64,000 bases of DNA, from contig NZ_CP095075.1 in NCBI RefSeq assembly GCF_022921115.1, positions 1,964,001 through 2,028,000 of the forward strand, given 5' to 3'. Under the pieces are notes generated by a model that was given only the letters and a program-made list of their open reading frames with translations, was not told the DNA's origin and did no database searches. Below, piece by piece: positions 1 to 64,000 of the stretch (its first letter is position 1; every line of letters starts with the position of its first letter). Source of the DNA: Halobacillus amylolyticus. GTDB lineage: Bacteria; Bacillota; Bacilli; Bacillales; Halobacillaceae. The position numbers were made by a program, and so were the translations under genes.

Positions 1-1206
1 GCGTCGTTGTTCATTTGGGTCCTCGACAATCCGATTCATTTCATCGACCTTTTGTAAAATGGGTTTGGCAAGGGATATATTTCTTAGCGGTTGTGTCCAT
101 TCTTGTATGTAAGAAAGATCCCGCTCGTTCAGTAAGGAAGTGATCGCTTGATGGAGAAAATCAGCGGCTTGATCATCCTTTGATTCAAATAAAGCCATAA
201 TCAGTTTTCGTAATCCTTCAGGTGGGGTAGCATCGGCTGTAATTTCTTGCTGTTTTACAATTTTGATCAGTCGTTGAGATTGGGATGGCTGCAGCGTAAG
301 CTCATGCTTACCTATAAAAGTCAATACCTCTTCAAGCTTTTCATCCTCCATATACAAGTTCAGTAAATCTTGTTTTAGTGGTTCAAATTCAAGACCGCGA
401 GTGTATAAGTCTTCTAGTAAATGCAACCTATTCATACCGATAAAATGTTCATCAATCAATGAGTGGAGTATATGATAATCTTTTTGTGTTTGCGTATGAA
501 CCACTCGCGTTATGTAGATAGCGATAATATCCAGCCATCGCGACTGTTCTTTATACAAGGCCGTCAGCTTTTGAAAAGATAGGTCATGATGTTTATTGGA
601 ATACAACCTTTTTTCCACATGGACGGGGTCTTTGGCAAGGAATGTCTCATCCCCATTTTTGTAGCGTTCATCGTATTTGGTAAATTGCAGGTCGCCTGAG
701 AATGTTGAAATCAAACTATGGTTTGGTGCAAAGTCTTTGAGGATATGAAGAATGCGATAACAGGATAGTAACTTTCCGTCCCGCCGATCCTTATAGAAAA
801 GAGTTTGAATAAAGGCGGCTAGTTTCTCTTTTTTAATAAAGGATTCAAAGTAGCTGGCGATCAAGGCCGTTTCTTGAAAAGTGTACTGTTGTTGAAGTTT
901 TTTAAAGAGATCGTTGAAATTCTGTTTCTTAAAATGAGGAAGTGAGGAGACCACCATTTCAATCAGTGGATGGGGTGGGGATAGGGTAACACCTTTTTCA
1001 AATGCATCTTTAACATGTGAACGTTTCGTAATTTTCTTTGATGTTACGTAATTTAAATATTGTTCTTTATGAAAAAAGATATAGTAGATCTGGTCATGTT
1101 CGTCTGTGGCTTCAATAATTTTACTTTGTTTATAGACCGTCATACGTCTAATTTCTAGTTGGAGTGATTGCTGTTTATCTTTTATATTTACCGCTTGAAT
1201 GGACAT
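1..1206 (-). CDS. Unrecognised large hypothetical protein, 5' part (runs off the left edge)
   Basis: An open reading frame of 402 codons reads leftward to base 1 without a stop, so the C-terminus lies outside the window. It starts at an ATG at 1206 behind a strong TAAGGAGGTT site. The protein begins MSIQAVNIKDKQQSLQLEI and is rich in charged residues and helix-forming stretches, with no signal peptide or membrane segment visible. I do not recognise a domain. The middle of the protein has repeated helical hairpin-like segments with leucine spacing, which could be a helical repeat, but this is an impression only. It is divergent from the sigma factor cassette on the right. The codon pattern is consistent over the full length, so it is very probably a real gene. 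Confidence 0.75.
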   Translation of the reverse strand, partial: MSIQAVNIKDKQQSLQLEIRRMTVYKQSKIIEATDEHDQIYYIFFHKEQYLNYVTSKKITKRSHVKDAFEKGVTLSPPHPLIEMVVSSLPHFKKQNFNDLFKKLQQQYTFQETALIASYFESFIKKEKLAAFIQTLFYKDRRDGKLLSCYRILHILKDFAPNHSLISTFSGDLQFTKYDERYKNGDETFLAKDPVHVEKRLYSNKHHDLSFQKLTALYKEQSRWLDIIAIYITRVVHTQTQKDYHILHSLIDEHFIGMNRLHLLEDLYTRGLEFEPLKQDLLNLYMEDEKLEEVLTFIGKHELTLQPSQSQRLIKIVKQQEITADATPPEGLRKLIMALFESKDDQAADFLHQAITSLLNERDLSYIQEWTQPLRNISLAKPILQKVDEMNRIVEDPNEQRR

Positions 1207-1400
1207 AATCAACCTCCTTATCGTTATCTTGACCATACCATGAAACGGTTTATAAAGATACCAACACTTCAAGGAGTAATTTAATTTCATCCCCCACTCT
1301 CCTAGACAAATTCCGATGATGGGCCCATCCTTTTATTAGACCGGCTGAGCTTTATTCATTCTATAAAAATGTATAAAGTTTATTTTTTTGTGTAAAAATA

Positions 1401-1414
1401 CGAACATTAGTTCG
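1401..1414. promoter_or_regulatory. LexA/DinR-like SOS box
   Basis: The sequence CGAACATTAGTTCG is a CGAAC-N4-GTTCG palindrome, the core of the Bacillus LexA operator. The inner four bases differ from the usual consensus. It lies about 60 bases before the sigma factor start codon and about 195 bases from the divergent gene. Control by LexA is an inference. Confidence 0.45.
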
Positions 1415-1473
1415 ATTTAAGGTTGTGAAATGTTAACCAGAACCCTTATTCTTTAGAAAGGAGGGGTGATCGC

Positions 1474-1998
1474 ATGATGAAAAAACCGCTCGAGTTATTT
1501 TTGCAGAACGAGAACCATTACGAGGCCGTTGTGATCGCAACAAAGAAACCAACACTTAAAAATCGCAGCTATGTGAATCAGTTGTTCTATCATTATCAAA
1601 TTGAGGCGCGCTTTGTGACCTATATCAATACGGTGTTATGGCGTTACGCCAAAGATTATCAGAAAAAGCGAAAGCATTGGTGTGATTGGCATGTGTTCAA
1701 GCTTGACCAGTCCGTTGGTGAGGACTTGACTGTGTTAGATGTGCTGGCAGATGAGCGTGTGGATTTAGACCATTGGACTGTGGGGCGGGATCCGCTTGAA
1801 TCAGTAACCAATCGTCATTTACACAGAGAAATTGGCAGGCTGACTAGTCGCCAGCGGCAGATTTTAGATGATCATATAGCTGAGCAAATGTCATTCAGTG
1901 AGATTGCAAACAAACTCGGAATCTCGCAGCAATCCGTGTCCAAGTCGTTTCACACGATGATGAGAAAACTTCTTATTGCCTATCAGAAAGGAGAATAA
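1474..1998 (+). CDS. Sigma-70 family factor, SigO (YvrI)-like
   Basis: A 174-residue protein whose C-terminus (about 125-172) is a sigma region 4 helix-turn-helix: LTSRQRQILDDHIAEQ then FSEIANKLGISQQSVSKSF. The N-terminal half lacks a clear region 2, as in B. subtilis SigO (YvrI), which has almost the same length and needs the partner RsoA to supply the region 2 function. The next two genes encode a YvrJ-like peptide and a small RsoA-like protein, which supports this reading. The start ATG at 1474 follows GAAAGGAGGGG. In B. subtilis SigO/RsoA drives oxalate decarboxylase genes; the target here is unknown, and no oxalate gene is visible in the window. A LexA-like box precedes it, so a prophage-type sigma factor is an alternative. 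Confidence 0.8.
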   Translation: MMKKPLELFLQNENHYEAVVIATKKPTLKNRSYVNQLFYHYQIEARFVTYINTVLWRYAKDYQKKRKHWCDWHVFKLDQSVGEDLTVLDVLADERVDLDHWTVGRDPLESVTNRHLHREIGRLTSRQRQILDDHIAEQMSFSEIANKLGISQQSVSKSFHTMMRKLLIAYQKGE

Positions 1999-2000
1999 CG

Positions 2001-2156
2001 ATGATGACAATCGAATCCTGGATCACACTTGCTGGAAATGTCGGCTTCCCTGTTGTTGTAAGCTTCTTTCTTTTATTCCGATTGGATCAGTGTCTGCAAA
2101 ACCTGGACAAGTCGATTGACCAATTAACGGAGGAGGTGAGAAAGAAGCATGAGTGA
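2001..2156 (+). CDS. YvrJ-family small membrane peptide
   Basis: A 51-residue ORF starts two bases after the sigma gene stop, behind AAAGGAG, and overlaps the next gene by eight bases. It has one hydrophobic segment (GNVGFPVVVSFFLLF, about residues 13-27) followed by a charged amphipathic tail (DKSIDQLTEEVRKK). The GN-GFP-VV pattern and size are typical of the YvrJ family, which in B. subtilis is encoded next to sigO. Family function is unknown; holin-like peptides of phages look similar. The position between two sigma subunits suggests co-expression and perhaps membrane control of sigma activity, which is inference. Confidence 0.7.
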   Translation: MMTIESWITLAGNVGFPVVVSFFLLFRLDQCLQNLDKSIDQLTEEVRKKHE

Positions 2157-2379
2157 GTTGTATACACTGTTGTTGCGAGCTAAACAGGAAGATGAAGAGG
2201 CCCTCTCCGAACTAATTGAGAAGTTTGATCCAAAGATGAAGAAGTTGAGTGCATCGCTCCCTTCGTCTGAGCGGGAGGATTTGGAGCAGGAGCTAAGGAT
2301 TCAGATGATCAGGTCTATTCGAAAATTTGATATTGAGGCGCTGGTGCCATTTTGGAGTTGCTATAAGGAAGAAAAGTAG
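2149..2379 (+). CDS. RsoA-like sigma co-subunit (region 2-type helical protein)
   Basis: A 76-residue protein beginning MSELYTLLLRAKQEDEEAL, with a pattern like the first helices of sigma region 2 (KQEDEEALSELIEKFDP, then REDLEQELRIQMIRSIRKF). RsoA of B. subtilis is about 79 residues, resembles a detached region 2, and works only together with SigO. The gene overlaps the YvrJ-like gene and is followed by a hairpin terminator, so the three genes form one transcript. The start ATG at 2149 has AGGAGGTGAG seven bases upstream. Assignment rests on size, order and pattern rather than an alignment. Confidence 0.68.
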   Translation: MSELYTLLLRAKQEDEEALSELIEKFDPKMKKLSASLPSSEREDLEQELRIQMIRSIRKFDIEALVPFWSCYKEEK

Positions 2380-2411
2380 GCTGCCTATGGTGAGATAGGC
2401 AGCTTGCTTTT
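2380..2411 (+). terminator. Terminator of the sigma cassette
   Basis: GCTGCCTAT (2380-2388) pairs with ATAGGCAGC (2395-2403) and is followed by TTGCTTTTTG. It starts directly after the stop of the RsoA-like gene. Confidence 0.8.
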
Positions 2412-2541
2412 TGTTTACTGGCTGAATTTTTAAGCTTCGGGCTTCACACGACGATGAGGCGTTCGGTGTTGGCCCATTCTCTCCGCGCAACCCAAAGTTG
2501 GATCTGGACTTTTCATTTCTGACTATTTACTACGAACGCAA

Positions 2542-2573
2542 ATAAAGCCCGCCTCTGCCTAGGCGGGCTTTAT
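2542..2573 (-). terminator. Terminator of the CstA-type gene
   Basis: A perfect 13-bp stem ATAAAGCCCGCCT / AGGCGGGCTTTAT with a six-base loop lies just past the stop of the leftward gene. The A/T-rich stem ends allow it to work in both directions. Confidence 0.75.
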
Positions 2574-2575
2574 CA

Positions 2576-4015
2576 TTAGCTGGCTTTGTCAGCGACGACT
2601 TGCCGCTGATGGAAAGCTCTAGATTTTATTAGTTTGGTGATAAACCATGCAAAAACAACGATCCAAATAATGCCTCCGATCACCATGGATGTGGTGTAGG
2701 ATAGATTAAACCCTTCAGGTGCATAGAAAATATAAGAACTTACCACAGCTGTCATGAATAAAGCGGGGACACTGCAAATCCAGTGGAACTTTTGATGTTG
2801 CAACAGATACATGGCACCTGTCCATAGCATAACAGTAGCAACGACCTGATTCGACCAGCCTACATAACGCCAAAGAAAGCTGTAATCCATTTGTGTTAGT
2901 AAAAATGTTGGTACGACAACAGGTATGACTAACAATCCTTTAGTCCACTTTCCATCTTTATTTATAAGCGGCTTGAGAAGATCTCCTAGCATCATTCGGG
3001 AGGATCTCAGTGCCGTATCACCTGTTGTGACCGGCAGGATGATAACGCCAAGCACGGCAAGGATGCCGCCTAGTGTTCCAAGTGTTGTTATACTAATTTC
3101 ATTGACGACTCCAGCAGGTCCTCCGGCTGCAAGAGCTTCTTGCAGACCACCCGTACCTCCAAAGAAGGCCATTCCGGCTGCGGCCCAGATGAGGGCGATG
3201 ATGCCCTCAGCGATCATCGCTCCGTAAAAGACTTTACGTCCTTCGCTTTCTTTCTTAAGTGTCCGTGAAAGGATTGGACTTTGTGTACTATGAAAACCTG
3301 AAATAGCGCCACAAGAGACTGTCACCATTAGCAGCGGCCACACTGGCAGCTCCTCTGGGTGAAGATTGCTCAGTGTTAGGTTCGGTACTGGATTATCAAA
3401 AAAGAACAACCCCACCCCGATAGAAAGCGCCATAAAAATGAGGATACCCCCAAAGATCGGATAAACTCGCCCGATAATTTTATTAATAGGCAGTAAAGTA
3501 GCTGCTAAAAAATAGGTGAAGATGATCAGTATTGATGCCATGAAGCTGAGTGGCGTGATTTCGGCCATCAACTGGGCAGGGCCTGCGGTAAAAGCTGCTG
3601 CAACAAGAGTCATTAGTCCAATGGAAAGCAGATTAATCATGGATTGTGCAGGTTTCCCCAAGTATTTTCCAACAATGGTCGGGAATTGGGCCCCATTGTG
3701 CCTAAGTGATAACATCCCTGAGAAATAATCGTGGACGGCCCCTGCAAAGATGCTGCCGATGACGATCCAGATGAAGGCAATAGGCCCATAGAGTGCGCCA
3801 AGGATTGCGCCAAATATTGGGCCGAGGCCTGCGATGTTAAGCAGTTGGATGAGGCTCGCTCTCCACCAGCTCATCGGTGTATAGTCAAAGCCGTCGTTTT
3901 CTGTGTAGGCCGGTGTTTGGTTCTGGTCGTTGATGCCGAAAATTCGCTCAACCACCTTTGAATAGAAAAAGTATCCTAGCAGTAATAGAATGATGGATGA
4001 AATAAAAGTAACCAT
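2576..4015 (-). CDS. CstA-family transporter (carbon starvation protein, pyruvate/peptide uptake type)
   Basis: A 479-residue polytopic membrane protein. The N-terminal half carries the CstA family landmarks: NIAGLGPIFGAILGALYGP, then VHDYFSGMLSLRHNGAQ. Members such as CstA and BtsT import pyruvate or peptides with a cation and are induced when carbon runs short. This protein belongs to the shorter class; B. subtilis CstA is near 600 residues and E. coli BtsT above 700, and the difference seems to be the absent C-terminal extension rather than a truncation. The start ATG at 4015 follows GAAGGGAGG. The gene is alone, with its own terminator. The exact substrate is unknown. Confidence 0.88.
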   Translation of the reverse strand: MVTFISSIILLLLGYFFYSKVVERIFGINDQNQTPAYTENDGFDYTPMSWWRASLIQLLNIAGLGPIFGAILGALYGPIAFIWIVIGSIFAGAVHDYFSGMLSLRHNGAQFPTIVGKYLGKPAQSMINLLSIGLMTLVAAAFTAGPAQLMAEITPLSFMASILIIFTYFLAATLLPINKIIGRVYPIFGGILIFMALSIGVGLFFFDNPVPNLTLSNLHPEELPVWPLLMVTVSCGAISGFHSTQSPILSRTLKKESEGRKVFYGAMIAEGIIALIWAAAGMAFFGGTGGLQEALAAGGPAGVVNEISITTLGTLGGILAVLGVIILPVTTGDTALRSSRMMLGDLLKPLINKDGKWTKGLLVIPVVVPTFLLTQMDYSFLWRYVGWSNQVVATVMLWTGAMYLLQHQKFHWICSVPALFMTAVVSSYIFYAPEGFNLSYTTSMVIGGIIWIVVFAWFITKLIKSRAFHQRQVVADKAS

Positions 4016-4358
4016 CGCGAAGCCTCCCTTCGTTTCAAATGATAGGGAGTATTTTATAACGGTCTTTGTCGGATTACAACACTTTATCTGAAAATTATAT
4101 TTCTTCTCATTTTTTTCTCAACTATGAAACGCTTTCTTTTAAAAAAGCCGGACTTGCCTCAATGACAAGTCCGGCTTCCATATGTAACCTGCCACCCCAA
4201 GAGAATGGTTAAGTTTCCCGCAGTCGCCTTTAGCGTCTGGGATGGCATTGATATGAATTTACCATAGTATGGGTTGTTTAGGCAAATATGGCGGATGGAT
4301 TTTGAGTATCTATGTAGAATAGTGAAGAATATTAAATTTTAGAAAGAGTGATCTATAA
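4016..4358. other. Intergenic region with a hairpin
   Basis: This 343-bp gap holds the CstA-type promoter region on its left side and, at 4145-4177, a strong hairpin (AAGCCGGACTTG / CAAGTCCGGCTT). On the leftward strand the hairpin is followed by a T-rich run, so it reads as a leftward terminator, although I find no intact leftward gene ending there. The rest (4180-4358) shows no gene; together with the broken gene on its right it looks like decayed sequence. Confidence 0.5.
4145..4177 (-). terminator. Leftward hairpin terminator without an obvious gene
   Basis: A 12-bp perfect stem with a nine-base loop, followed on the minus strand by TTTTAAAAGAAAG. It may be left over from a lost gene or stop transcription entering from the lasso cluster on the right. 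Confidence 0.6.
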
Positions 4359-4976
4359 TTGATTCGTAAAAATTATTCAATCCCCATCTACCTTGAACAG
4401 CTTGAAACCTTATCAAGCCGGCTGAATCATAACCATACGAAATGGCCAGAAATAGAGGAGTGGCCTTTTCGCCAGTCCGCTGGTTTTGCCGGCGAAAAGG
4501 CTCTTGAGTACGCGCTCCTGATACTTAATTTCCAAACATCCCCACATCTTCTACAGCATACGACTTCCCCTTCATACCATTCCTTTTTCCAAATCGATGT
4601 GCTGCTTGTCACCAGTAGCTACGACCTCATTTTGGATGTGAAAAACATTTCAGGGGCAAGCTACTTTGACGGTGTCCATACGCAATTAATTCGACAAAAA
4701 TAAGGAATTGAATCTGGCCTTCCTGATCCTGTCTCTCACGTGGAACGACAGAAAATGCAGCTTGAAGAATGGATCCTGCAGCATCGCTTCCCTATTCTCC
4801 CGATTGCAACGCTCGTTGTCTTCACAACCAGAACCTCTGTCATCAGATCTTCTTCCAATCACACAGCTGCTGTAAACCAAGTAATGCGTGTGGAAAATCT
4901 CCCTGTTGCGATCCGCGATATCGACCCCCGGCATTCGGAATCGGTTATCGATGAAGGTGAGATTGCATTGTAGATA
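4359..4976 (+). pseudogene. NERD-domain protein gene with an in-frame stop
   Basis: The first part (TTG start at 4359) encodes a NERD (nuclease-related) domain: FAGEKALEYALLIL, then FQIDVLLVTSSYDLILDVKN and a GASYFDGVHTQLIRQK segment. A TAA at 4701-4703 interrupts it. The same reading frame continues directly after the stop with the next NERD motif (FPDP-like LPDPVSHVERQKMQLEEW, then LPIATLVVFTTRTS) and ends at 4976. Bacillaceae NERD proteins of this type are usually about 300 residues; this frame totals about 205, so the C-terminus is also lost. One base substitution would explain the stop. The two fragments are unlikely to work. Confidence 0.75.
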
Positions 4977-5011
4977 ACCGCCCCCTGCCCTAAAACATAG
5001 AGCAGACCTCA

Positions 5012-5989
5012 TTACTTTTCCTTTAAAGTTAATAAGTTAATTTCCGGAGTATTAAATAAACGAAAATTCACGTTACTATACCCCAGTCCTGCACTAACAT
5101 ACTGCTTCACATTCTTATATTCCCAAAGACCCTTCACCCGATCCTGTGGCGGAAAAAAGCCTCCATTTTCGTACCAAGGCTCCGGGACAAATAATGCCCC
5201 TATCATGGGCAAACGAATTTGGCCACCATGATAATGACCAGCCATAATCAAGTCGTAGTCGCGAAAATTAAAGTATGAGTTACTCAAAAGTTCGTTCATT
5301 CGCTTATCCACTACCGGGTAATGATTGAGCGCGATTAGCACATCCTCATCAGCAAGCTTCTCAAGGCTTGCTGTTTCTTCCATTAATCCTCGTTGATGTG
5401 CCTTATATTGTTCAGTAAAAGCATACTTTGGCTTAACTCTTCCCTCTGCAACAACTGGTTCTTTTTCTGGGTCCTGTATCGATAATTCAAAATCAACAAA
5501 CCTGAGCTTCGCTTCTCCTATATTTAGGGTATAAGCTGATTCGAGCAGCTTCACACCGCGTTGCTCCATTCCTTCAATGAATTCATCTTTAACGTAGTTC
5601 CCACGTGAGTCTATAAAGTAATTTTCTGGATCTGCGTTACCTTTGACATATAGTGCATGATCTTTATTCTTAATTGCTTCAATTAATGAATAGAAAGGCT
5701 GATAGTTCACACTCGTGGGACTGCTAAGCATATCCCCCGTAAAAACGATCACATCATAAGTCTCAGAGTTTACTGCTTCAATAAGCTTCTTTTGATTACT
5801 GCCAAATACTTTTTCATGTAAATCAGTTACTTGAAGTATAGATAACCCCACAAGCTCACTTGGCAAATTTTCAATTTCAATCTCTTGTTTGACAACGATA
5901 ACTCTTTGATTATCCCAAATGTTATAAACTATGATTACAATCAATACGCTTAAAAATGCAATAAGCATGGCTCGCACAACCTTCTTCAT
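5012..5989 (-). CDS. Membrane-anchored metallophosphoesterase (YkuE/YaeI-like)
   Basis: The protein has an N-terminal membrane segment (about residues 5-24) and then the calcineurin-like phosphoesterase motifs in order: VTDLHEKVFG (D-x-H), VFTGDML (GD), KGNADPE (GNxD/E), ALNHYPV, and AGHYHGGQIRLP (GHxH). Two metal ions are expected at these residues. YkuE-type relatives sit at the membrane; some act on phospholipid-linked substrates. I chose ATG 5989 because GGAGAG lies nine bases upstream; a TTG at 5995 is too close to it. The gene begins 33 bases after the lasso exporter stop on the same strand, so it is probably cotranscribed with the lasso operon, but a role in lasso processing is not established. 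Confidence 0.8.
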   Translation of the reverse strand: MKKVVRAMLIAFLSVLIVIIVYNIWDNQRVIVVKQEIEIENLPSELVGLSILQVTDLHEKVFGSNQKKLIEAVNSETYDVIVFTGDMLSSPTSVNYQPFYSLIEAIKNKDHALYVKGNADPENYFIDSRGNYVKDEFIEGMEQRGVKLLESAYTLNIGEAKLRFVDFELSIQDPEKEPVVAEGRVKPKYAFTEQYKAHQRGLMEETASLEKLADEDVLIALNHYPVVDKRMNELLSNSYFNFRDYDLIMAGHYHGGQIRLPMIGALFVPEPWYENGGFFPPQDRVKGLWEYKNVKQYVSAGLGYSNVNFRLFNTPEINLLTLKEK

Positions 5990-6021
5990 TGGCAATCGCT
6001 CTCCAATTTCGCTTAGAGTTA

Positions 6022-7812
6022 CTAATGGGTCGCTTCTAGTTGATTTTGCAAAAGATGGCTAAACATACTTTTTTTCTGATCTGCAAGCTGTTTGAACCCA
6101 CCCTTTTGAATGGCTCTTCCTTCGTCTAACACTACAACCTGATCTGCACTTCTTATAGTCGATAAACGGTGAGCGATGACAATGATGGTCATCTTTCCTT
6201 TTAACATTTCGAGCGCTTCTTGGATCTTCGCTTCATTTTCCGTATCCAGCGCACTCGTTGCTTCATCCAATACTAAAATGGAAGGTTTTCTTAAAATTGC
6301 ACGTGCTAATACAAGCCGCTGACGTTCGCCGCCAGATAACTTAATTCCTCTATCACCAATAAGTGTATCAAGGCCTTGAGGTAACTTACGTACGAATTCT
6401 GCTGCTGAGGAGAATTCCAGCGCCTGCCATAACTCCGATTCACTTGCTTCAGGTACTACTAACATTAAGTTTTCTCTTATGCTTTCATTAAACAAAAACG
6501 GCTCCTGGGGAACATAACTGATTGCTTGTCTTAACGACAGTACATTATCACTTGACAGTGGAACGTCATCTATTAAAACTTGTCCTTTTTCTGGTTCGTT
6601 AAGCCCCATTAGCAAATCAACCAGGGTGCTTTTCCCAGCCCCAGAACGCCCAACGAAAGCGGTCATCTGATTGACGGGAATTTTGACATTTATATTTTCC
6701 AGAGCATAACCTGACTCATTTTGATAACGGAAGGACACATCACGACAAATTATTTCCCGGGTAATATTTATTGCCTGAATATGTCGATTCTTCTTTTGGA
6801 ATTCCTGGGCATGCTTACACTCACTCTGCAAATCTTTAACCGCCTGTAGAGAAGGAAGACTAGTAGCAATTTGCTCCATGGATGCTTGAATGCCTGCCAC
6901 TCTTGGCCATAGTCTTGAAAAAATAAGAATGACTAACATTAGTTGCCCTGCCTGAGCATTGAACATTTGAATCGCAATATAAATAAAGGCTGCGATAAAT
7001 AACGCTGAGGCTGCTTTATAATAAAATTGTGACGTTGTTTTCAGTTTTGTGTAGGCTACTTGTTCATTCTGCATCCGTTCAGTTATAGCACCAAACCACT
7101 CCATCCTTGATCCTTCTAAGGTATTACTTTTCACATCTTTAATCCCATTGATTTGATCGGTTATTCCACCAATATAACTTCTTGCTAAATCGAAATTTCT
7201 TGTTCCTAAGGCAAGGGACCTTTTCAAAAATTTACGATTAAAAAAGATAAGAATTAATCCACAAAGTAAAACGAAGGTCGTAATATGAGGAGATAATAAG
7301 AACGCTAAACCAATTTGAATCAAAGTAAAAATAAGCGAAGCCATAAATTGTAAAAGTGAATGCGTCCCTGCACTAGCACGAGCAACCTCTGATGTTAATA
7401 TGTTGATTAAGTCTGACTTTCTTTTTCTAATAAAAAAACTCCAATTGGAATGTAACAAAGTATCATACGTCCCTACTCGCATATGACGCAAGAAACCCTG
7501 TTGAATGGTTGTGTTTCGAATCGTTATCCGTCTTTGTATTAGATTTTGACCAATCACGACCAGCACATAAACGGCCAAAACAAGTGGTAAACCATAGGAA
7601 CTGGGAATACCTTCTATAAAACCAAATAGCCCTGAAAATGGTGTTCCACCCGCATCTAAATTTACAATCCCTGTCATACTAATCATCGGAACTAATAATA
7701 AAATGCCCACCCCCTCAAGCAACCCGATCCCCGTCATGGCAAGAAGGTTAATGTAAAGAATCTTCCCGGAATAGGAATGAATTTGTTTTACAAAATAGAA
7801 TACATGTTTCAT
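6022..7812 (-). CDS. ABC exporter of the lasso peptide cluster (D protein)
   Basis: A 596-residue half-transporter: six membrane segments over about residues 10-300 and an ATP-binding domain behind them. Walker A is GRSGAGKST, the signature is LSGGERQRL, Walker B is ILVLDEATSALD and the switch His is IAHRLST. There is no N-terminal C39 peptidase domain, as expected when the leader is removed by B2. Its place at the end of the lasso operon identifies it as the exporter and self-immunity protein. ATG 7812 has GGGAGGG seven bases before it and starts right after the nucleotidyltransferase stop; a longer upstream start would overlap that gene. Confidence 0.88.
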   Translation of the reverse strand: MKHVFYFVKQIHSYSGKILYINLLAMTGIGLLEGVGILLLVPMISMTGIVNLDAGGTPFSGLFGFIEGIPSSYGLPLVLAVYVLVVIGQNLIQRRITIRNTTIQQGFLRHMRVGTYDTLLHSNWSFFIRKRKSDLINILTSEVARASAGTHSLLQFMASLIFTLIQIGLAFLLSPHITTFVLLCGLILIFFNRKFLKRSLALGTRNFDLARSYIGGITDQINGIKDVKSNTLEGSRMEWFGAITERMQNEQVAYTKLKTTSQFYYKAASALFIAAFIYIAIQMFNAQAGQLMLVILIFSRLWPRVAGIQASMEQIATSLPSLQAVKDLQSECKHAQEFQKKNRHIQAINITREIICRDVSFRYQNESGYALENINVKIPVNQMTAFVGRSGAGKSTLVDLLMGLNEPEKGQVLIDDVPLSSDNVLSLRQAISYVPQEPFLFNESIRENLMLVVPEASESELWQALEFSSAAEFVRKLPQGLDTLIGDRGIKLSGGERQRLVLARAILRKPSILVLDEATSALDTENEAKIQEALEMLKGKMTIIVIAHRLSTIRSADQVVVLDEGRAIQKGGFKQLADQKKSMFSHLLQNQLEATH

Positions 7813-7814
7813 TA

Positions 7815-9002
7815 TTAAACCCTCCCAGGGTAGACTTGCTTCCTTGTCTTCCTCCACCCCCAAAGAAACGGACGTAGTGGAAAATATAGAAGATGGAGTT
7901 TTTCTGGTAACGGCAATGTCGCTACATCTTCAGGGTATGGATATAAAAAGCTCAAAATGAAGAAGAGCTTCTGCTGAATAGACATTAAGGAGAATAGGTG
8001 ACGCTTATGGTAGCTAGCTACTTCCTCTGACAGCGGTTCATTGTGGAGGTTGATCATTGATTCAAGATAAAAGACTGCTTCTTGGGCCAATTTTTCCCCT
8101 TTACTTGTTGTCTCGATTTCTTTTATTAATGGGGTATTCAAGAGTTGGGTAGCTAAAATCGTTGCCTGTACACCTACATGACGATAATGATACTTCTTTA
8201 TTAACCTGGAAACGTCCTCCCATTTTACTTTCTGACGCATCAATTGCTGAATATCAACTAACCATCTTAGCCGAGACCAACCATGACGTGCCCCATGGGA
8301 AGCAAGAAATAAGAACAGATCTTCTTTACTAAGTAAATAAACGGGCTGGTTTGTGAAGGTAATATTCCTTTTCCGTTCCCACAATTCGTGAAAACTAGGT
8401 TCCTTAGCTGGCCCAGGGTTTAACCTCCAATGGACCTCCACCTTTACCCCTTGCTCAGGATGGAAATATGTCACATGATGATGTCTCCATTTCCAATCAC
8501 TCAAAACCCCTTGAATATAATCATCCTTTTTGTAACCTAGGCTTACTAGCAGCTGCTCCGTTCGGGCGAGGTCATCCATTGGAATAAGAACATCCAAGTC
8601 ACTGGAGGTGCGAAGCGACAGGTCACCATATAAGTCATGCGCAAGAACAGGCCCCTTTAGAAAAAGCAATTTAATTTGATGCTCTGAAAATTTTTGATTG
8701 AGCTGCTCCATCTGCCCACTTAAGTGCAACATTTGAAACGTATTCCGCTTATATTCATAGGAAACGTCCTTAATCACATTGGGTGGAATCATGTTCTCAT
8801 CGGTCCCTTTAATTTTGGAATAGAGAAATGGATAAATACGATGATGCTTCGTCTGCTTAATAAAAAGCTCCCAATCTATATCTTTGAAGAGGTCGGGGTT
8901 AATAGCCGTAACTTGATGACTGTTTTCACATTTTAACAGTTCAAGGATTAACCGCAGTTCTCGTGGTACATTTGTTGTATTAAGACGACCGTTTACTACC
9001 AT
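7815..9002 (-). CDS. Lasso cluster nucleotidyltransferase-like protein
   Basis: A 395-residue protein of the uncharacterised nucleotidyltransferase family seen in Bacillales lasso clusters. The active-site region is LFLKGPVLAHDLYGDLSLR followed by SSDLDVLI (D-x-D metal ligands), then HHVTYFH and VEVHWRL. Work on the related pseudomycoidin cluster indicated that such a protein adds sugars to the phosphorylated C-terminus of the lasso peptide; the same role here is inferred from the neighbouring kinase. ATG 9002 is chosen because GGAGGGG precedes it; the gene overlaps the end of B2 by 23 bases. Confidence 0.82.
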   Translation of the reverse strand: MVVNGRLNTTNVPRELRLILELLKCENSHQVTAINPDLFKDIDWELFIKQTKHHRIYPFLYSKIKGTDENMIPPNVIKDVSYEYKRNTFQMLHLSGQMEQLNQKFSEHQIKLLFLKGPVLAHDLYGDLSLRTSSDLDVLIPMDDLARTEQLLVSLGYKKDDYIQGVLSDWKWRHHHVTYFHPEQGVKVEVHWRLNPGPAKEPSFHELWERKRNITFTNQPVYLLSKEDLFLFLASHGARHGWSRLRWLVDIQQLMRQKVKWEDVSRLIKKYHYRHVGVQATILATQLLNTPLIKEIETTSKGEKLAQEAVFYLESMINLHNEPLSEEVASYHKRHLFSLMSIQQKLFFILSFLYPYPEDVATLPLPEKLHLLYFPLRPFLWGWRKTRKQVYPGRV

Positions 9003-9453
9003 GTATTCCCCCTCCAACCTGTTTCGCAAATTTTCCTACAACCGTAAATTCTTCCCTTCCTTCCGCCCCAGTAATATAATAAGGACCGCTTCGCAGCCAA
9101 GCATGTGCTATCAGTTCTCCATTTTCATCCCTTGCCGTTCCTAAATATAACGTACTTCCAATCTCACGTTTCTCAAGCATTTTCATTGCAGCAATGGCTT
9201 TAACTAGACATTGGCTTTCCCAGAAAGTATAACGACTCATCAATTGAATAGATTGAGAGACACCGGACAACATTTTCCTATGAGATGGCATTTTGTCATA
9301 TGTCGTTTCTTGCATTTGAACACCAAGAGAAGGAGCTAACTTAGAAAATGGAATTCTCTTTGAGTAACGAGCCCAAGCAAGAAAAAAATAAGCCTCAAAT
9401 AACATTCTCTTACTTTTACAATCTAGTGATAAAAATAGTCTTAGTTTTTTCAT
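8980..9453 (-). CDS. Lasso peptide leader protease B2 (transglutaminase-like)
   Basis: A 157-residue protein of the lasso B2 family. The catalytic Cys is in WESQCLVKAIAAM (Cys82) and the His is in LIAHAWLRSG (His117); the third catalytic position, usually an Asp or Asn after the second beta strand, is occupied by ITGAEG and is not obvious. B2 cleaves the leader from the precursor once B1 has delivered it. It lies 26 bases after B1 and overlaps the next gene. Length is normal for the stand-alone form used by Firmicutes and Actinobacteria, where B is split into B1 and B2. Confidence 0.9.
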   Translation of the reverse strand: MKKLRLFLSLDCKSKRMLFEAYFFLAWARYSKRIPFSKLAPSLGVQMQETTYDKMPSHRKMLSGVSQSIQLMSRYTFWESQCLVKAIAAMKMLEKREIGSTLYLGTARDENGELIAHAWLRSGPYYITGAEGREEFTVVGKFAKQVGGGIHGSKRSS

Positions 9454-9479
9454 AAGATTCAGGGTCCCTTCTAGTTGAG

Positions 9480-9776
9480 TTAAGACTCTTCTACGTGGAT
9501 TAATCCCTCATCAGCTAGCATCGTTAAAAAGGACTGTACCTGTTCCTCACATTGTTGTTGTTCAACATCATATTCTGACCTTAACTTTATGACTAAGTCT
9601 CGAATTGTCATTGGATCGTTGATAAGCTCCCAAATAACACCGCCCATTTCTCCGAGATTATAATACTTGCCATTTTTCAGACTCAGCATAACCTTTTCTC
9701 CACCCATGTCACTCACGATATTCCCTTCATTTTGACGAACCAACTGATTCAATAACAGCTGTTGATTTTTAATCAT
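9480..9776 (-). CDS. Lasso peptide RRE protein B1 (PqqD-like)
   Basis: A 98-residue PqqD-type RiPP recognition element. It has the expected pattern of three beta strands (GEKVMLSLKNGKYYNLGEMG), then VIWELINDPMTIRDLVIKL and a C-terminal winged-helix part ending DEGLIHVEES. B1 binds the precursor leader, including its conserved aromatic-x-x-Pro motif, and presents it to B2. One B1 apparently serves both precursors of this cluster, whose leaders are nearly alike. Its start overlaps the kinase stop by eight bases, indicating coupled translation. Confidence 0.9.
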   Translation of the reverse strand: MIKNQQLLLNQLVRQNEGNIVSDMGGEKVMLSLKNGKYYNLGEMGGVIWELINDPMTIRDLVIKLRSEYDVEQQQCEEQVQSFLTMLADEGLIHVEES

Positions 9777-10707
9777 ACATCTTCTCCTCTATTTTTAATG
9801 TTGATAAAATTAAGTCTGTTAATTCATGTGCAGTAAAATGTGAAACAGGACGACGCAATTGGTAAAGGTCGATCTGACTAAGAATTTTTGCGGAAGTGTT
9901 AAAATGCCAATCCATTAAACCGGAGCGGCCGATCATAAAATTCCGATACGTATGGTTGAACAACGTATGGAGCTTGTGCAAATTTTCAATAGGGTGAATT
10001 ACAGTACCATCCTCATTTGTTTTAACTAGCTCGAAGACGCCCGCTAAAGGCAGCCGTTTTGAGGCAAATTGATCTAGAACAGGAATAGCAAATTTGTTTT
10101 CCCTATCGATAATGGGCTTATAATGATGAGATTCCATGCCAAACTCATTCAAACTCTCCACCCATAACTTCTGTTGAGGATAGGCTGGTGTCACAATAGG
10201 AATGTCCTCTTCCGAAAGAGTAACCGGAATAACATCATCACTAAGAAGTGGATAGCCCTTTTTTAAGAAAACAGAAGCCAAAGTAGATTTTCCGGCGCCA
10301 GAATCCCCAACAATAGCATAAGCTTTACCATTTATGGCTATTGCACTTCCGTGTAAAGGTAGGATTTTTCTTTGCACTAATACAGCCCCCATGCAAGTTC
10401 CAAGGATATAAAGACGGAGTTGATCCTCCCTGGCGTTATCCAATGGAGAAAACGTAATTTTGCTACCTTCCTCTATCAAAAAAATTGCTAAATTCGGGAC
10501 TTTAAACATGCATAAATCCTGCTCTATAACAAAATGCCTGTTCGGTTTAGATTTTTTCTCCCATAATCGGGTTAAATCAGCCTGTTCAATAGAAATCTCC
10601 AGTTTATCTGATTTCATTTCATCAGCAGGCAGTTCAGGTAAAGGTAATTCACTTGTTACTCTAAAGCCAAATGCTTTATAAGCAGTTCTCTTTAAGGTGT
10701 CTACCAT
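9769..10707 (-). CDS. Lasso precursor kinase (HPr kinase-like, PadeK type)
   Basis: A 312-residue protein related to HPr kinase. LPLHGSAIAI (about 117-126) is followed by Walker A GDSGAGKST (134-142) and the LLSDDVIPV motif (154-162). In the paeninodin cluster the matching kinase phosphorylates the side chain of the C-terminal serine of the precursor before maturation. Both precursors found here end in Ser, which fits. The gene follows the second precursor after a hairpin and starts the string K-B1-B2-nucleotidyltransferase-exporter. GGGAGGGG lies upstream of ATG 10707. Confidence 0.88.
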   Translation of the reverse strand: MVDTLKRTAYKAFGFRVTSELPLPELPADEMKSDKLEISIEQADLTRLWEKKSKPNRHFVIEQDLCMFKVPNLAIFLIEEGSKITFSPLDNAREDQLRLYILGTCMGAVLVQRKILPLHGSAIAINGKAYAIVGDSGAGKSTLASVFLKKGYPLLSDDVIPVTLSEEDIPIVTPAYPQQKLWVESLNEFGMESHHYKPIIDRENKFAIPVLDQFASKRLPLAGVFELVKTNEDGTVIHPIENLHKLHTLFNHTYRNFMIGRSGLMDWHFNTSAKILSQIDLYQLRRPVSHFTAHELTDLILSTLKIEEKMYD

Positions 10708-10741
10708 TACTAAAGCCCCTCCCTAAATAAAGTACTTATTC

Positions 10742-10772
10742 AAACCCTTATACCCAGGGAGGGACAAGGGTT
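10742..10772 (-). terminator. Hairpin between precursor gene and kinase gene (attenuator-like)
   Basis: AACCCTT pairs with AAGGGTT, with an inner CCC/GGG pairing, 20 bases after the precursor stop. On the leftward strand it is followed by TTGAATAAG, not a strong T run. It could allow partial read-through into the processing genes and stabilise the short precursor message. Confidence 0.5.
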
Positions 10773-10791
10773 GCGCTGCCATTACCTAATA

Positions 10792-10953
10792 TCATGAACC
10801 ACCTAAACAACTCGCATTTGACATTCCTTCATGTGTTTCTCCTCTTGGCGCTTCCCCTACATCAAAACAATCAGTATTTGCGTTACCTGGCCCGTTCATC
10901 GTCATGCTAATATCAAGAACTTCCAACATGGGTTTTTCCCATTCCTTTTTCAC
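10792..10953 (-). CDS. Lasso peptide precursor A1 (53 residues, two cysteines in the core)
   Basis: A GTG start at 10953 overlaps the stop of the cyclase gene (GTGA) and has AAAGGAGGTG upstream. The leader reads MKKEWEKPMLEVLDISMTM: it has the aromatic-x-x-Pro motif (W-E-K-P) and Thr at the penultimate position, as in paeninodin. The predicted core starts NGPGNANTD; Asp9 is the expected ring acceptor, giving a nine-residue macrolactam. The tail continues CFDVGEAPRG, then GETHEGMSNA and ends SCLGGS. The core is 34 residues, long for a lasso peptide, with Cys10 and Cys30, so a disulfide is possible. The C-terminal Ser fits the kinase. Core and ring are predictions from the family, not shown directly. 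Confidence 0.87.
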   Translation of the reverse strand: MKKEWEKPMLEVLDISMTMNGPGNANTDCFDVGEAPRGETHEGMSNASCLGGS

Positions 10954-12920
10954 ATCTTCACCTCCTTTCTATTCAATCTTTTAATGAACCTTGAAACGAT
11001 TAGACTACGCGTTATTATTTTAAATTCCTCTTCAAATATCATTTCTGGACGGGGATGACCACCCATCTTAGTTAAAGCACGATTAATAACGTCTATATTC
11101 AAAATTTCCGAAACCATAGAATCTTTACAAAGATCTTGTATTTCTTTTATAAAACCCTTCCAGTTCGATGTCATACGATGAATTGTATCAGCACCTTGGA
11201 TTCCACGTATGTGGTGATTTAATCTAACTTTCTCAGGGAGTATGTGTTTTGTTGCCCCGCGAATGAAGGATCGCTCCATCCCATTTTGCACATATAACTC
11301 TTCCGGTAAGGATAAACAAAACTTGATCACGTTAAGGTCGTTTGTGGGATCACGATCCCACAACGCATAACGTAATGATAACTTTGTTCCAACCACTCCA
11401 CTTTTGTTCCAAACATGTGGTTTTTGAAAGTATGAATTCCTATATTCCGTTAAACTTCCAACATCCCCACCACTGATACCGGCATCATATTCTTTCATTT
11501 TTTCAATTACATTTGTTCTTTTTGCTAACGATGGGTGGATCAACTTAGAAATCTGACTTTCATACCCCTCTTCTTTATTAAACAACTGGCTTATCGCAGG
11601 AAAAGCCCTCTTTGTTATAACCGGAAGCAAGTTTGACTTCCCTGTATGAAATCTTTTTCTATAGCGGCCTAATTCGCGATTAAGCTTCAACCATCTTACT
11701 TTTTTCAATAGCGAAGCGTAGTACTCCATGTTCAAATTCCATGACCCCCAGGAGATCGAGTGGTTGCCCCTTGCTCCATTTAAGAGAACTTTGATTCCTT
11801 GTTGATGGGCTGTCTCATTAATCCCTTTTAACCAAAACGAATTCTCAAAGAACTTATACGGCATTTCCATTAATTCAAGAAAATCATCCACTTCGGAAAG
11901 AGAGCTCTCTCCTTCAAAGTTTAAATATTGATCCGAAATATTTCCGGCATGATCTACCGTCTCTTTAATAAATGGTCTTTCATCAGGCATATAATATTTG
12001 GGCGTCCAATCAGAAAACGTATCTTCAGGGATGTAGCTAAATGTATGTAATCGCTTTTTCTCCTTCTTTAGTTCTTTGGCAGCAAAACTAACGACTGAAC
12101 CTGAATCCAATCCTCCACTTAAATGAGCACCAACTTCGCCATGTGTACGAATTCTATCAGTCACTGCTTTTTGAAATACATCTCGGAACGCCTCTGCATA
12201 TTCCTCTTTAGATTTAAGTTTCAACCTTTTAACTGATCCAAATGTACAATACCTCGAAAGTGACACCCTGCCTTTTTTTATAGTTATACTATTGGATGGA
12301 GGAACTTGATTGATAGAATGATAGACAGTTGATGACATATCTACCGCCTCTACCATGTTCGGAATCACCAGGAATTCCGCCAACCACTCTTCATTTAAGT
12401 TCTTTTCAATATACGGCAATGTAAATAGTGGTGCGATCGTTGTAGAGAAAGCAAGCCTGCTTTGATCATTGTAAAAATAAAGCGACCGTGAACCAGAAAA
12501 ATCCCTAGCACCAAAAAGCTTACGTTCCTTTTCATCCCAAATCATAAAAGCAAAGTCACCCATCAAGTGTGCTGGAACATCTTCTCCCCACTTGTGATAG
12601 GCTAGTAAAATTAATTGACTATCAGGTATTATTTTTCTAAGTGCTCGATCTACATGCAATCGGTCAAATAATTCCTCACGATTATCAATAATTGCATCAG
12701 CCGTAATAGCCAGTTGCCGCTCATAATCATAGTAAGGTAACACTTCACCAATCGATTCAGGAGTAATCCACTGAGCATGACAGCCAAAGAAAACGTTTTG
12801 TCTATGGAAAGTGCGTATGTCATCAGCAGGGTAATGTTGAAAAGCCTTTATTAAACCATTGCTTTGTTCTGCCGAGACAGGTTCACCATTTGCATGAAAA
12901 ATACCGGCTATCGCGCTCAT
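10950..12920 (-). CDS. Lasso cyclase C1 (asparagine synthetase-like)
   Basis: A 656-residue asparagine synthetase B homologue. The N-terminal glutaminase-like domain begins MSAIAGIFHANGEP, lacking the catalytic Cys2 of true glutaminases, as is usual for lasso cyclases. The ATP-binding domain carries HLSGGLDSGSVVSFAA (SGGxDS, about 265-280). The enzyme adenylates the ring Asp/Glu side chain of the core and joins it to the freed N-terminus. It is a clear paralogue of C2 upstream and is followed at once by its own precursor A1. A SinR-type palindrome lies about 30 bases before the start. Confidence 0.9.
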   Translation of the reverse strand: MSAIAGIFHANGEPVSAEQSNGLIKAFQHYPADDIRTFHRQNVFFGCHAQWITPESIGEVLPYYDYERQLAITADAIIDNREELFDRLHVDRALRKIIPDSQLILLAYHKWGEDVPAHLMGDFAFMIWDEKERKLFGARDFSGSRSLYFYNDQSRLAFSTTIAPLFTLPYIEKNLNEEWLAEFLVIPNMVEAVDMSSTVYHSINQVPPSNSITIKKGRVSLSRYCTFGSVKRLKLKSKEEYAEAFRDVFQKAVTDRIRTHGEVGAHLSGGLDSGSVVSFAAKELKKEKKRLHTFSYIPEDTFSDWTPKYYMPDERPFIKETVDHAGNISDQYLNFEGESSLSEVDDFLELMEMPYKFFENSFWLKGINETAHQQGIKVLLNGARGNHSISWGSWNLNMEYYASLLKKVRWLKLNRELGRYRKRFHTGKSNLLPVITKRAFPAISQLFNKEEGYESQISKLIHPSLAKRTNVIEKMKEYDAGISGGDVGSLTEYRNSYFQKPHVWNKSGVVGTKLSLRYALWDRDPTNDLNVIKFCLSLPEELYVQNGMERSFIRGATKHILPEKVRLNHHIRGIQGADTIHRMTSNWKGFIKEIQDLCKDSMVSEILNIDVINRALTKMGGHPRPEMIFEEEFKIITRSLIVSRFIKRLNRKEVKM

Positions 12921-12948
12921 AAGATCACCTCTTATACTTTTTCATTGT

Positions 12949-12964
12949 ATTCTTTATAGAGAAC
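12949..12964. promoter_or_regulatory. SinR-type operator before cyclase C1
   Basis: ATTCTTTATAGAGAAC, an almost perfect inverted repeat of the GTTCTYT half-site of SinR, about 30 bases upstream of the cyclase start. On the leftward strand TACAAT follows it directly, a candidate -10 element. Confidence 0.65.
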
Positions 12965-13035
12965 AAAAGTATGGAATTATAAACTAAGCGAGCTTTGTTT
13001 TTTAGAAAGAATACAATATTATTTTTGGATTTGTA

Positions 13036-13065
13036 AGGCCCTCGTTTTAGTTGTAGTGAGGGCCT
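13036..13065 (-). terminator. Terminator after precursor A2
   Basis: AGGCCCTC (13036-13043) pairs with GAGGGCCT (13058-13065), 20 bases past the A2 stop. It separates the C2-A2 module from C1, which has its own operator-promoter region. Confidence 0.7.
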
Positions 13066-13085
13066 CATAAAATCTTTCTTTATTC

Positions 13086-13217
13086 TTAACTGTAGTGATC
13101 AGCATCTTCTGGGTCTGGATCATTTTGGTACTCATCCTCAATCCTTAAACCGGGGCCCGCCATTGTTAAATTAATATTTAGAAATTCCAACTCAGGTCTC
13201 TTCCATTCCTTTCTCAT
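13086..13217 (-). CDS. Lasso peptide precursor A2 (43 residues, paeninodin-like)
   Basis: ATG 13217 follows AAAGGAGGTG. The leader is MRKEWKRPELEFLNINLTM, with W-K-R-P and Thr at the penultimate position. The predicted core begins AGPGLRIED, matching the AGPG start of paeninodin, with Glu8 or Asp9 as ring acceptor, and continues with an acidic tail (EYQNDPDPEDAD) that ends HYS. The 24-residue length, the acidic tail and the terminal Ser all match the phosphorylated paeninodin class. The gene lies 14 bases after cyclase C2, in the same arrangement as C1-A1. Core boundary and ring residue are inferred from the family. Confidence 0.9.
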   Translation of the reverse strand: MRKEWKRPELEFLNINLTMAGPGLRIEDEYQNDPDPEDADHYS

Positions 13218-13231
13218 TTCTTCACCTCCTT

Positions 13232-15175
13232 TCAAATAAACGATTTCAAGAATCGGTAGACAATAACACTTCTAATTAATACCTTAAATTCATGATTAAA
13301 TACTGTTTCTGGTTTCGGTTCATTTGCAAACTTACTCACCCCTCTATCTATAACATCGCCATTTATGAATTCAGAAATAGTTGGGTCTCTCGTCAACTGG
13401 CGAACCTCTTTCAAAAAAGTGTCCCACGTCGGTTCCATTCTTTGTATTACATCAGCCCCTTGAATCCCTCTCACCTTTTGGTTTAATCGTATTTTATCTG
13501 GCAAATAGTTAGCTGTAGATCTTCTGACTAATGCACGATCTTGTCCATTTTGGACATACTGGTTATCGGGCAGAGAGAGACAAAAGCGAATCACTCTCAA
13601 ATCGTTCGTAGGGTCTCGTTCCCACACCCCGTACCTTAAGGATAACTTCGTACCTATAGTGCCATTTAAGTTCCAAAAAAACAGTTGATCAAATTGGCTT
13701 TGCCTTGCCTCTTTTGCGTTAGGAATATAACTCCCAGCTGTGTCAATCTGCCTAGCGTTTAGCTTTTCAAAAACTCCGGTTTTCCTGGCAAGCTCATTAC
13801 TTATGATTTGAGGAAAAGAATAGCTTTGACTAGTTGGAGACAAACGACTTCTAAGAGGATAAAATGCTTTCCTCTGAATAGAGTTCAATACTCTCTTTCT
13901 ACCAACACCAACATTCCTACTGTATTGCTCAACTTCTCGATAAAGCTTTATCCATTTCATCTTCTTAAAGAGATTAGTATAATGATCAAGAGCAGACCCC
14001 CATGAGATCGTATAATTCCCTCTAGACCCTTTCAATAAAATTCTCATCCCCTGGTTTTGAGCATGTTCGTAGATACCCTTAGTCCAAAAAGAATTCCCAT
14101 AAAACTTATAAGGCATTTCAACCATTTTCAGCCAATCATCAATATCTAAATATGGATTTCTATCCTCAAATCTATAATATTGATCGTTTATATTGCCTAC
14201 ATGATTAACTGTGGTTCTGATATAGAAGCTCTCATCAGCTACTCTTCGCTTAGGTGTCCAATCCTCAAAGCTTGCGAGTGGTAGATAGCTCATTGTGTGT
14301 AATGTTTTATTCGCTCTTTTCAAAGAGGGGGCCGCGAAACTTACAACAGTTCCAGAATCTAATCCACCACTTAATTGAGCCCCAACTTGACCATGTGTAC
14401 GTGTTCTACAGTCAACAGCCTTTTGAAACACTTGTCGAAAAGCTTCTTCATATTCTTCATCTGACTTGAATCTTAATGGGCTGCTTTCTTCAATGAGATT
14501 ACAGTATCTCTGAAACCTAACTTTATTATCTTTCACAGAAATAGTGTGGGAAGGTGGAATTTGATAAATCCATTTATAAGCTGTGGTAAATTCATCACTG
14601 GAATCATGCATCCCTGGAATTGCTAAAAACTCAGCCAACCACTCTTCATTTAAATATTTATCCACATAAGGTAACGAAAACATCGGAGTAATCGTTGTAC
14701 TAAATACAAATCGATGTTGCCGATGAAAGTAGTAAAGCGTTCGACTTCCAGAAAAGTCCCTTGCTCCAAAAAACTTTTGCTCATTTTCATCCCATATCAT
14801 AAATGCGAAATCACCAATTAAATATTTTAGGGATTCTTCTCCCCATTTTTGATAGGAAAGTAAAATTAATTTACTATCAGGCATGTTGGCACGAAGTGCT
14901 TTGCTAACTTGTAACGCATCAAATAGTTCTTCACGATTATCAATAATTGCATCTGCTGTAATACTTAACTTTCTATCAGGATCATAGTAAGGCAGCTTTT
15001 CACCAACAGATTCTGGAGTAATCCACTGGGCATGGCAACCGAGAAAGATATTTCCTTGCTGCCATGTTTGCACATCATCGGCTGGGTATTTTTGTAATTC
15101 ATTCATCATGCCATTGCGATCACCGATAGCGATAGGTTCCTTATTGAAGTTAATAATTCCAACAATAGCACTCAT
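13232..15175 (-). CDS. Lasso cyclase C2 (asparagine synthetase-like)
   Basis: A 647-residue paralogue of C1 with long identical blocks such as GCHAQWITPES, ADAIIDNREELFD, GDFAFMIWDE and GARDFSGSR. The N-terminus is MSAIVGIINF, again with Ser in place of the glutaminase Cys. The ATP-binding loop is LSGGLDSGTVVSFAA. I chose ATG 15175, which gives the family N-terminus and has GAGGGATATT upstream, over an earlier start at 15187. It is the first gene of the lasso cluster, downstream of four SinR-type sites. It probably cyclises A2, its direct neighbour. Confidence 0.9.
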   Translation of the reverse strand: MSAIVGIINFNKEPIAIGDRNGMMNELQKYPADDVQTWQQGNIFLGCHAQWITPESVGEKLPYYDPDRKLSITADAIIDNREELFDALQVSKALRANMPDSKLILLSYQKWGEESLKYLIGDFAFMIWDENEQKFFGARDFSGSRTLYYFHRQHRFVFSTTITPMFSLPYVDKYLNEEWLAEFLAIPGMHDSSDEFTTAYKWIYQIPPSHTISVKDNKVRFQRYCNLIEESSPLRFKSDEEYEEAFRQVFQKAVDCRTRTHGQVGAQLSGGLDSGTVVSFAAPSLKRANKTLHTMSYLPLASFEDWTPKRRVADESFYIRTTVNHVGNINDQYYRFEDRNPYLDIDDWLKMVEMPYKFYGNSFWTKGIYEHAQNQGMRILLKGSRGNYTISWGSALDHYTNLFKKMKWIKLYREVEQYSRNVGVGRKRVLNSIQRKAFYPLRSRLSPTSQSYSFPQIISNELARKTGVFEKLNARQIDTAGSYIPNAKEARQSQFDQLFFWNLNGTIGTKLSLRYGVWERDPTNDLRVIRFCLSLPDNQYVQNGQDRALVRRSTANYLPDKIRLNQKVRGIQGADVIQRMEPTWDTFLKEVRQLTRDPTISEFINGDVIDRGVSKFANEPKPETVFNHEFKVLIRSVIVYRFLKSFI

Positions 15176-15198
15176 AATATCCCTCATTTGCTAATTAT

Positions 15199-15322
15199 GT
15201 TCTTTATATTTAGTGAATATTCTTAATAAAGAACAAAAAGATACAACAATCCTCTTTTTGTATCTTTGATCCGGTCTTGCTTTCATTCTATATAAAGAAC
15301 ATACTACACTTTTATAAAGAAC
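15199..15322. promoter_or_regulatory. Promoter region of the lasso cluster with four SinR-type sites
   Basis: Four related sites lie upstream of cyclase C2: a GTTCTTT half-site at 15199-15205, ATTCTTAATAAAGAAC at 15219-15234, ATTCTATATAAAGAAC at 15285-15300, and an AAAGAAC half-site at 15316-15322. On the leftward strand TTGTTC, 17 bases and CTAAAT could form a promoter overlapping the second site, but the -10 match is weak. Repeated sites at this density suggest cooperative repression. Confidence 0.65.
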
Positions 15323-15368
15323 ACAACACTGAATTATCTTTTTAAGTTTTTCCAAGACCGCTATGCTT

Positions 15369-16463
15369 TTATAGATTCACTTGTTTTTGTTCTAATACTG
15401 TATATTTTTTTCGTATAGTAGATGCACTCTTGTCAATTTTTTGTTGGATAGGATTATTGATCCAATTAATGATATAGGAAGAACAAAGACATAGTATAAG
15501 AAGCCATATAAAAATAAGAACAGGATATCTTGGAGCAAAAGTGAATTCAGGAAAAATGGTCATATAAAAGAACATGTGGGTTAGCCAGAGATTTGTTGAA
15601 TGGTTGCCAAAGTAAGTAAGCACTTTTCTGATCAATATGCTTTTATCCATTAGGCTAAAGAGACAAATAAAACTAATAGCGGTTAAAGGAGCAATCACCA
15701 TTGATTCATAAAGTGAATGGATGATGACTAAAGCAACTATTCCTACCAGGCACAAAATATTCTTCAATTTAATGCTGTGAAACATTGAATGCAATTTGGA
15801 ATAAATCCGATCTTTAGCAAAAACAGCTCCCACAACAAAGGCAAATTGAGAAGTACCTAATAACACAAGGGCATTAACCAATATAATAACAACACCATGA
15901 TCACCAACATCAATGACACCTTTTATTCTCTGAATATAAGTGGTTAGGTAGATAACAACAGAAATAAACACTATTGTTAAAGGGTTATATTTCTTAATCA
16001 GTTTAAAAATAAAGGGTGTTAACAGGATTAGAATGGTGTATGTTTGTAAATACCACCATACCCCATTATATGAATTGGATAGCAGAGAAAAATTCAATAA
16101 AAATTGTACAACCCCACCCGAAAATGCATCCGATCTTCCAACCAAAAATCCAATCGCCATAAACATAAATAATATAATCCAAAAATTCACCAGTAACTTT
16201 ATAATACGAATTGCGTTTTTCCTTTTAGGTGAGTTTCTCAGCTTACTTAGGCTTATATAAAGTCCATAGCCGCTTGCAAATAAATAGATGGGAACACAGG
16301 CATCACCAAATAAACCTAAATAATAGATCAGTGGTATGCCGTCAATAGTCGGGAAAGTTTCATATAAGCCGTTTACTTCTTTTCGAGCAAATAAATGAAG
16401 GGATAGCATCATTAAGATAGCTACCCCTTGCAAAATTTTTATGTCGTTTTTCGAAAATTCCAT
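15369..16463 (-). CDS. Acyltransferase 3 family membrane protein
   Basis: A 364-residue polytopic protein with about ten membrane segments. The N-terminus IKILQGVAILMMLSLHLF carries the conserved R/K-G-x-x-H type motif of the acyltransferase 3 family, which moves acetyl or other acyl groups onto sugars of exopolysaccharides, O-antigens or cell wall. It is the last gene of the leftward exopolysaccharide locus. The substrate is probably the polysaccharide made by the neighbouring glycosyltransferases (inference). No clear terminator follows it before the lasso promoter region. Confidence 0.82.
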   Translation of the reverse strand: MEFSKNDIKILQGVAILMMLSLHLFARKEVNGLYETFPTIDGIPLIYYLGLFGDACVPIYLFASGYGLYISLSKLRNSPKRKNAIRIIKLLVNFWIILFMFMAIGFLVGRSDAFSGGVVQFLLNFSLLSNSYNGVWWYLQTYTILILLTPFIFKLIKKYNPLTIVFISVVIYLTTYIQRIKGVIDVGDHGVVIILVNALVLLGTSQFAFVVGAVFAKDRIYSKLHSMFHSIKLKNILCLVGIVALVIIHSLYESMVIAPLTAISFICLFSLMDKSILIRKVLTYFGNHSTNLWLTHMFFYMTIFPEFTFAPRYPVLIFIWLLILCLCSSYIINWINNPIQQKIDKSASTIRKKYTVLEQKQVNL

Positions 16464-16486
16464 CTAGCCCTCCTAAAAGCCCCATA

Positions 16487-17206
16487 TTATATAGAAGCAT
16501 TTATCAATAACTTGCCTAGTAATTCTTTATTTGGGTAATCCGAAGTTTTCACTTCTTCGATTAATTCTCTCAGGTCAAAGCTTGGTCTAATAATAGAAGA
16601 TTCTATGCCATCCTCTTCAATAGCTACGATTACGTAGGAAGGCTTGGCAAGTCCATCAAATGGTAACCCTACGCTTCCTGTATTAATAATGACCTTTCCA
16701 TCAATATGACGAATGTAAGGCTTGTGGATATGACCATATACATAAATGTGTGCCGCTTCGTTTGTCATCAATCTCTCTTTAATTAATTTATCCGGCTCCG
16801 ATGGTAAAACCACTTCAAACAGGTCGGTTGGCGCCGCATGGAACCCATGGATTTTTACCCCATAGTACTCCGCATTAATTTCTTCAGGTAATTCCTTTAA
16901 ATAGTTAATAGCATCACTTGTCATTTTCGAAAATGCCCAATCTCTCTCTAGATTCATCCCTTCAATTACTTTATCAGGAACTTCGCCTTGCCGAACCCCT
17001 CTTACCAACCACTCATCTGCATTTCCTTTAATTACCTCTGCATCAAGTTCACGAACCATGTCAACTGAACGCTGCGGATCCAGTCCCCTATAAGAGATAT
17101 CACCAAGTACAAATAACTTATCAATATTTCTGGTTTCAATGTCTTTCAAAACCGCTTCAAGCGCATGTGCGTTTCCATGAATATCTGAAATAAATGCCAG
17201 TCTCAT
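16487..17206 (-). CDS. Metallophosphoesterase of the YfcE/ApaH-like class
   Basis: A 239-residue cytoplasmic calcineurin-like enzyme. Motifs are LAFISDIHGNAHALEAVL (DIHGN), VLGDISYRG (GD), IKGNADEW (GNAD) and YGHIHKPYIR (GHxH). The class hydrolyses phosphodiesters or phosphomonoesters with two metals; the substrate is unknown. I chose ATG 17206 behind AAGGAG; it directly follows the ABC protein gene and is in the same operon. In a locus with a CDP-glycerol branch, a role in polymer phosphate turnover is possible but unproven. Confidence 0.8.
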   Translation of the reverse strand: MRLAFISDIHGNAHALEAVLKDIETRNIDKLFVLGDISYRGLDPQRSVDMVRELDAEVIKGNADEWLVRGVRQGEVPDKVIEGMNLERDWAFSKMTSDAINYLKELPEEINAEYYGVKIHGFHAAPTDLFEVVLPSEPDKLIKERLMTNEAAHIYVYGHIHKPYIRHIDGKVIINTGSVGLPFDGLAKPSYVIVAIEEDGIESSIIRPSFDLRELIEEVKTSDYPNKELLGKLLINASI

Positions 17207-17238
17207 AACGAACTCCTTCTTAAAAAATTCTACTAAAT

Positions 17239-19026
17239 TCACATAATCGATTTTTGCAATTTGTTTTCTATAGATACGAGTTCGCCCTTACTCATTTTGA
17301 ACACTGTATCACAATTTTTAATAGTACTTAACCTATGAGCAATAATGATTAGTGTCTTATCGCCTTTTAAACCATCTATAGCTCTCATAATTTCCTTTTC
17401 CGTCTCATTATCTAATGCTGAAGTCGCTTCATCCATAAATAATATTTCCGGGTTATGGTATAAAGCCCTTGCAATGCCAATTCGCTGACGCTGCCCTCCC
17501 GACAGCCTTACTCCGTTTTCACCAACAGCTGTGTCGAGCTGTTTGGGTAATTCTTTGACAAAATCTTTTAGTTGAGCTTGTTCTAAAGCCCGCCATACCT
17601 CATCATCATTAATATTGTCTCTTTCAATTCCAAAAGCTATATTACCCCTAATTGTGTCATCGGAAAGGTATATAGATTGCGGAATGTATCCGATCTTTTG
17701 CTGCCATAATGATTTTTGATGGGCTATATTCTTTCCGTCTACCGTTACACTTCCTTTTTCCGGGTTAAATAGCCCCAAAATGATATCCACAATTGTTGTT
17801 TTCCCTGCACCGGATTCACCTATGAATGCTACGGACTCACCTATTGGAATAGTTAAAGATACATTTTTCACAGAATTGACATCCTGTTCTGGATAACGAT
17901 AAGAAACATTTGATAATTTAATAGAATCTTTAAATGATTTTTCTCCCTTGTTAATTACACCCGTTTTTACATCCAGCGCTATATTTGAAGAATTGTCTTT
18001 ATTTAAAAATAAATCATCATATACTACCGTTAATGCAGGCTGACTGTATTTAATAGTCGTTATCATTGCTACTACACGCGTAATTGATGGCATAAGGCGA
18101 AAAGCTGCCATAGCAAACAAAGCCATAGTCGATATCAAATCGGCCGTATCCTTACCTTGTATAACAATAATCACCATGGTAATGAGGACCACTGATACTA
18201 ACAATGTCTCAATAAATAGTCGCGGAACCTGTTCTAACATTTTCATGTATCTACTATTGTTAGCTTTAATCTGACTTTGACCCGTATAGGCGTTAATAAA
18301 GAAACTCTCTTTTCCAGAAACCTTTACTACCTTGCTTGCTCCTAACCCCTGATTCACCCATTTAATCATCGTTCCGCTAACCTTTTGTTGCTCTTCACCT
18401 AAAGCAGATATTTTTTTACGAAAAAATCTAAAGAAAATAAAAACACTTCCACCTAATAAAGTGAAAGCGGTTAGAGTTGCTATAGGTGATGTAAATAGTA
18501 ACAATACTAGGATGCATGTTATGACTAATACTTCAGTAGCTAGTTGAAAACTCGACATGATGATTCCTTGAAACACCTTGGATACTTCTCCATTCACGTT
18601 TCGAAGTAAATCAGCTGTGTTACGCTGCAAATGAAAAGTGTATGGTTTTTTTAAGTACTCTTGGAATAATTGCCTCGATAACTTAACTTGCTGATTCAGG
18701 ATTACTCTGAATTGGGAGTACTGAAAGAAAAGTAAATATAGGTTCTTCAGTATAAATACTGCGAGCAATCCCCCTACAGAAAAAATAATAAATTCAGTAG
18801 AAGACTCAAAATTAAATAACTCGTAAAGGTAGGAAAGTACAGCTTGATCTTGTATTTGCCCGGGGTTGGTTACTATTCCAACAAACGGGACTATTAATCC
18901 TATTCCGATTGTTTCAAACAATGCTGCCACTATCATCATAAAAAATAAAGCTATTAGCTTTTTCTTCTCTCTTTTGTTGAAGAGCATCAGCAATTTTTTA
19001 GTTGTTGTTTCCTTCACTTTAATCAC
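17239..19026 (-). CDS. ABC transporter of the lipid-linked glycan flippase type (PglK/MsbA-like)
   Basis: A 595-residue half-transporter with six N-terminal membrane segments and a C-terminal ATPase: Walker A GESGAGKTT, signature LSGGQRQRIG, Walker B ILFMDEATSALD. The N-terminus (FFMMIVAALFETIGIGLIVPFV) resembles PglK-type oligosaccharide flippases. I found no Wzx-type flippase in the locus, so this protein is a candidate for moving lipid-linked repeat units across the membrane. A GTG start at 19017 with better spacing to GAGGT is also possible. Confidence 0.78.
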   Translation of the reverse strand: MIKVKETTTKKLLMLFNKREKKKLIALFFMMIVAALFETIGIGLIVPFVGIVTNPGQIQDQAVLSYLYELFNFESSTEFIIFSVGGLLAVFILKNLYLLFFQYSQFRVILNQQVKLSRQLFQEYLKKPYTFHLQRNTADLLRNVNGEVSKVFQGIIMSSFQLATEVLVITCILVLLLFTSPIATLTAFTLLGGSVFIFFRFFRKKISALGEEQQKVSGTMIKWVNQGLGASKVVKVSGKESFFINAYTGQSQIKANNSRYMKMLEQVPRLFIETLLVSVVLITMVIIVIQGKDTADLISTMALFAMAAFRLMPSITRVVAMITTIKYSQPALTVVYDDLFLNKDNSSNIALDVKTGVINKGEKSFKDSIKLSNVSYRYPEQDVNSVKNVSLTIPIGESVAFIGESGAGKTTIVDIILGLFNPEKGSVTVDGKNIAHQKSLWQQKIGYIPQSIYLSDDTIRGNIAFGIERDNINDDEVWRALEQAQLKDFVKELPKQLDTAVGENGVRLSGGQRQRIGIARALYHNPEILFMDEATSALDNETEKEIMRAIDGLKGDKTLIIIAHRLSTIKNCDTVFKMSKGELVSIENKLQKSIM

Positions 19027-19068
19027 ACCTCTTGATTATGCAGTCTAAAAATGAATACCGGACATACA

Positions 19069-20037
19069 TTATAATTTGTTGCCTTTATTATATTCAAAAC
19101 AACTAAACCTAGGTAATAACTTTTTAATAAGTGAGCCACTTTTTAAAAAGCTAAACTTTAAATGTTTACCCAATAGTTTTAAACAGTTCTTTTTGCCTAA
19201 TCCACCGATTTTATTAAAATCAGTAATAAGTCTAAATGAATTTTTTAATAAAAAAGAGCTGGAATAATCATAAAGTAAATTGATATAAAAAACCCTAAAA
19301 TATATAACACCTTTTTCAAATTCTTTACTGTATGTTGAATATATATCCTCGCTCATTAGAAATTTTTTTATTTCTGTATATGCCCATAGATTATCTAGGA
19401 TTCTACCATCTCTATTGGCCGTGGTTGAATTACCTCGTTTCAAATAATTATAAGCAACCTCAGTTATACTACTAATCCCCTGAGACTTAATGAATAGTTT
19501 TGGAATAAGCTCAAGGTCTTCATAATACTTACCTTCTTTAAAAAATAGTTTATTTCTAATAAATAATTCCTTTTTAAAAAGTTTATTCCACGGGTATGCC
19601 CTTCTTAATATACTATGGAAAGTAACATTATTAGGAATGTATTCACTCAAACAAGTCCCACTTTCATTAATTTCTCTTACACCTATTATAGAAATATCTG
19701 AATCATTGATTACACAATAATTATATAATAAGCTGAACATATTTCTTTCTATCCAATCATCACTGTCTACGAATCCTATATATTCCCCACGTGCTATTTT
19801 AATACCATGGTTTCTCGCTGCTGCTTGCCCCTTATTTTTTGTATGGAATACTTTTATTCTATTATCCAGCGAAGCATAATAATCGCATATAGTCCCACTA
19901 TCGTCAGTAGATCCATCATTTATTAATATCAGTTCGAAGTTCTTAAAACTTTGATTTAATATAGATTTTATACATTTCCCCACATACTCTTCAACATTAA
20001 ATACTGGTGTGATGATACTTATTTTTGGGTGATACAT
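19069..20037 (-). CDS. Glycosyltransferase family 2
   Basis: About 322 residues; GT-A fold with ISIITPVFNVEEYVGKCI at the N-terminus, LILINDGSTDDSG for the nucleotide part and FVDSDDWIE with the DxD-like metal site. It probably adds one sugar to the lipid-linked repeat unit. ATG 20037 overlaps the stop of the preceding glycosyltransferase gene and has GGAGGAG upstream. Its A+T content is notably high. The sugar donor is unknown. Confidence 0.85.
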   Translation of the reverse strand: MYHPKISIITPVFNVEEYVGKCIKSILNQSFKNFELILINDGSTDDSGTICDYYASLDNRIKVFHTKNKGQAAARNHGIKIARGEYIGFVDSDDWIERNMFSLLYNYCVINDSDISIIGVREINESGTCLSEYIPNNVTFHSILRRAYPWNKLFKKELFIRNKLFFKEGKYYEDLELIPKLFIKSQGISSITEVAYNYLKRGNSTTANRDGRILDNLWAYTEIKKFLMSEDIYSTYSKEFEKGVIYFRVFYINLLYDYSSSFLLKNSFRLITDFNKIGGLGKKNCLKLLGKHLKFSFLKSGSLIKKLLPRFSCFEYNKGNKL

Positions 20038-21074
20038 CAACTCCTCCGTCCTTTCCTTATAATCCAGCTACATAACCTTCCTTCCAATATGAGTAAAAGT
20101 TTCATTAATTTTAATATTACCTTAGCTTTCATAACCAAATATCTACTATTATAATTAGCAAGAGCATTGGTAAAATATTGTTCATGAACTAATTTGTTTA
20201 TTTGTTGGAATTTCTCCTTATACTTTTCACTGGAAGACAATATAATTAATATTTTATCTAAATATTCAGCAGTTGTCTTAGAATTTTCATAACATACACA
20301 GGTTATATATACTTTATTACTTATCTTAATTCCTCTTAACGCTTTTAACATTTCTCTTCTAGCATCCAAATGTAAATAAAATGATCCAGCTTCTTGGTTC
20401 ATAATACTATTTTCATTCACTCTTCTATAAATATAAAGTGCTTCATTCACAGCACTTATACTATCTGCACATGAAAAAGCATTAATATTAAAACAAAGGT
20501 CCTCAGCTATACTAATTTTTTCATTCATCAACATATTATTGTTATCTATAAGAGTTTTTTTATATAACTTATTACACACACTTGCATAACCTAATATTTT
20601 ATTTTGTGTCAATAAAAACTCTAGGTCCTCCATTATTTGTTTGCCCTTGATACTTTCTTTCCCGTTTAGTGGTTTAACGAACTCCTTTGTAGCACCTGAA
20701 AAGTCACTAGTCTCTCTATATCCACACGAAACAATATCTGCATTGTTAGTTTTTAAGACTTCGTACATTTTCTGGTACATTTCTTTTTCTATTAGATCAT
20801 CACTGTCCACAAACCCTATATAATCCCCTTTTGAATTTTTTATCCCAACGTTTCTTGAGGAACTTACACCACCATTTTGTTTATGAATTACTCTGATTCT
20901 TTTATCTGTTCTTGCATATTCTTCACAAATTTTCCCACTATCGTCTGTTGAACCATCATTTATAAGTATTAATTCAAACCTTTCAAATTGTTGTTGTTGT
21001 ATGGATTCAATACATTTTCTTATAAAATTTTCAACATTAAACACCGGAACTACAATAGATATTTGTGGATTCAT
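20037..21074 (-). CDS. Glycosyltransferase family 2
   Basis: A 345-residue GT-A enzyme with ISIVVPVFNVENFIRKCI, ELILINDGSTDDSG and GFVDSDDLIEKEMYQ. It shares the same N-terminal architecture as its neighbour and the GT2 at 25916-26902, and the trio probably arose by duplication. It overlaps the following glycosyltransferase gene and is part of the exopolysaccharide operon. Donor and acceptor are unknown. Confidence 0.85.
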   Translation of the reverse strand: MNPQISIVVPVFNVENFIRKCIESIQQQQFERFELILINDGSTDDSGKICEEYARTDKRIRVIHKQNGGVSSSRNVGIKNSKGDYIGFVDSDDLIEKEMYQKMYEVLKTNNADIVSCGYRETSDFSGATKEFVKPLNGKESIKGKQIMEDLEFLLTQNKILGYASVCNKLYKKTLIDNNNMLMNEKISIAEDLCFNINAFSCADSISAVNEALYIYRRVNENSIMNQEAGSFYLHLDARREMLKALRGIKISNKVYITCVCYENSKTTAEYLDKILIILSSSEKYKEKFQQINKLVHEQYFTNALANYNSRYLVMKAKVILKLMKLLLILEGRLCSWIIRKGRRS

Positions 21075-21100
21075 AAATTTAGCACCTTCTTTTTTTCCAT

Positions 21101-22258
21101 TTATAACGTTTTAGTATTCTCTATTATTAAGTTGTTTACAAATGATGAACTAAGCGTTTTATCACTTAATATACCTTCTAAGGCGCTATACAGTTGGAGT
21201 TCATTAAAATCCACAATAATACCGGTATTATTATTTAATATTTGTTCTTTAGCTCCTGTAAAATTCGTGCTAACAATAGGCTTACCAAAAAACTTTGCTT
21301 CAGCTAAGGTTATACAATATCCTTCATGGCGTGAAGGCTGTACATATAGGTCACACTGTTTCATAAAAGGATATGGATTGGCCACGGCTCCCAAAAGTAT
21401 GAAGTCTTCTTTAAGGCCATAACGTTTAATTAACTCTTCGTAGTTCTTACGTTCATTTCCTTCCCCTATACAGTACCACCTTACTTTAATCCCTTGTTCC
21501 TTCATTTTAGCTAGTACTTTTATGATTAAGTCCTGACCTTTCTCATAACTGAGACGGCCTACCGTAAGAATTCTTACACCCTCGTAGTCATCCTGGAATC
21601 CTGATCCCTCTTCTGCCATCTTTAGAATGACTTTTTCGGATAAAAGATTAGGGAATGCCTCAACCTTATTCGCAATCCCTGGCACTCTTTCAACAAGTTT
21701 TTCTTTGCCTTCCTGCGAGGCAACAAAGATCTTATGAAATTTACTGTATAGTTTTTTAGCATACGAAGGATCGAACCCAATTCTTGTGACATCAAAATGA
21801 ATCCATTGAACTTTTTTAGTAGCCGTTATTTTATTTAAAACAAAATAGCTTATGAAGTCCATTGGACCAGCATAAGCTATGGCTATATCATATTTCTTAT
21901 TCAATTTTGGAAAGTTTTTTAATAGATATTTAAAAAGAATGCTTTTGTTTCTTAATAATTTAGAGAATAGGTAACGAGCTAATAATTTTAAAGCTCTTAA
22001 GGTTTTTCCATTTTTAAGTAAAGCTATAGAAGAGTGAATAGGAGGTTGATTCAATAAAGGCTTAATACTCGAGTAGCCTTCCAAATATTGAACATGAACA
22101 TGCGAAGGAATATAGTCCAAAAAGCCACCTGTCTCCTCCAGCATTAAAATTGAAATATCGTAGTGATCTCTTGGCATTTCTGCAATCATGTTTAGCAAGG
22201 CTTTCTCAGTACCGCCGATGTTCATATTAATAATCATGAAGACAACTTTTTTTTTCAT
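21101..22258 (-). CDS. Glycosyltransferase family 4
   Basis: A 385-residue GT-B enzyme. The N-terminal domain starts VFMIINMNIGGTEKALLNMI (glycine-rich loop); the C-terminal domain has ILTVGRLSYEKGQDLII and YVQPSRHEGYCITLAEA with the donor-binding EX7E-like region. It is followed closely by the GT2 pair and preceded by another GT4 with which it shares much sequence. It likely adds a sugar to the repeat unit on the cytoplasmic face. Confidence 0.86.
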   Translation of the reverse strand: MKKKVVFMIINMNIGGTEKALLNMIAEMPRDHYDISILMLEETGGFLDYIPSHVHVQYLEGYSSIKPLLNQPPIHSSIALLKNGKTLRALKLLARYLFSKLLRNKSILFKYLLKNFPKLNKKYDIAIAYAGPMDFISYFVLNKITATKKVQWIHFDVTRIGFDPSYAKKLYSKFHKIFVASQEGKEKLVERVPGIANKVEAFPNLLSEKVILKMAEEGSGFQDDYEGVRILTVGRLSYEKGQDLIIKVLAKMKEQGIKVRWYCIGEGNERKNYEELIKRYGLKEDFILLGAVANPYPFMKQCDLYVQPSRHEGYCITLAEAKFFGKPIVSTNFTGAKEQILNNNTGIIVDFNELQLYSALEGILSDKTLSSSFVNNLIIENTKTL

Positions 22259-22276
22259 TTTTACTTCACCTTCTAC

Positions 22277-23467
22277 TCAACTTATTAGCTTATAGAACTT
22301 ACTTAGCTCTTCTATATTTCCTTTTTCCTCACTCTTTAAATACTCTGTGATACTTTCTTTTAGATTTGGATTATCAATGAGCTTCACAATTCCCTGAAAG
22401 ACCCCTTCACCATTCATATTTACAACTAGTCCGTTCCTCCCATCGATCATCTGGTTGTACACCGCATCAAACCGTGTCGTAACGACAGGAACATTCAACA
22501 TTCTAGCTTCTGCAATTGCTAACCCAAAACCTTCAAATCTAGAGGTTTGTACATAAAGATCAGCTGCTTTGATATAAGGGTAAGGATTGGCCTTTACACC
22601 TAGCAAAATAAAGTGATTGCTCAAGTTTCTCTTCTTAATTTCCTTTTCAATTTCTTCCTTCATTGGGCCTTTTCCTAATACATACCATTTAAACTTTATC
22701 CCCTGATTTTTAAGCCTTTCACAAGCATCTAAAGCTATATCATATCCTTTCTGGCGTGCTAACCTTCCTACGGTGAGTATTCTTAGACCATCAAATTGAT
22801 CTTTATAACTACCTTCAAAATCCGCCATATTTGAAATTAATTCTGGGTTGTTAATATCATAAATAACTTCTAGTTTCTTAGAGTATTCGGGAAATGTTTT
22901 GATAAAAACATCTTTCGTGGAATCAGAAACAGATATAATCTTTCGATAGCAATCATAATACCCGCGGTGAAAATTCTTCTCTTTTTCGTTTAAATGATAA
23001 CTAACATTTACCCACGCAAACTTCTTTTTAGCTTGCACCCGTTCTGCAACATAAAAAGTTGGGACTCCTTGTGCATAACTGATGGCTACATCGTATTTTT
23101 TTGGATTTACCTCAATCACTTTTGAGGCTGACTGCCAAAATACTCTTGCCTTCTCCGGGTTACTATATTTTTTTTGGCGAATTCTCGAGGAGTATTTAAT
23201 TCTTGTGAAAAGCATCTTTATGTCTTTATTACTTAAAGAAGTAACCACTGATTTTTTTAAACTTAAATTCGCAAACTGGGTGTAACTTAGTGGTGGTAAA
23301 AGATTGACCTCTTTAGGAAGTAATTCCTCTAAGGTGTTCCCATGTGAGAAAAGCATTAGGTCAACTGAAAATCTATCGTAATCTAATAAGGACAACAAAG
23401 TGACTAGGCTTTTTTCTGCCCCAGCAACATTCAAAGAATCAATTGCAAAGAATAAACTTTTCTTCAT
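22277..23467 (-). CDS. Glycosyltransferase family 4
   Basis: A 396-residue GT-B protein: FFAIDSLNVAGAEKSLVTLL at the N-terminus, then ILTVGRLARQKGYDIALDA and YVQTSRFEGFGLAIAEARM. It is closely similar to the GT4 at 21101-22258 and that at 29566-30744. It lies 9 bases after the split kinase gene. A sugar-adding role in the exopolymer is expected; specificity is not readable. Confidence 0.86.
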   Translation of the reverse strand: MKKSLFFAIDSLNVAGAEKSLVTLLSLLDYDRFSVDLMLFSHGNTLEELLPKEVNLLPPLSYTQFANLSLKKSVVTSLSNKDIKMLFTRIKYSSRIRQKKYSNPEKARVFWQSASKVIEVNPKKYDVAISYAQGVPTFYVAERVQAKKKFAWVNVSYHLNEKEKNFHRGYYDCYRKIISVSDSTKDVFIKTFPEYSKKLEVIYDINNPELISNMADFEGSYKDQFDGLRILTVGRLARQKGYDIALDACERLKNQGIKFKWYVLGKGPMKEEIEKEIKKRNLSNHFILLGVKANPYPYIKAADLYVQTSRFEGFGLAIAEARMLNVPVVTTRFDAVYNQMIDGRNGLVVNMNGEGVFQGIVKLIDNPNLKESITEYLKSEEKGNIEELSKFYKLIS

Positions 23468-23476
23468 AACACCCTA

Positions 23477-24272
23477 TCACCTTTCTAATGTATCTATATA
23501 GTTAATAATGTATTTATTAATATCTTTGGCAAATTCTCGATATTTAATTTGAGTTAGGACTAGTTGGATATACTCAAGCATCACAATTTGTTTTAACAAG
23601 CTTATGTCTGTATCTAAGAACCTGACTAATTCATTGTTATATTTGAGTTTAGACGATAAGTATTTTTTAATGTCTTTAAACAGTTCTATATTATATTGAG
23701 GCTCTCCTCTTAAGGAATACAGGAAAAATTGACTGTCATAATAAGGAGAACGAAACTCGCAATACTCCCAATCAATAGGCTGAAGGCTTCCGCCTATTGA
23801 AATTAAATTCTTACAGCATACATCACCATGACTTAGAACAAGTGGTATATTTTCATTTGGAAATTTAAGTATTAAATTTCTGTGCTTATCGTTTACAAAT
23901 TGGATAATCTTCTTCTTTTGTCTTCTTGTTAAGTAGCCTGATACTTTATCAATCTCCTTTTGAATCTCCTTTAGACGTAAATTAAAATAATCTTTAGCTT
24001 GCATGCTTTTAACAGTTGAAGACACTAACAAATTCACTAACATCCTTTTAATAGAGTTATGATACTTTGACAACTCTTTAATACTAGGATGGCTACCATT
24101 CAAGTAAAGTTCTTCTAAAATCCGTTCTTCTTTATCCCAACCCTTTATTTGAGACATTCCATGATATTTACTTAAATCAAATTGTTTTTTGACTAACTCA
24201 CTGTATTCACTTCTGTATAAGTAGAAAACACTTTTTTCCTTTACTGAAAACACTTTATAATTGATATCACTA
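23477..24272 (-). pseudogene. 3' part of a choline kinase/APH-like phosphotransferase gene split by an IS256-family element
   Basis: This fragment encodes the C-terminal catalytic half of an aminoglycoside/choline kinase-like protein: PLVLSHGDVCCKNL (HGDxxxxN) and PIDWEYCEFRSPYYD (metal-binding D). The IS at 24281-25625 cuts the gene. Joining 25840-25634, one copy of the eight-base target and 24272-23477 gives a single frame of 337 codons, and the joined sequence reads VAIRVSDINYKVFSV across the junction. An internal ATG at 24253 could start a shortened protein, but it would lack the N-lobe. The substrate is unknown; LicA-like choline or ethanolamine phosphorylation for polymer decoration is one possibility. 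Confidence 0.85.
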
Positions 24273-24280
24273 ACTCTTAT

Positions 24281-25625
24281 GAGAGTGTAAAATATTTTGT
24301 GTAAATAGAATTCTTTCCAAATAGAAAAAGGAAGACCTTTTCTTGTAGAATTAAGTCACCACAACCAATCCAAAGAAAAGAGGTCTTCCCTTATGGATCA
24401 TTTTACATCAGATATTATACAAGCTCTAGTGAAAAAAGAGGATATATCGGAAATCTTTCGCAGCCACCTGGAAAGCGCGGTGAATACGCTGCTTCAAACG
24501 GAATTGACAGCCTTCTTAGACTACGAAAAGTATGATCGTCTAGGCTTTCATACCGGAAACTCTCGCAACGGCTCTTATTCCCGTACCTTAAAAACCGAGT
24601 ATGGTGAGCTTGAGATCTCCATCCCTCGTGATCGAAATGGAGAGTTCAAACAACAAACAGTGGCTCCTTATAAGCGCACCAACGATACCCTGGAGTCCTT
24701 CGTCATACATATGTTCCAAAAGGGTGTCACCATGTCCGAAGTATCCAATTTGATTGAACGAATGTATGGCCACCATTATACGCCCCAAACGATTTCAAAC
24801 ATGACCAAAGCGATCGGCGAAGAAGTAGAAGCATTTCGCCAACGAACTTTATCCAAGCGTTACGTATGCGTTTATTTAGATGCGACCTTTCTTCCCGTCA
24901 AGCGAGATACCGTATCCAAGGAAGCTGTCTATATTGCCGTTGGAATTCGGGAAGACGGATCTAAAGAGGTGCTCGCTTACACGATTGCTCCAACCGAATC
25001 TGCGTACGTTTGGAAAGAGTTAATTGAGGATATTCAAGCTCGTGGTGTTGAGGAGGTGCTCCTTTTTATTTCGGATGGATTAAAAGGGATCAAAGAAAGC
25101 ATTTATTCGGTGTTCCCCAAGGCCAAGTACCAAACCTGTTTCGTCCATGTTTCCCGTAATATCGCCCATAAAGTCCGTGTTTCAGATCGAAAAGAAATAT
25201 GTGAAGACCTGAAGACCCTTTACCGTGCGGATAATAAAGAGAAGGCTGAGGAAGCGATGGAAGCATTTATAGAGAAGTGGAAGAAATCATATGCGAAGGT
25301 CACTCAATCCCTTAGCGATAACCAGGATCTTTTCACGTTTTATGACTTCCCCAAGTCCATTCGAAAGAGTATCTACTCCACCAATTTAATCGAGTCCTTC
25401 AATAAGAAGATCAAGAAATACAGCAAGCGCAAAGAGCAGTTCCCCAATGAAGAATCACTGGACCGATTTCTCGTCACTCAGTTCGAAGAATACAACCAGC
25501 GTTTCGCAACACGTTGCCACATTGGTTTTGATCAAGCAAGGTCTGAAATAGCAGAAATGTTTAACGAGTAACAGCAGCTACAAGAAGAGGTATATGGTTA
25601 TTTACACAAAATTATTGACAGTCCC
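24281..25625 (+). mobile_element. IS256-family insertion sequence (1345 bp)
   Basis: The element is bounded by imperfect inverted repeats of about 27 bp (24281-24307 and 25599-25625; both contain TTTTGTGTAAATA) and an eight-base target duplication. It carries one transposase gene. Ends, repeats and reading frame are all intact, so the insertion looks recent and the element probably active. Confidence 0.92.
24393..25571 (+). CDS. IS256-family transposase
   Basis: A 392-residue DDE enzyme of the mutator/IS256 class. The first Asp is in CVYLDATFLPVKRD, the second in LLFISDGLKGIKE, and the Glu in STNLIESFNKKIKKYSKRK, the usual IS256 signature. The N-terminal region (ALVKKEDISEIFRSHLESAV) is the family's DNA-binding part. 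The ORF fills the element and starts at ATG 24393 behind AAAGAGGTC. No frameshift is needed for expression. The gene is intact, with higher G+C than the adjoining glycosyltransferase genes, which marks it as an arrival. Confidence 0.95.
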   Translation: MDHFTSDIIQALVKKEDISEIFRSHLESAVNTLLQTELTAFLDYEKYDRLGFHTGNSRNGSYSRTLKTEYGELEISIPRDRNGEFKQQTVAPYKRTNDTLESFVIHMFQKGVTMSEVSNLIERMYGHHYTPQTISNMTKAIGEEVEAFRQRTLSKRYVCVYLDATFLPVKRDTVSKEAVYIAVGIREDGSKEVLAYTIAPTESAYVWKELIEDIQARGVEEVLLFISDGLKGIKESIYSVFPKAKYQTCFVHVSRNIAHKVRVSDRKEICEDLKTLYRADNKEKAEEAMEAFIEKWKKSYAKVTQSLSDNQDLFTFYDFPKSIRKSIYSTNLIESFNKKIKKYSKRKEQFPNEESLDRFLVTQFEEYNQRFATRCHIGFDQARSEIAEMFNE

Positions 25626-25633
25626 ACTCTTAT

Positions 25634-25840
25634 TGCAACTTCACCATTTTTAGGTAACTCAATAATTTGAGATTTAGCTTTTATAAATATCTTCGTATAA
25701 AGCAGGATTCTTTTAGTGCTTCCTAATCGGTCCTCTGGCAATATTGGTTTGCATTTAAAAAACAATATAAATAGAAACTTGGTAATACTCATTTCTTTAT
25801 TAAAAAATATCTTCTGATCTAGTTGTATATATGGATACAT
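25634..25840 (-). pseudogene. 5' part of the split phosphotransferase gene
   Basis: The N-terminal 69 codons of the kinase begin MYPYIQLDQKIFFNKEMSI and run into the IS right end. After the insertion the frame continues into IS sequence and stops at 25598. GGAGGAGC lies before ATG 25840. The end KNGEVAIRV continues in frame with the piece left of the IS once the element and one duplicate are removed. Confidence 0.85.
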
Positions 25841-25915
25841 TAAGCTCCTCCGATACCATTCTTTATATTACCGACCAATCATGTCCTAAGCTTTAAAACT
25901 GTTTAATGATAATGT

Positions 25916-26902
25916 TCACGAAGATGCATTCCTTATAAATTTATTCACATTGTATTGGAAACAAAATGATCGTGTACTATAATTAAGCACCGTAATTAGA
26001 TATTTATATTTAAAAGATAGGTTATTCGTTCGTAGTATGTTTTTATAATATTTCTTCACACATTCTTGTATTATAGAGAGAAATTCGTATTTAACCTTCT
26101 TATGGTTAACTTGATTTAAAATATAAAAACTATTATCAATACACCAATATACAAAACAAGTTAAGTATTCTTTCGAAAGTCGAGGATATTCAGATTCCAT
26201 AAATGAAATAATTTCATCCCAGCCTATGAATGCTTCCATCCTTTTTCTGCTAAACCTTGATGTTAAAATACTTCTATCTCTCTTTACGTAGATATAGCCA
26301 GTATAATTAGTAAAGACTACTTTATCAGCTTTATAAAAGAGCTTATAAGTAGTGGATAGATCTTCATGTATTCTACCTTCTGGAAACCTGACATTGAAAA
26401 AACACTTTTTTTTATAAAGCTTGTTACATAATGCAAATCTATATAATTTTCCTTTAAAAAGCTGCCTCATAGCTTCTTCGTTATTCATTGTTTTGGTATA
26501 ACTTTCTTGCCTTAACAAACTCCCTTTACCATTTATTTCTCTAGCAAAGTCGCAAACTGCTATATCACAATTTGAATTTAAACAAATCCGAAAAAGTCTT
26601 CCAAACATATCCTCGAAAACCCAGTCGTCACTATCTACAAAACCAATAAAATTGCCTCTCGCCTCATCTATCCCAATATTTCTAGCAGAGCTTACCCCAC
26701 CATTTTCTTTATGAATAACCTTAACTCGCTCATCCTTAGTAGCGAACTCATCACATATTAGCCCACTCCCATCAGTTGAACCATCATTCACTACAATCAC
26801 TTCAATATTAGTAAATGTTTGGGCAAGAATACTGTCTAAACACCTTCTTAAGTATGGTTCAACATTATAAACAGGAACGATAATACTGATTGTTGGATTC
26901 AT
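25916..26902 (-). CDS. Glycosyltransferase family 2
   Basis: A 328-residue GT-A enzyme: ISIIVPVYNVEPYLRRCLDS, EVIVVNDGSTDGSG, and GFVDSDDWVFEDM. The C-terminal third (FVYWCIDNSFYILNQ) is hydrophobic but without a clear membrane span. It stands between the TagD gene and the split kinase gene in the leftward operon. Specificity unknown. Confidence 0.86.
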   Translation of the reverse strand: MNPTISIIVPVYNVEPYLRRCLDSILAQTFTNIEVIVVNDGSTDGSGLICDEFATKDERVKVIHKENGGVSSARNIGIDEARGNFIGFVDSDDWVFEDMFGRLFRICLNSNCDIAVCDFAREINGKGSLLRQESYTKTMNNEEAMRQLFKGKLYRFALCNKLYKKKCFFNVRFPEGRIHEDLSTTYKLFYKADKVVFTNYTGYIYVKRDRSILTSRFSRKRMEAFIGWDEIISFMESEYPRLSKEYLTCFVYWCIDNSFYILNQVNHKKVKYEFLSIIQECVKKYYKNILRTNNLSFKYKYLITVLNYSTRSFCFQYNVNKFIRNASS

Positions 26903-26922
26903 TAATATCCCACCTATCGAAC

Positions 26923-27339
26923 TTATAATTGAATCTTCTCCTTCACAAACGTTGAAGACACACCCTTTGTATAAGGAAAATACACGATATCGACCTCAAC
27001 CCTATTTAACGACTTCTCCACTTGGTTGAATAATTCATCGCCTTTCCAATCATCCCCCACAAACATCACATCAAAGTTCAATACTTCCCAAGCAGCCAAT
27101 TTATCTCTACTAATTTGAGCTACAACCTCATCAACATATTTAATTCCGCTTACAATTTCTTTCCTGTCTTTATAAGAAATCACAGGCTGCTTGTTTTTGT
27201 ATTCCTGGACGAGTTCATCTGTACTAACCCCAACGATTAGATAGTCGCATTGTTCCTTAGCTTTCCTTAAAATATTTAAATGCCCCACATGAAATAGATC
27301 AAAAACACCGGTTGTATACCCGACTTTATATGGTTTCAT
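26923..27339 (-). CDS. tagD: Glycerol-3-phosphate cytidylyltransferase (TagD-like)
   Basis: A 138-residue nucleotidyltransferase with GVFDLFHVGHLNIL (HxGH) near the N-terminus and SYKDRKEIVSGIKYVD, both typical of TagD. It makes CDP-glycerol from CTP and glycerol 3-phosphate. TagD of B. subtilis is about 129 residues and begins MKKVITYGTFDL; this one is close in length. The overlap with the CDP-glycerol polymerase-like gene (14 bases) shows that both act together, supplying glycerol phosphate to the exopolymer. A related cytidylyltransferase for another alcohol phosphate cannot be excluded. Confidence 0.86.
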   Translation of the reverse strand: MKPYKVGYTTGVFDLFHVGHLNILRKAKEQCDYLIVGVSTDELVQEYKNKQPVISYKDRKEIVSGIKYVDEVVAQISRDKLAAWEVLNFDVMFVGDDWKGDELFNQVEKSLNRVEVDIVYFPYTKGVSSTFVKEKIQL

Positions 27340-28495
27340 AAACTTCTCTCCTTTTCTCAGTAAAACAAACTTCGTTTATCCGTTGTATTATCTGTTCAGA
27401 CGCCTGCCCGTTTTCGAAGGTACCAATACGATCCAAGAAATACTTCAGCTCCCTCTCATATACCTCAGCTTGAAAATCAATAATTTTCTCAGTTAGGTCT
27501 TGGTTAGATTTTGCTTGGATAAATGGTAAATCGTTCAACTCAAAATATAATTTTCGATCTTGTGCTGTGTAATCTTCTATGTCAGGAACATATAAAAAGC
27601 ACGGTCGTTTTGTTATCGAGAAATCAAACATCAGTGAAGAATAATCGGTTATTAAGACATCAGATATGTTTAGTAGTTCTTGAATATCATCGTAGTTTGT
27701 AACATCAACTAGACCCTGGTCTGCTGGTAGCTCTCTCTTTACTGAGATGAGATGAGGATGGAATTTTATAAGGACTATCCAATTCCCACCGAATCTATTT
27801 TTGAGGTTATTGGTCACTTTCGAGTAATCTAAATCATAAGCATTCAGATCATTATTTTTTCTAAAAGTAGGGGCATATAAGACGATTTTAGTTTCTTCTG
27901 GAATATTCAATTTCCCTAGGAGGTCTTTCCTCTTTTCATTTTGAAAGAAAATATCATTCCTAGGCGTGCCTAGTTCAAAGATCTCCCCCTCGTACCAAAA
28001 GGACCTTTTGAAGATTTGCGTACTATAATCACATCCTGAAAGCACCAGGTTGCATTTCTTAGAATCTCTTTGAGCCATCTTTAAGTAGTGTTCAGGCAAA
28101 ACTTCTTCTGCATCTTTCTCAATTTGTTTTAAGCGTAAGGAGCTATGCCAGGTTTGGATATAGTATTGTTGTTTTCTTTTTATAAATAGATCAGTTGTGC
28201 GGAAATTCGTAATAATTACTTTTGAGGTACATAATTCGTAAAAGTACCTTGAAGACATCACCTTCACTTTTCGAATTTGACGGTTGATACTTTGCGAATC
28301 CGGGTCATTGAAGGCCCATACAATATCAAATTTTCCTACTGGAGTATGCTTAAGAATATACTCTGTTAAATATTTCGGATTACAGCCATATTGACTACCG
28401 TAATAACTGAACATGAAGATCTTATTTTTCTTAATAGGAAGGCAGTTGAATACATGAATAATGATTAGCATGAGAAGTTTCTTCAATCTCTTCAT
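27326..28495 (-). CDS. CDP-glycerol:glycan glycerophosphotransferase (TagB/TagF family)
   Basis: A 389-residue protein with the Glyphos_transf family pattern: YIQTWHSSLRLKQIEKDAE, the block KIVLYAPTFRKNND, and VLITDYSSLMFDFSI. Family members transfer glycerol 1-phosphate from CDP-glycerol to a polyprenol-linked sugar or a growing chain. The size is that of TagB, a one-step primase, rather than the long TagF polymerase. It lies between a GT2 gene and tagD, so the exopolymer may carry glycerol-phosphate branches. A hydrophobic N-terminus (LLMLIIIHVFNCL) suggests membrane contact. Confidence 0.87.
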   Translation of the reverse strand: MKRLKKLLMLIIIHVFNCLPIKKNKIFMFSYYGSQYGCNPKYLTEYILKHTPVGKFDIVWAFNDPDSQSINRQIRKVKVMSSRYFYELCTSKVIITNFRTTDLFIKRKQQYYIQTWHSSLRLKQIEKDAEEVLPEHYLKMAQRDSKKCNLVLSGCDYSTQIFKRSFWYEGEIFELGTPRNDIFFQNEKRKDLLGKLNIPEETKIVLYAPTFRKNNDLNAYDLDYSKVTNNLKNRFGGNWIVLIKFHPHLISVKRELPADQGLVDVTNYDDIQELLNISDVLITDYSSLMFDFSITKRPCFLYVPDIEDYTAQDRKLYFELNDLPFIQAKSNQDLTEKIIDFQAEVYERELKYFLDRIGTFENGQASEQIIQRINEVCFTEKRREVYETI

Positions 28496-29553
28496 AGAGT
28501 TTGAACCTCCTTCCTGCTCTTCAGCTTAATCTTCTCCAACCCAACAGGTTTCGAGAATACTTTTAACTTTCTCACTACCTTTTTAGACACTAAATAGAAA
28601 ATATTTAAATACGGATGTTTATAAAATAAACGCAACTGAAGGCTCAGGTGCTTATCATTTTCGATTGCTTGTTGAAAACTAAAGTAATTATCTGTAATGT
28701 AACTTTGGATCTCTTTTCGGTGATGACGGTCACGATCAACTTTTCTATTCATTGATAAAAGGTTGTAGTGAATTAAAGAAGTTTTCAGTATCGTTTTAAA
28801 TGACTCGTCGATCAGCTCTTCATACTCTTTTTCAATAAAGGCGTGCCGTTCTTTTAACCCTTTTAAAATATCAAGATTCCGTGGTGTGTAAGTTGTAACG
28901 ATGCTATCGTCTCGCTGGTAATAGTTATAAAGCGGTTCGTGAAGAATAACGAACATGTTCACGCGATGCATGACTTGATGAGCCCAAAACACATCTTCAA
29001 ACAGCACCCCTTTTTCAAAAGGAATATCCCTGATCAGCTTTGTTTTATACAACTTTCCCCAGGCAAAATTCTTCACGGTTTCGTTTTTTACTAGTTCATG
29101 CATGAGCTTTTCGTTATCTAGTATCATTAGATCGCCGTTCTTTGTATAATGCCTTTGATCAAACAATAGGTAGTCTTCGTGAGCATAATAAAAAGCTGAT
29201 TGAATGACATCAGCTTTAAAGGCGAGACTATGGTGGACCATTTTTTCAATGGCATATGGTTCTAACCAGTCATCACTGTCAACGAACATGGTGAATTCAC
29301 CAGTGACCTGTTTCATCCCGTGATTTCTTGCATCGGATAGGCCGCCATTTTCCTTATGAAAGACTTTCACCCGTGAATCTGACTGTTTATAACCTTCCGC
29401 TATCTCTCCACATTGGTCTGGAGATCCATCATTAACTAGAATGATTTCTAAATTCTCGTAGGTTTGTTTAAGAATACTATTTACACAGCGATGAATGTAT
29501 TTTTCTACCTTATAGGTAGGAACAACAACGCTGACTTTTTCGGTTTCTAACAT
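28492..29553 (-). CDS. Glycosyltransferase family 2
   Basis: A 353-residue GT-A enzyme: VSVVVPTYKVEKYIHRCVNS, EIILVNDGSPDQCGE and TMFVDSDDWLEPY. It overlaps the TagB-like gene by four bases. It is more divergent in its C-terminal half than the other GT2 enzymes of the locus. Likely acts on the same lipid-linked intermediate as the glycerophosphotransferase. Confidence 0.86.
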   Translation of the reverse strand: MLETEKVSVVVPTYKVEKYIHRCVNSILKQTYENLEIILVNDGSPDQCGEIAEGYKQSDSRVKVFHKENGGLSDARNHGMKQVTGEFTMFVDSDDWLEPYAIEKMVHHSLAFKADVIQSAFYYAHEDYLLFDQRHYTKNGDLMILDNEKLMHELVKNETVKNFAWGKLYKTKLIRDIPFEKGVLFEDVFWAHQVMHRVNMFVILHEPLYNYYQRDDSIVTTYTPRNLDILKGLKERHAFIEKEYEELIDESFKTILKTSLIHYNLLSMNRKVDRDRHHRKEIQSYITDNYFSFQQAIENDKHLSLQLRLFYKHPYLNIFYLVSKKVVRKLKVFSKPVGLEKIKLKSRKEVQTL

Positions 29554-29565
29554 TGATGGTTCCTC

Positions 29566-30744
29566 CTACACTAATTGGTATAACTTTTTCAACTCATGAT
29601 GGTTGTGGTAGTTACTAAGGCTACAGTTATAGGCTAATTGACTTCGTAACGTTGAATCCGTGTATAGTTCTACTATTCCATCTGCAATCCCCTTGATGGA
29701 TAGATCGCAAATAATTCCATCGATCCCATCGGTAATTTGACTAGGGGCGGTAGGATAATTCGTTATTAAAACAGGCTTGGCTAATACCTGGGCCTCTCCC
29801 ACCGTTACGGCTTTACCTTCATACCGCGATGGTTGAACATATAGATCGGCTGCTTTCATAAATGGGTACGGATTTATTTTCTTGCCTAACAGAATAAATT
29901 CGTTTTCTAATCCGTATTCTGAAATCAGTTTTTTAATCTTTGTTTCGTCCCCTCCATAGCCAACAACATACCAGGCAATATCTTGATACCCTTTATCTTT
30001 TAGGATTTTTAGTGCCTCTACAGCTTGATCTATTCCCTTGGCATGGGAAAGCCTGGAAACTGTCAACAGTTTGAACCGTGAATCGTTGGTCATTGGATTT
30101 TCAACATCTTCATCGGCCAGAGATTTAATCAAGTCTGGAGAAGTAATGTTCTCGACCACAGAAACCTTCCTTAACAAGGGAGGATACTTACGAATGAATG
30201 CTTTTTTGCATTCTTCAGAAACAGCAATGATGGAATCAAATTTGTTCCATAGGGCCAGGTCCATTTCAATGTCCGTCTCTACGGTAGAATAATCAGTATG
30301 AATCCAAGCTATCTTTGTATCAGCCTCGACCTTTTCAGCTACAAGATAGTGGGGCCAAAGATAGCTAATGGCTACATCGTACTTTTTTTCAATCTTTGGC
30401 AAAAATGGCAGTGTGTATTTCCACATATACTGCATTTGTTTGTAACCATTTTCTAGGGAGTGGCTGTGACTAGCTCTGTACTTTGCAAGCAATCTCCCAA
30501 TACCAATCGGAAAGTTCCCCTTTTTAAAAATCTGGCTGATCGACATTCTGAATGTTTTATAAGGGCTGGATTCTTTTAGCAGTGTTGGTTGTTTAGGCAG
30601 TAGCTTCATAAAATCTCCGGTGTGACTACACAGCATCAGGTCAACCTGGTGATTGATGTAGTCAAAATGATCGAGCATACTAATTAAGCTCCGCTCCACT
30701 CCTCCTACTTCCATGTCAAAGGAGGTGATTAATACATTTTTCAT
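29566..30744 (-). CDS. Glycosyltransferase family 4
   Basis: A 392-residue GT-B protein. N-terminal VLITSFDMEVGGVERSLISM; C-terminal LLTVSRLSHAKGIDQAVEA and YVQPSRYEGKAVTVGEAQ. It overlaps the preceding GT4 gene by 29 bases, showing tight coupling. It resembles the GT4 at 22277-23467. Role: addition of one sugar of the repeat unit. Confidence 0.86.
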   Translation of the reverse strand: MKNVLITSFDMEVGGVERSLISMLDHFDYINHQVDLMLCSHTGDFMKLLPKQPTLLKESSPYKTFRMSISQIFKKGNFPIGIGRLLAKYRASHSHSLENGYKQMQYMWKYTLPFLPKIEKKYDVAISYLWPHYLVAEKVEADTKIAWIHTDYSTVETDIEMDLALWNKFDSIIAVSEECKKAFIRKYPPLLRKVSVVENITSPDLIKSLADEDVENPMTNDSRFKLLTVSRLSHAKGIDQAVEALKILKDKGYQDIAWYVVGYGGDETKIKKLISEYGLENEFILLGKKINPYPFMKAADLYVQPSRYEGKAVTVGEAQVLAKPVLITNYPTAPSQITDGIDGIICDLSIKGIADGIVELYTDSTLRSQLAYNCSLSNYHNHHELKKLYQLV

Positions 30745-31870
30745 AGGATCCTCCGTGGCTATTTTGGTAAATGTTCAGTAGTTTTGTAATGCCAGAATTT
30801 AGGCTGTAGTCATTCTTCTCGAAGCTTTCTAAGATCTTATTGAGATTCTTTTCTTTCTGACCGGCTCTTTCTAGGATTTTCTCACCCCAATCGTCTGCTC
30901 CGTCTGCCAAGGAGAGTTTTGATACTAACCCTATGTTTAAATCCGCTTCGGGTTGAATAGCTTCGGATACAATGCACGGAACACCGCTGGCTTGAGCTTC
31001 CAATAATACCAGCCCTAACCCTTCATAGATAGATGGAAAAACAAATACATCCATACTATGGAGCATTGTTGGTATATCCTCCCTGATCCCGACAAATCTA
31101 ATGTTGTCATAGATCCCGGCTTGTTTTGCATCTCGTTCTATTTTTTGTCTAAAGTCTCCATCCCCTACTAGTAACAGCTTAATAGCATTGTTTTTCTTAA
31201 CGATACTTTTCATGATTTCAAGTAGAAAGGGATGGTTTTTAGCTTTTATGAAACGGCCAATGTGGCCAATGATGAGACTATTCCCTAATCCTTCTTGCAG
31301 TTTAAATTGGCTTACCTCTTTTTGGGGTTTATTTAAAAGATCAAAATAATTAATGACGTTAGGGAAGTAGAAGTAGTTTGGTTGATGTATGCCTTTTTCT
31401 CCAAACAAATAGATACCAGCTTGTTTGCTGCAAGATAATAAATGAGTAGAGAATCTATTGATTACGTTTCGCATGCTTGATATATATAGTTTCTTTATCA
31501 GTTGATCACTGCGATCTAAAGTCGTGTGGGCATGGGAAATTCTTATCTTTACCCCTGCTAGGAATGCTGCGAAAATTGCTATCCCACAATGAAATAGAGT
31601 ATGAGCATGGACAGCGTCATAAGGTCCATATTTTTTTATAACCTGATATATTTCTTTTACTGAGCTCGTACGGTTTAATTTAATGATCTTTCCGCCCAAC
31701 CTTTTAATTTCCTGATCGTAATGGGCTTCTTCCTTACTATAGGAGATAAAGTCAAACTGGATCTTATCGTGATCGATATTGCGATAAATATTCATCAGCA
31801 TCGTCTCTGTCCCTGCTCGATTCATTGCCCCGACAACATGAAGGATTCTTATTGGCCTTATTTCATCCAT
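30716..31870 (-). CDS. Glycosyltransferase family 4 (EpsF-like)
   Basis: A 384-residue GT-B enzyme: ILHVVGAMNRAGTETMLMNI, then SHAHTTLDRSDQLIKKL, IIGHIGRFIKAKNHPFL and VFPSIYEGLGLVLLEAQASG. The N-terminal pattern GGTETMLMN is that of EpsF in B. subtilis, which has the same length. It follows the SinR-like gene after a short gap. A second EpsF-like enzyme lies at 37965. Confidence 0.86.
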   Translation of the reverse strand: MDEIRPIRILHVVGAMNRAGTETMLMNIYRNIDHDKIQFDFISYSKEEAHYDQEIKRLGGKIIKLNRTSSVKEIYQVIKKYGPYDAVHAHTLFHCGIAIFAAFLAGVKIRISHAHTTLDRSDQLIKKLYISSMRNVINRFSTHLLSCSKQAGIYLFGEKGIHQPNYFYFPNVINYFDLLNKPQKEVSQFKLQEGLGNSLIIGHIGRFIKAKNHPFLLEIMKSIVKKNNAIKLLLVGDGDFRQKIERDAKQAGIYDNIRFVGIREDIPTMLHSMDVFVFPSIYEGLGLVLLEAQASGVPCIVSEAIQPEADLNIGLVSKLSLADGADDWGEKILERAGQKEKNLNKILESFEKNDYSLNSGITKLLNIYQNSHGGSYEKCINHLL

Positions 31871-31892
31871 GATCTCCCCCCACCCCTATTAT

Positions 31893-32237
31893 TTACTCTT
31901 TCCTGTAATGATTCCGCCACTTAATAAATTCAATCAACCCCTTATATTCCTGAAGCTGATCCTTCTGAACCCCTGATTCTTTTAATTCATTCACAAATTG
32001 AATCCACTCATATTCAAGTCTTTGTGACGGTTCCAAGGAGGGTTCCTGTTTTAACAAAGCGTTAATCTCGACATCCAAAACGGATGCAATCTTATTAATC
32101 ATTTGGATTGATGGATTTTTGTTTACGTTTCGCTCGATGTTGCTCAAATATGATTTAGAAATATTCGCCTTTTTGGCGAGCCCTGATAAGGAGAGTCCTT
32201 TGCTTTTTCGAATATTATGGATGTTATTTCCTATCAT
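31893..32237 (-). CDS. sinR: SinR-family transcriptional regulator
   Basis: A 114-residue protein. The N-terminal helix-turn-helix is MIGNNIHNIRKSKGLSLSGL, then SKSYLSNIERN and NPSIQMINKIASVLDVEINALL, matching SinR of B. subtilis (111 residues, with AKSYLSSIERN and NPSIQFLEK). The C-terminus (LEYEWIQFVNELKESGV then EFIKWRNHYRKE) matches the SinR tetramerisation and SinI-binding helices. In B. subtilis SinR represses eps and tapA through GTTCTYT sites. The gene lies inside the exopolysaccharide operon, not beside a visible sinI. SlrR is an alternative, but this protein is closer in length to SinR. Confidence 0.85.
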   Translation of the reverse strand: MIGNNIHNIRKSKGLSLSGLAKKANISKSYLSNIERNVNKNPSIQMINKIASVLDVEINALLKQEPSLEPSQRLEYEWIQFVNELKESGVQKDQLQEYKGLIEFIKWRNHYRKE

Positions 32238-32262
32238 TAACGGATACCTCGTATTTTTTAAG

Positions 32263-33441
32263 TCATACTATACCTTCTTTATTTAAAGCTTCTTCAAAGG
32301 ATTCTTTCACATAGTTAATCACCCTCATTTGTTCAGAACTAGTAAGGTTTGAACCTGAAGGAAGGCAAATGCCCGTATGAAAGAGCTGTTCGGACAAAGA
32401 TTCTTTTTCAAAATGGGAAAAGTGTTTGTGTCCTTTAAATAGTGGCTGCATATGAAGCGGCTTCCATACTGGGCGTGCTTCAATATTGTGTTTGATCAAC
32501 ATCTTTAAAATTTGATTACTTGTGACGCCTGCCTCCTTTTGATTGATCGTTAAGGCAGTGAGCCAACGATTTGTGCGTGAAACATTTAATTCAGGCATAA
32601 AGTAAACACCTGGTAAAGGTGACAGCTGCTCTTTGTAGTAGTCGAAAATATTCCTTCGAGCTGTTACCCGCTTTTCTATTGCTTGAAGCTGTCCTCTGCC
32701 TATGCCAGCTAAAATATTGCTCATGCGGTAGTTAAATCCAACGACACTATGCTGATAATGGATGGCAGGATCACGTGCCTGGGTAGCTAAATAACGAACT
32801 TTATCCAAGGCAGCCAAATCATCTGAAACCAGCATCCCGCCGCCTGAAGTGGTAATAATTTTATTGCCATTAAAGGAATAGATACCAAAGTCTCCAAATG
32901 TGCCACTAGAAATGCCCTTGTAAGAAGAACCTAGGGATTCAGCTGCATCTTCAATTACCGGCACACCATAATGGTGACAGAGGGTTAGCAATTCATCGTA
33001 TTTTGCACTTTGACCATACAAGTTAACAATGATGACTGCCTTTGGTAATTTCCCATCCAGAAAAGCATAATGTAATGCTTTTTCAAGTGCCAATGGGGAC
33101 ATATTCCAAGTATCTGGTTCAGAATCGATAAAAACTGGTTCAGCTCCCTGATAGACAATCGGGTTCGCCGTGGCTACGAAAGTGAGGCTGGAGCAAAAAA
33201 CCGTGTCCCCTCTTTTAATATTTAATAAAGAAAGAGCCAAATGAATCGCTGCCGTTCCTGAACTTACGGCTACCGCTCCTTTGGCTCCAGTATATTCTGC
33301 TATTTCGTTTTCAAATTCATCGATATTTTCTCCTACAGGTGCAATCCAATTTCCAGCAAACGCTTCTGCAATATATTTTTGCTCATTCCCTGTCATATGT
33401 GGCGGGGAGAGGAATATTCTTGAACTTGTCAAACGCATCAC
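32263..33441 (-). CDS. epsN: DegT/DnrJ/EryC1 sugar aminotransferase (EpsN-like)
   Basis: A PLP-dependent enzyme of about 390 residues. PLP contacts are seen in VSSGTAAIHLALSLL, VIEDAAESLGSSYKG and the lysine loop YSFNGNKIITTSGGGML (Schiff-base Lys). EpsN, with EpsM and EpsC, makes an amino-sugar such as bacillosamine from UDP-GlcNAc. The frame overlaps epsM by 59 bases; a TTG at 33432 with GGAGG eight bases upstream is a more likely start than the GTG at 33441. Confidence 0.88.
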   Translation of the reverse strand: MMRLTSSRIFLSPPHMTGNEQKYIAEAFAGNWIAPVGENIDEFENEIAEYTGAKGAVAVSSGTAAIHLALSLLNIKRGDTVFCSSLTFVATANPIVYQGAEPVFIDSEPDTWNMSPLALEKALHYAFLDGKLPKAVIIVNLYGQSAKYDELLTLCHHYGVPVIEDAAESLGSSYKGISSGTFGDFGIYSFNGNKIITTSGGGMLVSDDLAALDKVRYLATQARDPAIHYQHSVVGFNYRMSNILAGIGRGQLQAIEKRVTARRNIFDYYKEQLSPLPGVYFMPELNVSRTNRWLTALTINQKEAGVTSNQILKMLIKHNIEARPVWKPLHMQPLFKGHKHFSHFEKESLSEQLFHTGICLPSGSNLTSSEQMRVINYVKESFEEALNKEGIV

Positions 33442-34090
33442 CTCCTGTTTTTTCCAAAACTTGAACTGAAGCAGCTTTCTTAATAATTCTCGCTGGTGAA
33501 CCTACAGCCTTGCAGTAAGCTGGAATGTTGGCAATCACCGTTGAACCGGCTCCGATAACGGACCACATCCCGATCGTTTTCCCGGGTATGATAGTTGCGG
33601 ATGCCCCAACGTTAGCACCTTCTGCAATTGAAACGTTTCCGGTCAATGTCGCATTTGGAGAAATATGCACAAAGTTGGCGACAGCATTGTCATGTTCTAC
33701 GATCGCTCCCGTGTTGATAATACAATGTTCCCCTACCCATGCCCCGGCGTTAAGGACGGCATTTGGCATGACAACTGTCCCTCTCCCTATTCTTGCTTTG
33801 GTGCTTACTGTAGCTGTCGGGTGGACAAGTGAGATGTATTGTTCTGGGCGGACCTCCAAAGCATCAGCAAGTCTGTTTCTGATCTTGTTGTCACCAATGG
33901 CAATGATGACTCTCGCCTCTTGATTAAGTAGCTGATTTAGGCTTGCAAATGGACCATACAAGATGCCATTATGTTTAAATTCATCACTATACTTACTGTC
34001 TAAAATACCAATGATCTCATGGTCTAAAGCTGAGGTGATTTCTTGAATCACCTTACTATGTCCACCATTTCCTAATAGAATAATTTTCAT
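33383..34090 (-). CDS. epsM: Sugar O/N-acyltransferase (EpsM/NeuD/PglD-like)
   Basis: A 235-residue protein with an N-terminal nucleotide-binding part (ILLGNGGHSKVIQEI) and a left-handed beta-helix of hexapeptide repeats (GRGTVVMPNAVLNAGAWVG, INTGAIVEHD, ISPNATLTGNVSIAEG). PglD-type enzymes acetylate the amino group made by the neighbouring aminotransferase. Length is close to B. subtilis EpsM (216). It follows the priming transferase gene by one base. Confidence 0.88.
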   Translation of the reverse strand: MKIILLGNGGHSKVIQEITSALDHEIIGILDSKYSDEFKHNGILYGPFASLNQLLNQEARVIIAIGDNKIRNRLADALEVRPEQYISLVHPTATVSTKARIGRGTVVMPNAVLNAGAWVGEHCIINTGAIVEHDNAVANFVHISPNATLTGNVSIAEGANVGASATIIPGKTIGMWSVIGAGSTVIANIPAYCKAVGSPARIIKKAASVQVLEKTGGDAFDKFKNIPLPATYDRE

Positions 34091-34091
34091 G

Positions 34092-34691
34092 TTACATCAC
34101 TTCTTTTGAGCCCTTGAATTTTTCCATTGACACATGTCCTTGATAATTAATACCTTCTCTTTTCAATACTTTGGACATTGTAATGAATAAAATTTTGACA
34201 TCAAGCCACAAGCTCTGGTTGCTTACATACCATGTATCAAAATAAAACTTCTCTTCCCAAGTGATTGCATTCCTTCCGTTCACCTGGGCCCAGCCTGTAA
34301 TTCCAGGTTTCACATAATGTCGCTTAGCTTGCTCCGATGAATAAAGCGGTAAGTACTCCATTAATAATGGTCTCGGTCCTACCAAACTCATCTCTCCCTT
34401 CACTACATTGAAAAGCTGCGGGAATTCATCTAGGCTATATTTCCTTAAAAATTTCCCAACGTTTGTTAACCGTAATTCATCAGGTAAAATCTTTCCCCTG
34501 TCATCTCTTCCAGTTATCATCGTTCTAAATTTATAAAGATAAAACGGTTTCCCATATTGCCCCGGACGTTTTTGTTTAAAGAGAATAGGGGATCCCATCT
34601 TTACCTTTACTACAATGGCAACCATAAAAATAACTGGAGAGAATCCTGCTAAAATGAATAATGAAATGACTAAATCCAATCCTCTCTTCAT
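34092..34691 (-). CDS. epsL: Undecaprenyl-phosphate sugar-phosphate transferase (EpsL-like)
   Basis: A 199-residue initiating enzyme: one N-terminal membrane hairpin (LVISLFILAGFSPVIFMVAI), then LFKQKRPGQYGKPFYLYKFRTM, SLDEFPQLFNVVKGEMSLVG and PGITGWAQVNGRNAITWEEK. It moves a sugar 1-phosphate from a UDP-sugar to undecaprenyl phosphate, the first step of repeat-unit assembly. It has the small PglC-like architecture. Length matches B. subtilis EpsL (202). Confidence 0.9.
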   Translation of the reverse strand: MKRGLDLVISLFILAGFSPVIFMVAIVVKVKMGSPILFKQKRPGQYGKPFYLYKFRTMITGRDDRGKILPDELRLTNVGKFLRKYSLDEFPQLFNVVKGEMSLVGPRPLLMEYLPLYSSEQAKRHYVKPGITGWAQVNGRNAITWEEKFYFDTWYVSNQSLWLDVKILFITMSKVLKREGINYQGHVSMEKFKGSKEVM

Positions 34692-34704
34692 GACAATCTA
34701 ACCC

Positions 34705-34869
34705 CTATTCAACCGAATTTAATGAATAAATGGTTACTAGACTCTTCTTTATTTCTTCAATAATTTCTTGTACACTAAAGTCGTTTGGCTCGTTTCCTTT
34801 TGTATAAATGGTCATTAATACATCTTGCATTTCTTGTTGAGTCAGCTTTTTTGGAATGGTATGATCCAT
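34705..34869 (-). CDS. Small unrecognised protein in the exopolysaccharide operon (54 residues)
   Basis: The frame starts at ATG 34869 with AGTGAGGG six bases upstream; an ATG at 34875 overlapping the galE stop (ATGA) would add two residues. The protein begins MDHTIPKKLTQQEMQDVLMT, continues with DFSVQEIIEEIKKSL and ends SLNSVE. It is mostly helical and soluble, without a signal peptide. I do not recognise it; it lacks the LDxEW pattern of SinI. Tight spacing to galE and epsL supports it as a real gene. Confidence 0.6.
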   Translation of the reverse strand: MDHTIPKKLTQQEMQDVLMTIYTKGNEPNDFSVQEIIEEIKKSLVTIYSLNSVE

Positions 34870-34871
34870 TT

Positions 34872-35960
34872 TCATCCCTCACTTAAAGGCATAAAAAAAG
34901 CCTTTGCTTGACTAAGTACCGGGGTTCTTGTTCCATCGGGTATACTGGATGTCTCCTCATACCCATTGGGATTATTCTGCTGCCATCTCCACGTATCCTC
35001 ACACATTTTTTCAATTCCTCTTTTGGCTGTCCAACCAAGTTCGTCACGCGCTTTTGACACATCTGCAAAACAAATCGGCACATCTCCAGGGCGCCTTTCT
35101 AAGATGGAATAAGGGATTGTTTGACCTGAGGATTTTTCAAAAGCTTCAACCATATCGATCACACTATACCCTTTTCCTGTACCTAGGTTGTAAGTGCAAA
35201 TGCTGCTTGAAGATTGCACTTTCTGTAAAGCACGCAAGTGGCCAGCTGCTAAGTCAACCACATGGATATAATCCCTGACACCTGTACCATCTTTTGTAGG
35301 GTAATCATTTCCGAATACGTTCAGCCTCTCCAATTTTCCTGCCGCAACTTGTGATATATACGGTAATAGATTGTTTGGAACCCCGGTTGGGTCTTCACCG
35401 ATATGGCCGCTTTGATGGGCGCCGATTGGATTAAAGTATCTCAGGATAGCAATGCTCCATTCAGGATCTGAGTGATGAAGATCCAGTAAAACTTCTTCTA
35501 TTATATGTTTCGTCCGGCCATAAGGATTGGCAGCTGCTAGTTTTGCATCCTCGGGGATTGGCACATTGGCAGCTCCATAGACAGTTGCGGATGAACTGAA
35601 TACGAGATTCTTAACTTGATATTTTTCCATTATTTCGCAAAGATTCACGGTGCCGATCACGTTATTTTTGTAATACCAAAGCGGTTCTGCAACAGATTCA
35701 CCGACTGCCTTCAAACCGGCGAAGTGGATGACGGCTTCAATATGATTTTCAAAAAAAACTGTATCTAGATCCTTCTTATTAAGTAAGTCGACATCGTAAG
35801 ACTTGAACGTTCGGCCAGTGATTTCGGATACACGCTTTAATGATTCAGGACTGCTGTTTGAAAAGTTATCGACCACAACAATTTCATATCCTTCATTAAG
35901 AAGCTCCACACACGTATGACTTCCTATATACCCGGCTCCACCTGTTACAAGTATGGTCAT
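34872..35960 (-). CDS. galE: UDP-glucose 4-epimerase
   Basis: A 362-residue short-chain dehydrogenase-type epimerase. NAD binding: VTGGAGYIGSHTCVELL; catalytic SSSATVYG (Ser) and PYGRTKHIIEE (Tyr-x-x-x-Lys); substrate part VRDYIHVVDLAAGH. It interconverts UDP-glucose and UDP-galactose (or the GlcNAc forms) and so supplies donors for this locus together with GalU. Slightly longer than the usual 330-340 residues because of a C-terminal tail after WRWQQNNPNGY. Confidence 0.9.
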   Translation of the reverse strand: MTILVTGGAGYIGSHTCVELLNEGYEIVVVDNFSNSSPESLKRVSEITGRTFKSYDVDLLNKKDLDTVFFENHIEAVIHFAGLKAVGESVAEPLWYYKNNVIGTVNLCEIMEKYQVKNLVFSSSATVYGAANVPIPEDAKLAAANPYGRTKHIIEEVLLDLHHSDPEWSIAILRYFNPIGAHQSGHIGEDPTGVPNNLLPYISQVAAGKLERLNVFGNDYPTKDGTGVRDYIHVVDLAAGHLRALQKVQSSSSICTYNLGTGKGYSVIDMVEAFEKSSGQTIPYSILERRPGDVPICFADVSKARDELGWTAKRGIEKMCEDTWRWQQNNPNGYEETSSIPDGTRTPVLSQAKAFFMPLSEG

Positions 35961-35979
35961 TCAACATCCCTCCCCAAAA

Positions 35980-37044
35980 TTACAAAAAGTTACTTTTATA
36001 TATAATGTTTAGATTCACAACATTTTCATAGTAGAAATACACGAGGTAACAGACAATAATTCCGTAATAAACCAGCTTTTCGTCTCTTTCCCTAAAAAGT
36101 TTGACAACCCATGAGACAAGAATCAATTGATAAAGCCCGAAATAGACGTTAAAGCGGGCAAAGATCCAATTTTGAGTAGCAACAACCATAAACACACAAC
36201 CTATTAAACACATATTAATAATCACATCACTATTAGGGAAAATCTCTCGTAATTTATTACGTCCCAAATAGGCAATTAAAAGCGGAACCAAATCAACAGC
36301 AACCCTAAGTAAATTGGCTCCACCCTCTGCAAAATCTTCGTATCCCCCATATTGAGTACCTTCAATTGCGGTGAATAGCAGTGCTGAAAACTGCTCGTAT
36401 CCCATGACAATAAGGATGGAAAAAACAATGAGTGCTATGGTCGCTTTTGACCAGACTTTCACTTGTACTAAAAAATAAATTGGCAATAAAATAAGAGCAC
36501 TCAGGTGAAATAATGATGCGAAAAGAATGACGATCATATATTTAGTAAAGCTGGCTTCTATTAAAAATTTAATCGCTGTGAAAGCAATCGCAGCTGCTAA
36601 GGCCTGCCTGACTCCATTCATGGAAACAAGAAATAAACCACCTGTAATGTAAACATAAATACTTAATTCTAGCATTCTCGAATAATTGTAGAGCACAACG
36701 ATGACTAGTGAATTGGTTATAAAAGCTGTCGTTATGAGTAATAGTTGTGGATCATTGGAAACATATTTCAACAACATCTGCAGTAGACCAAAGCCTATAT
36801 CTTTCTGGGATTGGATAAACTCCCATGTAAACGTGTTGACTTCATAGGTGTGCTTATAAAAATAGGTATCACCGATATTTGATCTTAGACCAGATACAAC
36901 TACAAGTGACGACAAGGCCGCAGTAATAAGTAATTTATTAGGTCTAATCCATGTGACCGTATTATATTGAACCGAAACAGCTCCAAGCTTGGCTAATAAA
37001 GCAAAGCCAAAAACGAGCGCCAGATTCATCCAAAGTATAGTCAT
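35980..37044 (-). CDS. epsG: EpsG-family polysaccharide polymerase-like membrane protein
   Basis: A 354-residue protein with about ten membrane segments, typical of the EpsG family (Wzy-like). Markers include VVSGLRSNIGDTYFYKHTY near residue 50-70 and the large loop FTAIEGTQYGGYEDFAEGG. It is expected to polymerise repeat units on the outer face of the membrane. Position between the GT genes and galE resembles the epsG place in B. subtilis, whose protein is 367 residues. Confidence 0.85.
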   Translation of the reverse strand: MTILWMNLALVFGFALLAKLGAVSVQYNTVTWIRPNKLLITAALSSLVVVSGLRSNIGDTYFYKHTYEVNTFTWEFIQSQKDIGFGLLQMLLKYVSNDPQLLLITTAFITNSLVIVVLYNYSRMLELSIYVYITGGLFLVSMNGVRQALAAAIAFTAIKFLIEASFTKYMIVILFASLFHLSALILLPIYFLVQVKVWSKATIALIVFSILIVMGYEQFSALLFTAIEGTQYGGYEDFAEGGANLLRVAVDLVPLLIAYLGRNKLREIFPNSDVIINMCLIGCVFMVVATQNWIFARFNVYFGLYQLILVSWVVKLFRERDEKLVYYGIIVCYLVYFYYENVVNLNIIYKSNFL

Positions 37045-37077
37045 AACATTTTCCTTTCAAAGGAAAGCAAAAATTGC

Positions 37078-37968
37078 CTAGTTGAAGGCACCCTTTGTCT
37101 TGTTCATAATATACATATATAACGTGAATCCAAATGGCACAGCCAATATGGCTAATCCCTTATTGGGTGACTCTTTAATAAATTTTGTATTTTTGCACAT
37201 CAAGCTGCTTGATACATAGTGAATTGCCTGTCTATATTTAAATAGTAGACTGGCAAAAGATAATTTCATTAATTCTTTACGGTAAAAAGCAAAGCCTTTC
37301 GGGTTGCTGCGATATTGTTTTAGCATATTATTTGATGAACCATCCGGAAGATATTCTACACAACATAGAGTTTCATTCATTAATAACATCTCGTACTCTT
37401 CATCAAGCCTATAATATTTATATGCTAATCCTACATACTTTTCATTCGTAAATATGGGATAGGGATAGTGCTTTGTTAACTCTGTACGATAGACTAATTT
37501 CTTGTCCCCTGTTACTCCATATTTGTTATATAAATCAAACAATGTAGATTGATGAATCTGTTCAGGGAACGGGGTACCGATGATTTTTTGATCGGTATAA
37601 GAATCAAGCCCTATGATTCCACTAACTTTATCACTGCCGTTCTCCTTCCAATACGTAACAATCTTGTCGACCGCTTCTGCCGGCATATAGTCATCAGAAT
37701 CAATACAAACATTTAGTTCTGTATCAATGATTTCATAAGCCGTATTATGGGCCCCGTGCATCCCCTGATTGTGCTGGTAATGATAAGTAATGGGTATCAT
37801 TGCTTCATCGATCCATCTCCTGACCAACTCTTCTGTCTCATCCGTTGATCCATCATCAATAATTAGCCATGTAAAGTCATCATTCGTTTGTTTTATTAAG
37901 CTTTCATAACATGTCTGAAGGCAATAAGCACGATTATATGTTGGGGTAAAAACAGTTAACGTCTTCAG
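37078..37968 (-). CDS. Glycosyltransferase family 2 with a probable CTG start
   Basis: The intact domain begins KTLTVFTPTYNRAYCLQTCY then WLIIDDGSTDETEELV and VCIDSDDYMPAEAVD, a complete GT-A fold of about 296 residues. The only in-frame candidate start that keeps the N-terminus is CTG at 37968, because an in-frame TGA lies three codons upstream and no ATG, GTG or TTG occurs before the TTG at 37827, which would remove the first catalytic strand. CTGA overlaps the stop of the preceding gene the way ATGA usually does, and AGGTGG lies nine bases upstream. Either CTG is used or the start codon is mutated. Confidence 0.78.
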   Translation of the reverse strand: MKTLTVFTPTYNRAYCLQTCYESLIKQTNDDFTWLIIDDGSTDETEELVRRWIDEAMIPITYHYQHNQGMHGAHNTAYEIIDTELNVCIDSDDYMPAEAVDKIVTYWKENGSDKVSGIIGLDSYTDQKIIGTPFPEQIHQSTLFDLYNKYGVTGDKKLVYRTELTKHYPYPIFTNEKYVGLAYKYYRLDEEYEMLLMNETLCCVEYLPDGSSNNMLKQYRSNPKGFAFYRKELMKLSFASLLFKYRQAIHYVSSSLMCKNTKFIKESPNKGLAILAVPFGFTLYMYIMNKTKGAFN

Positions 37969-39083
37969 CTTACCTCACCACCTAAATCAATATAGGAAGT
38001 TTGTGCGTGGGAAGCTGTTTTTCGGATATCATATCCTTTTTGGTGTAGGGCACTTCTGTCAATTGTTCTCACAGGAGTTTTTGAAATTTGTTCTTGAATC
38101 GCATTCAACCACAGTTTTTGCTCTTTTAAAGACAATCGCCTTACTAAATTAAGCCCCATATCTACTTCCGATGTAATGGTGTCTGCAATAATACAAGGCA
38201 AACCAGCGTTTTGAGCTTCTATCAGAGTTACGGGTAATCCTTCATGAAGGGAAGGGAAAACAAATAAGTCATAGGCCTGGAGCAATCGATGGATATCTTT
38301 TCGAACCCCCAGGACCTTAACCTTACTTTCTATCCCTAGTTCTGTAATCTTTTCTTTAATCTGCGATTTTAAAGGACCGTCCCCGACTAAAATGAGCCTC
38401 GTATTTGGATGAACTTTAGTTAATTTGGCAAACACATCTATTAGAAATAGATGATTTTTCTGCTGGGCAAACCTGCCTACATGTCCTAATACAAAAGAAT
38501 TATGCTCCAATCCCAGCTGTTCTCTTATTTTAGTTCGAGCCTCTGTAGAATAGATAAACCTATCACAATCAACACCATTTTTTAAGATAAAGGCTTGATC
38601 TGATCTGCCTCCAAACAACCATTTTGCTGCAGCATTTGAACATGCATACAGATGAGTTGCATGCTGTCTAATAGTGCTCCCGGCAAGAAATTTATATAAT
38701 TGAGAGGCGATTCCGCCCTCACTCCGAGTGTTATGACTGTGGGCAATCCGGACAGGTACTCGCGCTTTCTTTGCCGCATGCAGAACAATTCCGCTCATTT
38801 TATCCATGTGAGAGTGAACAATTTTGTAGGTTTGATTGGTTTGAAAAAAGTTTGCCAGTGCCTTTTTATACCCTTGATGCCCTACATCCGTCACATACGG
38901 AATCCTGTGGATGACCCCACCCATCGAGGTAATTTCTGAATCAAAAACACCTTCCTTACATGTTAAAAAGTCGAATTGGACTTTTGAACGATCTATATTT
39001 CGATACAAATTCATGATCAATGTTTCCGCTCCACCGCGATTCATGTTAACTACTACATGCAATACCCTTAATGGACGGCCCAT
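37965..39083 (-). CDS. Glycosyltransferase family 4 (EpsF-like)
   Basis: A 372-residue GT-B enzyme: VLHVVVNMNRGGAETLIMNL, HSHMDKMSGIVLHAA, VLGHVGRFAQQKNHLFL and VFPSLHEGLPVTLIEAQNAG. It is similar to the EpsF-like protein at 30716-31870. It starts four codons before the stop of the preceding GT4 gene and ends overlapping the next GT2, so translation is coupled through this part of the operon. Confidence 0.87.
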   Translation of the reverse strand: MGRPLRVLHVVVNMNRGGAETLIMNLYRNIDRSKVQFDFLTCKEGVFDSEITSMGGVIHRIPYVTDVGHQGYKKALANFFQTNQTYKIVHSHMDKMSGIVLHAAKKARVPVRIAHSHNTRSEGGIASQLYKFLAGSTIRQHATHLYACSNAAAKWLFGGRSDQAFILKNGVDCDRFIYSTEARTKIREQLGLEHNSFVLGHVGRFAQQKNHLFLIDVFAKLTKVHPNTRLILVGDGPLKSQIKEKITELGIESKVKVLGVRKDIHRLLQAYDLFVFPSLHEGLPVTLIEAQNAGLPCIIADTITSEVDMGLNLVRRLSLKEQKLWLNAIQEQISKTPVRTIDRSALHQKGYDIRKTASHAQTSYIDLGGEVS

Positions 39084-40225
39084 TCTTTCACCTCTCCTTC
39101 TCCCATATATGTTTGATAGATCTGTCTATTTCTAGCTAATATATGGTTAACACTATATGTTGAGAGAACGACTCTTCTTCCATTTTTACCTAGCTGCTCT
39201 TTTACATCGACCATCCTTGCCAACATTTCGATCTTGTTAGCAAATTGATCGATATCATTTTTGTCAATAATCCAACCATTAAAATTGTTATGAACCAGTT
39301 CACGATGTCCCCTATTTTCAATAGCTACTACTGGGAGTCCACAAGCCATCGCTTCCATAACATTTACAGGAAGCCCTTCACGAAGACTTGAGCCAACGGC
39401 CACATCACTTATTGAGACAAGTTCTTTAATATCTTTTCGAAACCCTAAAAAATCTACCATGTGACTAATCCCTAGCTTTACTGCTAACTCTCGGCAGTTC
39501 TCTAACAATGCACCTTCACCAGCCAACAAAAGCCTTGCCTGTGGTACCTTATCTCTGATTCGAGCTAGTGAATGAAGCAGCAGCTGCTGATTTTTATTTT
39601 TATTAAATTCAGCTGCGTAAAATAATAAAAAGTCATTTGGACGATACCCAAATGACTTCCTGATTGCTACTCTTCGATTGTCACTTAGTGGTTTAAAAAC
39701 ATCTGTGTCAACTCCTACCCCGTTGACTAGCTCAATGGTTCGCGCCTTAAATCGTTTACTTGCTAACTGGTAGTCTTCTTGATTAATCGTAATCAGGCAA
39801 TCTGTATTATGTGCAAGAATTTTTTCAATAGGGTAATAAATCAGCCAGTTAGTAAGCGGGGCACCTTTACAAAAGTGAAAACCGTGTGCTGTGTAAATCA
39901 TTTTTGTGCCTTGCTTTCTAGCATTTCGTGCCGCCAACCTGGTAATCACTCCACCCATAGGTGTATGACAATGGATAATTTTATAGTTGTTCTCATTCAT
40001 GATCGCTTTCAACCCGTTGTAGGCTTCTACATTTTTCAAATCAAGCGGTGATCGTCGGATGGGAATGGTAAATTTTTTGTCAACATATGGGAGATCGGTG
40101 GTTCCACTGGCTGCAACGTGTACTTCCCAACCTTGTTCTTTAAACCATTTTAAATAGGGTAAATGAAAGGCTTTAAAATGATAATCTACCGTCGCGCAAA
40201 ATAAAACCTTATTGATCACATGCAT
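39068..40225 (-). CDS. epsD: Glycosyltransferase family 4 (EpsD-like)
   Basis: A 385-residue GT-B protein: ATVDYHFKAFHLPYLKWF at the N-terminus, YTAHGFHFCKGAPLTNWLIY, then FYAAEFNKNKNQQLLLHSL and REGLPVNVMEAMACGLPVV. The AHGFHF motif and overall pattern are those of EpsD of B. subtilis (381 residues). ATG 40225 is chosen for its AAAGGTGG site; an earlier start at 40255 would overlap galU. It probably adds the first sugar after the priming step. Confidence 0.87.
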   Translation of the reverse strand: MHVINKVLFCATVDYHFKAFHLPYLKWFKEQGWEVHVAASGTTDLPYVDKKFTIPIRRSPLDLKNVEAYNGLKAIMNENNYKIIHCHTPMGGVITRLAARNARKQGTKMIYTAHGFHFCKGAPLTNWLIYYPIEKILAHNTDCLITINQEDYQLASKRFKARTIELVNGVGVDTDVFKPLSDNRRVAIRKSFGYRPNDFLLFYAAEFNKNKNQQLLLHSLARIRDKVPQARLLLAGEGALLENCRELAVKLGISHMVDFLGFRKDIKELVSISDVAVGSSLREGLPVNVMEAMACGLPVVAIENRGHRELVHNNFNGWIIDKNDIDQFANKIEMLARMVDVKEQLGKNGRRVVLSTYSVNHILARNRQIYQTYMGEGEVKEWAVH

Positions 40226-40244
40226 CACCACCTTTGCTTCTTTT

Positions 40245-41123
40245 TTATGTGGCAAATTCCTTTTCCAAAACTGTAGAAAGATAGTCTAATAAATCGTCCT
40301 TTAAATCTTCACGTTCGAGGGCTAATTCAATCGTTGTTTTAATAAATCCCATTTTTTCACCGACATCATAACGTCTCCCTTCAAAGTCATAAGCATAGAC
40401 GGCCTCATATTTATTCAACTCTGCTATGGCATCTGTCAGTTGGATCTCATTACCCGCTCCAGGCTTTTGCTTGCTTAGGATATCGAAAATTGTCGGTGTA
40501 AGAATATAGCGACCTAGTATCGCCAAGTTAGAAGGGGCCTTATCTTGATGTGGCTTTTCTACTAACCCTCGGACATTGAAAAGGCGAGTATCTACCATAC
40601 TGCCATCTACAATCCCGTATCGAGATACCTCTTCTTTCTTAACGGTTTGAACGCCGAGGGTCGATGACTTGTAACGATCATATTGATTTGTCAGTTGTTT
40701 TAAGCATGGAATTTCCGCTCGGACGATGTCATCACCTAACAGAACAGCAAAAGGCTCCTCACCAATAAATTTACGCGCACACCAAATAGCATGTCCCAAT
40801 CCTTTAGGTTCCTTCTGTCGAATATAGTGAATATCGACTAGTTTTGATGATTTTTGCACTTCACTTAATAAGTCGAACTTTCCTTTATCCATAAGGTTCT
40901 GTTCTAACTCGAAAGAATGATCAAAGTGATCTTCAATCGCTCTTTTCCCTTTTCCAGTCACGATAATGATATCTTCAATTCCAGCTTCTATTGCTTCTTC
41001 AACAATATATTGAATGGTCGGCTTATCGACAATAGGCAGCATTTCTTTGGGCATCGCTTTTGTGGCAGGAAGAAACCTTGTCCCTAATCCTGCAGCAGGG
41101 ATTATAGCTTTTTTTACTTTCAT
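40245..41123 (-). CDS. galU: UTP-glucose-1-phosphate uridylyltransferase
   Basis: A 292-residue enzyme with [37 protein letters not shown] and [20 protein letters not shown], all standard for GalU/GtaB. It makes UDP-glucose, the donor for glucosyl transfer and the substrate of GalE. Bacillus usually keeps gtaB elsewhere; a copy in the eps operon gives local supply. Length is the family norm. Located between EpsC-like and EpsD-like genes. Confidence 0.92.
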
Positions 41124-41137
41124 TTATTTATCTCCTT

Positions 41138-42967
41138 TTAGCTCGTAATCGGCACAATTGGCGTTTGTTCGGCTTCAGCGTGATTCGCGAGATTGACTAA
41201 CTTCTCTCTTAAAGCTTCCTTATTTAATGTTTCATAAATAGAAATCATTTCTTCTATTTCTTCGATGTAAAGCTGGATTGTTTTTCCGATATAAATTTTT
41301 GGATACACTTGATTCTTATAAACTTCATCCGCCTTCAGCAGCTCTTCAAACAGTTTCTCCCCAGGCCTTATGCCACTAAACTCAACCCCAATTTCCTCGA
41401 GGGTGTTTCCCGATAGTTTGATTAAGTTTTTAGCAAGGTCAACAATCTTCACGGGGGCGCCCATATCTAGCACAAATATTTCCCCGCCTTTTGTTAATGC
41501 ACCAGCTTGGATAACTAATCGTGATGCTTCTGGGATCGTCATAAAATATCGCACCATTTCCGGATGTGTGACGGTCACAGGGCCGCCTTTTTCAATCTGT
41601 TCTTTAAACAACGGAATCACACTGCCACGGCTCCCAAGAACATTGCCGAACCGTACTGCTACAAACTTAGTTTCGCTTTTTTGATTCATGTTTTGTACAA
41701 TCATTTCTGCTAATCTTTTCGTTGCTCCCATAACACTGGTAGGATTAACAGCTTTATCTGTTGATATCATGACAAATGTACTCACATCGTGCCAACTAGC
41801 AGCTTTGGCAACATTCCATGTTCCTATTACATTATTTTTTACGGCTTCATCTGGGTTCCGCTCCATTAACGGTACATGTTTATGAGCAGCTGCGTGATAA
41901 ATGACGTCAGGATGATGAAAACCAATGACGTTCATCATTTTCACTTCATCCTGAATATCAGCAATTTCCGTAATAAACTCTACTCCAGTATCAGCAAAGC
42001 TTGATCTCAGTTCCTTTTCTATTGAATAAATACTATTCTCCCCATGGCCCAATAGAATCAGCCTTTTCGGATGGAATTTGGAGACCTGTCTCGTAATTTC
42101 AGAGCCAATTGATCCTCCTGCACCAGTAACTAGGACAACTTTGCCTTTGACATAATCCGAAATACTATCTGTATCCAAAACAACAGGCTCCCTGCCTAAT
42201 AGATCTTCTACTTCCACATCCCGGAACTGTTTGACCGAAACTTTCCCTGTTACCAGGTCCTCTAGCATCGGTAAAATTTGCGTTTTGGCTTCTGTTTTTG
42301 CACATTCCTTAAAAATCACATTCAACTCCTGCTTGTTTAATGAAGGAATGGCGATGATAATATTTGCGATCTCCAACTCGTCAACAATTTTCTCAATCTC
42401 GCTTACACCACCTGCGACCGGAATTCCTAAAATATCTAGACGATGCTTCTTAAAGTCATCATCAACGAAGGCAATAGGTGCTAGACGAGAGTCATTGCTC
42501 TTTTGCAATTGCCTGACAACCATAGTTCCAGCAGATCCGGCTCCTACAATTAAGGCCCGTTTATGATTTAGTTCCGGCAAGATAAATGAATTTCGATACA
42601 CTCGCCATAAAAAACGCGATCCTCCTATTAATAAAATATGAAGCATCCACGTGAGTGTCAGCATTTTTATAAAAATTGCCTGGAACACGATGAACTGAAC
42701 AACTCCTGTAACCAGCAGCGAATAGGTCACAGTTTTAAATATAATGAGTAATTCCCCGACACTTGCATATTCCCATACCTTTTTATAAAGGTTTAATTTA
42801 AATGAAAAATACAAGTGGCTTACTAAGATGGCCATCATAGTAATGAGGAATGACAGTGTCATCGCGTAAAAGCTTGAATTCACTAGTAATCGGCTGATAA
42901 AGAGAGAAATGAGTACAATACATGAATCAATGAAAATAAATAGAGACAGTCTTTGTCGATATGTCAT
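41138..42967 (-). CDS. epsC: UDP-sugar 4,6-dehydratase, long membrane form (EpsC/CapD-like)
   Basis: About 609 residues: four N-terminal membrane segments, a CoA-binding-like domain (ALIVGAGSAGTMVVRQL), then the dehydratase domain (VLVTGAGGSIGSEITRQ, HAAAHKHVPLMERNPDEAV, STDKAVNPTSVMGATKRLAE with the T/M-K catalytic pair). It converts UDP-GlcNAc to the 4-keto-6-deoxy sugar used by EpsN and EpsM. Size fits EpsC (598). I chose ATG 42967 behind AAAGGAG over the TTG at 42991. Confidence 0.9.
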   Translation of the reverse strand: MTYRQRLSLFIFIDSCIVLISLFISRLLVNSSFYAMTLSFLITMMAILVSHLYFSFKLNLYKKVWEYASVGELLIIFKTVTYSLLVTGVVQFIVFQAIFIKMLTLTWMLHILLIGGSRFLWRVYRNSFILPELNHKRALIVGAGSAGTMVVRQLQKSNDSRLAPIAFVDDDFKKHRLDILGIPVAGGVSEIEKIVDELEIANIIIAIPSLNKQELNVIFKECAKTEAKTQILPMLEDLVTGKVSVKQFRDVEVEDLLGREPVVLDTDSISDYVKGKVVLVTGAGGSIGSEITRQVSKFHPKRLILLGHGENSIYSIEKELRSSFADTGVEFITEIADIQDEVKMMNVIGFHHPDVIYHAAAHKHVPLMERNPDEAVKNNVIGTWNVAKAASWHDVSTFVMISTDKAVNPTSVMGATKRLAEMIVQNMNQKSETKFVAVRFGNVLGSRGSVIPLFKEQIEKGGPVTVTHPEMVRYFMTIPEASRLVIQAGALTKGGEIFVLDMGAPVKIVDLAKNLIKLSGNTLEEIGVEFSGIRPGEKLFEELLKADEVYKNQVYPKIYIGKTIQLYIEEIEEMISIYETLNKEALREKLVNLANHAEAEQTPIVPITS

Positions 42968-43070
42968 CTTTTTTGGCTCCTTTCCTAGCAATAACCCCTC
43001 TATAAATTGACTCTATTTGCGAATGCTGTATATAGTGGGATTTATGATCGATGAATGTTGAATAAAGTCC

Positions 43071-43108
43071 TTAGGAAGATAGTTTTGGTGAAAAAACCAA
43101 CTTCCTAA
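43071..43108 (-). terminator. Hairpin between the eps leader RNA and epsC
   Basis: TTAGGAAG (43071-43078) pairs with CTTCCTAA (43101-43108), with TTGG/CCAA inside. It could be a terminator that an upstream leader RNA overcomes, since it lies inside the operon and epsC follows. Confidence 0.5.
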
Positions 43109-43109
43109 A

Positions 43110-43260
43110 GATTTTAAATAGGGCATTTAACCCATCCTCACACCATACTAATGCGACTAGCGCTAAGGTCTATTTCAACCCACAGCATGGCCGAGTGCCT
43201 CCATTGATAATGGCAAGGAGACATCGCCTGAATAATTACCTTTTAACGAAAATTAATTCT
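43110..43260 (-). ncRNA. Candidate eps-associated RNA (EAR)
   Basis: The 327-bp gap between epsB and epsC has no gene. In B. subtilis the EAR element, needed for full-length eps transcription, sits in exactly this gap. The minus-strand sequence here is G-rich and structured, with TGCTGTGGGTTGAAATAG, GCGCTAGTCGC and GTGTGAGGATGGG blocks, and is followed by a hairpin at 43071-43108. I cannot run a covariance search, so the bounds are approximate and the assignment rests on location, length and structure. Confidence 0.5.
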
Positions 43261-43294
43261 TTATAACGAACGATAAGGTAAAAAAATAATAGGG

Positions 43295-43966
43295 CTACCT
43301 TTTCTTATTCATAATGGCTCCAACCACGTTTGCATGGGCAAGATCCAAAACTTTTTTTGCTTCCGCTGCTTTTTTAAAATCTGTTTTTCCATGATTAAGG
43401 ATTAATATGACCCCATCACATTGATTGGCTAACACCCTTGTTTCAGTGGATAACAATACAGATGGTGAGTCGATTAAAACGATGTTATACAGATCCCCCA
43501 CCTTTTTTAACAACTCGGACATATTGTTACTTCCAAGGAATTCTGAAGGATTAGGCGAGCTTGTTCCACTAGTTAAGATGTCCAAGCTTCCCATACCCGT
43601 TCTAAAAATCGACTCTTCAAGATTGGCGTGGCCAGTCAGAATGTCTGTTAAACCGATATCGTTTGTCGTTTTAAAAATAGTGTGCAAATATGAATCTCTT
43701 AAATCTGCATCGATTAAGAGCACCTTTAACTTTTGCTGGGCCATAGAAACGGCTAAATTTGCGATCGATGTTGATTTACCTTCCTTTTTTCCTGGTGAGG
43801 TAAGAAGGAAAAGTCGCTGATCTCTGTTTTCTGTTAAAAACTGAATGTTGGTGCGGATCGTCCTAAATTGTTCAGAAATGAGAGATTCGGGATTGGAATA
43901 AGTGACAAGATTTCTTTTTTTAACAGAAGAAGCTTTATTCATTCTATTTAATATCAACAGATTCAC
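43295..43966 (-). CDS. epsB: Capsular/exopolysaccharide tyrosine kinase (EpsB/CpsD-like)
   Basis: A 223-residue BY-kinase: SPGKKEGKSTSIANLAVSMA (Walker A), VLLIDADLRDSYLH (Walker A'), and VLIDSPSVLLSTE (Walker B). The N-terminus carries NPESLISEQFRTIRTNIQF as in EpsB. It works with EpsA, the activating modulator, to control chain length and phosphorylate sugar enzymes. The C-terminus (VVGAIMNKKR) lacks the usual tyrosine cluster. The frame starts inside the end of epsA; a TTG at 43957 behind GAGGTG is another possible start. Confidence 0.88.
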   Translation of the reverse strand: MNLLILNRMNKASSVKKRNLVTYSNPESLISEQFRTIRTNIQFLTENRDQRLFLLTSPGKKEGKSTSIANLAVSMAQQKLKVLLIDADLRDSYLHTIFKTTNDIGLTDILTGHANLEESIFRTGMGSLDILTSGTSSPNPSEFLGSNNMSELLKKVGDLYNIVLIDSPSVLLSTETRVLANQCDGVILILNHGKTDFKKAAEAKKVLDLAHANVVGAIMNKKR

Positions 43967-44684
43967 CTCTTAATTCTACTTCCTCATTTCGCTGCTTCTT
44001 TTTCCTAATCGTACTGTTTCTCTTATTCATAGGGGAGACAAAGCCAATAACAGGGATCTCCAAGTATTCTTCCACATCTTCTCTGTTTTTCACGGTACTA
44101 TCCAAAGTATCTAATAGGAAAACCAGACCGATCCCTGTCATTACACCGAACAGAGCTGCGAGGATAACGGTGCGGCTTTGATCCCCGTTGATAGGAAAGG
44201 GGTTTTCCTTAGCCTCCGATAATAATTGAACTTGGTCAAAATCCAAAATGTTTACAATCTCATTTTTATAAACCTTTGCGGTGGCATTTGCAATCTCTAC
44301 CGCTCGTTTCGGGTCTGTCGCTGTCACCGATATTCGAATTACCTGGGAATCCTCAAGCTGGCTAACCTCAATTTGGCTTGCAAGACTTCCAGCTGACTGA
44401 CTAAGCTGTAACTCCTCTCTTACTTCCTCCATAATGATGGGATCTTTGATCATAACCATCAGTGTATTCATGTTGTCATCTTCTGTACTTAAAATCATGC
44501 GGGTTGATGATTCATAGAGAAGAGTATTGTTTACATGGTTATAACCCAATCCGGCTAACGTTGTAAGTATAGTAATTAGAATAATAATCCAAAAGCGATT
44601 CTTTATTACATCAAAATATTCCTTTAAATTAATCTCTTTTCCTCTGCCATCATCATTAAAGTTAACTTGTTTCATTCTACTCAT
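43944..44684 (-). CDS. epsA: Chain-length modulator of the tyrosine kinase (EpsA/Wzz-like)
   Basis: A 246-residue protein with two membrane segments (FWIIILITILTTLAGLGY and TVILAALFGVMTGIGLVFLL) enclosing an extracellular loop, then a cytoplasmic tail (EEYLEIPVIGFVSPM) that contacts EpsB. ATG 44684, preceded by AAAGGTGG, is the real start; an earlier in-frame start at 44738 lies inside a SinR-type palindrome. It is the first gene of the eps operon, about 115 bases after the predicted transcription start. Confidence 0.88.
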   Translation of the reverse strand: MSRMKQVNFNDDGRGKEINLKEYFDVIKNRFWIIILITILTTLAGLGYNHVNNTLLYESSTRMILSTEDDNMNTLMVMIKDPIIMEEVREELQLSQSAGSLASQIEVSQLEDSQVIRISVTATDPKRAVEIANATAKVYKNEIVNILDFDQVQLLSEAKENPFPINGDQSRTVILAALFGVMTGIGLVFLLDTLDSTVKNREDVEEYLEIPVIGFVSPMNKRNSTIRKKKQRNEEVELRGESVDIK

Positions 44685-44720
44685 GAATACCACCTTTACT
44701 ATGCTGTCGTTTAAACATTC

Positions 44721-44736
44721 ATTCTTTATAAAGAAC
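44721..44736. promoter_or_regulatory. SinR-type operator in the eps leader
   Basis: ATTCTTTATAAAGAAC, a near-perfect palindrome downstream of the predicted start of transcription and 37 bases before the epsA start codon. Confidence 0.7.
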
Positions 44737-44807
44737 AAAAAGACTAAAAAAATATACTGGGTACCAAGTTATGATGGATTATCCTCTAATGCGAGGCTTC
44801 TTCTCTT

Positions 44808-44836
44808 ATTTTAGTTCTTTATATAGAACATGTCAA
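44808..44836 (-). promoter_or_regulatory. Sigma-A promoter of the eps operon with an operator in its spacer
   Basis: On the minus strand TTGACA (44836-44831), a 17-base spacer and TAAAAT (44813-44808). The spacer is TGTTCTATATAAAGAAC, so the SinR-type palindrome (44814-44829) fills the spacer. Transcription should start near 44801. Binding there would block polymerase. Confidence 0.75.
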
Positions 44837-44887
44837 TAGTAAAAGACAAATCTCATGCTACTAAGGTGTTCCTAACACTTAATTAAG

Positions 44888-44949
44888 AAAGAACACTGTT
44901 CAGTAGTCTATTCATTTTAATATGATATAAGATATTCTTTATAAAGAAC
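44888..44949. promoter_or_regulatory. Further SinR-type sites upstream of the eps promoter
   Basis: An AAAGAAC half-site at 44888-44894 and a full palindrome ATTCTTTATAAAGAAC at 44934-44949. The rest of the 44739-45239 gap holds no gene; its right side must contain the promoter of the rightward gene at 45240. Confidence 0.62.
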
Positions 44950-45239
44950 AATTTGGTTAAGTGAATACTACCACTTAATCTTTAGAATGTCCATAGTTAT
45001 TTAAATGCTATAGTTTATTTTACACTTCTTTGTCGATTCCTTTGTCAGGCTATTTATTACTGATTATTATGGTACTATATACCGAATCTATGTGTCTAAG
45101 ATCATTAATAAAACTGGCTTTTCGTGGTGTTTGACGATCGATCAACCTCATTAGGAAACTTCTTTTATAGCACGAATAAAGGAATGCCTGCTGAATATGA
45201 ATGAAAAAGACAGGTTCTATATGATGAAGGGGGAACACC

Positions 45240-45587
45240 ATGAAGCGGAACGGTGAATTCATAGTAGGCTTACTCGGTGGCATCATTGGTCTTTTCAGTA
45301 CTTTTTTTGCCCTGTTTATTGGTGCAGTTGACGCAGCGATAAATGAAGCAGGGACAAGTGTAATCAGCGGACTTGGCTGGGCAGCATTCTTATTTTCTAC
45401 ACTAGCTATTGTGGGTTCTGCGCTAGTAAAAAGTAAAACAAAGGCTGGGACCATCATGATGATCGTCGCTGCGCTCGGCGGACTAGTTAGCATTGCCTTG
45501 TTCTACGTAATACCAGCCATTCTTCTCCTAACTGCTGGTATTATGGGGCTCGTTCGTAAGGATAAAGCTGCTGCTAAAGCTTCATAA
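45240..45587 (+). CDS. DUF4064-type small membrane protein
   Basis: A 115-residue protein with four hydrophobic segments: GEFIVGLLGGIIGLFSTFFA, GLGWAAFLFSTLAIVGSALV, GTIMMIVAALGGLVSIALFY and ILLLTAGIMGLV. The MKRNGEF start and GGIIG pattern fit the DUF4064 family of Bacillaceae, whose function is unknown. ATG 45240 follows AAGGGGG. It is transcribed away from the eps operon and could share its operator region, so SinR might affect it too. Confidence 0.8.
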   Translation: MKRNGEFIVGLLGGIIGLFSTFFALFIGAVDAAINEAGTSVISGLGWAAFLFSTLAIVGSALVKSKTKAGTIMMIVAALGGLVSIALFYVIPAILLLTAGIMGLVRKDKAAAKAS

Positions 45588-45599
45588 TTTTATAAAAAG

Positions 45600-46547
45600 C
45601 TAGGGAACTCTTTTTTCTAAGAAGTCAACGATGGTATGCTGAAATTCCTTCTGATACAGTTTTTCAAAAATAGCCGGGCACTGTGAGAAAACCTTATTAT
45701 AGTCGCCTGTTTTCTCATCGACTGTCCATACACTTGATAATACGGAATGGGCATATCCCCACAGCAAAAGACGGTGAAGATCTAAATCCAGCTCCTTCGT
45801 AAATTTCTCTACTCTAGATTCAATTACCTCAAAAACACCATCCTTAGGCAGGCAATTCATAAGAAATTGGATCAAGTCATATTCTACTTCACCAATTAAC
45901 CCTTTAGGATCTATGGCTATCCACGATTCGTGTCCATTTGAGAGAACATTGTAATGATGAAAATCACCATGGAGCAACTTCGGGTCTACCATCGTCTTAT
46001 TCATATATGTAAATACTGCCAATGCCCTTTTTAATGTTTGAGTTAAAAAAGGACCAAATTGATTAGGGTGATCCTTGCATATCAGCGCTAATTCAGCCTC
46101 CCTATCTTTTGTGGAGGGAAGATTCATGCCTTCGGAAGCTGGAGTAATGAGTCCTTTCATGACCTCTGAGGCGATCTGGCATACTTTATCCTCCTTTTCC
46201 AATTCAGCAAGCATCGTTCCCGGAGAAACTTTTTCTAAAATCAGCACTCCATGGTCACGGTCAGCATCAATTAATCGTACCACTCCACTTGAATCGAGCA
46301 TTATCAGCGCATCATGTTCATAATTAAACTCTACGCCGGGCAGACCAATTTTGACAACTACTTCGCTTCCATCACTTCTAATCGCTGGCGCCACATAATT
46401 GATGGATAACTCATAAGGATTCTTCATAGTTAACCCCCACTTTCCCTCACAGTACTCAAGGAGAGTAGGTAATTCTTCTAACCACTTCTCTCCTACCTCC
46501 CGGAAATATAATCGTACGTTTCGAACGAACTTTTCTTGGAAATTCAT
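45600..46547 (-). CDS. Aminoglycoside/hydroxyurea kinase-like protein (APH(6) family)
   Basis: A 315-residue kinase-fold protein: VVVKIGLPGVEFNYEHDALI (ATP-binding Lys), LLHGDFHHYNVL (HGDxxxxN catalytic loop) and WIAIDPKGLIGEVEYDL (metal Asp). These match the streptomycin 6-kinase-like family PF04655. Many chromosomal members in Bacillaceae do not confer clear resistance, so the substrate is open. ATG 46547 with AGGAGGTG upstream is preferred to an earlier GTG at 46556. Confidence 0.83.
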   Translation of the reverse strand: MNFQEKFVRNVRLYFREVGEKWLEELPTLLEYCEGKWGLTMKNPYELSINYVAPAIRSDGSEVVVKIGLPGVEFNYEHDALIMLDSSGVVRLIDADRDHGVLILEKVSPGTMLAELEKEDKVCQIASEVMKGLITPASEGMNLPSTKDREAELALICKDHPNQFGPFLTQTLKRALAVFTYMNKTMVDPKLLHGDFHHYNVLSNGHESWIAIDPKGLIGEVEYDLIQFLMNCLPKDGVFEVIESRVEKFTKELDLDLHRLLLWGYAHSVLSSVWTVDEKTGDYNKVFSQCPAIFEKLYQKEFQHTIVDFLEKRVP

Positions 46548-46571
46548 GATAAACACCTCCTAAAATAGACA

Positions 46572-47633
46572 TTATTGATACCGTAATTTTAAAAAGTGAA
46601 CTAAATTTTTCAATGTGACCTTTAAAATGGAATATAACGGAACCGCAATGACCATACCGATAAATCCATATAAGGCGGCAGCAACGATTAATAAAAGGAT
46701 GATCGTTAATGGATGCAACCGCAATCGATTTCCTAAGACGACAGGTGCGACTAAGTTCCCTTCAAGCTGCTGTACAACGATAAGAGTAATTAAAACGTAG
46801 ACTACCATAGTTGGGTCTTGCGTCAAGGCGACAACTAACGCAGGGATCGCCCCTATAATTGGCCCGAAAAATGGTACGACTGCAGTCACAGCAACAAAAA
46901 TCGCAAGAATTAAAGCATAATTAAGTCCAATGATCAGGTAACCTATGTACATAAGGATACCATCTACAACCGCCACCGTGATTTGTCCAATGATATAAGC
47001 AGCTAAGGTCTGGTCAATATTTTTTAATGCCTTCTCCCCCTCTTGTTTATGTTTGTCAGGGATGGCTTTCAACAAGAAAGGAAGCAAACGATGACCGTCC
47101 TTTAAAAAGTAAAAGAGCACAAAAGGAATAATAACGAGCACAGTCGTAGCTCCCGCAATTGTAGAGACAATTTCAGTAATATGATTACCAATTTGTTGGG
47201 TGAGATCACCAAAGAAACTCGTCGCTTTTTGGCGTAGTCCTTCGACCGAGAAGACCCCCAAGTCATTATTCTTTAGCACTTCTCCCGTGTCTTTAGCAGT
47301 TTGCTTTAATTTATCGGGTAAGTTCGAAATATCTGTGATCTGCTTTTGAACCGTATCAGCTAAGTACCTGAACCCGATATATAAGATACCTGCAATGGCA
47401 GCAAAGACAAGCAGGATGGCGGCAACTTTTGGAATATATTTAAACTTTGAGAGGAATGTTATTAACGGTTTAATAAGATAATATAGAAATCCCGCTATTA
47501 AAATAGGATAAAATAGGGTCCCGATGATTGTTTGAACTGGTCCAAAGAAATGGAGGATATGTAAAAAATAGATACAAATTAATATCAGAATTACTGCTGT
47601 TATATATTTAAAAAAGGGATGTTTGATCCACAT
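46572..47633 (-). CDS. AI-2E family transporter (YdbI/YtvI-like)
   Basis: A 353-residue membrane protein with about eight segments in the AI-2E (PerM) pattern: LFYPILIAGFLYYLIKPLI, the long extracytoplasmic region (ISNLPDKLKQTAKDTGEVL), then IPFVLFYFLKDGHRLLPFL and FFGPIIGAIPALVVAL. The name comes from E. coli TqsA; other members carry sodium/proton exchange. The substrate here is unknown. In a probable halotolerant host an ion-exchange role is plausible. Confidence 0.86.
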   Translation of the reverse strand: MWIKHPFFKYITAVILILICIYFLHILHFFGPVQTIIGTLFYPILIAGFLYYLIKPLITFLSKFKYIPKVAAILLVFAAIAGILYIGFRYLADTVQKQITDISNLPDKLKQTAKDTGEVLKNNDLGVFSVEGLRQKATSFFGDLTQQIGNHITEIVSTIAGATTVLVIIPFVLFYFLKDGHRLLPFLLKAIPDKHKQEGEKALKNIDQTLAAYIIGQITVAVVDGILMYIGYLIIGLNYALILAIFVAVTAVVPFFGPIIGAIPALVVALTQDPTMVVYVLITLIVVQQLEGNLVAPVVLGNRLRLHPLTIILLLIVAAALYGFIGMVIAVPLYSILKVTLKNLVHFLKLRYQ

Positions 47634-47829
47634 AATTTCTCTCCTTAGTATTCGATTGAATATTACAACTCTTATCTTATTTCCACAGATTTATTCACCT
47701 CTAACCTCTTTTCATTAGAAAAACAAAAAAAACTCCGAGGTTTGAAACTAATACCGATCTTTTATCACTTTTTACTACCATTCTCTCCTTACCTAGTTCA
47801 TTCTTCGTTAAAATCCTTTATTCCATTTA

Positions 47830-47867
47830 AAAGGCACCCTTCTTCACAAACGGAAGGGTGCCTTTTT
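47830..47867 (-). terminator. Terminator of the NhaC-family gene
   Basis: AAGGCACCCTTC pairs with GAAGGGTGCCTT around a ten-base loop, directly after the stop of the leftward gene. T-rich sequence flanks both sides. Confidence 0.75.
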
Positions 47868-47874
47868 GAGAAAA

Positions 47875-49371
47875 CTATGAACTTTCATTTCCTTGATAAT
47901 CTTTTGGTTTAACTTCTTCACCATTCTTACCGGTATAGCGTAACCCCCAGCCTGTCCAGGCCGCAATGAGCATAACTATGAGCAGTCCCCAGCCTTGGAA
48001 GACGAATGGAAACACCTCTGCCGGACTTACAACTGGTAAAAACTCGTATTCTTGGGCTGCGCCTTTAATAGTTGTCCAAGCAAGCAGAACACCAGCGCTC
48101 CAAGGGAAAATATAGCCTAAAGATGACGTTACGGTATCTAAAAAGTTTGCACGACGGTAAGGATGGATATTCATCTCCTTACCTAGCTTCCGAACAAACG
48201 GAGCGGCTGCAATTTCCGCTGCTGTGTTGATTGTAATAAACACGTTTAAGAGTGCGACGATTCCATATATGGAAAGTTCCGCACGCTTCACTACATTTTT
48301 TATAATACCCAAGAAAAAGTCCCTGATGGCTTCCATCGTCCCGGCAACTTCCATGAGATGTGCAGCAGCTAATATAAACAGGATTAAAATCGCCATATTA
48401 AAATAACCGCTGATCCCACTCATAAGAGCACCTTCAACAACAGCATTCCCCGCTTCATCTTTATATATATGAATGATCTCCGTAATAGGAATCCCAGATA
48501 TGATGATAAAGACAATCGATGCTGCGATTCCCCACGTTAATGATGTTAATAAATGGTGGCCTGATAGTGCCAAATACAAAACGAGCGCAAATGGAATCAA
48601 TAATAATAATCCATGTGGCGATACTTGTTCTTGAAGCCGGGTCATTGCCTCAGCATTTCCAGCATTCCCACCGCCGCCAAAAATAATAAACAAAATGAGT
48701 GCAGGTACGGCAGCTGTAATGGAATATTTAAAACGTGAACGAACCACTCCGGGCACATCCGCTTCTTGTGTCGAAGCTGAAACAATCGTGGTGTCAGAAA
48801 CAGGTGCAAGGTTATCTCCAAATACCGCACCACTCAAGATGGCTGCTAATAAAATAACGGGATCTGCTCCTAAAATTACACCAGCTGGATACATAAGAAT
48901 ACCAAATGCTGCTACTGTTCCATAGCCTGTACCAACAGCAGTCGCAAATAAAGCCGAAAGCAAGAAGGTCGCACCAACAAAAGCCCCACCCTCTAGACCA
49001 GTTTGAAGTCCAAACCAAATTAATCCATCAACAAGCCCACCAGCTGACAACAACTTGGCAAACATCCCAGCCCAAAACCAGGCAATAACTGCAATAACCC
49101 CAATAGGTTGTGCCATTCCTGAAATTAAACTTTGAGCATAATCAGCCCATTTTGATTTGCATAGAAACAATCCGATAGCTACTCCGATGACCATCCCTAA
49201 TACCAAGGCTTCCTCTGTGACAAGCTTGGTTACACTTAATGTAATTGCCCACATAATGAAAAAAATCAGCGGAACTGTGGCTGTAAAGACGCCTCCTCGA
49301 AATTCTAATCGCTTGATCGACTTTTCTCCAATTGCTTCATCAATGACTTCATTGTTTTTTGAATCTGCCAC
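47875..49371 (-). CDS. Na+/H+ antiporter of the NhaC family
   Basis: A polytopic protein of about 498 residues with roughly twelve membrane segments. Family landmarks are LVLGMVIGVAIGLFL, ATAVGTGYGTVAAFGILMYP, ILSGAVFGDNLAPVSDTTIV and ITINTAAEIAAAPFVRKLG. It exports sodium or another substrate in exchange for protons. GTG 49371 has GAGGAG eight bases upstream and is preferred to GTG 49380. It is monocistronic. A perfect cre-type site overlaps the likely -35 region. Confidence 0.87.
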   Translation of the reverse strand: MADSKNNEVIDEAIGEKSIKRLEFRGGVFTATVPLIFFIMWAITLSVTKLVTEEALVLGMVIGVAIGLFLCKSKWADYAQSLISGMAQPIGVIAVIAWFWAGMFAKLLSAGGLVDGLIWFGLQTGLEGGAFVGATFLLSALFATAVGTGYGTVAAFGILMYPAGVILGADPVILLAAILSGAVFGDNLAPVSDTTIVSASTQEADVPGVVRSRFKYSITAAVPALILFIIFGGGGNAGNAEAMTRLQEQVSPHGLLLLIPFALVLYLALSGHHLLTSLTWGIAASIVFIIISGIPITEIIHIYKDEAGNAVVEGALMSGISGYFNMAILILFILAAAHLMEVAGTMEAIRDFFLGIIKNVVKRAELSIYGIVALLNVFITINTAAEIAAAPFVRKLGKEMNIHPYRRANFLDTVTSSLGYIFPWSAGVLLAWTTIKGAAQEYEFLPVVSPAEVFPFVFQGWGLLIVMLIAAWTGWGLRYTGKNGEEVKPKDYQGNESS

Positions 49372-49799
49372 AAAACTCACTCCTCGTAAATAAAATCCTT
49401 CAATAGTGTATCATTAAGTACAGCTAAATGTAATCGCTTACACCAAACTAGGCTATCTTGATCCCATGATAGTAAATGAATTACAGATTCGTTGGTCTTC
49501 TTCTCTATAGTTCGCTGCGCTTCAGGATTAAATTTTAGCTTTATAATGATGTTCTTCGGCCAAAATCAATTGAATTCAAACCTAACGCTCGATGATTCTA
49601 CTCAAACTTGAAGGATTCTGACTTAACCGCCAAGGCCCTCCTAATTTGAAAAGATTTACCTAAATAGAAACCCTGTTAGATGACGGATGTTTCTAATTTA
49701 ATGATAAAATCTAACGTTTGTAAAGCTAAAATTATTATATAGACTAATCTTTTCCGCAAAAATCACATTCATCTCTATTCTTACTCTATTTTACCTTAG
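49372..49799. other. Intergenic region with promoter and cre site
   Basis: This gap contains, on the minus strand, a plausible sigma-A promoter (TTACAT, 17 bases, TACACT) before the NhaC-family gene and the cre site described separately. I see no gene or other structure in 49450-49799. Confidence 0.5.
49429..49442. promoter_or_regulatory. CcpA (cre) site candidate
   Basis: TGTAATCGCTTACA matches the consensus TGNAANCGNTNNCA at every fixed position. It overlaps the predicted -35 element of the NhaC-family gene, a placement that normally gives glucose repression. Confidence 0.55.
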
Positions 49800-50069
49800 T
49801 TAGTTTACTAAAGATTGCTCCAAAATCGCAGCATATAATTCTTGCCAAGCGTCATAATACTTTGGCACCTCTTCAGGAATGATTAATATTCGATTACTTG
49901 ATTGAAACCCTGCGCCAAAAGGCACTTGTATTGTTGTCAAAATTAGACACTCCTCTTCATCATTTCCCGGGAAATGATAGTTTTCTAGTTTTTTACTATT
50001 TTTCGGACAAATAGTAAGGATAAAATTCCTCTTCCAGTTTACCATTAGATAAATTGAGGCAAATTTCAA
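49800..50069 (-). CDS. Small hypothetical protein, doubtful
   Basis: A leftward frame of 89 codons (TTG start) or 81 codons (ATG at 50045) whose product ends VPKYYDAWQELYAAILEQSLVN. No clear ribosome binding site precedes either start. The composition (GAGFQSSNRILIIPEEV) is protein-like and hydrophobic stretches alternate with polar ones. No family recognised. It may be a remnant of a larger gene. Confidence 0.35.
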   Translation of the reverse strand: MKFASIYLMVNWKRNFILTICPKNSKKLENYHFPGNDEEECLILTTIQVPFGAGFQSSNRILIIPEEVPKYYDAWQELYAAILEQSLVN

Positions 50070-50140
50070 AGCTTAGTATTTCCTAACTGATCCTGACCGT
50101 GATAGGATATGAATAACTTACATAGTAGGAGTGACACGCC

Positions 50141-50521
50141 ATGTTAAAACCTATAGCTACAGACCAAGCACCGGCAGCGATCGGCCCTTATTCACAGGCA
50201 GTTGATGTTGGCGATCTCATTTTCATTTCCGGACAAATCCCACTGGATCCCGCCACCCAGTCATTTGTTTCTGAGAACGTTAAAGAACAGGCTGAGCTAG
50301 TGATGAAAAACATCGGTGCGATTTTAGAAAAAGCAGGACTTACTTACAAGCACCTTGCCAAGGCCAATATTTATCTTGATAATATCGATGATTTTGCTGT
50401 GGTAAACGAGGTGTATGCAAGCTTTTTAAGTGAACCTTTTCCAGCCCGGGCTGCAGTTGAGGTTGGAAAGCTCCCTAAAGGGGCGAAGGTTGAGATTGAA
50501 GCAATAGCTGTTAAAGAGTAA
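50141..50521 (+). CDS. ridA: RidA family enamine/imine deaminase
   Basis: A 126-residue protein with the RidA signature: APAAIGPYSQAVDVGDLIF near the N-terminus and PFPARAAVEVGKLPKGAKVE near the C-terminus, including the active-site Arg. It hydrolyses reactive 2-aminoacrylate-type intermediates. In B. subtilis the homologue YabJ also affects purR regulation. ATG 50141 follows TAGGAGTG. It is a single gene with its own terminator. Confidence 0.93.
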   Translation: MLKPIATDQAPAAIGPYSQAVDVGDLIFISGQIPLDPATQSFVSENVKEQAELVMKNIGAILEKAGLTYKHLAKANIYLDNIDDFAVVNEVYASFLSEPFPARAAVEVGKLPKGAKVEIEAIAVKE

Positions 50522-50532
50522 TAGATCGTAAA

Positions 50533-50564
50533 GGCAGAGCTAATTACATAGCCTCTGCTTTTTT
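50533..50564 (+). terminator. Terminator of ridA
   Basis: GCAGAG (50534-50539) pairs with CTCTGC (50553-50558), followed by a run of six T. Confidence 0.8.
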
Positions 50565-50627
50565 ACGTGGGAACAACTTCCTTCAAAAGGTTTATATCCG
50601 CTAGATATAGGGGTAACGTCTAACTAG

Positions 50628-52259
50628 ATGCAAACCTTGAGAGGAGAATCACTTGTGATCTTAGACAATGTTCGAATCTATCAACCCTTTGACCAAAGAA
50701 ACTCCGATGAAATATATGCTGTTGAATTGAGGGACGGTGTATTTCAAGCCATTCACTCTAGCCCTTACCACGGTGAAAAGGAAACGGTGGATGGAAATGG
50801 AAAAGTGATCACACCCGGATTTAATGATAGTCATATGCATTTACTTAGATATGGACTGTTAAAAAAGGAACTTGATTTAACGGAAACGGAAAGCTTTAAA
50901 GAGATGAAGGAAATGATCGAGAATCACTATAGGGGCCTTGAAGAAAATCAATGGTTTTTCGGAAAGGGCTTCAATGATGCCCAATTTGATGACTTGGATC
51001 ATTTGCTTACAGCCAAAGACCTGCATAAAATTCAGGCGGATGCGTACATTTTCCTCCTTCATGAAGATGGCCACGAATGTGTAATCAGTGAGAAAGCGTT
51101 AGAGTTGTTAAAACAAGAGGAAGATTTTAAAAAAGAGCCCGACGTGTTTAAAGAAAAAGATGAGCAAGGACGATGGACAGGAAGGTTTAAGGACACAGCT
51201 GTCCATTATATTAAGCGTCACTTCTGGGGGCGGTCCGTTGAAGATGCGAAACGGGCACTCCAAGCTGCTTTTCCTCATATTAGCCAACATGGCCTGACAT
51301 CTGTCCATACAGACGATCTAAATTTCATTAAAAGTTATGATAAACTATGGCAGGCTTATACAGAGCTTGAGAATGAAGGAAACCTTCCGATTGATGTGCA
51401 ACTACACCACTATATATTTGATATTGAAGATCTAACAAGATATTTAAAAGATCATAAATTGAGGACGGGTGACGGAACAAAACAGGTGAAAGTTGGCGCG
51501 GTTAAAATTTTCCTTGATGGGACCCAGCGGCTTCATACTGCTGCCATGAGGAATCCTTACCCGGAAAACCCAGAGGCCAGCGGCACACTGATTTATTCTC
51601 AAGAACAGGTGAACGAAATGGTCGCTGAAGCTGGTTCTAACGGTATGCAGGTGGCAATGCATGCAATTGGGGATAAGGCGATAGAACAAGCCATTCAAGC
51701 TTTGGAGCAAAAAGAAGCGTACACAAATGAACGCCGCCATCGAATCATCCATGCTCAGACATTAGCTCCAGATCTCATTGACCGTCTTAGAAAAGTAAAG
51801 CCATACATTGAAACACAGCCCTCCTTTTTACTGGGCGAATGGGATAAAAAAGGTAAATGGACACCGAAAGAATTACTGCCATTTTGTGATGCATTTAATA
51901 GTCTCGTGCGTGATCACATTCCTATAACCTTAAGTTCTGATTTGCCGATCGGCTCAATCAATCCACTTATATCAATCAATACGGCTGTTAATCGAACGGA
52001 TCTTGAAGGAAATCCTGAAGGTGGATGGATGCCGCAGGAAAAACTGACGGTGGATGACAGCTTTAACGGATTCACAAGTGTACCCGCGGAAATCGAATAC
52101 CAAGAAGGGAAAAAGGGAAAGATTGACCGTGGATATCAGGCGGACTTTGTGATGCTTGATCAACATCCTAAAGAGATCCAAGAAGAGGAATTGCATAAGA
52201 TCAACGTGCTGCAAACATGGTATCGCGGCGAAAAAGTATATGACAGAAAGCAGAGCTAA
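50628..52259 (+). CDS. Amidohydrolase, YtcJ-like
   Basis: A 543-residue metal-dependent hydrolase of the amidohydrolase 3 family. Metal site HxH: GFNDSHMHLLRYG; further TIM-barrel motifs are GAVKIFLDGTQRLH, MQVAMHAIGDKAIEQAI, HRIIHAQTLAP and ITLSSDLPIGSINPL. The terminal part KGKIDRGYQADFVMLDQHP is the usual beta-sandwich closing segment. Substrate is unknown; family members act on amides, esters or N-substituted compounds. An internal TTG at 50655 is close to the family N-terminus and may be the true start. Confidence 0.86.
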   Translation: MQTLRGESLVILDNVRIYQPFDQRNSDEIYAVELRDGVFQAIHSSPYHGEKETVDGNGKVITPGFNDSHMHLLRYGLLKKELDLTETESFKEMKEMIENHYRGLEENQWFFGKGFNDAQFDDLDHLLTAKDLHKIQADAYIFLLHEDGHECVISEKALELLKQEEDFKKEPDVFKEKDEQGRWTGRFKDTAVHYIKRHFWGRSVEDAKRALQAAFPHISQHGLTSVHTDDLNFIKSYDKLWQAYTELENEGNLPIDVQLHHYIFDIEDLTRYLKDHKLRTGDGTKQVKVGAVKIFLDGTQRLHTAAMRNPYPENPEASGTLIYSQEQVNEMVAEAGSNGMQVAMHAIGDKAIEQAIQALEQKEAYTNERRHRIIHAQTLAPDLIDRLRKVKPYIETQPSFLLGEWDKKGKWTPKELLPFCDAFNSLVRDHIPITLSSDLPIGSINPLISINTAVNRTDLEGNPEGGWMPQEKLTVDDSFNGFTSVPAEIEYQEGKKGKIDRGYQADFVMLDQHPKEIQEEELHKINVLQTWYRGEKVYDRKQS

Positions 52260-52275
52260 CATGCTCTGCTTTTTT
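52247..52275 (+). terminator. Bidirectional terminator after the amidohydrolase gene
   Basis: AAAGCAGAGC (52247-52256) and GCTCTGCTTT (52263-52272) form a ten-base stem followed by T's. It overlaps the amidohydrolase stop codon and ends at the stop of the convergent gene. Confidence 0.82.
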
Positions 52276-52504
52276 AGTCTTCGTCTTTAATATCAGGGTC
52301 CTCTGGCAGCGGTTCATTGAAGTAATCCTGAATCATTACACGGTATTTCTCAATCTGATCGAAATGAGTATCAAATTGGTTTTTATTAATAAGGTACTGC
52401 TCCCCATCATGAATCGTGCGGATTCGATTGTCACGGATAAGATTTTGGATAAATGACTGAGGGACATCCAAATAATTTGCCGTTTGTTCAATGGTTAAAT
52501 ACAA
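52274..52504 (-). CDS. Excisionase-type helix-turn-helix protein
   Basis: A 76-residue protein: MYLTIEQTANYLDVPQSFIQ followed by NLIRDNRIRTIHDGEQYLI, the MerR/excisionase-type winged helix (HTH_17), with an acidic tail ending DPDIKDED. Such proteins are small regulators or phage excisionases. No integrase is near, so a plain DNA-binding protein is likelier. ATG 52504 has a weak AAGGTGAG site upstream. Confidence 0.78.
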   Translation of the reverse strand: MYLTIEQTANYLDVPQSFIQNLIRDNRIRTIHDGEQYLINKNQFDTHFDQIEKYRVMIQDYFNEPLPEDPDIKDED

Positions 52505-52948
52505 TTCATCTCACCTTCTTTATCTACACGAATCGTGCTTATACTATACCACATTTTACAGCCAAACATTTTTTGAAAACCAATGCAGCCATTAGTAAAA
52601 GGCTCCGTCTGGGTTGAAAGAAATCGATGCCACAACCGAAATAATGAATGAAGACACAAAAATTTCTTGCAAGCTATGTAGATAAAGCAGCAGCTTCTGC
52701 TGAGAAACTCAAATAAAAAAGCCTTCCCGTGTCTCAGGGAAAGCTTTCGATATTTGTCGCGAACGCACCGACGACCACATTCGTCGTTTAGCCTTGTATG
52801 TAGAAAGGCATATACATCGTCTTACACAAATTAGCTCATCGCAAACTTAACTATACCACAGATTGCTGTTATTAACAATTCTTTTTTAATTCATATGTCC
52901 CCTGTGCTATAATCAAGCAATGGATACGGAACGCTTGAGGAGGCGCTT
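52505..52948. other. Intergenic region with a possible small RNA
   Basis: The left part (52560-52700) shows no gene; CAGCAGCTTCTGCTG at 52688-52702 is a small hairpin. The right part contains the putative RNA described separately and, near 52900, the promoter of the rightward gene (TATAAT at 52908-52913). Confidence 0.5.
52714..52843 (-). ncRNA. Putative small RNA, about 130 nt
   Basis: A promoter is visible on the minus strand: TTGTTA (52878-52873), 17 bases, TATAGT (52855-52850). A terminator lies about 115 bases on: GCCTTCCC / GGGAAAGC (52721-52744) followed by TTTTTTATTT. Between them no start codon with a ribosome site is seen, and GACGACGAATGTGGTCGTC is an internal stem. I do not recognise a known family. 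Confidence 0.5.
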
Positions 52949-53404
52949 ATGTTAACTTTTGAAGAAAAATTAGCCATTATCGAGGAATTTAAGCAGCTCG
53001 AGAAAAGGGAAGTTTCGCTTGGACGTGTCAATTTCCACTTTGAGGATAGTTTATATGACAAAAAGAATGTCGTCTATCACCTTCACCCAAACGGGAATGG
53101 CTTTGTTTATGCCGGCGAACTGGAAGACTATTCAGCAGACGATCGAGGGATGGTCAACATCCGCGACTTTGAAGCGGATGAGCTGCATGCGCTTGTAGAA
53201 GCTGCCATTGATTCGCTAGCGGCCACACCTGCTGAAAAGAATCCTGTACTTGAAGAATGGCTTAATAATGATGATCAATCGCTCGTCTTAATGCGTGAGG
53301 AAGACGGGTATAATGTTTATGCTGATGAGGACTTAGAAGGAACATTTAATTCGTATAAGGAGGCAGCCAATTTCCTTGAACAGGAAGGGTTTAGCCGTAT
53401 TTAA
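52949..53404 (+). CDS. Conserved hypothetical protein of Bacillaceae type
   Basis: A 151-residue acidic soluble protein beginning MLTFEEKLAIIEEFKQLEKR. The middle is NVVYHLHPNGNGFVYAGEL with alternating strands, followed by DELHALVEAAIDSLA and a C-terminal EEDGYNVYADEDLEGTFNSY segment. I do not recognise the domain; it looks like a two-part alpha/beta protein. ATG 52949 follows TTGAGGAGG. It is followed by its own terminator. Confidence 0.75.
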   Translation: MLTFEEKLAIIEEFKQLEKREVSLGRVNFHFEDSLYDKKNVVYHLHPNGNGFVYAGELEDYSADDRGMVNIRDFEADELHALVEAAIDSLAATPAEKNPVLEEWLNNDDQSLVLMREEDGYNVYADEDLEGTFNSYKEAANFLEQEGFSRI

Positions 53405-53432
53405 AAAGGGGCCCATTATCAGGGCTCCTTTT
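53404..53432 (+). terminator. Terminator after the hypothetical gene
   Basis: AAAAGGGGCCC pairs with GGGCTCCTTTT (one G-T pair), followed by TTAATTT. Confidence 0.7.
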
Positions 53433-53527
53433 AATTTCCCGTAATTAAGGGGATAACACCTTTTTGCTGTCTCGAACGAAGCAGACATTCGACATTGAAA
53501 TAAGAGGCTGACTTTTACCATCAACCT

Positions 53528-54607
53528 TTAATCTCGATAATCCGGCAGGGTGAACTTGATCGTTGTTCCATGTCCTTTTCTGCTAGCAGCAGTTATTTCC
53601 CCTTCATGCTCTTCAATGATTCGTTTAGAAACAGCTAAACCAAGACCACTTCCGCCCTCTTGTCTCCTCGCTAAATCCGAACGGTAGAACATCTCAAAAA
53701 TGTGGGGAAGATCCTGGTCGAGGATACCCGGGCCGTTATCCTTTATTTCCACAGTAATCTCACCGAGTTGTTTCATTAACTGAATGTCAATCTTTTTATC
53801 GGCTTTATCCATATGTTTCAAACTGTTATTCAAAATATTGACGACAACTCTTCTTAACTGATCAAGGTCAGCTTGGGCTCGAAATCTCTTTCCTTCTTCC
53901 GATTGGAAAGAAAACGATACTTCTTCCCATTCAAGCTGAAATTCCTCCATCGTATCGATAAGAAAAGGACGCAGGTCGACCTCTTTGAATCGAAATGCGA
54001 ATTTCCCCATATCCAATCTCGATTGCTCGAGAAGTTCATCGATTAAGCGATCCATGACGATCGTTTTTGTATGAATCGTTCCCATATAAGCATCCTTTTT
54101 CTCTTCTGTATCTGCTACGCCGTCACGTAGTCCTTCCACATGATCTTTGATTGATGTAATCGGTGTTTTCAGGTCATGTGATAGATTCTTAATCAGCTTT
54201 TTGCGGTTTTCCTCATATTTTTGCTGAAGTTCCTGGGATTGCAGCAGTTCCTTCCTCATCATTTCGAACGTATCAGAAAGTTTGCCAATCTCGTCCTTTC
54301 TCATCCGTTCGATAGTGAAATTCAGGTTCCCCTTACCAATTTCCTCCGCAGCATGTGACAGCCTATTAATGGGGCGGAGGATACTTTTAGAAACAAAATA
54401 TGTAATGATGCCGTTCGTTAAGATTAAGATTAGAAATAACCCGACAAATTGTACGGAGATAAATATTTTTTGGAGTTCTTCCCTGTTTCCGATTTCAAAT
54501 ACATTCATTAAGAGATACCCTGTTGCTATTTCAACAATAAGCAGTAAGAGGATCGGCACAATGACCATTGCTATATTAGATAAAATTAAACGTTTGCGTA
54601 TCGACAA
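53528..54607 (-). CDS. Sensor histidine kinase without an adjacent response regulator
   Basis: A 359-residue membrane kinase: two membrane segments (IAMVIVPILLLLIVEIATGY and FVGLFLILILTNGIITYFV), a HAMP linker (SKSILRPINRLSHAAEEIG), the H-box LIKNLSHDLKTPITSIKD, N-box VVVNILNNSLKHMD, and G-boxes EIKDNGPGILD and EGGSGLGLAVSKRI. TTG 54607 with AAAGGAG eight bases upstream is the likely start; the longer frame to 54682 lacks one. The short loop suggests it senses within or near the membrane. No response regulator gene is found on either side. Confidence 0.86.
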   Translation of the reverse strand: MSIRKRLILSNIAMVIVPILLLLIVEIATGYLLMNVFEIGNREELQKIFISVQFVGLFLILILTNGIITYFVSKSILRPINRLSHAAEEIGKGNLNFTIERMRKDEIGKLSDTFEMMRKELLQSQELQQKYEENRKKLIKNLSHDLKTPITSIKDHVEGLRDGVADTEEKKDAYMGTIHTKTIVMDRLIDELLEQSRLDMGKFAFRFKEVDLRPFLIDTMEEFQLEWEEVSFSFQSEEGKRFRAQADLDQLRRVVVNILNNSLKHMDKADKKIDIQLMKQLGEITVEIKDNGPGILDQDLPHIFEMFYRSDLARRQEGGSGLGLAVSKRIIEEHEGEITAASRKGHGTTIKFTLPDYRD

Positions 54608-54924
54608 TTTTCCCGCTCCTTTCCTATATATAAGCATATACCATATGAAATCAAAACGTCTACATGGTTCTATGAATTGCATCAGGCATTTCTTCCTTCG
54701 GAAAGCATTCCTTTCCTTTTCTAAAGTGCTGGTGGGTCGGGTGAATCACCAATTTTATATCATCAAACACACTACTTTGAAAAATAGGACGAAGTGAAGT
54801 GCGGGCAATTCTGTATGATAAATGCGAGTCGAGCAGCTGTCCTTCATTCGTGGTTAAATGTGAACACTTTTTTATAATTGGGCATATGATAGCACAGGAA
54901 TATAAAACGATTATGGAGGAGAAT
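54608..54924. other. Divergent intergenic region
   Basis: This gap separates the histidine kinase and the FG-GAP protein gene. TATAAT-like TTTTATAAT near 54872 may be the -10 of the rightward gene, without a clear -35. I see no gene or response regulator remnant. Confidence 0.4.
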
Positions 54925-55665
54925 ATGTACCCTTATCCTTATTACATGAGACAGCCACCGTCCATCCTGACGTCCAAGCAAGGTGACGTAAATGGCGACG
55001 GTATCCCTGATCATGTCTATTTAATTGGACAAAAGCCTGACGGTAGCACAAGTCCATTTACCACAGAGATCACACTCGTCATTCAAGACGGAAGAACAAA
55101 TGCCGCTTACAGTATTCCTTTAGAATCAAATGCAGGCTATCAACCCTCGCTTTTCTTAGGGGATTTTAACGGAGATCAAGTGGATGATATTTTAATCAGT
55201 ATCAATTCCGGGGGAAGCGGCGGATTTGGTTATTATTACGTCTACTCCTTCCTTAACAACCAGGCGAAGGAACTGTTCGATTACAAGAAGTTCGATGATT
55301 CCTTTGTGTACGATGTAATCTACAGGGATTATTACAAGGTTGATGTGGTGAATCGAACTCTCAATCTCACCTACACGATCGATATCCAGAATAGAGGGAA
55401 AGACTATTTGTCGGAGATCTACCAACCTGATGGAACATTAAAGGAACCGATTGAGGGCTGGGTTTCTGGATTAAATGTACTTTATCCTATCGATTTTCAA
55501 GGGGATGGCGTATACGAATTGTTTGTGTTTCAAGAAATTTCTGGAAGATACCATGCAGATGGGCTTGGGGTAGTGCAAACTCCTCTGAGCTGGGATGGTT
55601 CGAAGTTTTCGGTTATGAATAATACTCAGTATGTAGCTATCTATGGGGCGAGCCCAGAACAGTGA
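54925..55665 (+). CDS. FG-GAP/VCBS-like repeat protein
   Basis: A 246-residue protein with calcium-loop-like repeats: GDVNGDGIPDHVYLIG, LGDFNGDQVDDILISIN and IDFQGDGVYELFVFQE. These are FG-GAP/VCBS-type beta-propeller blades with EF-hand-like DxDxDG loops. The N-terminus is MYPYPYYMRQPPS, without a signal peptide, as in several uncharacterised Bacillaceae proteins. ATG 54925 is chosen because TGGAGGAG precedes it. Function unknown; Ca2+ binding is likely. Confidence 0.82.
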   Translation: MYPYPYYMRQPPSILTSKQGDVNGDGIPDHVYLIGQKPDGSTSPFTTEITLVIQDGRTNAAYSIPLESNAGYQPSLFLGDFNGDQVDDILISINSGGSGGFGYYYVYSFLNNQAKELFDYKKFDDSFVYDVIYRDYYKVDVVNRTLNLTYTIDIQNRGKDYLSEIYQPDGTLKEPIEGWVSGLNVLYPIDFQGDGVYELFVFQEISGRYHADGLGVVQTPLSWDGSKFSVMNNTQYVAIYGASPEQ

Positions 55666-55748
55666 GAAGGGGGAGAAAATATTTATAGAATCATGACAGA
55701 AGGGATTCATTTCATAATGCAAAAAGAGGCCTTTCCTTTTATAACATA

Positions 55749-55797
55749 AAATGTTCTCGCTCCGATATCATGGCATACACCCGGGGCGAGAACATTT
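55749..55797 (-). terminator. Terminator of the fatty-acid operon
   Basis: AAATGTTCTCGC (55749-55760) pairs with GCGAGAACATTT (55786-55797) around a long loop, between the convergent genes. It lies just past the acyl-CoA dehydrogenase stop. Confidence 0.72.
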
Positions 55798-55809
55798 CAA
55801 AAATTTTTA

Positions 55810-57014
55810 TTATTGATATTTTTTAAGTTCAAGCCGACCAATGTCCCGCAAGTGAACTTGATCCGGCCCATCAACAATTCTAAGTGTCCTTGCATTTGCC
55901 CAGTGAGCAGCTAATGGAAAATCTTCTGTCACACCGGCACCTCCGAAAATTTGGATGGCCCGATCAATGACATTGAGGGAGACTCTTGGGGCTGCAATTT
56001 TGATCATAGCGATTTCCTTTCTTGCTGCCTTTACTCCATGTTCATCCATCTTTTGAGCTGCATGTAATGTAAGCAAACGAGCTTGATCGATTTCTATGCG
56101 GGATTCGGCAATCACTTCACGAATCACCCCTTTTTCAGCTAATGGTGATCCAAATGCTTCTCTTTCTTGAGCACGCTCACATAAAAGCTCAATTGACCGC
56201 TCTGCTGCCCCGATAGCGCGCATGCAGTGATGAATCCTGCCTGGTCCAAGGCGGGACTGGGCTATTTCAAATCCTTTCCCCTCTTCATAAATAAGATTGG
56301 ATACAGGTACACGTACATTATTAAAGTGTATTTCTGCATGACCATGTGGTGCATGATCATATCCGAAGACAGGCAAATGTCTCTTGACTTCAACACCTGG
56401 GGTATTCATCGGTACTAAAACCATAGATTGTTGCTCGTGGCGAGGCCCTTCAGGGTCAGTTTTCCCCATAAAGATAGCAATTTCACAGCGTGGATCCATG
56501 GTGCCTGAGGACCACCATTTCTTAGCATTGATTATATATTCGTCTCCTTCACGGACGATGTGACTTTGGATGTTCGTGGCATCTGATGAGGCGACATCTG
56601 GCTCGGTCATCGTAAAGCATGAACGAATTTTCCCATCAAGTAGAGGGGGCAGCCATTTTTCTTTTTGTTCTGCCGTTCCGAATTTCATTAAAACTTCCAT
56701 GTTCCCAGTGTCGGGGCATTGCAATTGAAAACCTCTGGAGCAATCAGGGAGCGCCCCATAATTTCGCATAAATGGGCATAATCATAGTTAGATAGCTGAA
56801 TGCCGTATCCTTCTTCATGATTAAATAGATTCCACAATCCTGCTTCTTTGGCCTTCTCCTTTAACTCTTCCATGATAGGCGGGATGGTCCAACGGCTTTC
56901 GTTCTCGTTCAGTTGTTCTTCATACAATTTTTCATTAGGATATACGTATTCCTCCATGAAAGAAACAAGCCTCTTTTGAAGTTCTTCGTTACGATTGGAA
57001 ACTGTTGTTAACAT
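55810..57014 (-). pseudogene. Acyl-CoA dehydrogenase gene with a frameshift
   Basis: The start (ATG 57014, GGAGATGATG upstream) gives VSNRNEELQKRLVSFMEEYV and the family's N-terminal helices to PEVFNCNAP. The frame then breaks: the G/C run at 56713-56716 seems to lack one base, and the remaining product ([71 protein letters not shown]) continues in the next frame to 55810. The full protein would be about 400 residues, the length of acyl-CoA dehydrogenases of the ACAD10/11 type that accompany a kinase. It is the last gene of the operon. A sequencing error is a real alternative to mutation. Confidence 0.8.
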
Positions 57015-57080
57015 GATTCATCATCTCCATTATAAGTATAGTTGAATTAATTTTTATACATTGTTAAACAGGATATCAGG

Positions 57081-58127
57081 TTAAACAAACAACTGATTCC
57101 GCCTTGCTGAATCAGCCTTTTTCATTAAATTTGCGATACCTATATTCAAATCAGCGAAGCGGTCATCCTCGATGTTTCCATTTTCCCATCGATAATAGAT
57201 TTGCTGTAAGATACCAGCAATCTTATAGAAAGAAAAAACTAGATAGTAGTCTATATCGGATAGATCCCTTTGGCTTTTCTCTGCATATAGTTCAAGCATT
57301 CTTTTTCGTGAAAGAAAGCCCGGCTGATCCGTAACAGCAGCAAGTCCTGTTTCTTCATCGCCAGGCTCAGTCCAATATGCCAATGTACTGCCTAAATCAG
57401 TCAAAGGATCCCCTATGGTACAGAGTTCCCAATCAAACACTCCTGTGACCTCACCCGGATTAGACAAAGAAAACATCATATTGTTCAATTTGAAATCATT
57501 ATGGACAATTGTTGATTCGGATGAAGAAGGAATGTTTTCCAGTAGCCACTCCTCTATTTCAGCTACACCTTCTATCTCATGTGTCTTCGCATTGTTATAA
57601 CGTTTAATCCACCCTTTTACTTGTCTCTCTAAAAACCCTTCAGGCTTGCCAAGATCCATCAACTTATTTCTTTTACTATCAATAGAATGAAGGCTTACAA
57701 GTGAATCGATGACAGCCTCTGATATTTTCTCCCTTATCCCATGAATGTTCTCATAAGATTCCGGAAGAGAATGGTCGATAACAAAACCCTCCTTTACCTC
57801 CATTAAATAGAAATGTTTGTCCATCAGCTCCGTGTCTTCACTATATAGATAAGGTTTAGGTGCGAGCGGAAAAACAGGGTTTATATTTTTTAAAAGATTA
57901 AACTCTCTTTTCATATCGTGCGCCTTTGGAGGAATCGGCCCGAATGGGGGTCTCCGTAAAACAGCTTCAAAGCTGCCAACCTTGATTTTATAAGTTAAAT
58001 TGGAATAGCCCGCTGAAAATTTACTGACTTCAAAATCCCCTTTTAAGTGAGGATAACGATTTTTGAGCAAAGTTTCGACTCCATTCCAGTTGATTTCTTC
58101 TTTATCCCGCTTAGTTAATTCAGCCAT
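57081..58127 (-). CDS. Phosphotransferase of the ACAD10/11 APH type
   Basis: A 348-residue APH-fold protein: SNLTYKIKVGSFEAVLRRPP (P-loop and Lys), STIVHNDFKLNNMMF (HNDxxxxN catalytic loop) and VTGVFDWELCTIGDPLTDLG (DWE metal site). In eukaryotic ACAD10/11 and many bacteria this kinase works with an acyl-CoA dehydrogenase on hydroxy-fatty acids by phosphorylating the 4-hydroxy group of the acyl-CoA. The dehydrogenase follows directly, which supports this role. A cre-like site (58158-58171) precedes it. Confidence 0.86.
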   Translation of the reverse strand: MAELTKRDKEEINWNGVETLLKNRYPHLKGDFEVSKFSAGYSNLTYKIKVGSFEAVLRRPPFGPIPPKAHDMKREFNLLKNINPVFPLAPKPYLYSEDTELMDKHFYLMEVKEGFVIDHSLPESYENIHGIREKISEAVIDSLVSLHSIDSKRNKLMDLGKPEGFLERQVKGWIKRYNNAKTHEIEGVAEIEEWLLENIPSSSESTIVHNDFKLNNMMFSLSNPGEVTGVFDWELCTIGDPLTDLGSTLAYWTEPGDEETGLAAVTDQPGFLSRKRMLELYAEKSQRDLSDIDYYLVFSFYKIAGILQQIYYRWENGNIEDDRFADLNIGIANLMKKADSARRNQLFV

Positions 58128-58157
58128 TTGCTTGCTCCTTTCATATGGATTAAAAAA

Positions 58158-58171
58158 TGTAACCGCTTTCC
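58158..58171. promoter_or_regulatory. Possible cre site between AtoE and kinase genes
   Basis: TGTAACCGCTTTCC fits TGNAANCGNTNNCA except the last base. Its place inside the operon, over the AtoE stop, makes function uncertain. Confidence 0.3.
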
Positions 58172-59550
58172 TAAGAGACTAGAAATACTATAGACATAAT
58201 CGCTCCAGTGTACAAAAGAGTGATCGTGGCAAATCCCATCATATCCCTAATACGTAATCCAGCAATAGCCAACATCGGAATAGCCCAGAATGGTTGAATC
58301 ATATTGGTCCATGCATCCCCCCATGCGACAGCTGTAACAATTTTTGCAGGGTCCACTCCCATTTCCATAGCTGTAGGCAACATAATTGGAGCTTGCACAG
58401 CCCATTGTCCCCCACCAGAAGGGATAAACATGTTCAACAAACCGGCTGATAAAAAGGAAAAGAAAGGAAGTGTCTGGTCATTAGCGACACTAGCAATATT
58501 ACTGGACAGCCAAACGGCTAACCCTGAGGCACTGATCATTCCCATGATGCCGGCATAAAATGGGTATTGAAGCGCAAATTGTCCCACGCTTCCAGAGGCC
58601 GACTTAAGTCCATTCCCTAACTCCTTTACATTTCCATATAATAAAAGGGCAGCTGTCAAGAACATCATGTTGACGATATTCAAATCCAGAGAAAATCCGT
58701 TCAAGTAAAATTGGTAACTTAGATAGGTCAGTCCTAGAAGGCCTCCAGCTAGGACAACGAGACGACTATTATCCATTTTCTCATTAGGATTCATATCCTT
58801 TGTTTTAATTTGATCATGTGAAACATTCGTATTATTCAACAAAGATGGATCAATTTGCCTCCGATCCTCTGGTCGATTAGGGTGAATCATGTACATCACA
58901 AAAGGTAAAGTGAAGAATATGATCACAAATAATATAATGTTAGTAAGTGAAAACAACGTTTCAGACGTTGGGATCAAGCCTACCATATCTTGAAAGTTAT
59001 GTCCCTCTGTTGCAACGAATAAAGATGGGGTAGAAGATAGACCGCCCTCCCATATAACGAATCCCGAATAACCTGAGGCGACAAGCACACGATAGTCAAC
59101 TTCTGGAACCTTTGAACCGACTAAACGAGCCATAATACCTGCTACTACAAGACCCAACCCCCAACTAATCAGTGAAGCTACCAGAGCTGAAAAGGTTACG
59201 ACTAATATGGCTGACTTGGGAGTCTTACATAAACCAGCAACTTTTTCAAGAAGCTTAGAAACTGGTCTAGTTAAAGCTAACGCATAACTCATTACGAACG
59301 TAGTTATGATTTGAGCAGTAAAAGCCAGTAACCCCCAAAATCCGTCACCCCAGTGGATAACCATATCAAAAGGGGAGCTTTCGGTCACAAATATACCACT
59401 TACAAAGGTAATCAATGTAAGTAAAATCGCAAACACAAATGCATCGGGCAACCATTTTTCTGCAACCTTTGCAAAAAACATAGCTAATTTTGAGATTGGA
59501 TTATTGGATTTTGGCTCTTCCCAATCTGTTTTCTTCCCGATCGGTTCCAT
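58171..59550 (-). CDS. atoE: Short-chain fatty acid transporter (AtoE family)
   Basis: A 459-residue membrane protein with about eleven segments. Family motifs include KWLPDAFVFAILLTLITFV, the SGFVIWEGGLSSTPSLFVA block, NMFIPSGGGQWAVQAPIML and MIQPFWAIPMLAIAGL. AtoE carries short-chain fatty acids such as butyrate, matching an operon for activation and oxidation of fatty acids. E. coli AtoE is about 440 residues. It follows the reductase gene by 15 bases. Confidence 0.9.
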   Translation of the reverse strand: MEPIGKKTDWEEPKSNNPISKLAMFFAKVAEKWLPDAFVFAILLTLITFVSGIFVTESSPFDMVIHWGDGFWGLLAFTAQIITTFVMSYALALTRPVSKLLEKVAGLCKTPKSAILVVTFSALVASLISWGLGLVVAGIMARLVGSKVPEVDYRVLVASGYSGFVIWEGGLSSTPSLFVATEGHNFQDMVGLIPTSETLFSLTNIILFVIIFFTLPFVMYMIHPNRPEDRRQIDPSLLNNTNVSHDQIKTKDMNPNEKMDNSRLVVLAGGLLGLTYLSYQFYLNGFSLDLNIVNMMFLTAALLLYGNVKELGNGLKSASGSVGQFALQYPFYAGIMGMISASGLAVWLSSNIASVANDQTLPFFSFLSAGLLNMFIPSGGGQWAVQAPIMLPTAMEMGVDPAKIVTAVAWGDAWTNMIQPFWAIPMLAIAGLRIRDMMGFATITLLYTGAIMSIVFLVS

Positions 59551-59565
59551 AAAGAGTCCCCCTTA

Positions 59566-60319
59566 TTATTGTGCTGTCCATCCACCATCAACATAAAGTG
59601 TTTGCCCAGTCATATAACTAGATTCATCAGAAGCTAACAGCATTAATGGTCCTTCCAAATCCGTAAGATTCCCTACTCGCTTGACCATCGTTTGATCAAT
59701 AATCTTTCTGAACCTTTTTTCATCATTTAGCCATCCTTCAGTCATAGGGGTTTTAATATAACCAGGAGCAAGAGCATTTACAGTAATCCCTTCTTCAGCA
59801 AGCTCATGTGCCCATACCTTTGTAATTTGATTAATCCCTCCCTTACTTGCTGCATAACTGGTTTGAAAACTGCTGCCTACCCCTCCAAATATGGAAGAAA
59901 TATTGATGATTCGTCCTCCGTTTTGCTGCTTGATCAGCTGCTTTGTGACGGCTTGCCCGACTAGGAATACGCCTTTCAAATTCGTATCAATTACCCGTTC
60001 CCAATCATCCTCTTCTATTTCAACTAATGGCTTTCGGATATTGGTTCCCGCATTATTAACGAGGATATTCACCGCTCCAAATTGCTTAACCACCTCGTCT
60101 ATCCAGGATTGAACACTTTGTTTATCACCGACATCGACTTGTGTGGACATCACTTCAATTCCTGAATTCAAAAGTTCATCTCTCGCATTTTCAAGATCAT
60201 CAATCCCCGGCTGGCGATAGCAACCTTTGCCCCCATTTTCCCGAGACAATGAGCCATACCGAGCCCTATTCCTTTGCTCCCCCTGTAACCAATGCTACTT
60301 TTCCATCTAAACGAAACAT
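59566..60319 (-). pseudogene. Short-chain dehydrogenase/reductase gene with two frameshifts near the N-terminus
   Basis: From ATG 60319 (AGGGGAG upstream) the frame gives MFRLDGKVALVTGG, then breaks at a run of five C on the plus strand (60279-60283); the correct continuation GIGLGMAHCLGKMGAKVAI is in another frame, and a second break at the C run 60205-60208 returns to the frame used downstream (GIDDLENARDELLNSGIEV onward). Single missing bases explain both. The rest is a normal SDR: NAG motif ILVNNAGTNIRKPL, catalytic INISSIFGGVG and SYAASKGGINQ (Tyr-x-x-x-Lys), and ASDESSYMTGQTLYVDGG. It probably acts on a 3-hydroxyacyl-type substrate. Confidence 0.78.
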
Positions 60320-60354
60320 ATTAAATCTCCCCTTTCAATCTAGTGTGTTTAGAG

Positions 60355-61941
60355 CTAATCCTTACTTTTCTTCTCAAGCTGCAGCAACTGATTTTTCAGT
60401 ATCTTACCACCCGGATTTCTTGGCAGCGTTTCTATGACTTCAACGTATTTTGGAACTTTGTAATCAGCTACCTGTTCTTTCATATAGGATTGAATCATTG
60501 ATGCGGTAGGCTTTCTTTCTCCTTTTGGAACGATAAAGGCTTTAACTTGTTCTCCAAACATCGTATCGGGTACACCGATAATTGCCGCCTCCAACACATC
60601 AGGGTGACCATATAGAACATTTTCCACATCAGCTGAGAAAACCTTTTCCCCTCCTCGATTAATAACATCTTTTTTTCTATCCATGATATAAAGGAAGCCA
60701 TCGTCGTCCATCGTAGCCATATCTCCAGATTTCCAATAATCTTCATCAAAAGAGCTCTTGACTGCTTCTTCATTTTCCCAATATTCATTGATAATCATTG
60801 GTCCTTTAATGTACAATTCTCCTACTCCTCCACGAGGAAGCTCTTCACCAAACTCGTTTACAATTTTCAACTCCCCTGTCGGCACCACTCTTCCTACCGA
60901 AGCAATTTTAGAGAATCCTTTTACTTCAGGCATAATAGCAGCCGGGGATGTTGTCTCTGTCGCCCCGTATGCATTGTGCAACCGACTTTTAGGAAGCGCT
61001 TTCATTAAATTCTCTATTGTTTCCTGTGACATAGGTGCCCCTCCGAATGCCATAATTTCAATGGAACTCAGATTTACTTTCTGGAACTTTTCATGACTCA
61101 TCATCATGATATAAATTGTCGGGACATTAAATAAAAAGGTAATTCTTTCTTTTTCGATGAGCTCAAGAAAGCGGCCAGTTTGATAGCGTTTCATTAATAC
61201 ATTAGTACCACCGGTCAATAGCATGTAGAAAAATTGCCCTATCAAACCTGTTACATGGAATAATGGGACGGCAATCAAAGTCCGAACCGGCTCTTCTGCT
61301 CTAAGAACCTCTTTGTAATTCAAGACACTATGAATCACATTCACGTGACTGCCGACTGCCCCTTTAGGAAGCCCGGTTGTACCAGAGGTAAACATAATGT
61401 ACAAAGGATCCTCTTCCTGTAAAATTGGGTATTCAGGGCTAGGAGGGGCCTGTTTCAACACGTGGTTGAATTCGTAATAACTTCCATCAATCTCAGCGTC
61501 CTTAGTAAGTAAAACCGGTTGGTTAGGATGTTCCGTTTTCCATTGTTCAATTAACTGCCCGTATCCATCCTCTGCACATATCATCACTGCTCCAGATTGA
61601 TCTATCATAGTCATCAGCTCTTTTTCAGAAGAACGGATGTTCAAAGGAACCACGATGACCCCTATACATGCACAAGCCAGAAATGCCTGAATGAACTCAG
61701 GCCGGTTGCCTAACAGTAATGCGACCCTATCCCCTTTCTTCAAAGAACAGGTATCTACCAACCAACCCGCTAGCGTGTCGATTTGTTGTTGTAATTGCGC
61801 ATAAGTAATTCTTTCATCTTCAAATACGATGGCTTCCCGTTCAGGAAATCTGCTGACAGTTTGCTGGAACAGTTCCCTCATTGTCGATGGACGATCATCA
61901 AATACAAAAACTTCTCGCCCGTGAATCGTTTCTCTGCTCAT
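60355..61941 (-). CDS. Fatty acyl-CoA synthetase (class I adenylate-forming)
   Basis: A 528-residue ligase: the P-loop LYIMFTSGTTGLPKGAVGSH, the A5 motif HNAYGATETTSPAA, A7 YWKSGDMATMDDDGFLYIMD and the C-terminal Lys in ETLPRNPGGKILKNQLLQ. It activates a fatty acid with ATP and CoA and starts the pathway. ATG 61941 is preceded by GAGGAGGAGG. It is the first gene of the operon, about 25 bases after the predicted sigma-54 start. Confidence 0.92.
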   Translation of the reverse strand: MSRETIHGREVFVFDDRPSTMRELFQQTVSRFPEREAIVFEDERITYAQLQQQIDTLAGWLVDTCSLKKGDRVALLLGNRPEFIQAFLACACIGVIVVPLNIRSSEKELMTMIDQSGAVMICAEDGYGQLIEQWKTEHPNQPVLLTKDAEIDGSYYEFNHVLKQAPPSPEYPILQEEDPLYIMFTSGTTGLPKGAVGSHVNVIHSVLNYKEVLRAEEPVRTLIAVPLFHVTGLIGQFFYMLLTGGTNVLMKRYQTGRFLELIEKERITFLFNVPTIYIMMMSHEKFQKVNLSSIEIMAFGGAPMSQETIENLMKALPKSRLHNAYGATETTSPAAIMPEVKGFSKIASVGRVVPTGELKIVNEFGEELPRGGVGELYIKGPMIINEYWENEEAVKSSFDEDYWKSGDMATMDDDGFLYIMDRKKDVINRGGEKVFSADVENVLYGHPDVLEAAIIGVPDTMFGEQVKAFIVPKGERKPTASMIQSYMKEQVADYKVPKYVEVIETLPRNPGGKILKNQLLQLEKKSKD

Positions 61942-61978
61942 ACATCCTCCTCCTCGAATAATATAGCTACCTTATAAC

Positions 61979-61998
61979 TAGCAAAAACCATGCCAATT
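61979..61998 (-). promoter_or_regulatory. Sigma-54 (-24/-12) promoter of the fatty-acid operon
   Basis: On the minus strand the sequence AATTGGCATGGTTTTTGCTA matches TGGCAC-N5-TTGCW, with GG at 61994-61993 and GC at 61982-61981, exactly ten bases apart. The gene that follows is preceded by a PAS/AAA+ activator gene. Confidence 0.82.
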
Positions 61999-62046
61999 AT
62001 TTAGGGCCCGGTAAATTCACAAAATTCAGTATTCTACTGGGGAGAA

Positions 62047-62086
62047 TTGATTCTATTTTGAATCGAATTATTCGAAATTGAATCAA
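62047..62086. promoter_or_regulatory. Upstream activator-binding site (inverted repeats)
   Basis: TTGATTC (62047-62053) is repeated inverted as GAATCAA (62080-62086), and the centre holds TCGAAT-T-ATTCGA (62063-62075). The site lies about 55-95 bases upstream of the -24/-12 promoter, the usual distance for sigma-54 activators. Confidence 0.65.
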
Positions 62087-62088
62087 CC

Positions 62089-62115
62089 AAAAAGGAGGCG
62101 TTGGGTACGCCTCCT
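62089..62115 (-). terminator. Terminator of the activator gene
   Basis: AGGAGGCG (62093-62100) pairs with CGCCTCCT (62108-62115) and is followed by TTTTTGG on the minus strand. It overlaps the last codon region of the activator gene and separates it from the promoter. Confidence 0.8.
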
Positions 62116-63554
62116 CAATCATGAACATATTCTTGACTGGATAGATGGAACCTTTTCATCTTCTTAACTAAGGTGGATTGACTTATCCCTAACGAGTCTG
62201 CCGCTTTTCTCGTCGTTAGATGTTTTTTTAAAGCTATTTGGATCATATCCACTTCTAATCTATACACCTGTTCTTTTAAACTTTTGTTTTCAGAGGATTT
62301 ACTACTATTGGAGGCCTTATCCTTATTGAGAATAGCCAATTCGGATGGTACGATTTCATCTTGGTCGCATGTGACTGCAACTCTCTCAATTACGTTCTCC
62401 AACTCTCTAATGTTCCCTGGCCATGAGTAATTTTCTAAAACGGGAAGTACTTCTGGATGGAGGGTTTTATTCATGTCATATTTCTGATTCAAGCGTTTAA
62501 GAAAATGGTTAGCCAATGAAGCAATATCTGATGTTCGTTCTCTTAGTGGAGCAATATCGATAGGAACAACATTCAGTCGATAATACAAATCTTCACGAAA
62601 CTTTCCCTGTTCCACTAATTTTTCCAATCTTTGATTTGTCGCGGTTATAATTCTGATATCAAGAGGAATCTGTCGTGTCCCTCCAACTCTTTTAATCTCA
62701 AGCTCCTGTAGAACTCTTAGAAGTTTCACTTGTAGTTCAAACTGAATTTCACCTATCTCATCCAGGAAGATCGTTCCTCCGTTTGCTTCCTCAAACAATC
62801 CAGTCTTCCCATTATTGACCGCACCAGTAAAAGCCCCCTTCTCATAACCAAACAATTCTGATTCCAGTAAAGCAGCGGGGATCGCCGCACAATTTACTTT
62901 TATATAGGCTTTTCCTTTTCTCCGGCTATGATCGTGAATAAAATCTGCGAATACTTCCTTCCCCACTCCTGACTCTCCGGTTAAAATTACCGTAGAATCA
63001 ACTTTCGCTACTTTCTTTGCGATCGATAAAGCTTTCCTTATTTCTTTGCTTCGCGTGATCATACCTTTTAAGTGTGGATTGATCTCTTCTTCCCCACTCC
63101 GTTGGCTGAACTCCTTCAATAGGTTATCCGTAAAAGCTCGAGAAGCATTCAACTCAGACTTCAAATAATTCAGATCACGTAAATCTCTAATATTCGTGAC
63201 TACGTGAGTAATCTTTCCTTCATCATCCGTAACTGGGCTCCCTGTCGCCAGCACTTCAACACCATTTACATTTTGAACAATGGTAATTGCCCTCTTTTCC
63301 TCTAACACCCGGTACGTGACTGAATCGGAGATGATCCCCTCTTTAATGGCATCTTTCAAGTCTCTATATAAAAGCTCGCTTTTTGACACTCCGGTAATGC
63401 GTGTATATGCTTCGTTCATTGTCCAGCCAACACCTGTAGCATCCGCAACAAAAATACCATCATAACTCGACTGAATGATGGAATCCAGGAGATTTAATTG
63501 CTGGGGTAATGGGCTCTTAGAAGTACTTTCTTTTGCCTGAGCTGAGTTCAGCAT
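62115..63554 (-). CDS. PAS-domain sigma-54 activator
   Basis: A 479-residue enhancer-binding protein. PAS domain at about 25-130 (IIQSSYDGIFVADATG, MNEAYTRITGVSKSELLYRD), then the AAA+ domain: Walker A ILTGESGVGKEVF, GYEKGAFTGAV for the sigma-54 contact loop, Walker B GGTIFLDEIGEI, and RLNVVPIDIAPLRER. A Fis-type helix-turn-helix closes the protein (TTRKAADSLGISQSTLVKKM). The PAS domain probably senses a fatty acid or acyl-CoA, by analogy with BkdR-like regulators. GGAGGGG precedes ATG 63554. Confidence 0.92.
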   Translation of the reverse strand: MLNSAQAKESTSKSPLPQQLNLLDSIIQSSYDGIFVADATGVGWTMNEAYTRITGVSKSELLYRDLKDAIKEGIISDSVTYRVLEEKRAITIVQNVNGVEVLATGSPVTDDEGKITHVVTNIRDLRDLNYLKSELNASRAFTDNLLKEFSQRSGEEEINPHLKGMITRSKEIRKALSIAKKVAKVDSTVILTGESGVGKEVFADFIHDHSRRKGKAYIKVNCAAIPAALLESELFGYEKGAFTGAVNNGKTGLFEEANGGTIFLDEIGEIQFELQVKLLRVLQELEIKRVGGTRQIPLDIRIITATNQRLEKLVEQGKFREDLYYRLNVVPIDIAPLRERTSDIASLANHFLKRLNQKYDMNKTLHPEVLPVLENYSWPGNIRELENVIERVAVTCDQDEIVPSELAILNKDKASNSSKSSENKSLKEQVYRLEVDMIQIALKKHLTTRKAADSLGISQSTLVKKMKRFHLSSQEYVHD

Positions 63555-63855
63555 ATTTCCCCTCCATTATTAGAGTCATATCATAATTATTAGATACAGC
63601 TCTTAATATGTCAAAGTTTTCTGTCTATTACTAAAACAAAACGAATGTACCCATGGAAATGAAAATAATATTTGGTGCCCCCCCCAACTGCGGATAAAAA
63701 GATAAACCCCAAGTATTTCCACCTCAGGTCATCCATTAAATGGATGATACGCCCATTTTTACTTGCTATATACACATGTGTCCCGTAGATGAATATCTTG
63801 ATAGGGAATGTTTTTTTAAAAATAGTACACAGAATACAGGGAGGGGTTGGAAACA
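63555..63855. other. Intergenic region before the terminal small gene
   Basis: This gap has no gene I can support. It has a run of eight C at 63678-63685 and A/T-rich sequence near 63810. Apparent leftward frames through here are shadows of the Met/His-rich gene and lack ribosome sites. Confidence 0.45.
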
Positions 63856-64000
63856 ATGCATCATGGTATGAACGCAAATATGAATGCAAATTCTATGGGG
63901 AATATGAACGTTGACCCGAAACATATGGAACATATGTTTCATCTTTGCAAACAGCATATGAATAAAAAAGTGCATATACAAACCGTTTTTGGAGATTCTT
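63856..64000 (+). CDS. Met/His-rich small protein, 5' part (runs off the right edge)
   Basis: ATG 63856 follows GGGAGGGG. The visible 48 codons read MHHGMNANMNANSMGNMN, then VDPKHMEHMFHLCKQHMNKK and VHIQTVFGDS before the window ends. The N-terminus is rich in Met, Asn and His. The end resembles a beta strand of a small Sm-like or coat-associated domain, but too little is visible. Metal-binding or spore coat association is possible; I do not recognise a family. Confidence 0.65.
   Translation, partial: MHHGMNANMNANSMGNMNVDPKHMEHMFHLCKQHMNKKVHIQTVFGDS

Follow-up and report, generated by a model that had tools for sequence, protein, structure and literature searches.

We present here a sequence-based case that a SinR-family repressor very probably co-represses the paeninodin-type lasso peptide genes and the exopolysaccharide (eps) operon of Halobacillus amylolyticus. 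The window, a stretch of 64,000 nucleotides, carries two lasso modules and an epsA-O-like operon whose promoters bear predicted SinR-type operators, and the bacteria probably make lasso peptide when they make biofilm matrix. A tie between lasso production and the matrix/biofilm switch had been proposed in an earlier, sequence-only reading of this DNA, and appears well supported by sites that track sinR across genera, by conservation, by promoter overlap and by gene linkage. That reading took the link to be undescribed, and our literature searches found no report connecting SinR with lasso peptides.

Predicted operators at the lasso and eps promoters

All features below lie on the minus strand unless stated otherwise. 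The window holds a paeninodin-type lasso gene set (cyclase, B1, B2, HprK-like kinase, NTP transferase, exporter and precursor). Module 2 comprises the macrolactam synthetase McjC2 (lasso cyclase 2; 13232..15187), whose best NCBIfam match (NF033535, 390 bits) is below the cut-off of 525, and the 43-aa precursor A1 (13086..13217; direct reading), with a core AGPGLRIE...DADHYS bounded by eye. Module 1 comprises McjC1 (lasso cyclase 1; 10950..12920; NF033535, 384 bits, below cut-off), the 53-aa precursor A2 (10792..10953; direct reading; core NGPGNANTD..., boundary by eye), an HprK-like kinase for paeninodin-type tailoring (9769..10707; Hpr_kinase_C, E 8e-7, below the curated cut-off), the lasso B1/PqqD-like recognition protein (9480..9776; NF033536, over cut-off), the B2 leader peptidase (8980..9453; NF033537, over cut-off), a nucleotidyltransferase (7815..9029; NTP_transf_5) and the MsbA-like ABC exporter of the cluster (6022..7863).

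Upstream of McjC2, a predicted operator (GTTCTTTATATAGAAT, 15285..15300, one mismatch to RTTCTTTATAAAGAAY) abuts or overlaps the inferred -10 element, and a second (GTTCTTTATTAAGAAT) lies at 15219..15234. A site is present at the place of the 15285 operator in all eight aligned genomes. The inferred promoter with its operator spans 15285..15326, with -35 TTGTGT (15326-15321), 17 bp and a -10 TATGTT (15303-15298) that runs into the operator, these hexamers having been assigned by eye where automatic ranking chose otherwise. Direct reading also gives GTTCTTT half-sites on the plus strand between operator and McjC2 (15199..15205) and on the minus strand in the inferred -35/-10 region (15316..15322); TTGTGTTCTTT at the latter recurs in G025, G030, G031 and G226. 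Upstream of McjC1, the predicted operator GTTCTCTATAAAGAAT (12949..12964) lies 11 nt after the inferred -10 TATAAT, and a weaker operator-like site, ATTCTTTCTAAAAAAC, with two mismatches, is found at 12997..13012.

The eps operon begins with an epsA-like gene (Wzz; 43944..44684), followed by an epsB-like tyrosine kinase (43295..43966; AAA_31), an epsC-like polysaccharide synthase (41138..42991; Polysacc_synt_2) and other epsA-O-like genes (32263..41123), which a profile scan covering all but the gene at 33383-34090 assigned as NTP transferase, glycosyltransferases, EpsG, epimerase, EpsL-like sugar transferase and EpsN-like DegT aminotransferase. The likely start of epsA is the ATG at 44684, rather than 44738 as in the ORF list, so that the proximal predicted operator (44721..44736) is upstream of the gene, 52-37 nt from its ATG. 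A distal one occupies 44934..44949, with a half-site GTTCTTT at 44888..44894 (direct reading) in the eps promoter region. Between them lies the inferred core promoter (44808..44836), in which the operator itself forms the spacer: TTGACA, then t and GTTCTATATAAAGAAC (44829-44814), then TAAAAT. The operator fills this 17-bp spacer in all five loci examined (window, L036, L048, L051, L154). A further predicted operator, with one mismatch, separates epsB from epsC (43256..43271). By hand count, this epsB-epsC site (RTTCTYTNNARAGAAY, at most one mismatch) is present in 8 of the 11 loci having both genes, window included, and was not found in L038, L164 and L166. Of 11 loci in which both epsB and epsC are seen, the window among them, 9 have an operator within 300 bp of epsA (again by hand); L158 and L166 have none within that distance.

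The six palindromes reported by the sequence-only reading (12949, 15219, 15285, 44721, 44814 and 44934) are where it had put them, with 0-2 mismatches from ATTCTTTATAAAGAAC, and its three half-sites read GTTCTTT/AAAGAAC. Its list was sound in what it contained but had overlooked two sites, the one between epsB and epsC and the weaker one at 12997. The resemblance that it saw to GTTCTYT half-sites of SinR also holds, the sites being 16-bp inverted repeats with a 2-bp centre that differ from the literature form by at most 1-2 mismatches.

Rarity of the motif in the genome

A chance origin of the palindromes was rejected by window shuffles, a genome-wide scan, permuted half-sites and a Poisson test. 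The ATTCTTTATAAAGAAC-type pattern with up to three mismatches, both strands counted, has 20 matches in the window, whereas 100 shuffled versions averaged 2.5 and never exceeded 9. Allowing at most one mismatch to RTTCTTTATAAAGAAY, the genome has nine sites: seven within 12949-44949, one preceding a SinR/SlrR-like gene (3773870) and an isolated one at 3476412. Seven sites compare with a uniform expectation of 0.067 (Poisson P 1e-12) for a span that was the earlier reader's own choice. At two mismatches the count is 36, against 18 for the reversed control. Permuting the half-site into 200 letter orders gave a mean of 0.8 of 25 upstream regions, an imperfect control in that the four highest orders (23/25) differ from the motif only in where Y stands.

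The looser RTTCTYTNNARAGAAY with at most one mismatch finds 41 sites genome-wide and 10 for its control. Eight are in the span, all intergenic if epsA starts at 44684, three are at the slrR-like gene and 30 are elsewhere. Among the 29 of these 30 that were checked (one on contig C2 was left out), 23 fall within ORFs of 130 aa or more. Of the remaining six, four lie no more than 300 bp, in one direction or the other, from the start of such an ORF and could be real operators (L270, L022, L029, L033); the six also include 3420238, with zero mismatches and no ORF of that size nearby. The sequence-only reading had held that a motif frequent at unrelated promoters would speak against it. The strict genome-wide distribution is at odds with such a pattern, as is the position of most of the checked loose sites inside ORFs; that 30 of 41 loose sites lie outside the span and the slrR-like gene does weigh against the proposal.

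Association of the motif with sinR across genomes

A first set comprised 45 genomes and 51 upstream regions, the window genome counting as one although two of its cyclases were scored. Of the 24 genomes with SinR, 23 have the motif in the 300 bp preceding the lasso cyclase, and of the 21 lacking SinR none does (Fisher 6e-12); by genus the motif occurs in 11/12 with SinR and 0/3 without (P 0.009); because the genomes are related, these P values, like those below, overstate independence. SinR presence corresponds to a best E of 3.3e-32 or lower, and absence to 1.1e-8 or higher. Five second cyclase copies stand outside the genome count, with the motif in G139 and G387 and without it in G025, G030 and G031. 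G203 has no site within 300 bp upstream, and a two-mismatch site at -384.

The motif was then fixed in advance for a later set. A cyclase is present in 197 of 392 genomes searched, 28 of them already in the first set, and the later set takes 90 of the other 169: 30 loci by best E-value and 60 chosen for genus spread among the matches listed, sequence unseen. Motif scoring of all 90 upstream regions was launched together with the SinR search of the first 80; for the remaining 10 genomes a prediction was written beforehand, and it proved correct in six. The motif is found in 45/53 genomes with SinR against 2/37 without (P 6e-15) and, within the genus g34, in 8/9 against 2/13 (P 0.0015). Eight of the 53 SinR genomes lack it at the cyclase copy examined (G521, G628, G746, G495, G737, G719, G635, G769). 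G720 has a perfect site and no SinR match at E 1e-12, and G615, also without SinR, has a poor one. The site in L039, inside upstream coding-looking sequence, may be a chance match, and the operator is absent from five named Paenibacillus lasso loci that were compared. At least two pairs (G213 and L037, G499 and L045) seem, judging by length, to be the same contig and are not independent. Summed over genomes, the literature pattern outnumbers its reversed control by 215 to 114 where SinR is present and by 141 to 129 elsewhere, and in 4 of the 24 SinR genomes its count is not above control. Motif and sinR thus show a strong but not invariable tendency to occur together.

Candidate regulators and mode of action

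The genome encodes several SinR-like proteins. The sequence-only reading had pointed to a SinR homologue at 31893-32237, and homology to B. subtilis SinR (1b0n) is clear, with a phmmer E of 3.9e-25 across residues 1-113, although this 114-aa protein, encoded directly after the epsN-like gene, is not the orthologue. It belongs to a separate, eps-embedded group and shares 46% identity with B. subtilis SinR, against 60% for a second SinR at 3354326 whose C-terminus matches the SinI-interaction domain. The window copy has an N-terminal HTH like that of SinR with conserved recognition-helix residues. It is absent from the genome's matches to the SinI-interaction domain (PF08671) at E 0.001; phmmer nonetheless aligns its C-terminus to SinR. 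Because the genome also encodes the SinR at 3354326, the operators are not assignable to the window copy, and the B. subtilis-type protein is most likely the acting regulator. The eps-embedded paralogue lies downstream of the eps operators and so probably gives feedback or forms mixed complexes.

A tentative alternative, which we consider possible but the less probable one, is that the operators are read mainly by eps/lasso-linked paralogues such as 31893-32237, with lasso and eps control separate from the global biofilm switch. Eps-embedded copies do form one group (100/99) and epsA-linked copies another, the window copy is not among the PF08671 matches, and in the later set the motif is present in 38 of the 39 genomes whose sinR-family gene is no more than 50 kb from the cyclase, in 7 of the 14 that have unlinked SinR only and in 2 of the 37 that have none. 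Against this, the sole SinR match lies elsewhere in the motif-bearing genomes G104, G220, G339, G428, G751, G654 and G551. Recognition helices are moreover nearly identical (KSYLS and ER of this region are invariant in five aligned SinR proteins), so that specificity is probably common to the paralogues.

On the favored reading, the acting protein is the B. subtilis-type SinR, whose dimers or tetramers would block RNA polymerase by binding 16-bp inverted repeats GTTCTYT-NN-ARAGAAC that overlie three core promoters: that of the epsA-O-like operon, that of lasso module 1 (McjC1-A2-kinase-B1-B2-NT-exporter) and that of lasso module 2 (McjC2-A1); we infer repression and not activation. SinI-type antirepressors or an SlrR-like partner would take SinR off, candidates being the SinI-domain ORFs outside sinR at 3772227, 3774343 and 3805519, all over the curated cut-off. 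Matrix polysaccharide and lasso peptide would then be made together, presumably only in matrix-producing cells. That the sites instead serve activation or a mixed SinR/SlrR complex seems unlikely. The slrR-like locus has three operators with separate HTH and SinI-domain ORFs, and many lasso promoters have two sites, both of which would suit such an arrangement, but operators in the -35/-10 spacer or on or just after the -10 are positioned as expected for blocking polymerase. The best-scoring promoter ends 0-16 nt before a site in 18 of 29 site-bearing lasso upstream regions, whereas 500 random placements gave a mean of 3.5 and a maximum of 12.

Linkage of sinR, eps and lasso genes

In several genera the lasso genes adjoin eps genes, and sinR-family genes often lie beside or within the lasso-eps locus. 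The order in G374 is lasso-sinR-epsA-epsB-epsC, and sinR closes the lasso operon in two Cohnella loci (L042, L052) as well as in G410 and G330. This adjacency, together with paeninodin-like clusters reported near capsular polysaccharide loci (PMC13381572), could be taken to mean that the motif is passively inherited with a mobile eps-lasso super-locus and now functionless at lasso promoters. We think this very improbable: operator columns are 94% conserved against 47% for other columns in eight aligned genomes (gapped columns among the others lower their score), sites are mostly missing in SinR-less genomes of the same genus, and sites are kept in the L169-L172 lasso loci, where window proteins used as queries over about 19 kb each gave neither an epsA nor an epsB. 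The idea that the palindromes are transcript hairpins or terminators is barely credible and was rejected: they are intergenic inverted repeats, but are AT-rich, agree in both halves with the SinR half-site, correctly ordered and spaced, and lie upstream of or within inferred promoters.

A broader proposal, which we judge as likely to be right as wrong, is that a single ancient matrix module across Bacilli unites SinR, eps and the paeninodin-type lasso genes, with sinR having turned into a lasso operon gene in some lineages. The lasso peptide would be a matrix-phase product, made only by matrix producers under a bistable SinR/SinI switch. Within the biofilm it may serve as matrix component, signal or policing agent.

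Relation to known systems

B. subtilis SinR is described as binding the inverted repeat TTTGTTCTCTAAAGAGAACTTA with a Kd of 300 nM (PMC3163267). The window resembles the B. subtilis SinR/epsA-O system (PMC3163267, PMC6123443) in operator half-site and inverted-repeat spacing, in an epsA-O-like target with EpsG-, EpsL- and EpsN-like genes, and in having SinR and SinI-domain homologues. It differs in the operators on lasso modules, the extra SinR paralogue in the eps operon and the lack of any TasA-family (PF12389) match in the genome; the tapA-sipW-tasA operator thus has no counterpart here, and the classical second matrix target seems absent. In B. thuringiensis, a peptide natural product that biofilm formation requires, kurstakin, likewise belongs to the SinR regulon (PMC3909190). 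Kurstakin, however, is non-ribosomal, and the kurstakin account in that paper reports no SinR control of eps and makes no mention of a lasso peptide. The SinR regulon would, if our proposal is true, extend to a ribosomal peptide product.

A further parallel is with the paeninodin-type clusters of Bacilli near polysaccharide loci (PMC13381572), where cyclase, HprK-like kinase, B1, B2, NTP transferase and MsbA-like exporter also stand beside exopolysaccharide genes; SinR, in contrast, does not occur in the main text of that report (0 occurrences), and its study strain is a Paenibacillus. The same source describes the biological role of paeninodin-type lasso peptides as unknown and raises a role in biofilm as speculation, which a conserved SinR-type operator on lasso promoters makes a testable regulatory claim. 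SinR control predicts when and in which cells the lasso peptide is made, and points to the removal of SinR or the supply of SinI as a means of activating silent lasso clusters. In P. alginolyticus, lasso and eps genes are reported to have risen together in stationary phase (PMC13381572).

Putative operators in the window and the genome

The epsA-O-like exopolysaccharide (eps) operon and the two lasso modules all lie on the minus strand of the window. The eps genes comprise epsA/Wzz, epsB/tyrosine kinase, epsC, an NTP transferase, glycosyltransferases, EpsG, an epimerase, an EpsL-like sugar transferase and an EpsN-like aminotransferase. Lasso module 2 contains a cyclase (13232-15187) and precursor A1 (13217-13086), and module 1 a cyclase (10950-12920), precursor A2 (10953-10792), an HprK-like kinase, B1, B2, a nucleotidyltransferase, an MsbA-like exporter and a phosphoesterase-like gene. 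The top NCBIfam model for both cyclases is lasso cyclase, with a score under its cut-off; B1 and B2 exceed the cut-offs of their models. The core of precursor A2 apparently begins with Asn (NGPGNANTD), and the precursor has a long tail bearing two more Cys-containing stretches. Because Asn is an unusual first residue in lasso peptides, A2 could give another ring type or another product. A Mutator-family transposase gene (24393-25571, plus strand) separates the eps genes from those that lead up to the lasso modules.

Direct search or reading recovered all six palindromes (12949, 15219, 15285, 44721, 44814 and 44934) and all three half-sites (15199, 15316 and 44888) reported by the sequence-only reading, but that list was incomplete, omitting an operator at 43256-43271 between epsB and epsC that is found by a pattern search of the window. 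The palindromes match SinR half-sites as proposed, being alike in consensus and spacing to, and within 1-2 mismatches of, GTTCTYT-NN-ARAGAAC, the inverted-repeat duplex that B. subtilis SinR binds with a Kd of 300 nM (PMC3163267). With up to 3 mismatches on both strands, the window contains 20 pattern matches, the average over 100 shuffles being 2.5.

Scanning both contigs of the 4.3-Mb genome bore out this clustering. RTTCTTTATAAAGAAY occurs with at most one mismatch at 9 sites, 7 of them in the 32 kb (12949-44949) singled out by the sequence-only reading, against a uniform expectation of 0.067; one further site (3773870) is upstream of a SinR/SlrR-like gene and another (3476412) is isolated. 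Allowing two mismatches gives 36 sites (18 for the reversed control), and relaxing the ends of the literature form yields 41 (control 10), divided into 8 in the 32-kb span, 3 before the slrR-like gene and 30 elsewhere. In the last group, 29 sites were checked and 23 of them fall within ORFs of 130 aa or more. The 8 sites in the span would all be intergenic, provided that the ATG at 44684 is the epsA start.

The putative operator mostly accompanies SinR across genomes

The cyclase is carried by 39 of 398 genomes of the class, and 6 more from a family scan (cyclase in 7 of 44 genomes, including the window's own) brought the genomes examined to 45, of which 24 encode a full-length SinR. The motif (up to 2 mismatches, in the 300 bp before the cyclase) is present in 23 of these 24 and in 0 of the 21 others (Fisher P = 6e-12, this and all following P values being inflated by kinship among the genomes). 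Counted by genus, the figures are 11/12 with SinR and 0/3 without (P = 0.009). SinR-carrying G203 has no motif within 300 bp and has a two-mismatch site at -384, and 3 of 5 second cyclase copies have no motif in their 300-bp upstreams. About 80-105 bp upstream of the second copy in G030 and G025 (L067 1388-1413 and L068 1391-1416) are inverted GTTCTCT half-sites with a 12-bp rather than 2-bp centre, about one helical turn wider; they may form a variant operator or the hairpin of a terminator. Genome-wide, the literature pattern with at most one mismatch has 215 sites in the 24 SinR-carrying genomes, where its reversed control has 114, and it exceeds the control in 20 of them; the other 21 genomes give 141 against 129, exceeding it in 10.

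For a later set of 90 further genomes, from the order of genome G220, the motif and the upstream window were fixed beforehand. The motif was found in 45 of 53 SinR-carrying genomes and 2 of 37 others (P = 6e-15). The SinR carriers without it are G521, G628, G746, G495, G737, G719, G635 and G769, G746 being scored at one cyclase copy with the other (on contig C24, beside a sinR gene) left out; the motif stands without a SinR match in G615, at a poor site, and in G720, at a perfect one. Within single genera, the motif occurs in 8/9 genomes with SinR and 2/13 without (g34, P = 0.0015), and in 9/10 and 0/2 (g183, counted by hand). It is present in 38/39 genomes whose cyclase has a sinR-family gene no more than 50 kb away, 7/14 with an unlinked SinR, some of which possibly reflect split contigs, and 2/37 with none. 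When SinR was predicted in advance from the motif in the last 10 genomes, 6 predictions were correct. The association is strong but not absolute.

One contig scan yielded 23 loci encoding a cyclase relative, scored for a site with up to 2 mismatches in the 300 bp preceding the first cyclase gene. An operator-like site is present in 13: Bacillus aerolatus, Ammoniphilus, two Cytobacillus, three Cohnella (including L039, whose site falls inside an upstream stretch that looks coding), Salipaludibacillus, Evansella, Mesobacillus and three metagenome-assembled Bacillus/Alkalicoccus (L047, L050, L053). By the same scoring, no site was found in 9, namely five named Paenibacillus (L041, L044, L045, L046, L055), three acidobacterial loci and one cyanobacterial locus (L054, L056, L057, L058); the remaining locus, L049, begins too close to the gene for scoring. 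The lasso cluster of B. aerolatus, Mesobacillus and the two Cytobacillus continues directly into epsA-epsB-epsC, and sites precede both the lasso and the eps genes. The sinR match begins ~20 bp past the end of the exporter match in Cohnella L042 and L052, and in Ammoniphilus a convergent sinR gene lies just past the lasso cluster.

SinR-family regulators

The gene at 31893-32237 encodes a SinR homologue, as claimed, which aligns along its length with B. subtilis SinR. It directly follows the EpsN-like gene, an arrangement seen in 10 genomes including this one. Elsewhere the SinR-family gene is the last of the lasso operon (G410, G330) or lies between the lasso genes and epsA (G374). By hand count, a SinR-family gene is within 25 kb of the cyclase in 18 of the 24 SinR-carrying genomes of the first set. 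On one contig of G139 (locus L157, C47 14000-33000), two lasso cyclase genes flank an eps operon whose epsA is preceded by a site.

A SinR-family regulator is supported, but the window copy is not singled out, since a second SinR at 3354326 is closer to B. subtilis SinR (60% identity, against 46% for the window copy; the two share 47%). There is also a SinR/SlrR-like HTH at 3774088, with weaker HTH matches at other places. A tree of 39 SinR-family proteins puts the after-epsN copies (10 rows) in one group (support 100/99) and the epsA-linked copies (4 rows) in another, and places the 3354326 SinR on the B. subtilis side. KSYLS and ER in the recognition-helix region are invariant across five aligned family members. 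SinI-domain matches in the genome fall at 3354542 (inside the sinR of 3354326), 3772227, 3774343 and 3805519; the window SinR is not among the matches of this search.

In locus L025 (4069-6421; genome 3772068-3774420), a SinI-domain ORF and an AraC-like regulator (recognized by eye) precede three SinR-type operators. After these come an HTH ORF and another, separate SinI-domain ORF, the pair resembling an slrR-like gene split in two. The B. subtilis-type sinR (L024 8327-13632; genome 3354326 onward) is just upstream of a second polysaccharide locus, in which we recognize by eye two PHP-type phosphatase-like genes, a Polysacc_synt_2-like gene and a GtaB-like gene; only one weak, two-mismatch operator lies upstream of this sinR.

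Predicted promoter architecture and proposed regulation

In all five epsA upstreams examined (the window, L036, L048, L051 and L154), the operator takes up exactly the 17-bp spacer of a predicted promoter with hexamers TTGACA/T and TAAAAT or TAATAT, this promoter ranking second of the two candidates shown in L051 and L154. An epsB-epsC site is present in 8 of 11 loci having both genes (by hand, window included). We analyzed 33 lasso upstreams, from SinR-carrying genomes plus three named loci. Among the 29 with a site, the best-scoring promoter ends 0-16 nt before it in 18, compared with a mean of 3.5 and a maximum of 12 in 500 random placements. For the module 2 cyclase of the window and its near relatives, a putative -35/-10 pair seen by eye, which is not the ranking's pick, runs into the operator. 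The 32 operator columns of an 8-genome lasso upstream alignment are on average 94% conserved, compared with 47% for the 170 others, and 25 of them are invariant.

The shared palindromes are confirmed, and their interpretation as SinR sites is supported. The simplest reading is repression by occlusion, in which SinR would silence eps and both lasso modules until SinI/SlrR-type antagonists free them together; derepression would also produce the eps-embedded SinR paralogue, which could complete a feedback loop. Comparative sequence evidence supports the proposal that lasso production is tied to the matrix switch via SinR operators. This would be the known SinR regulatory system in a new form, with lasso genes added, and makes the role of paeninodin-type lasso peptides directly testable.

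The suggestion that no such link is known for any lasso cluster agrees with open-licence PMC full text, where lasso peptides and SinR come together in one unrelated paper, most subscription journals being outside this coverage. SinR at a lasso cluster is likewise not reported in any title or abstract start among the matches listed for lasso peptides with XRE family and biofilm, or for SinR with RiPP, bacteriocin or lantibiotic. The portion available of PMC13274455 does not contain 'lasso', nor that of PMC11705953 'SinR'. The accessible text of PMC13381572 describes paeninodin-like clusters co-localising with capsular polysaccharide loci, and lasso and eps genes rising together, a biofilm role being left as an untested idea; its main text has 0 occurrences of 'SinR'. 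The nearest precedent is B. thuringiensis, where the kurstakin genes are under SinR control (PMC3909190). Possible further targets in the genome are four isolated sites with one mismatch (L033 4472, L029 3883, L270 1501 and L022 1691), each having an ORF of 130 aa or more that begins no farther than 300 bp away.
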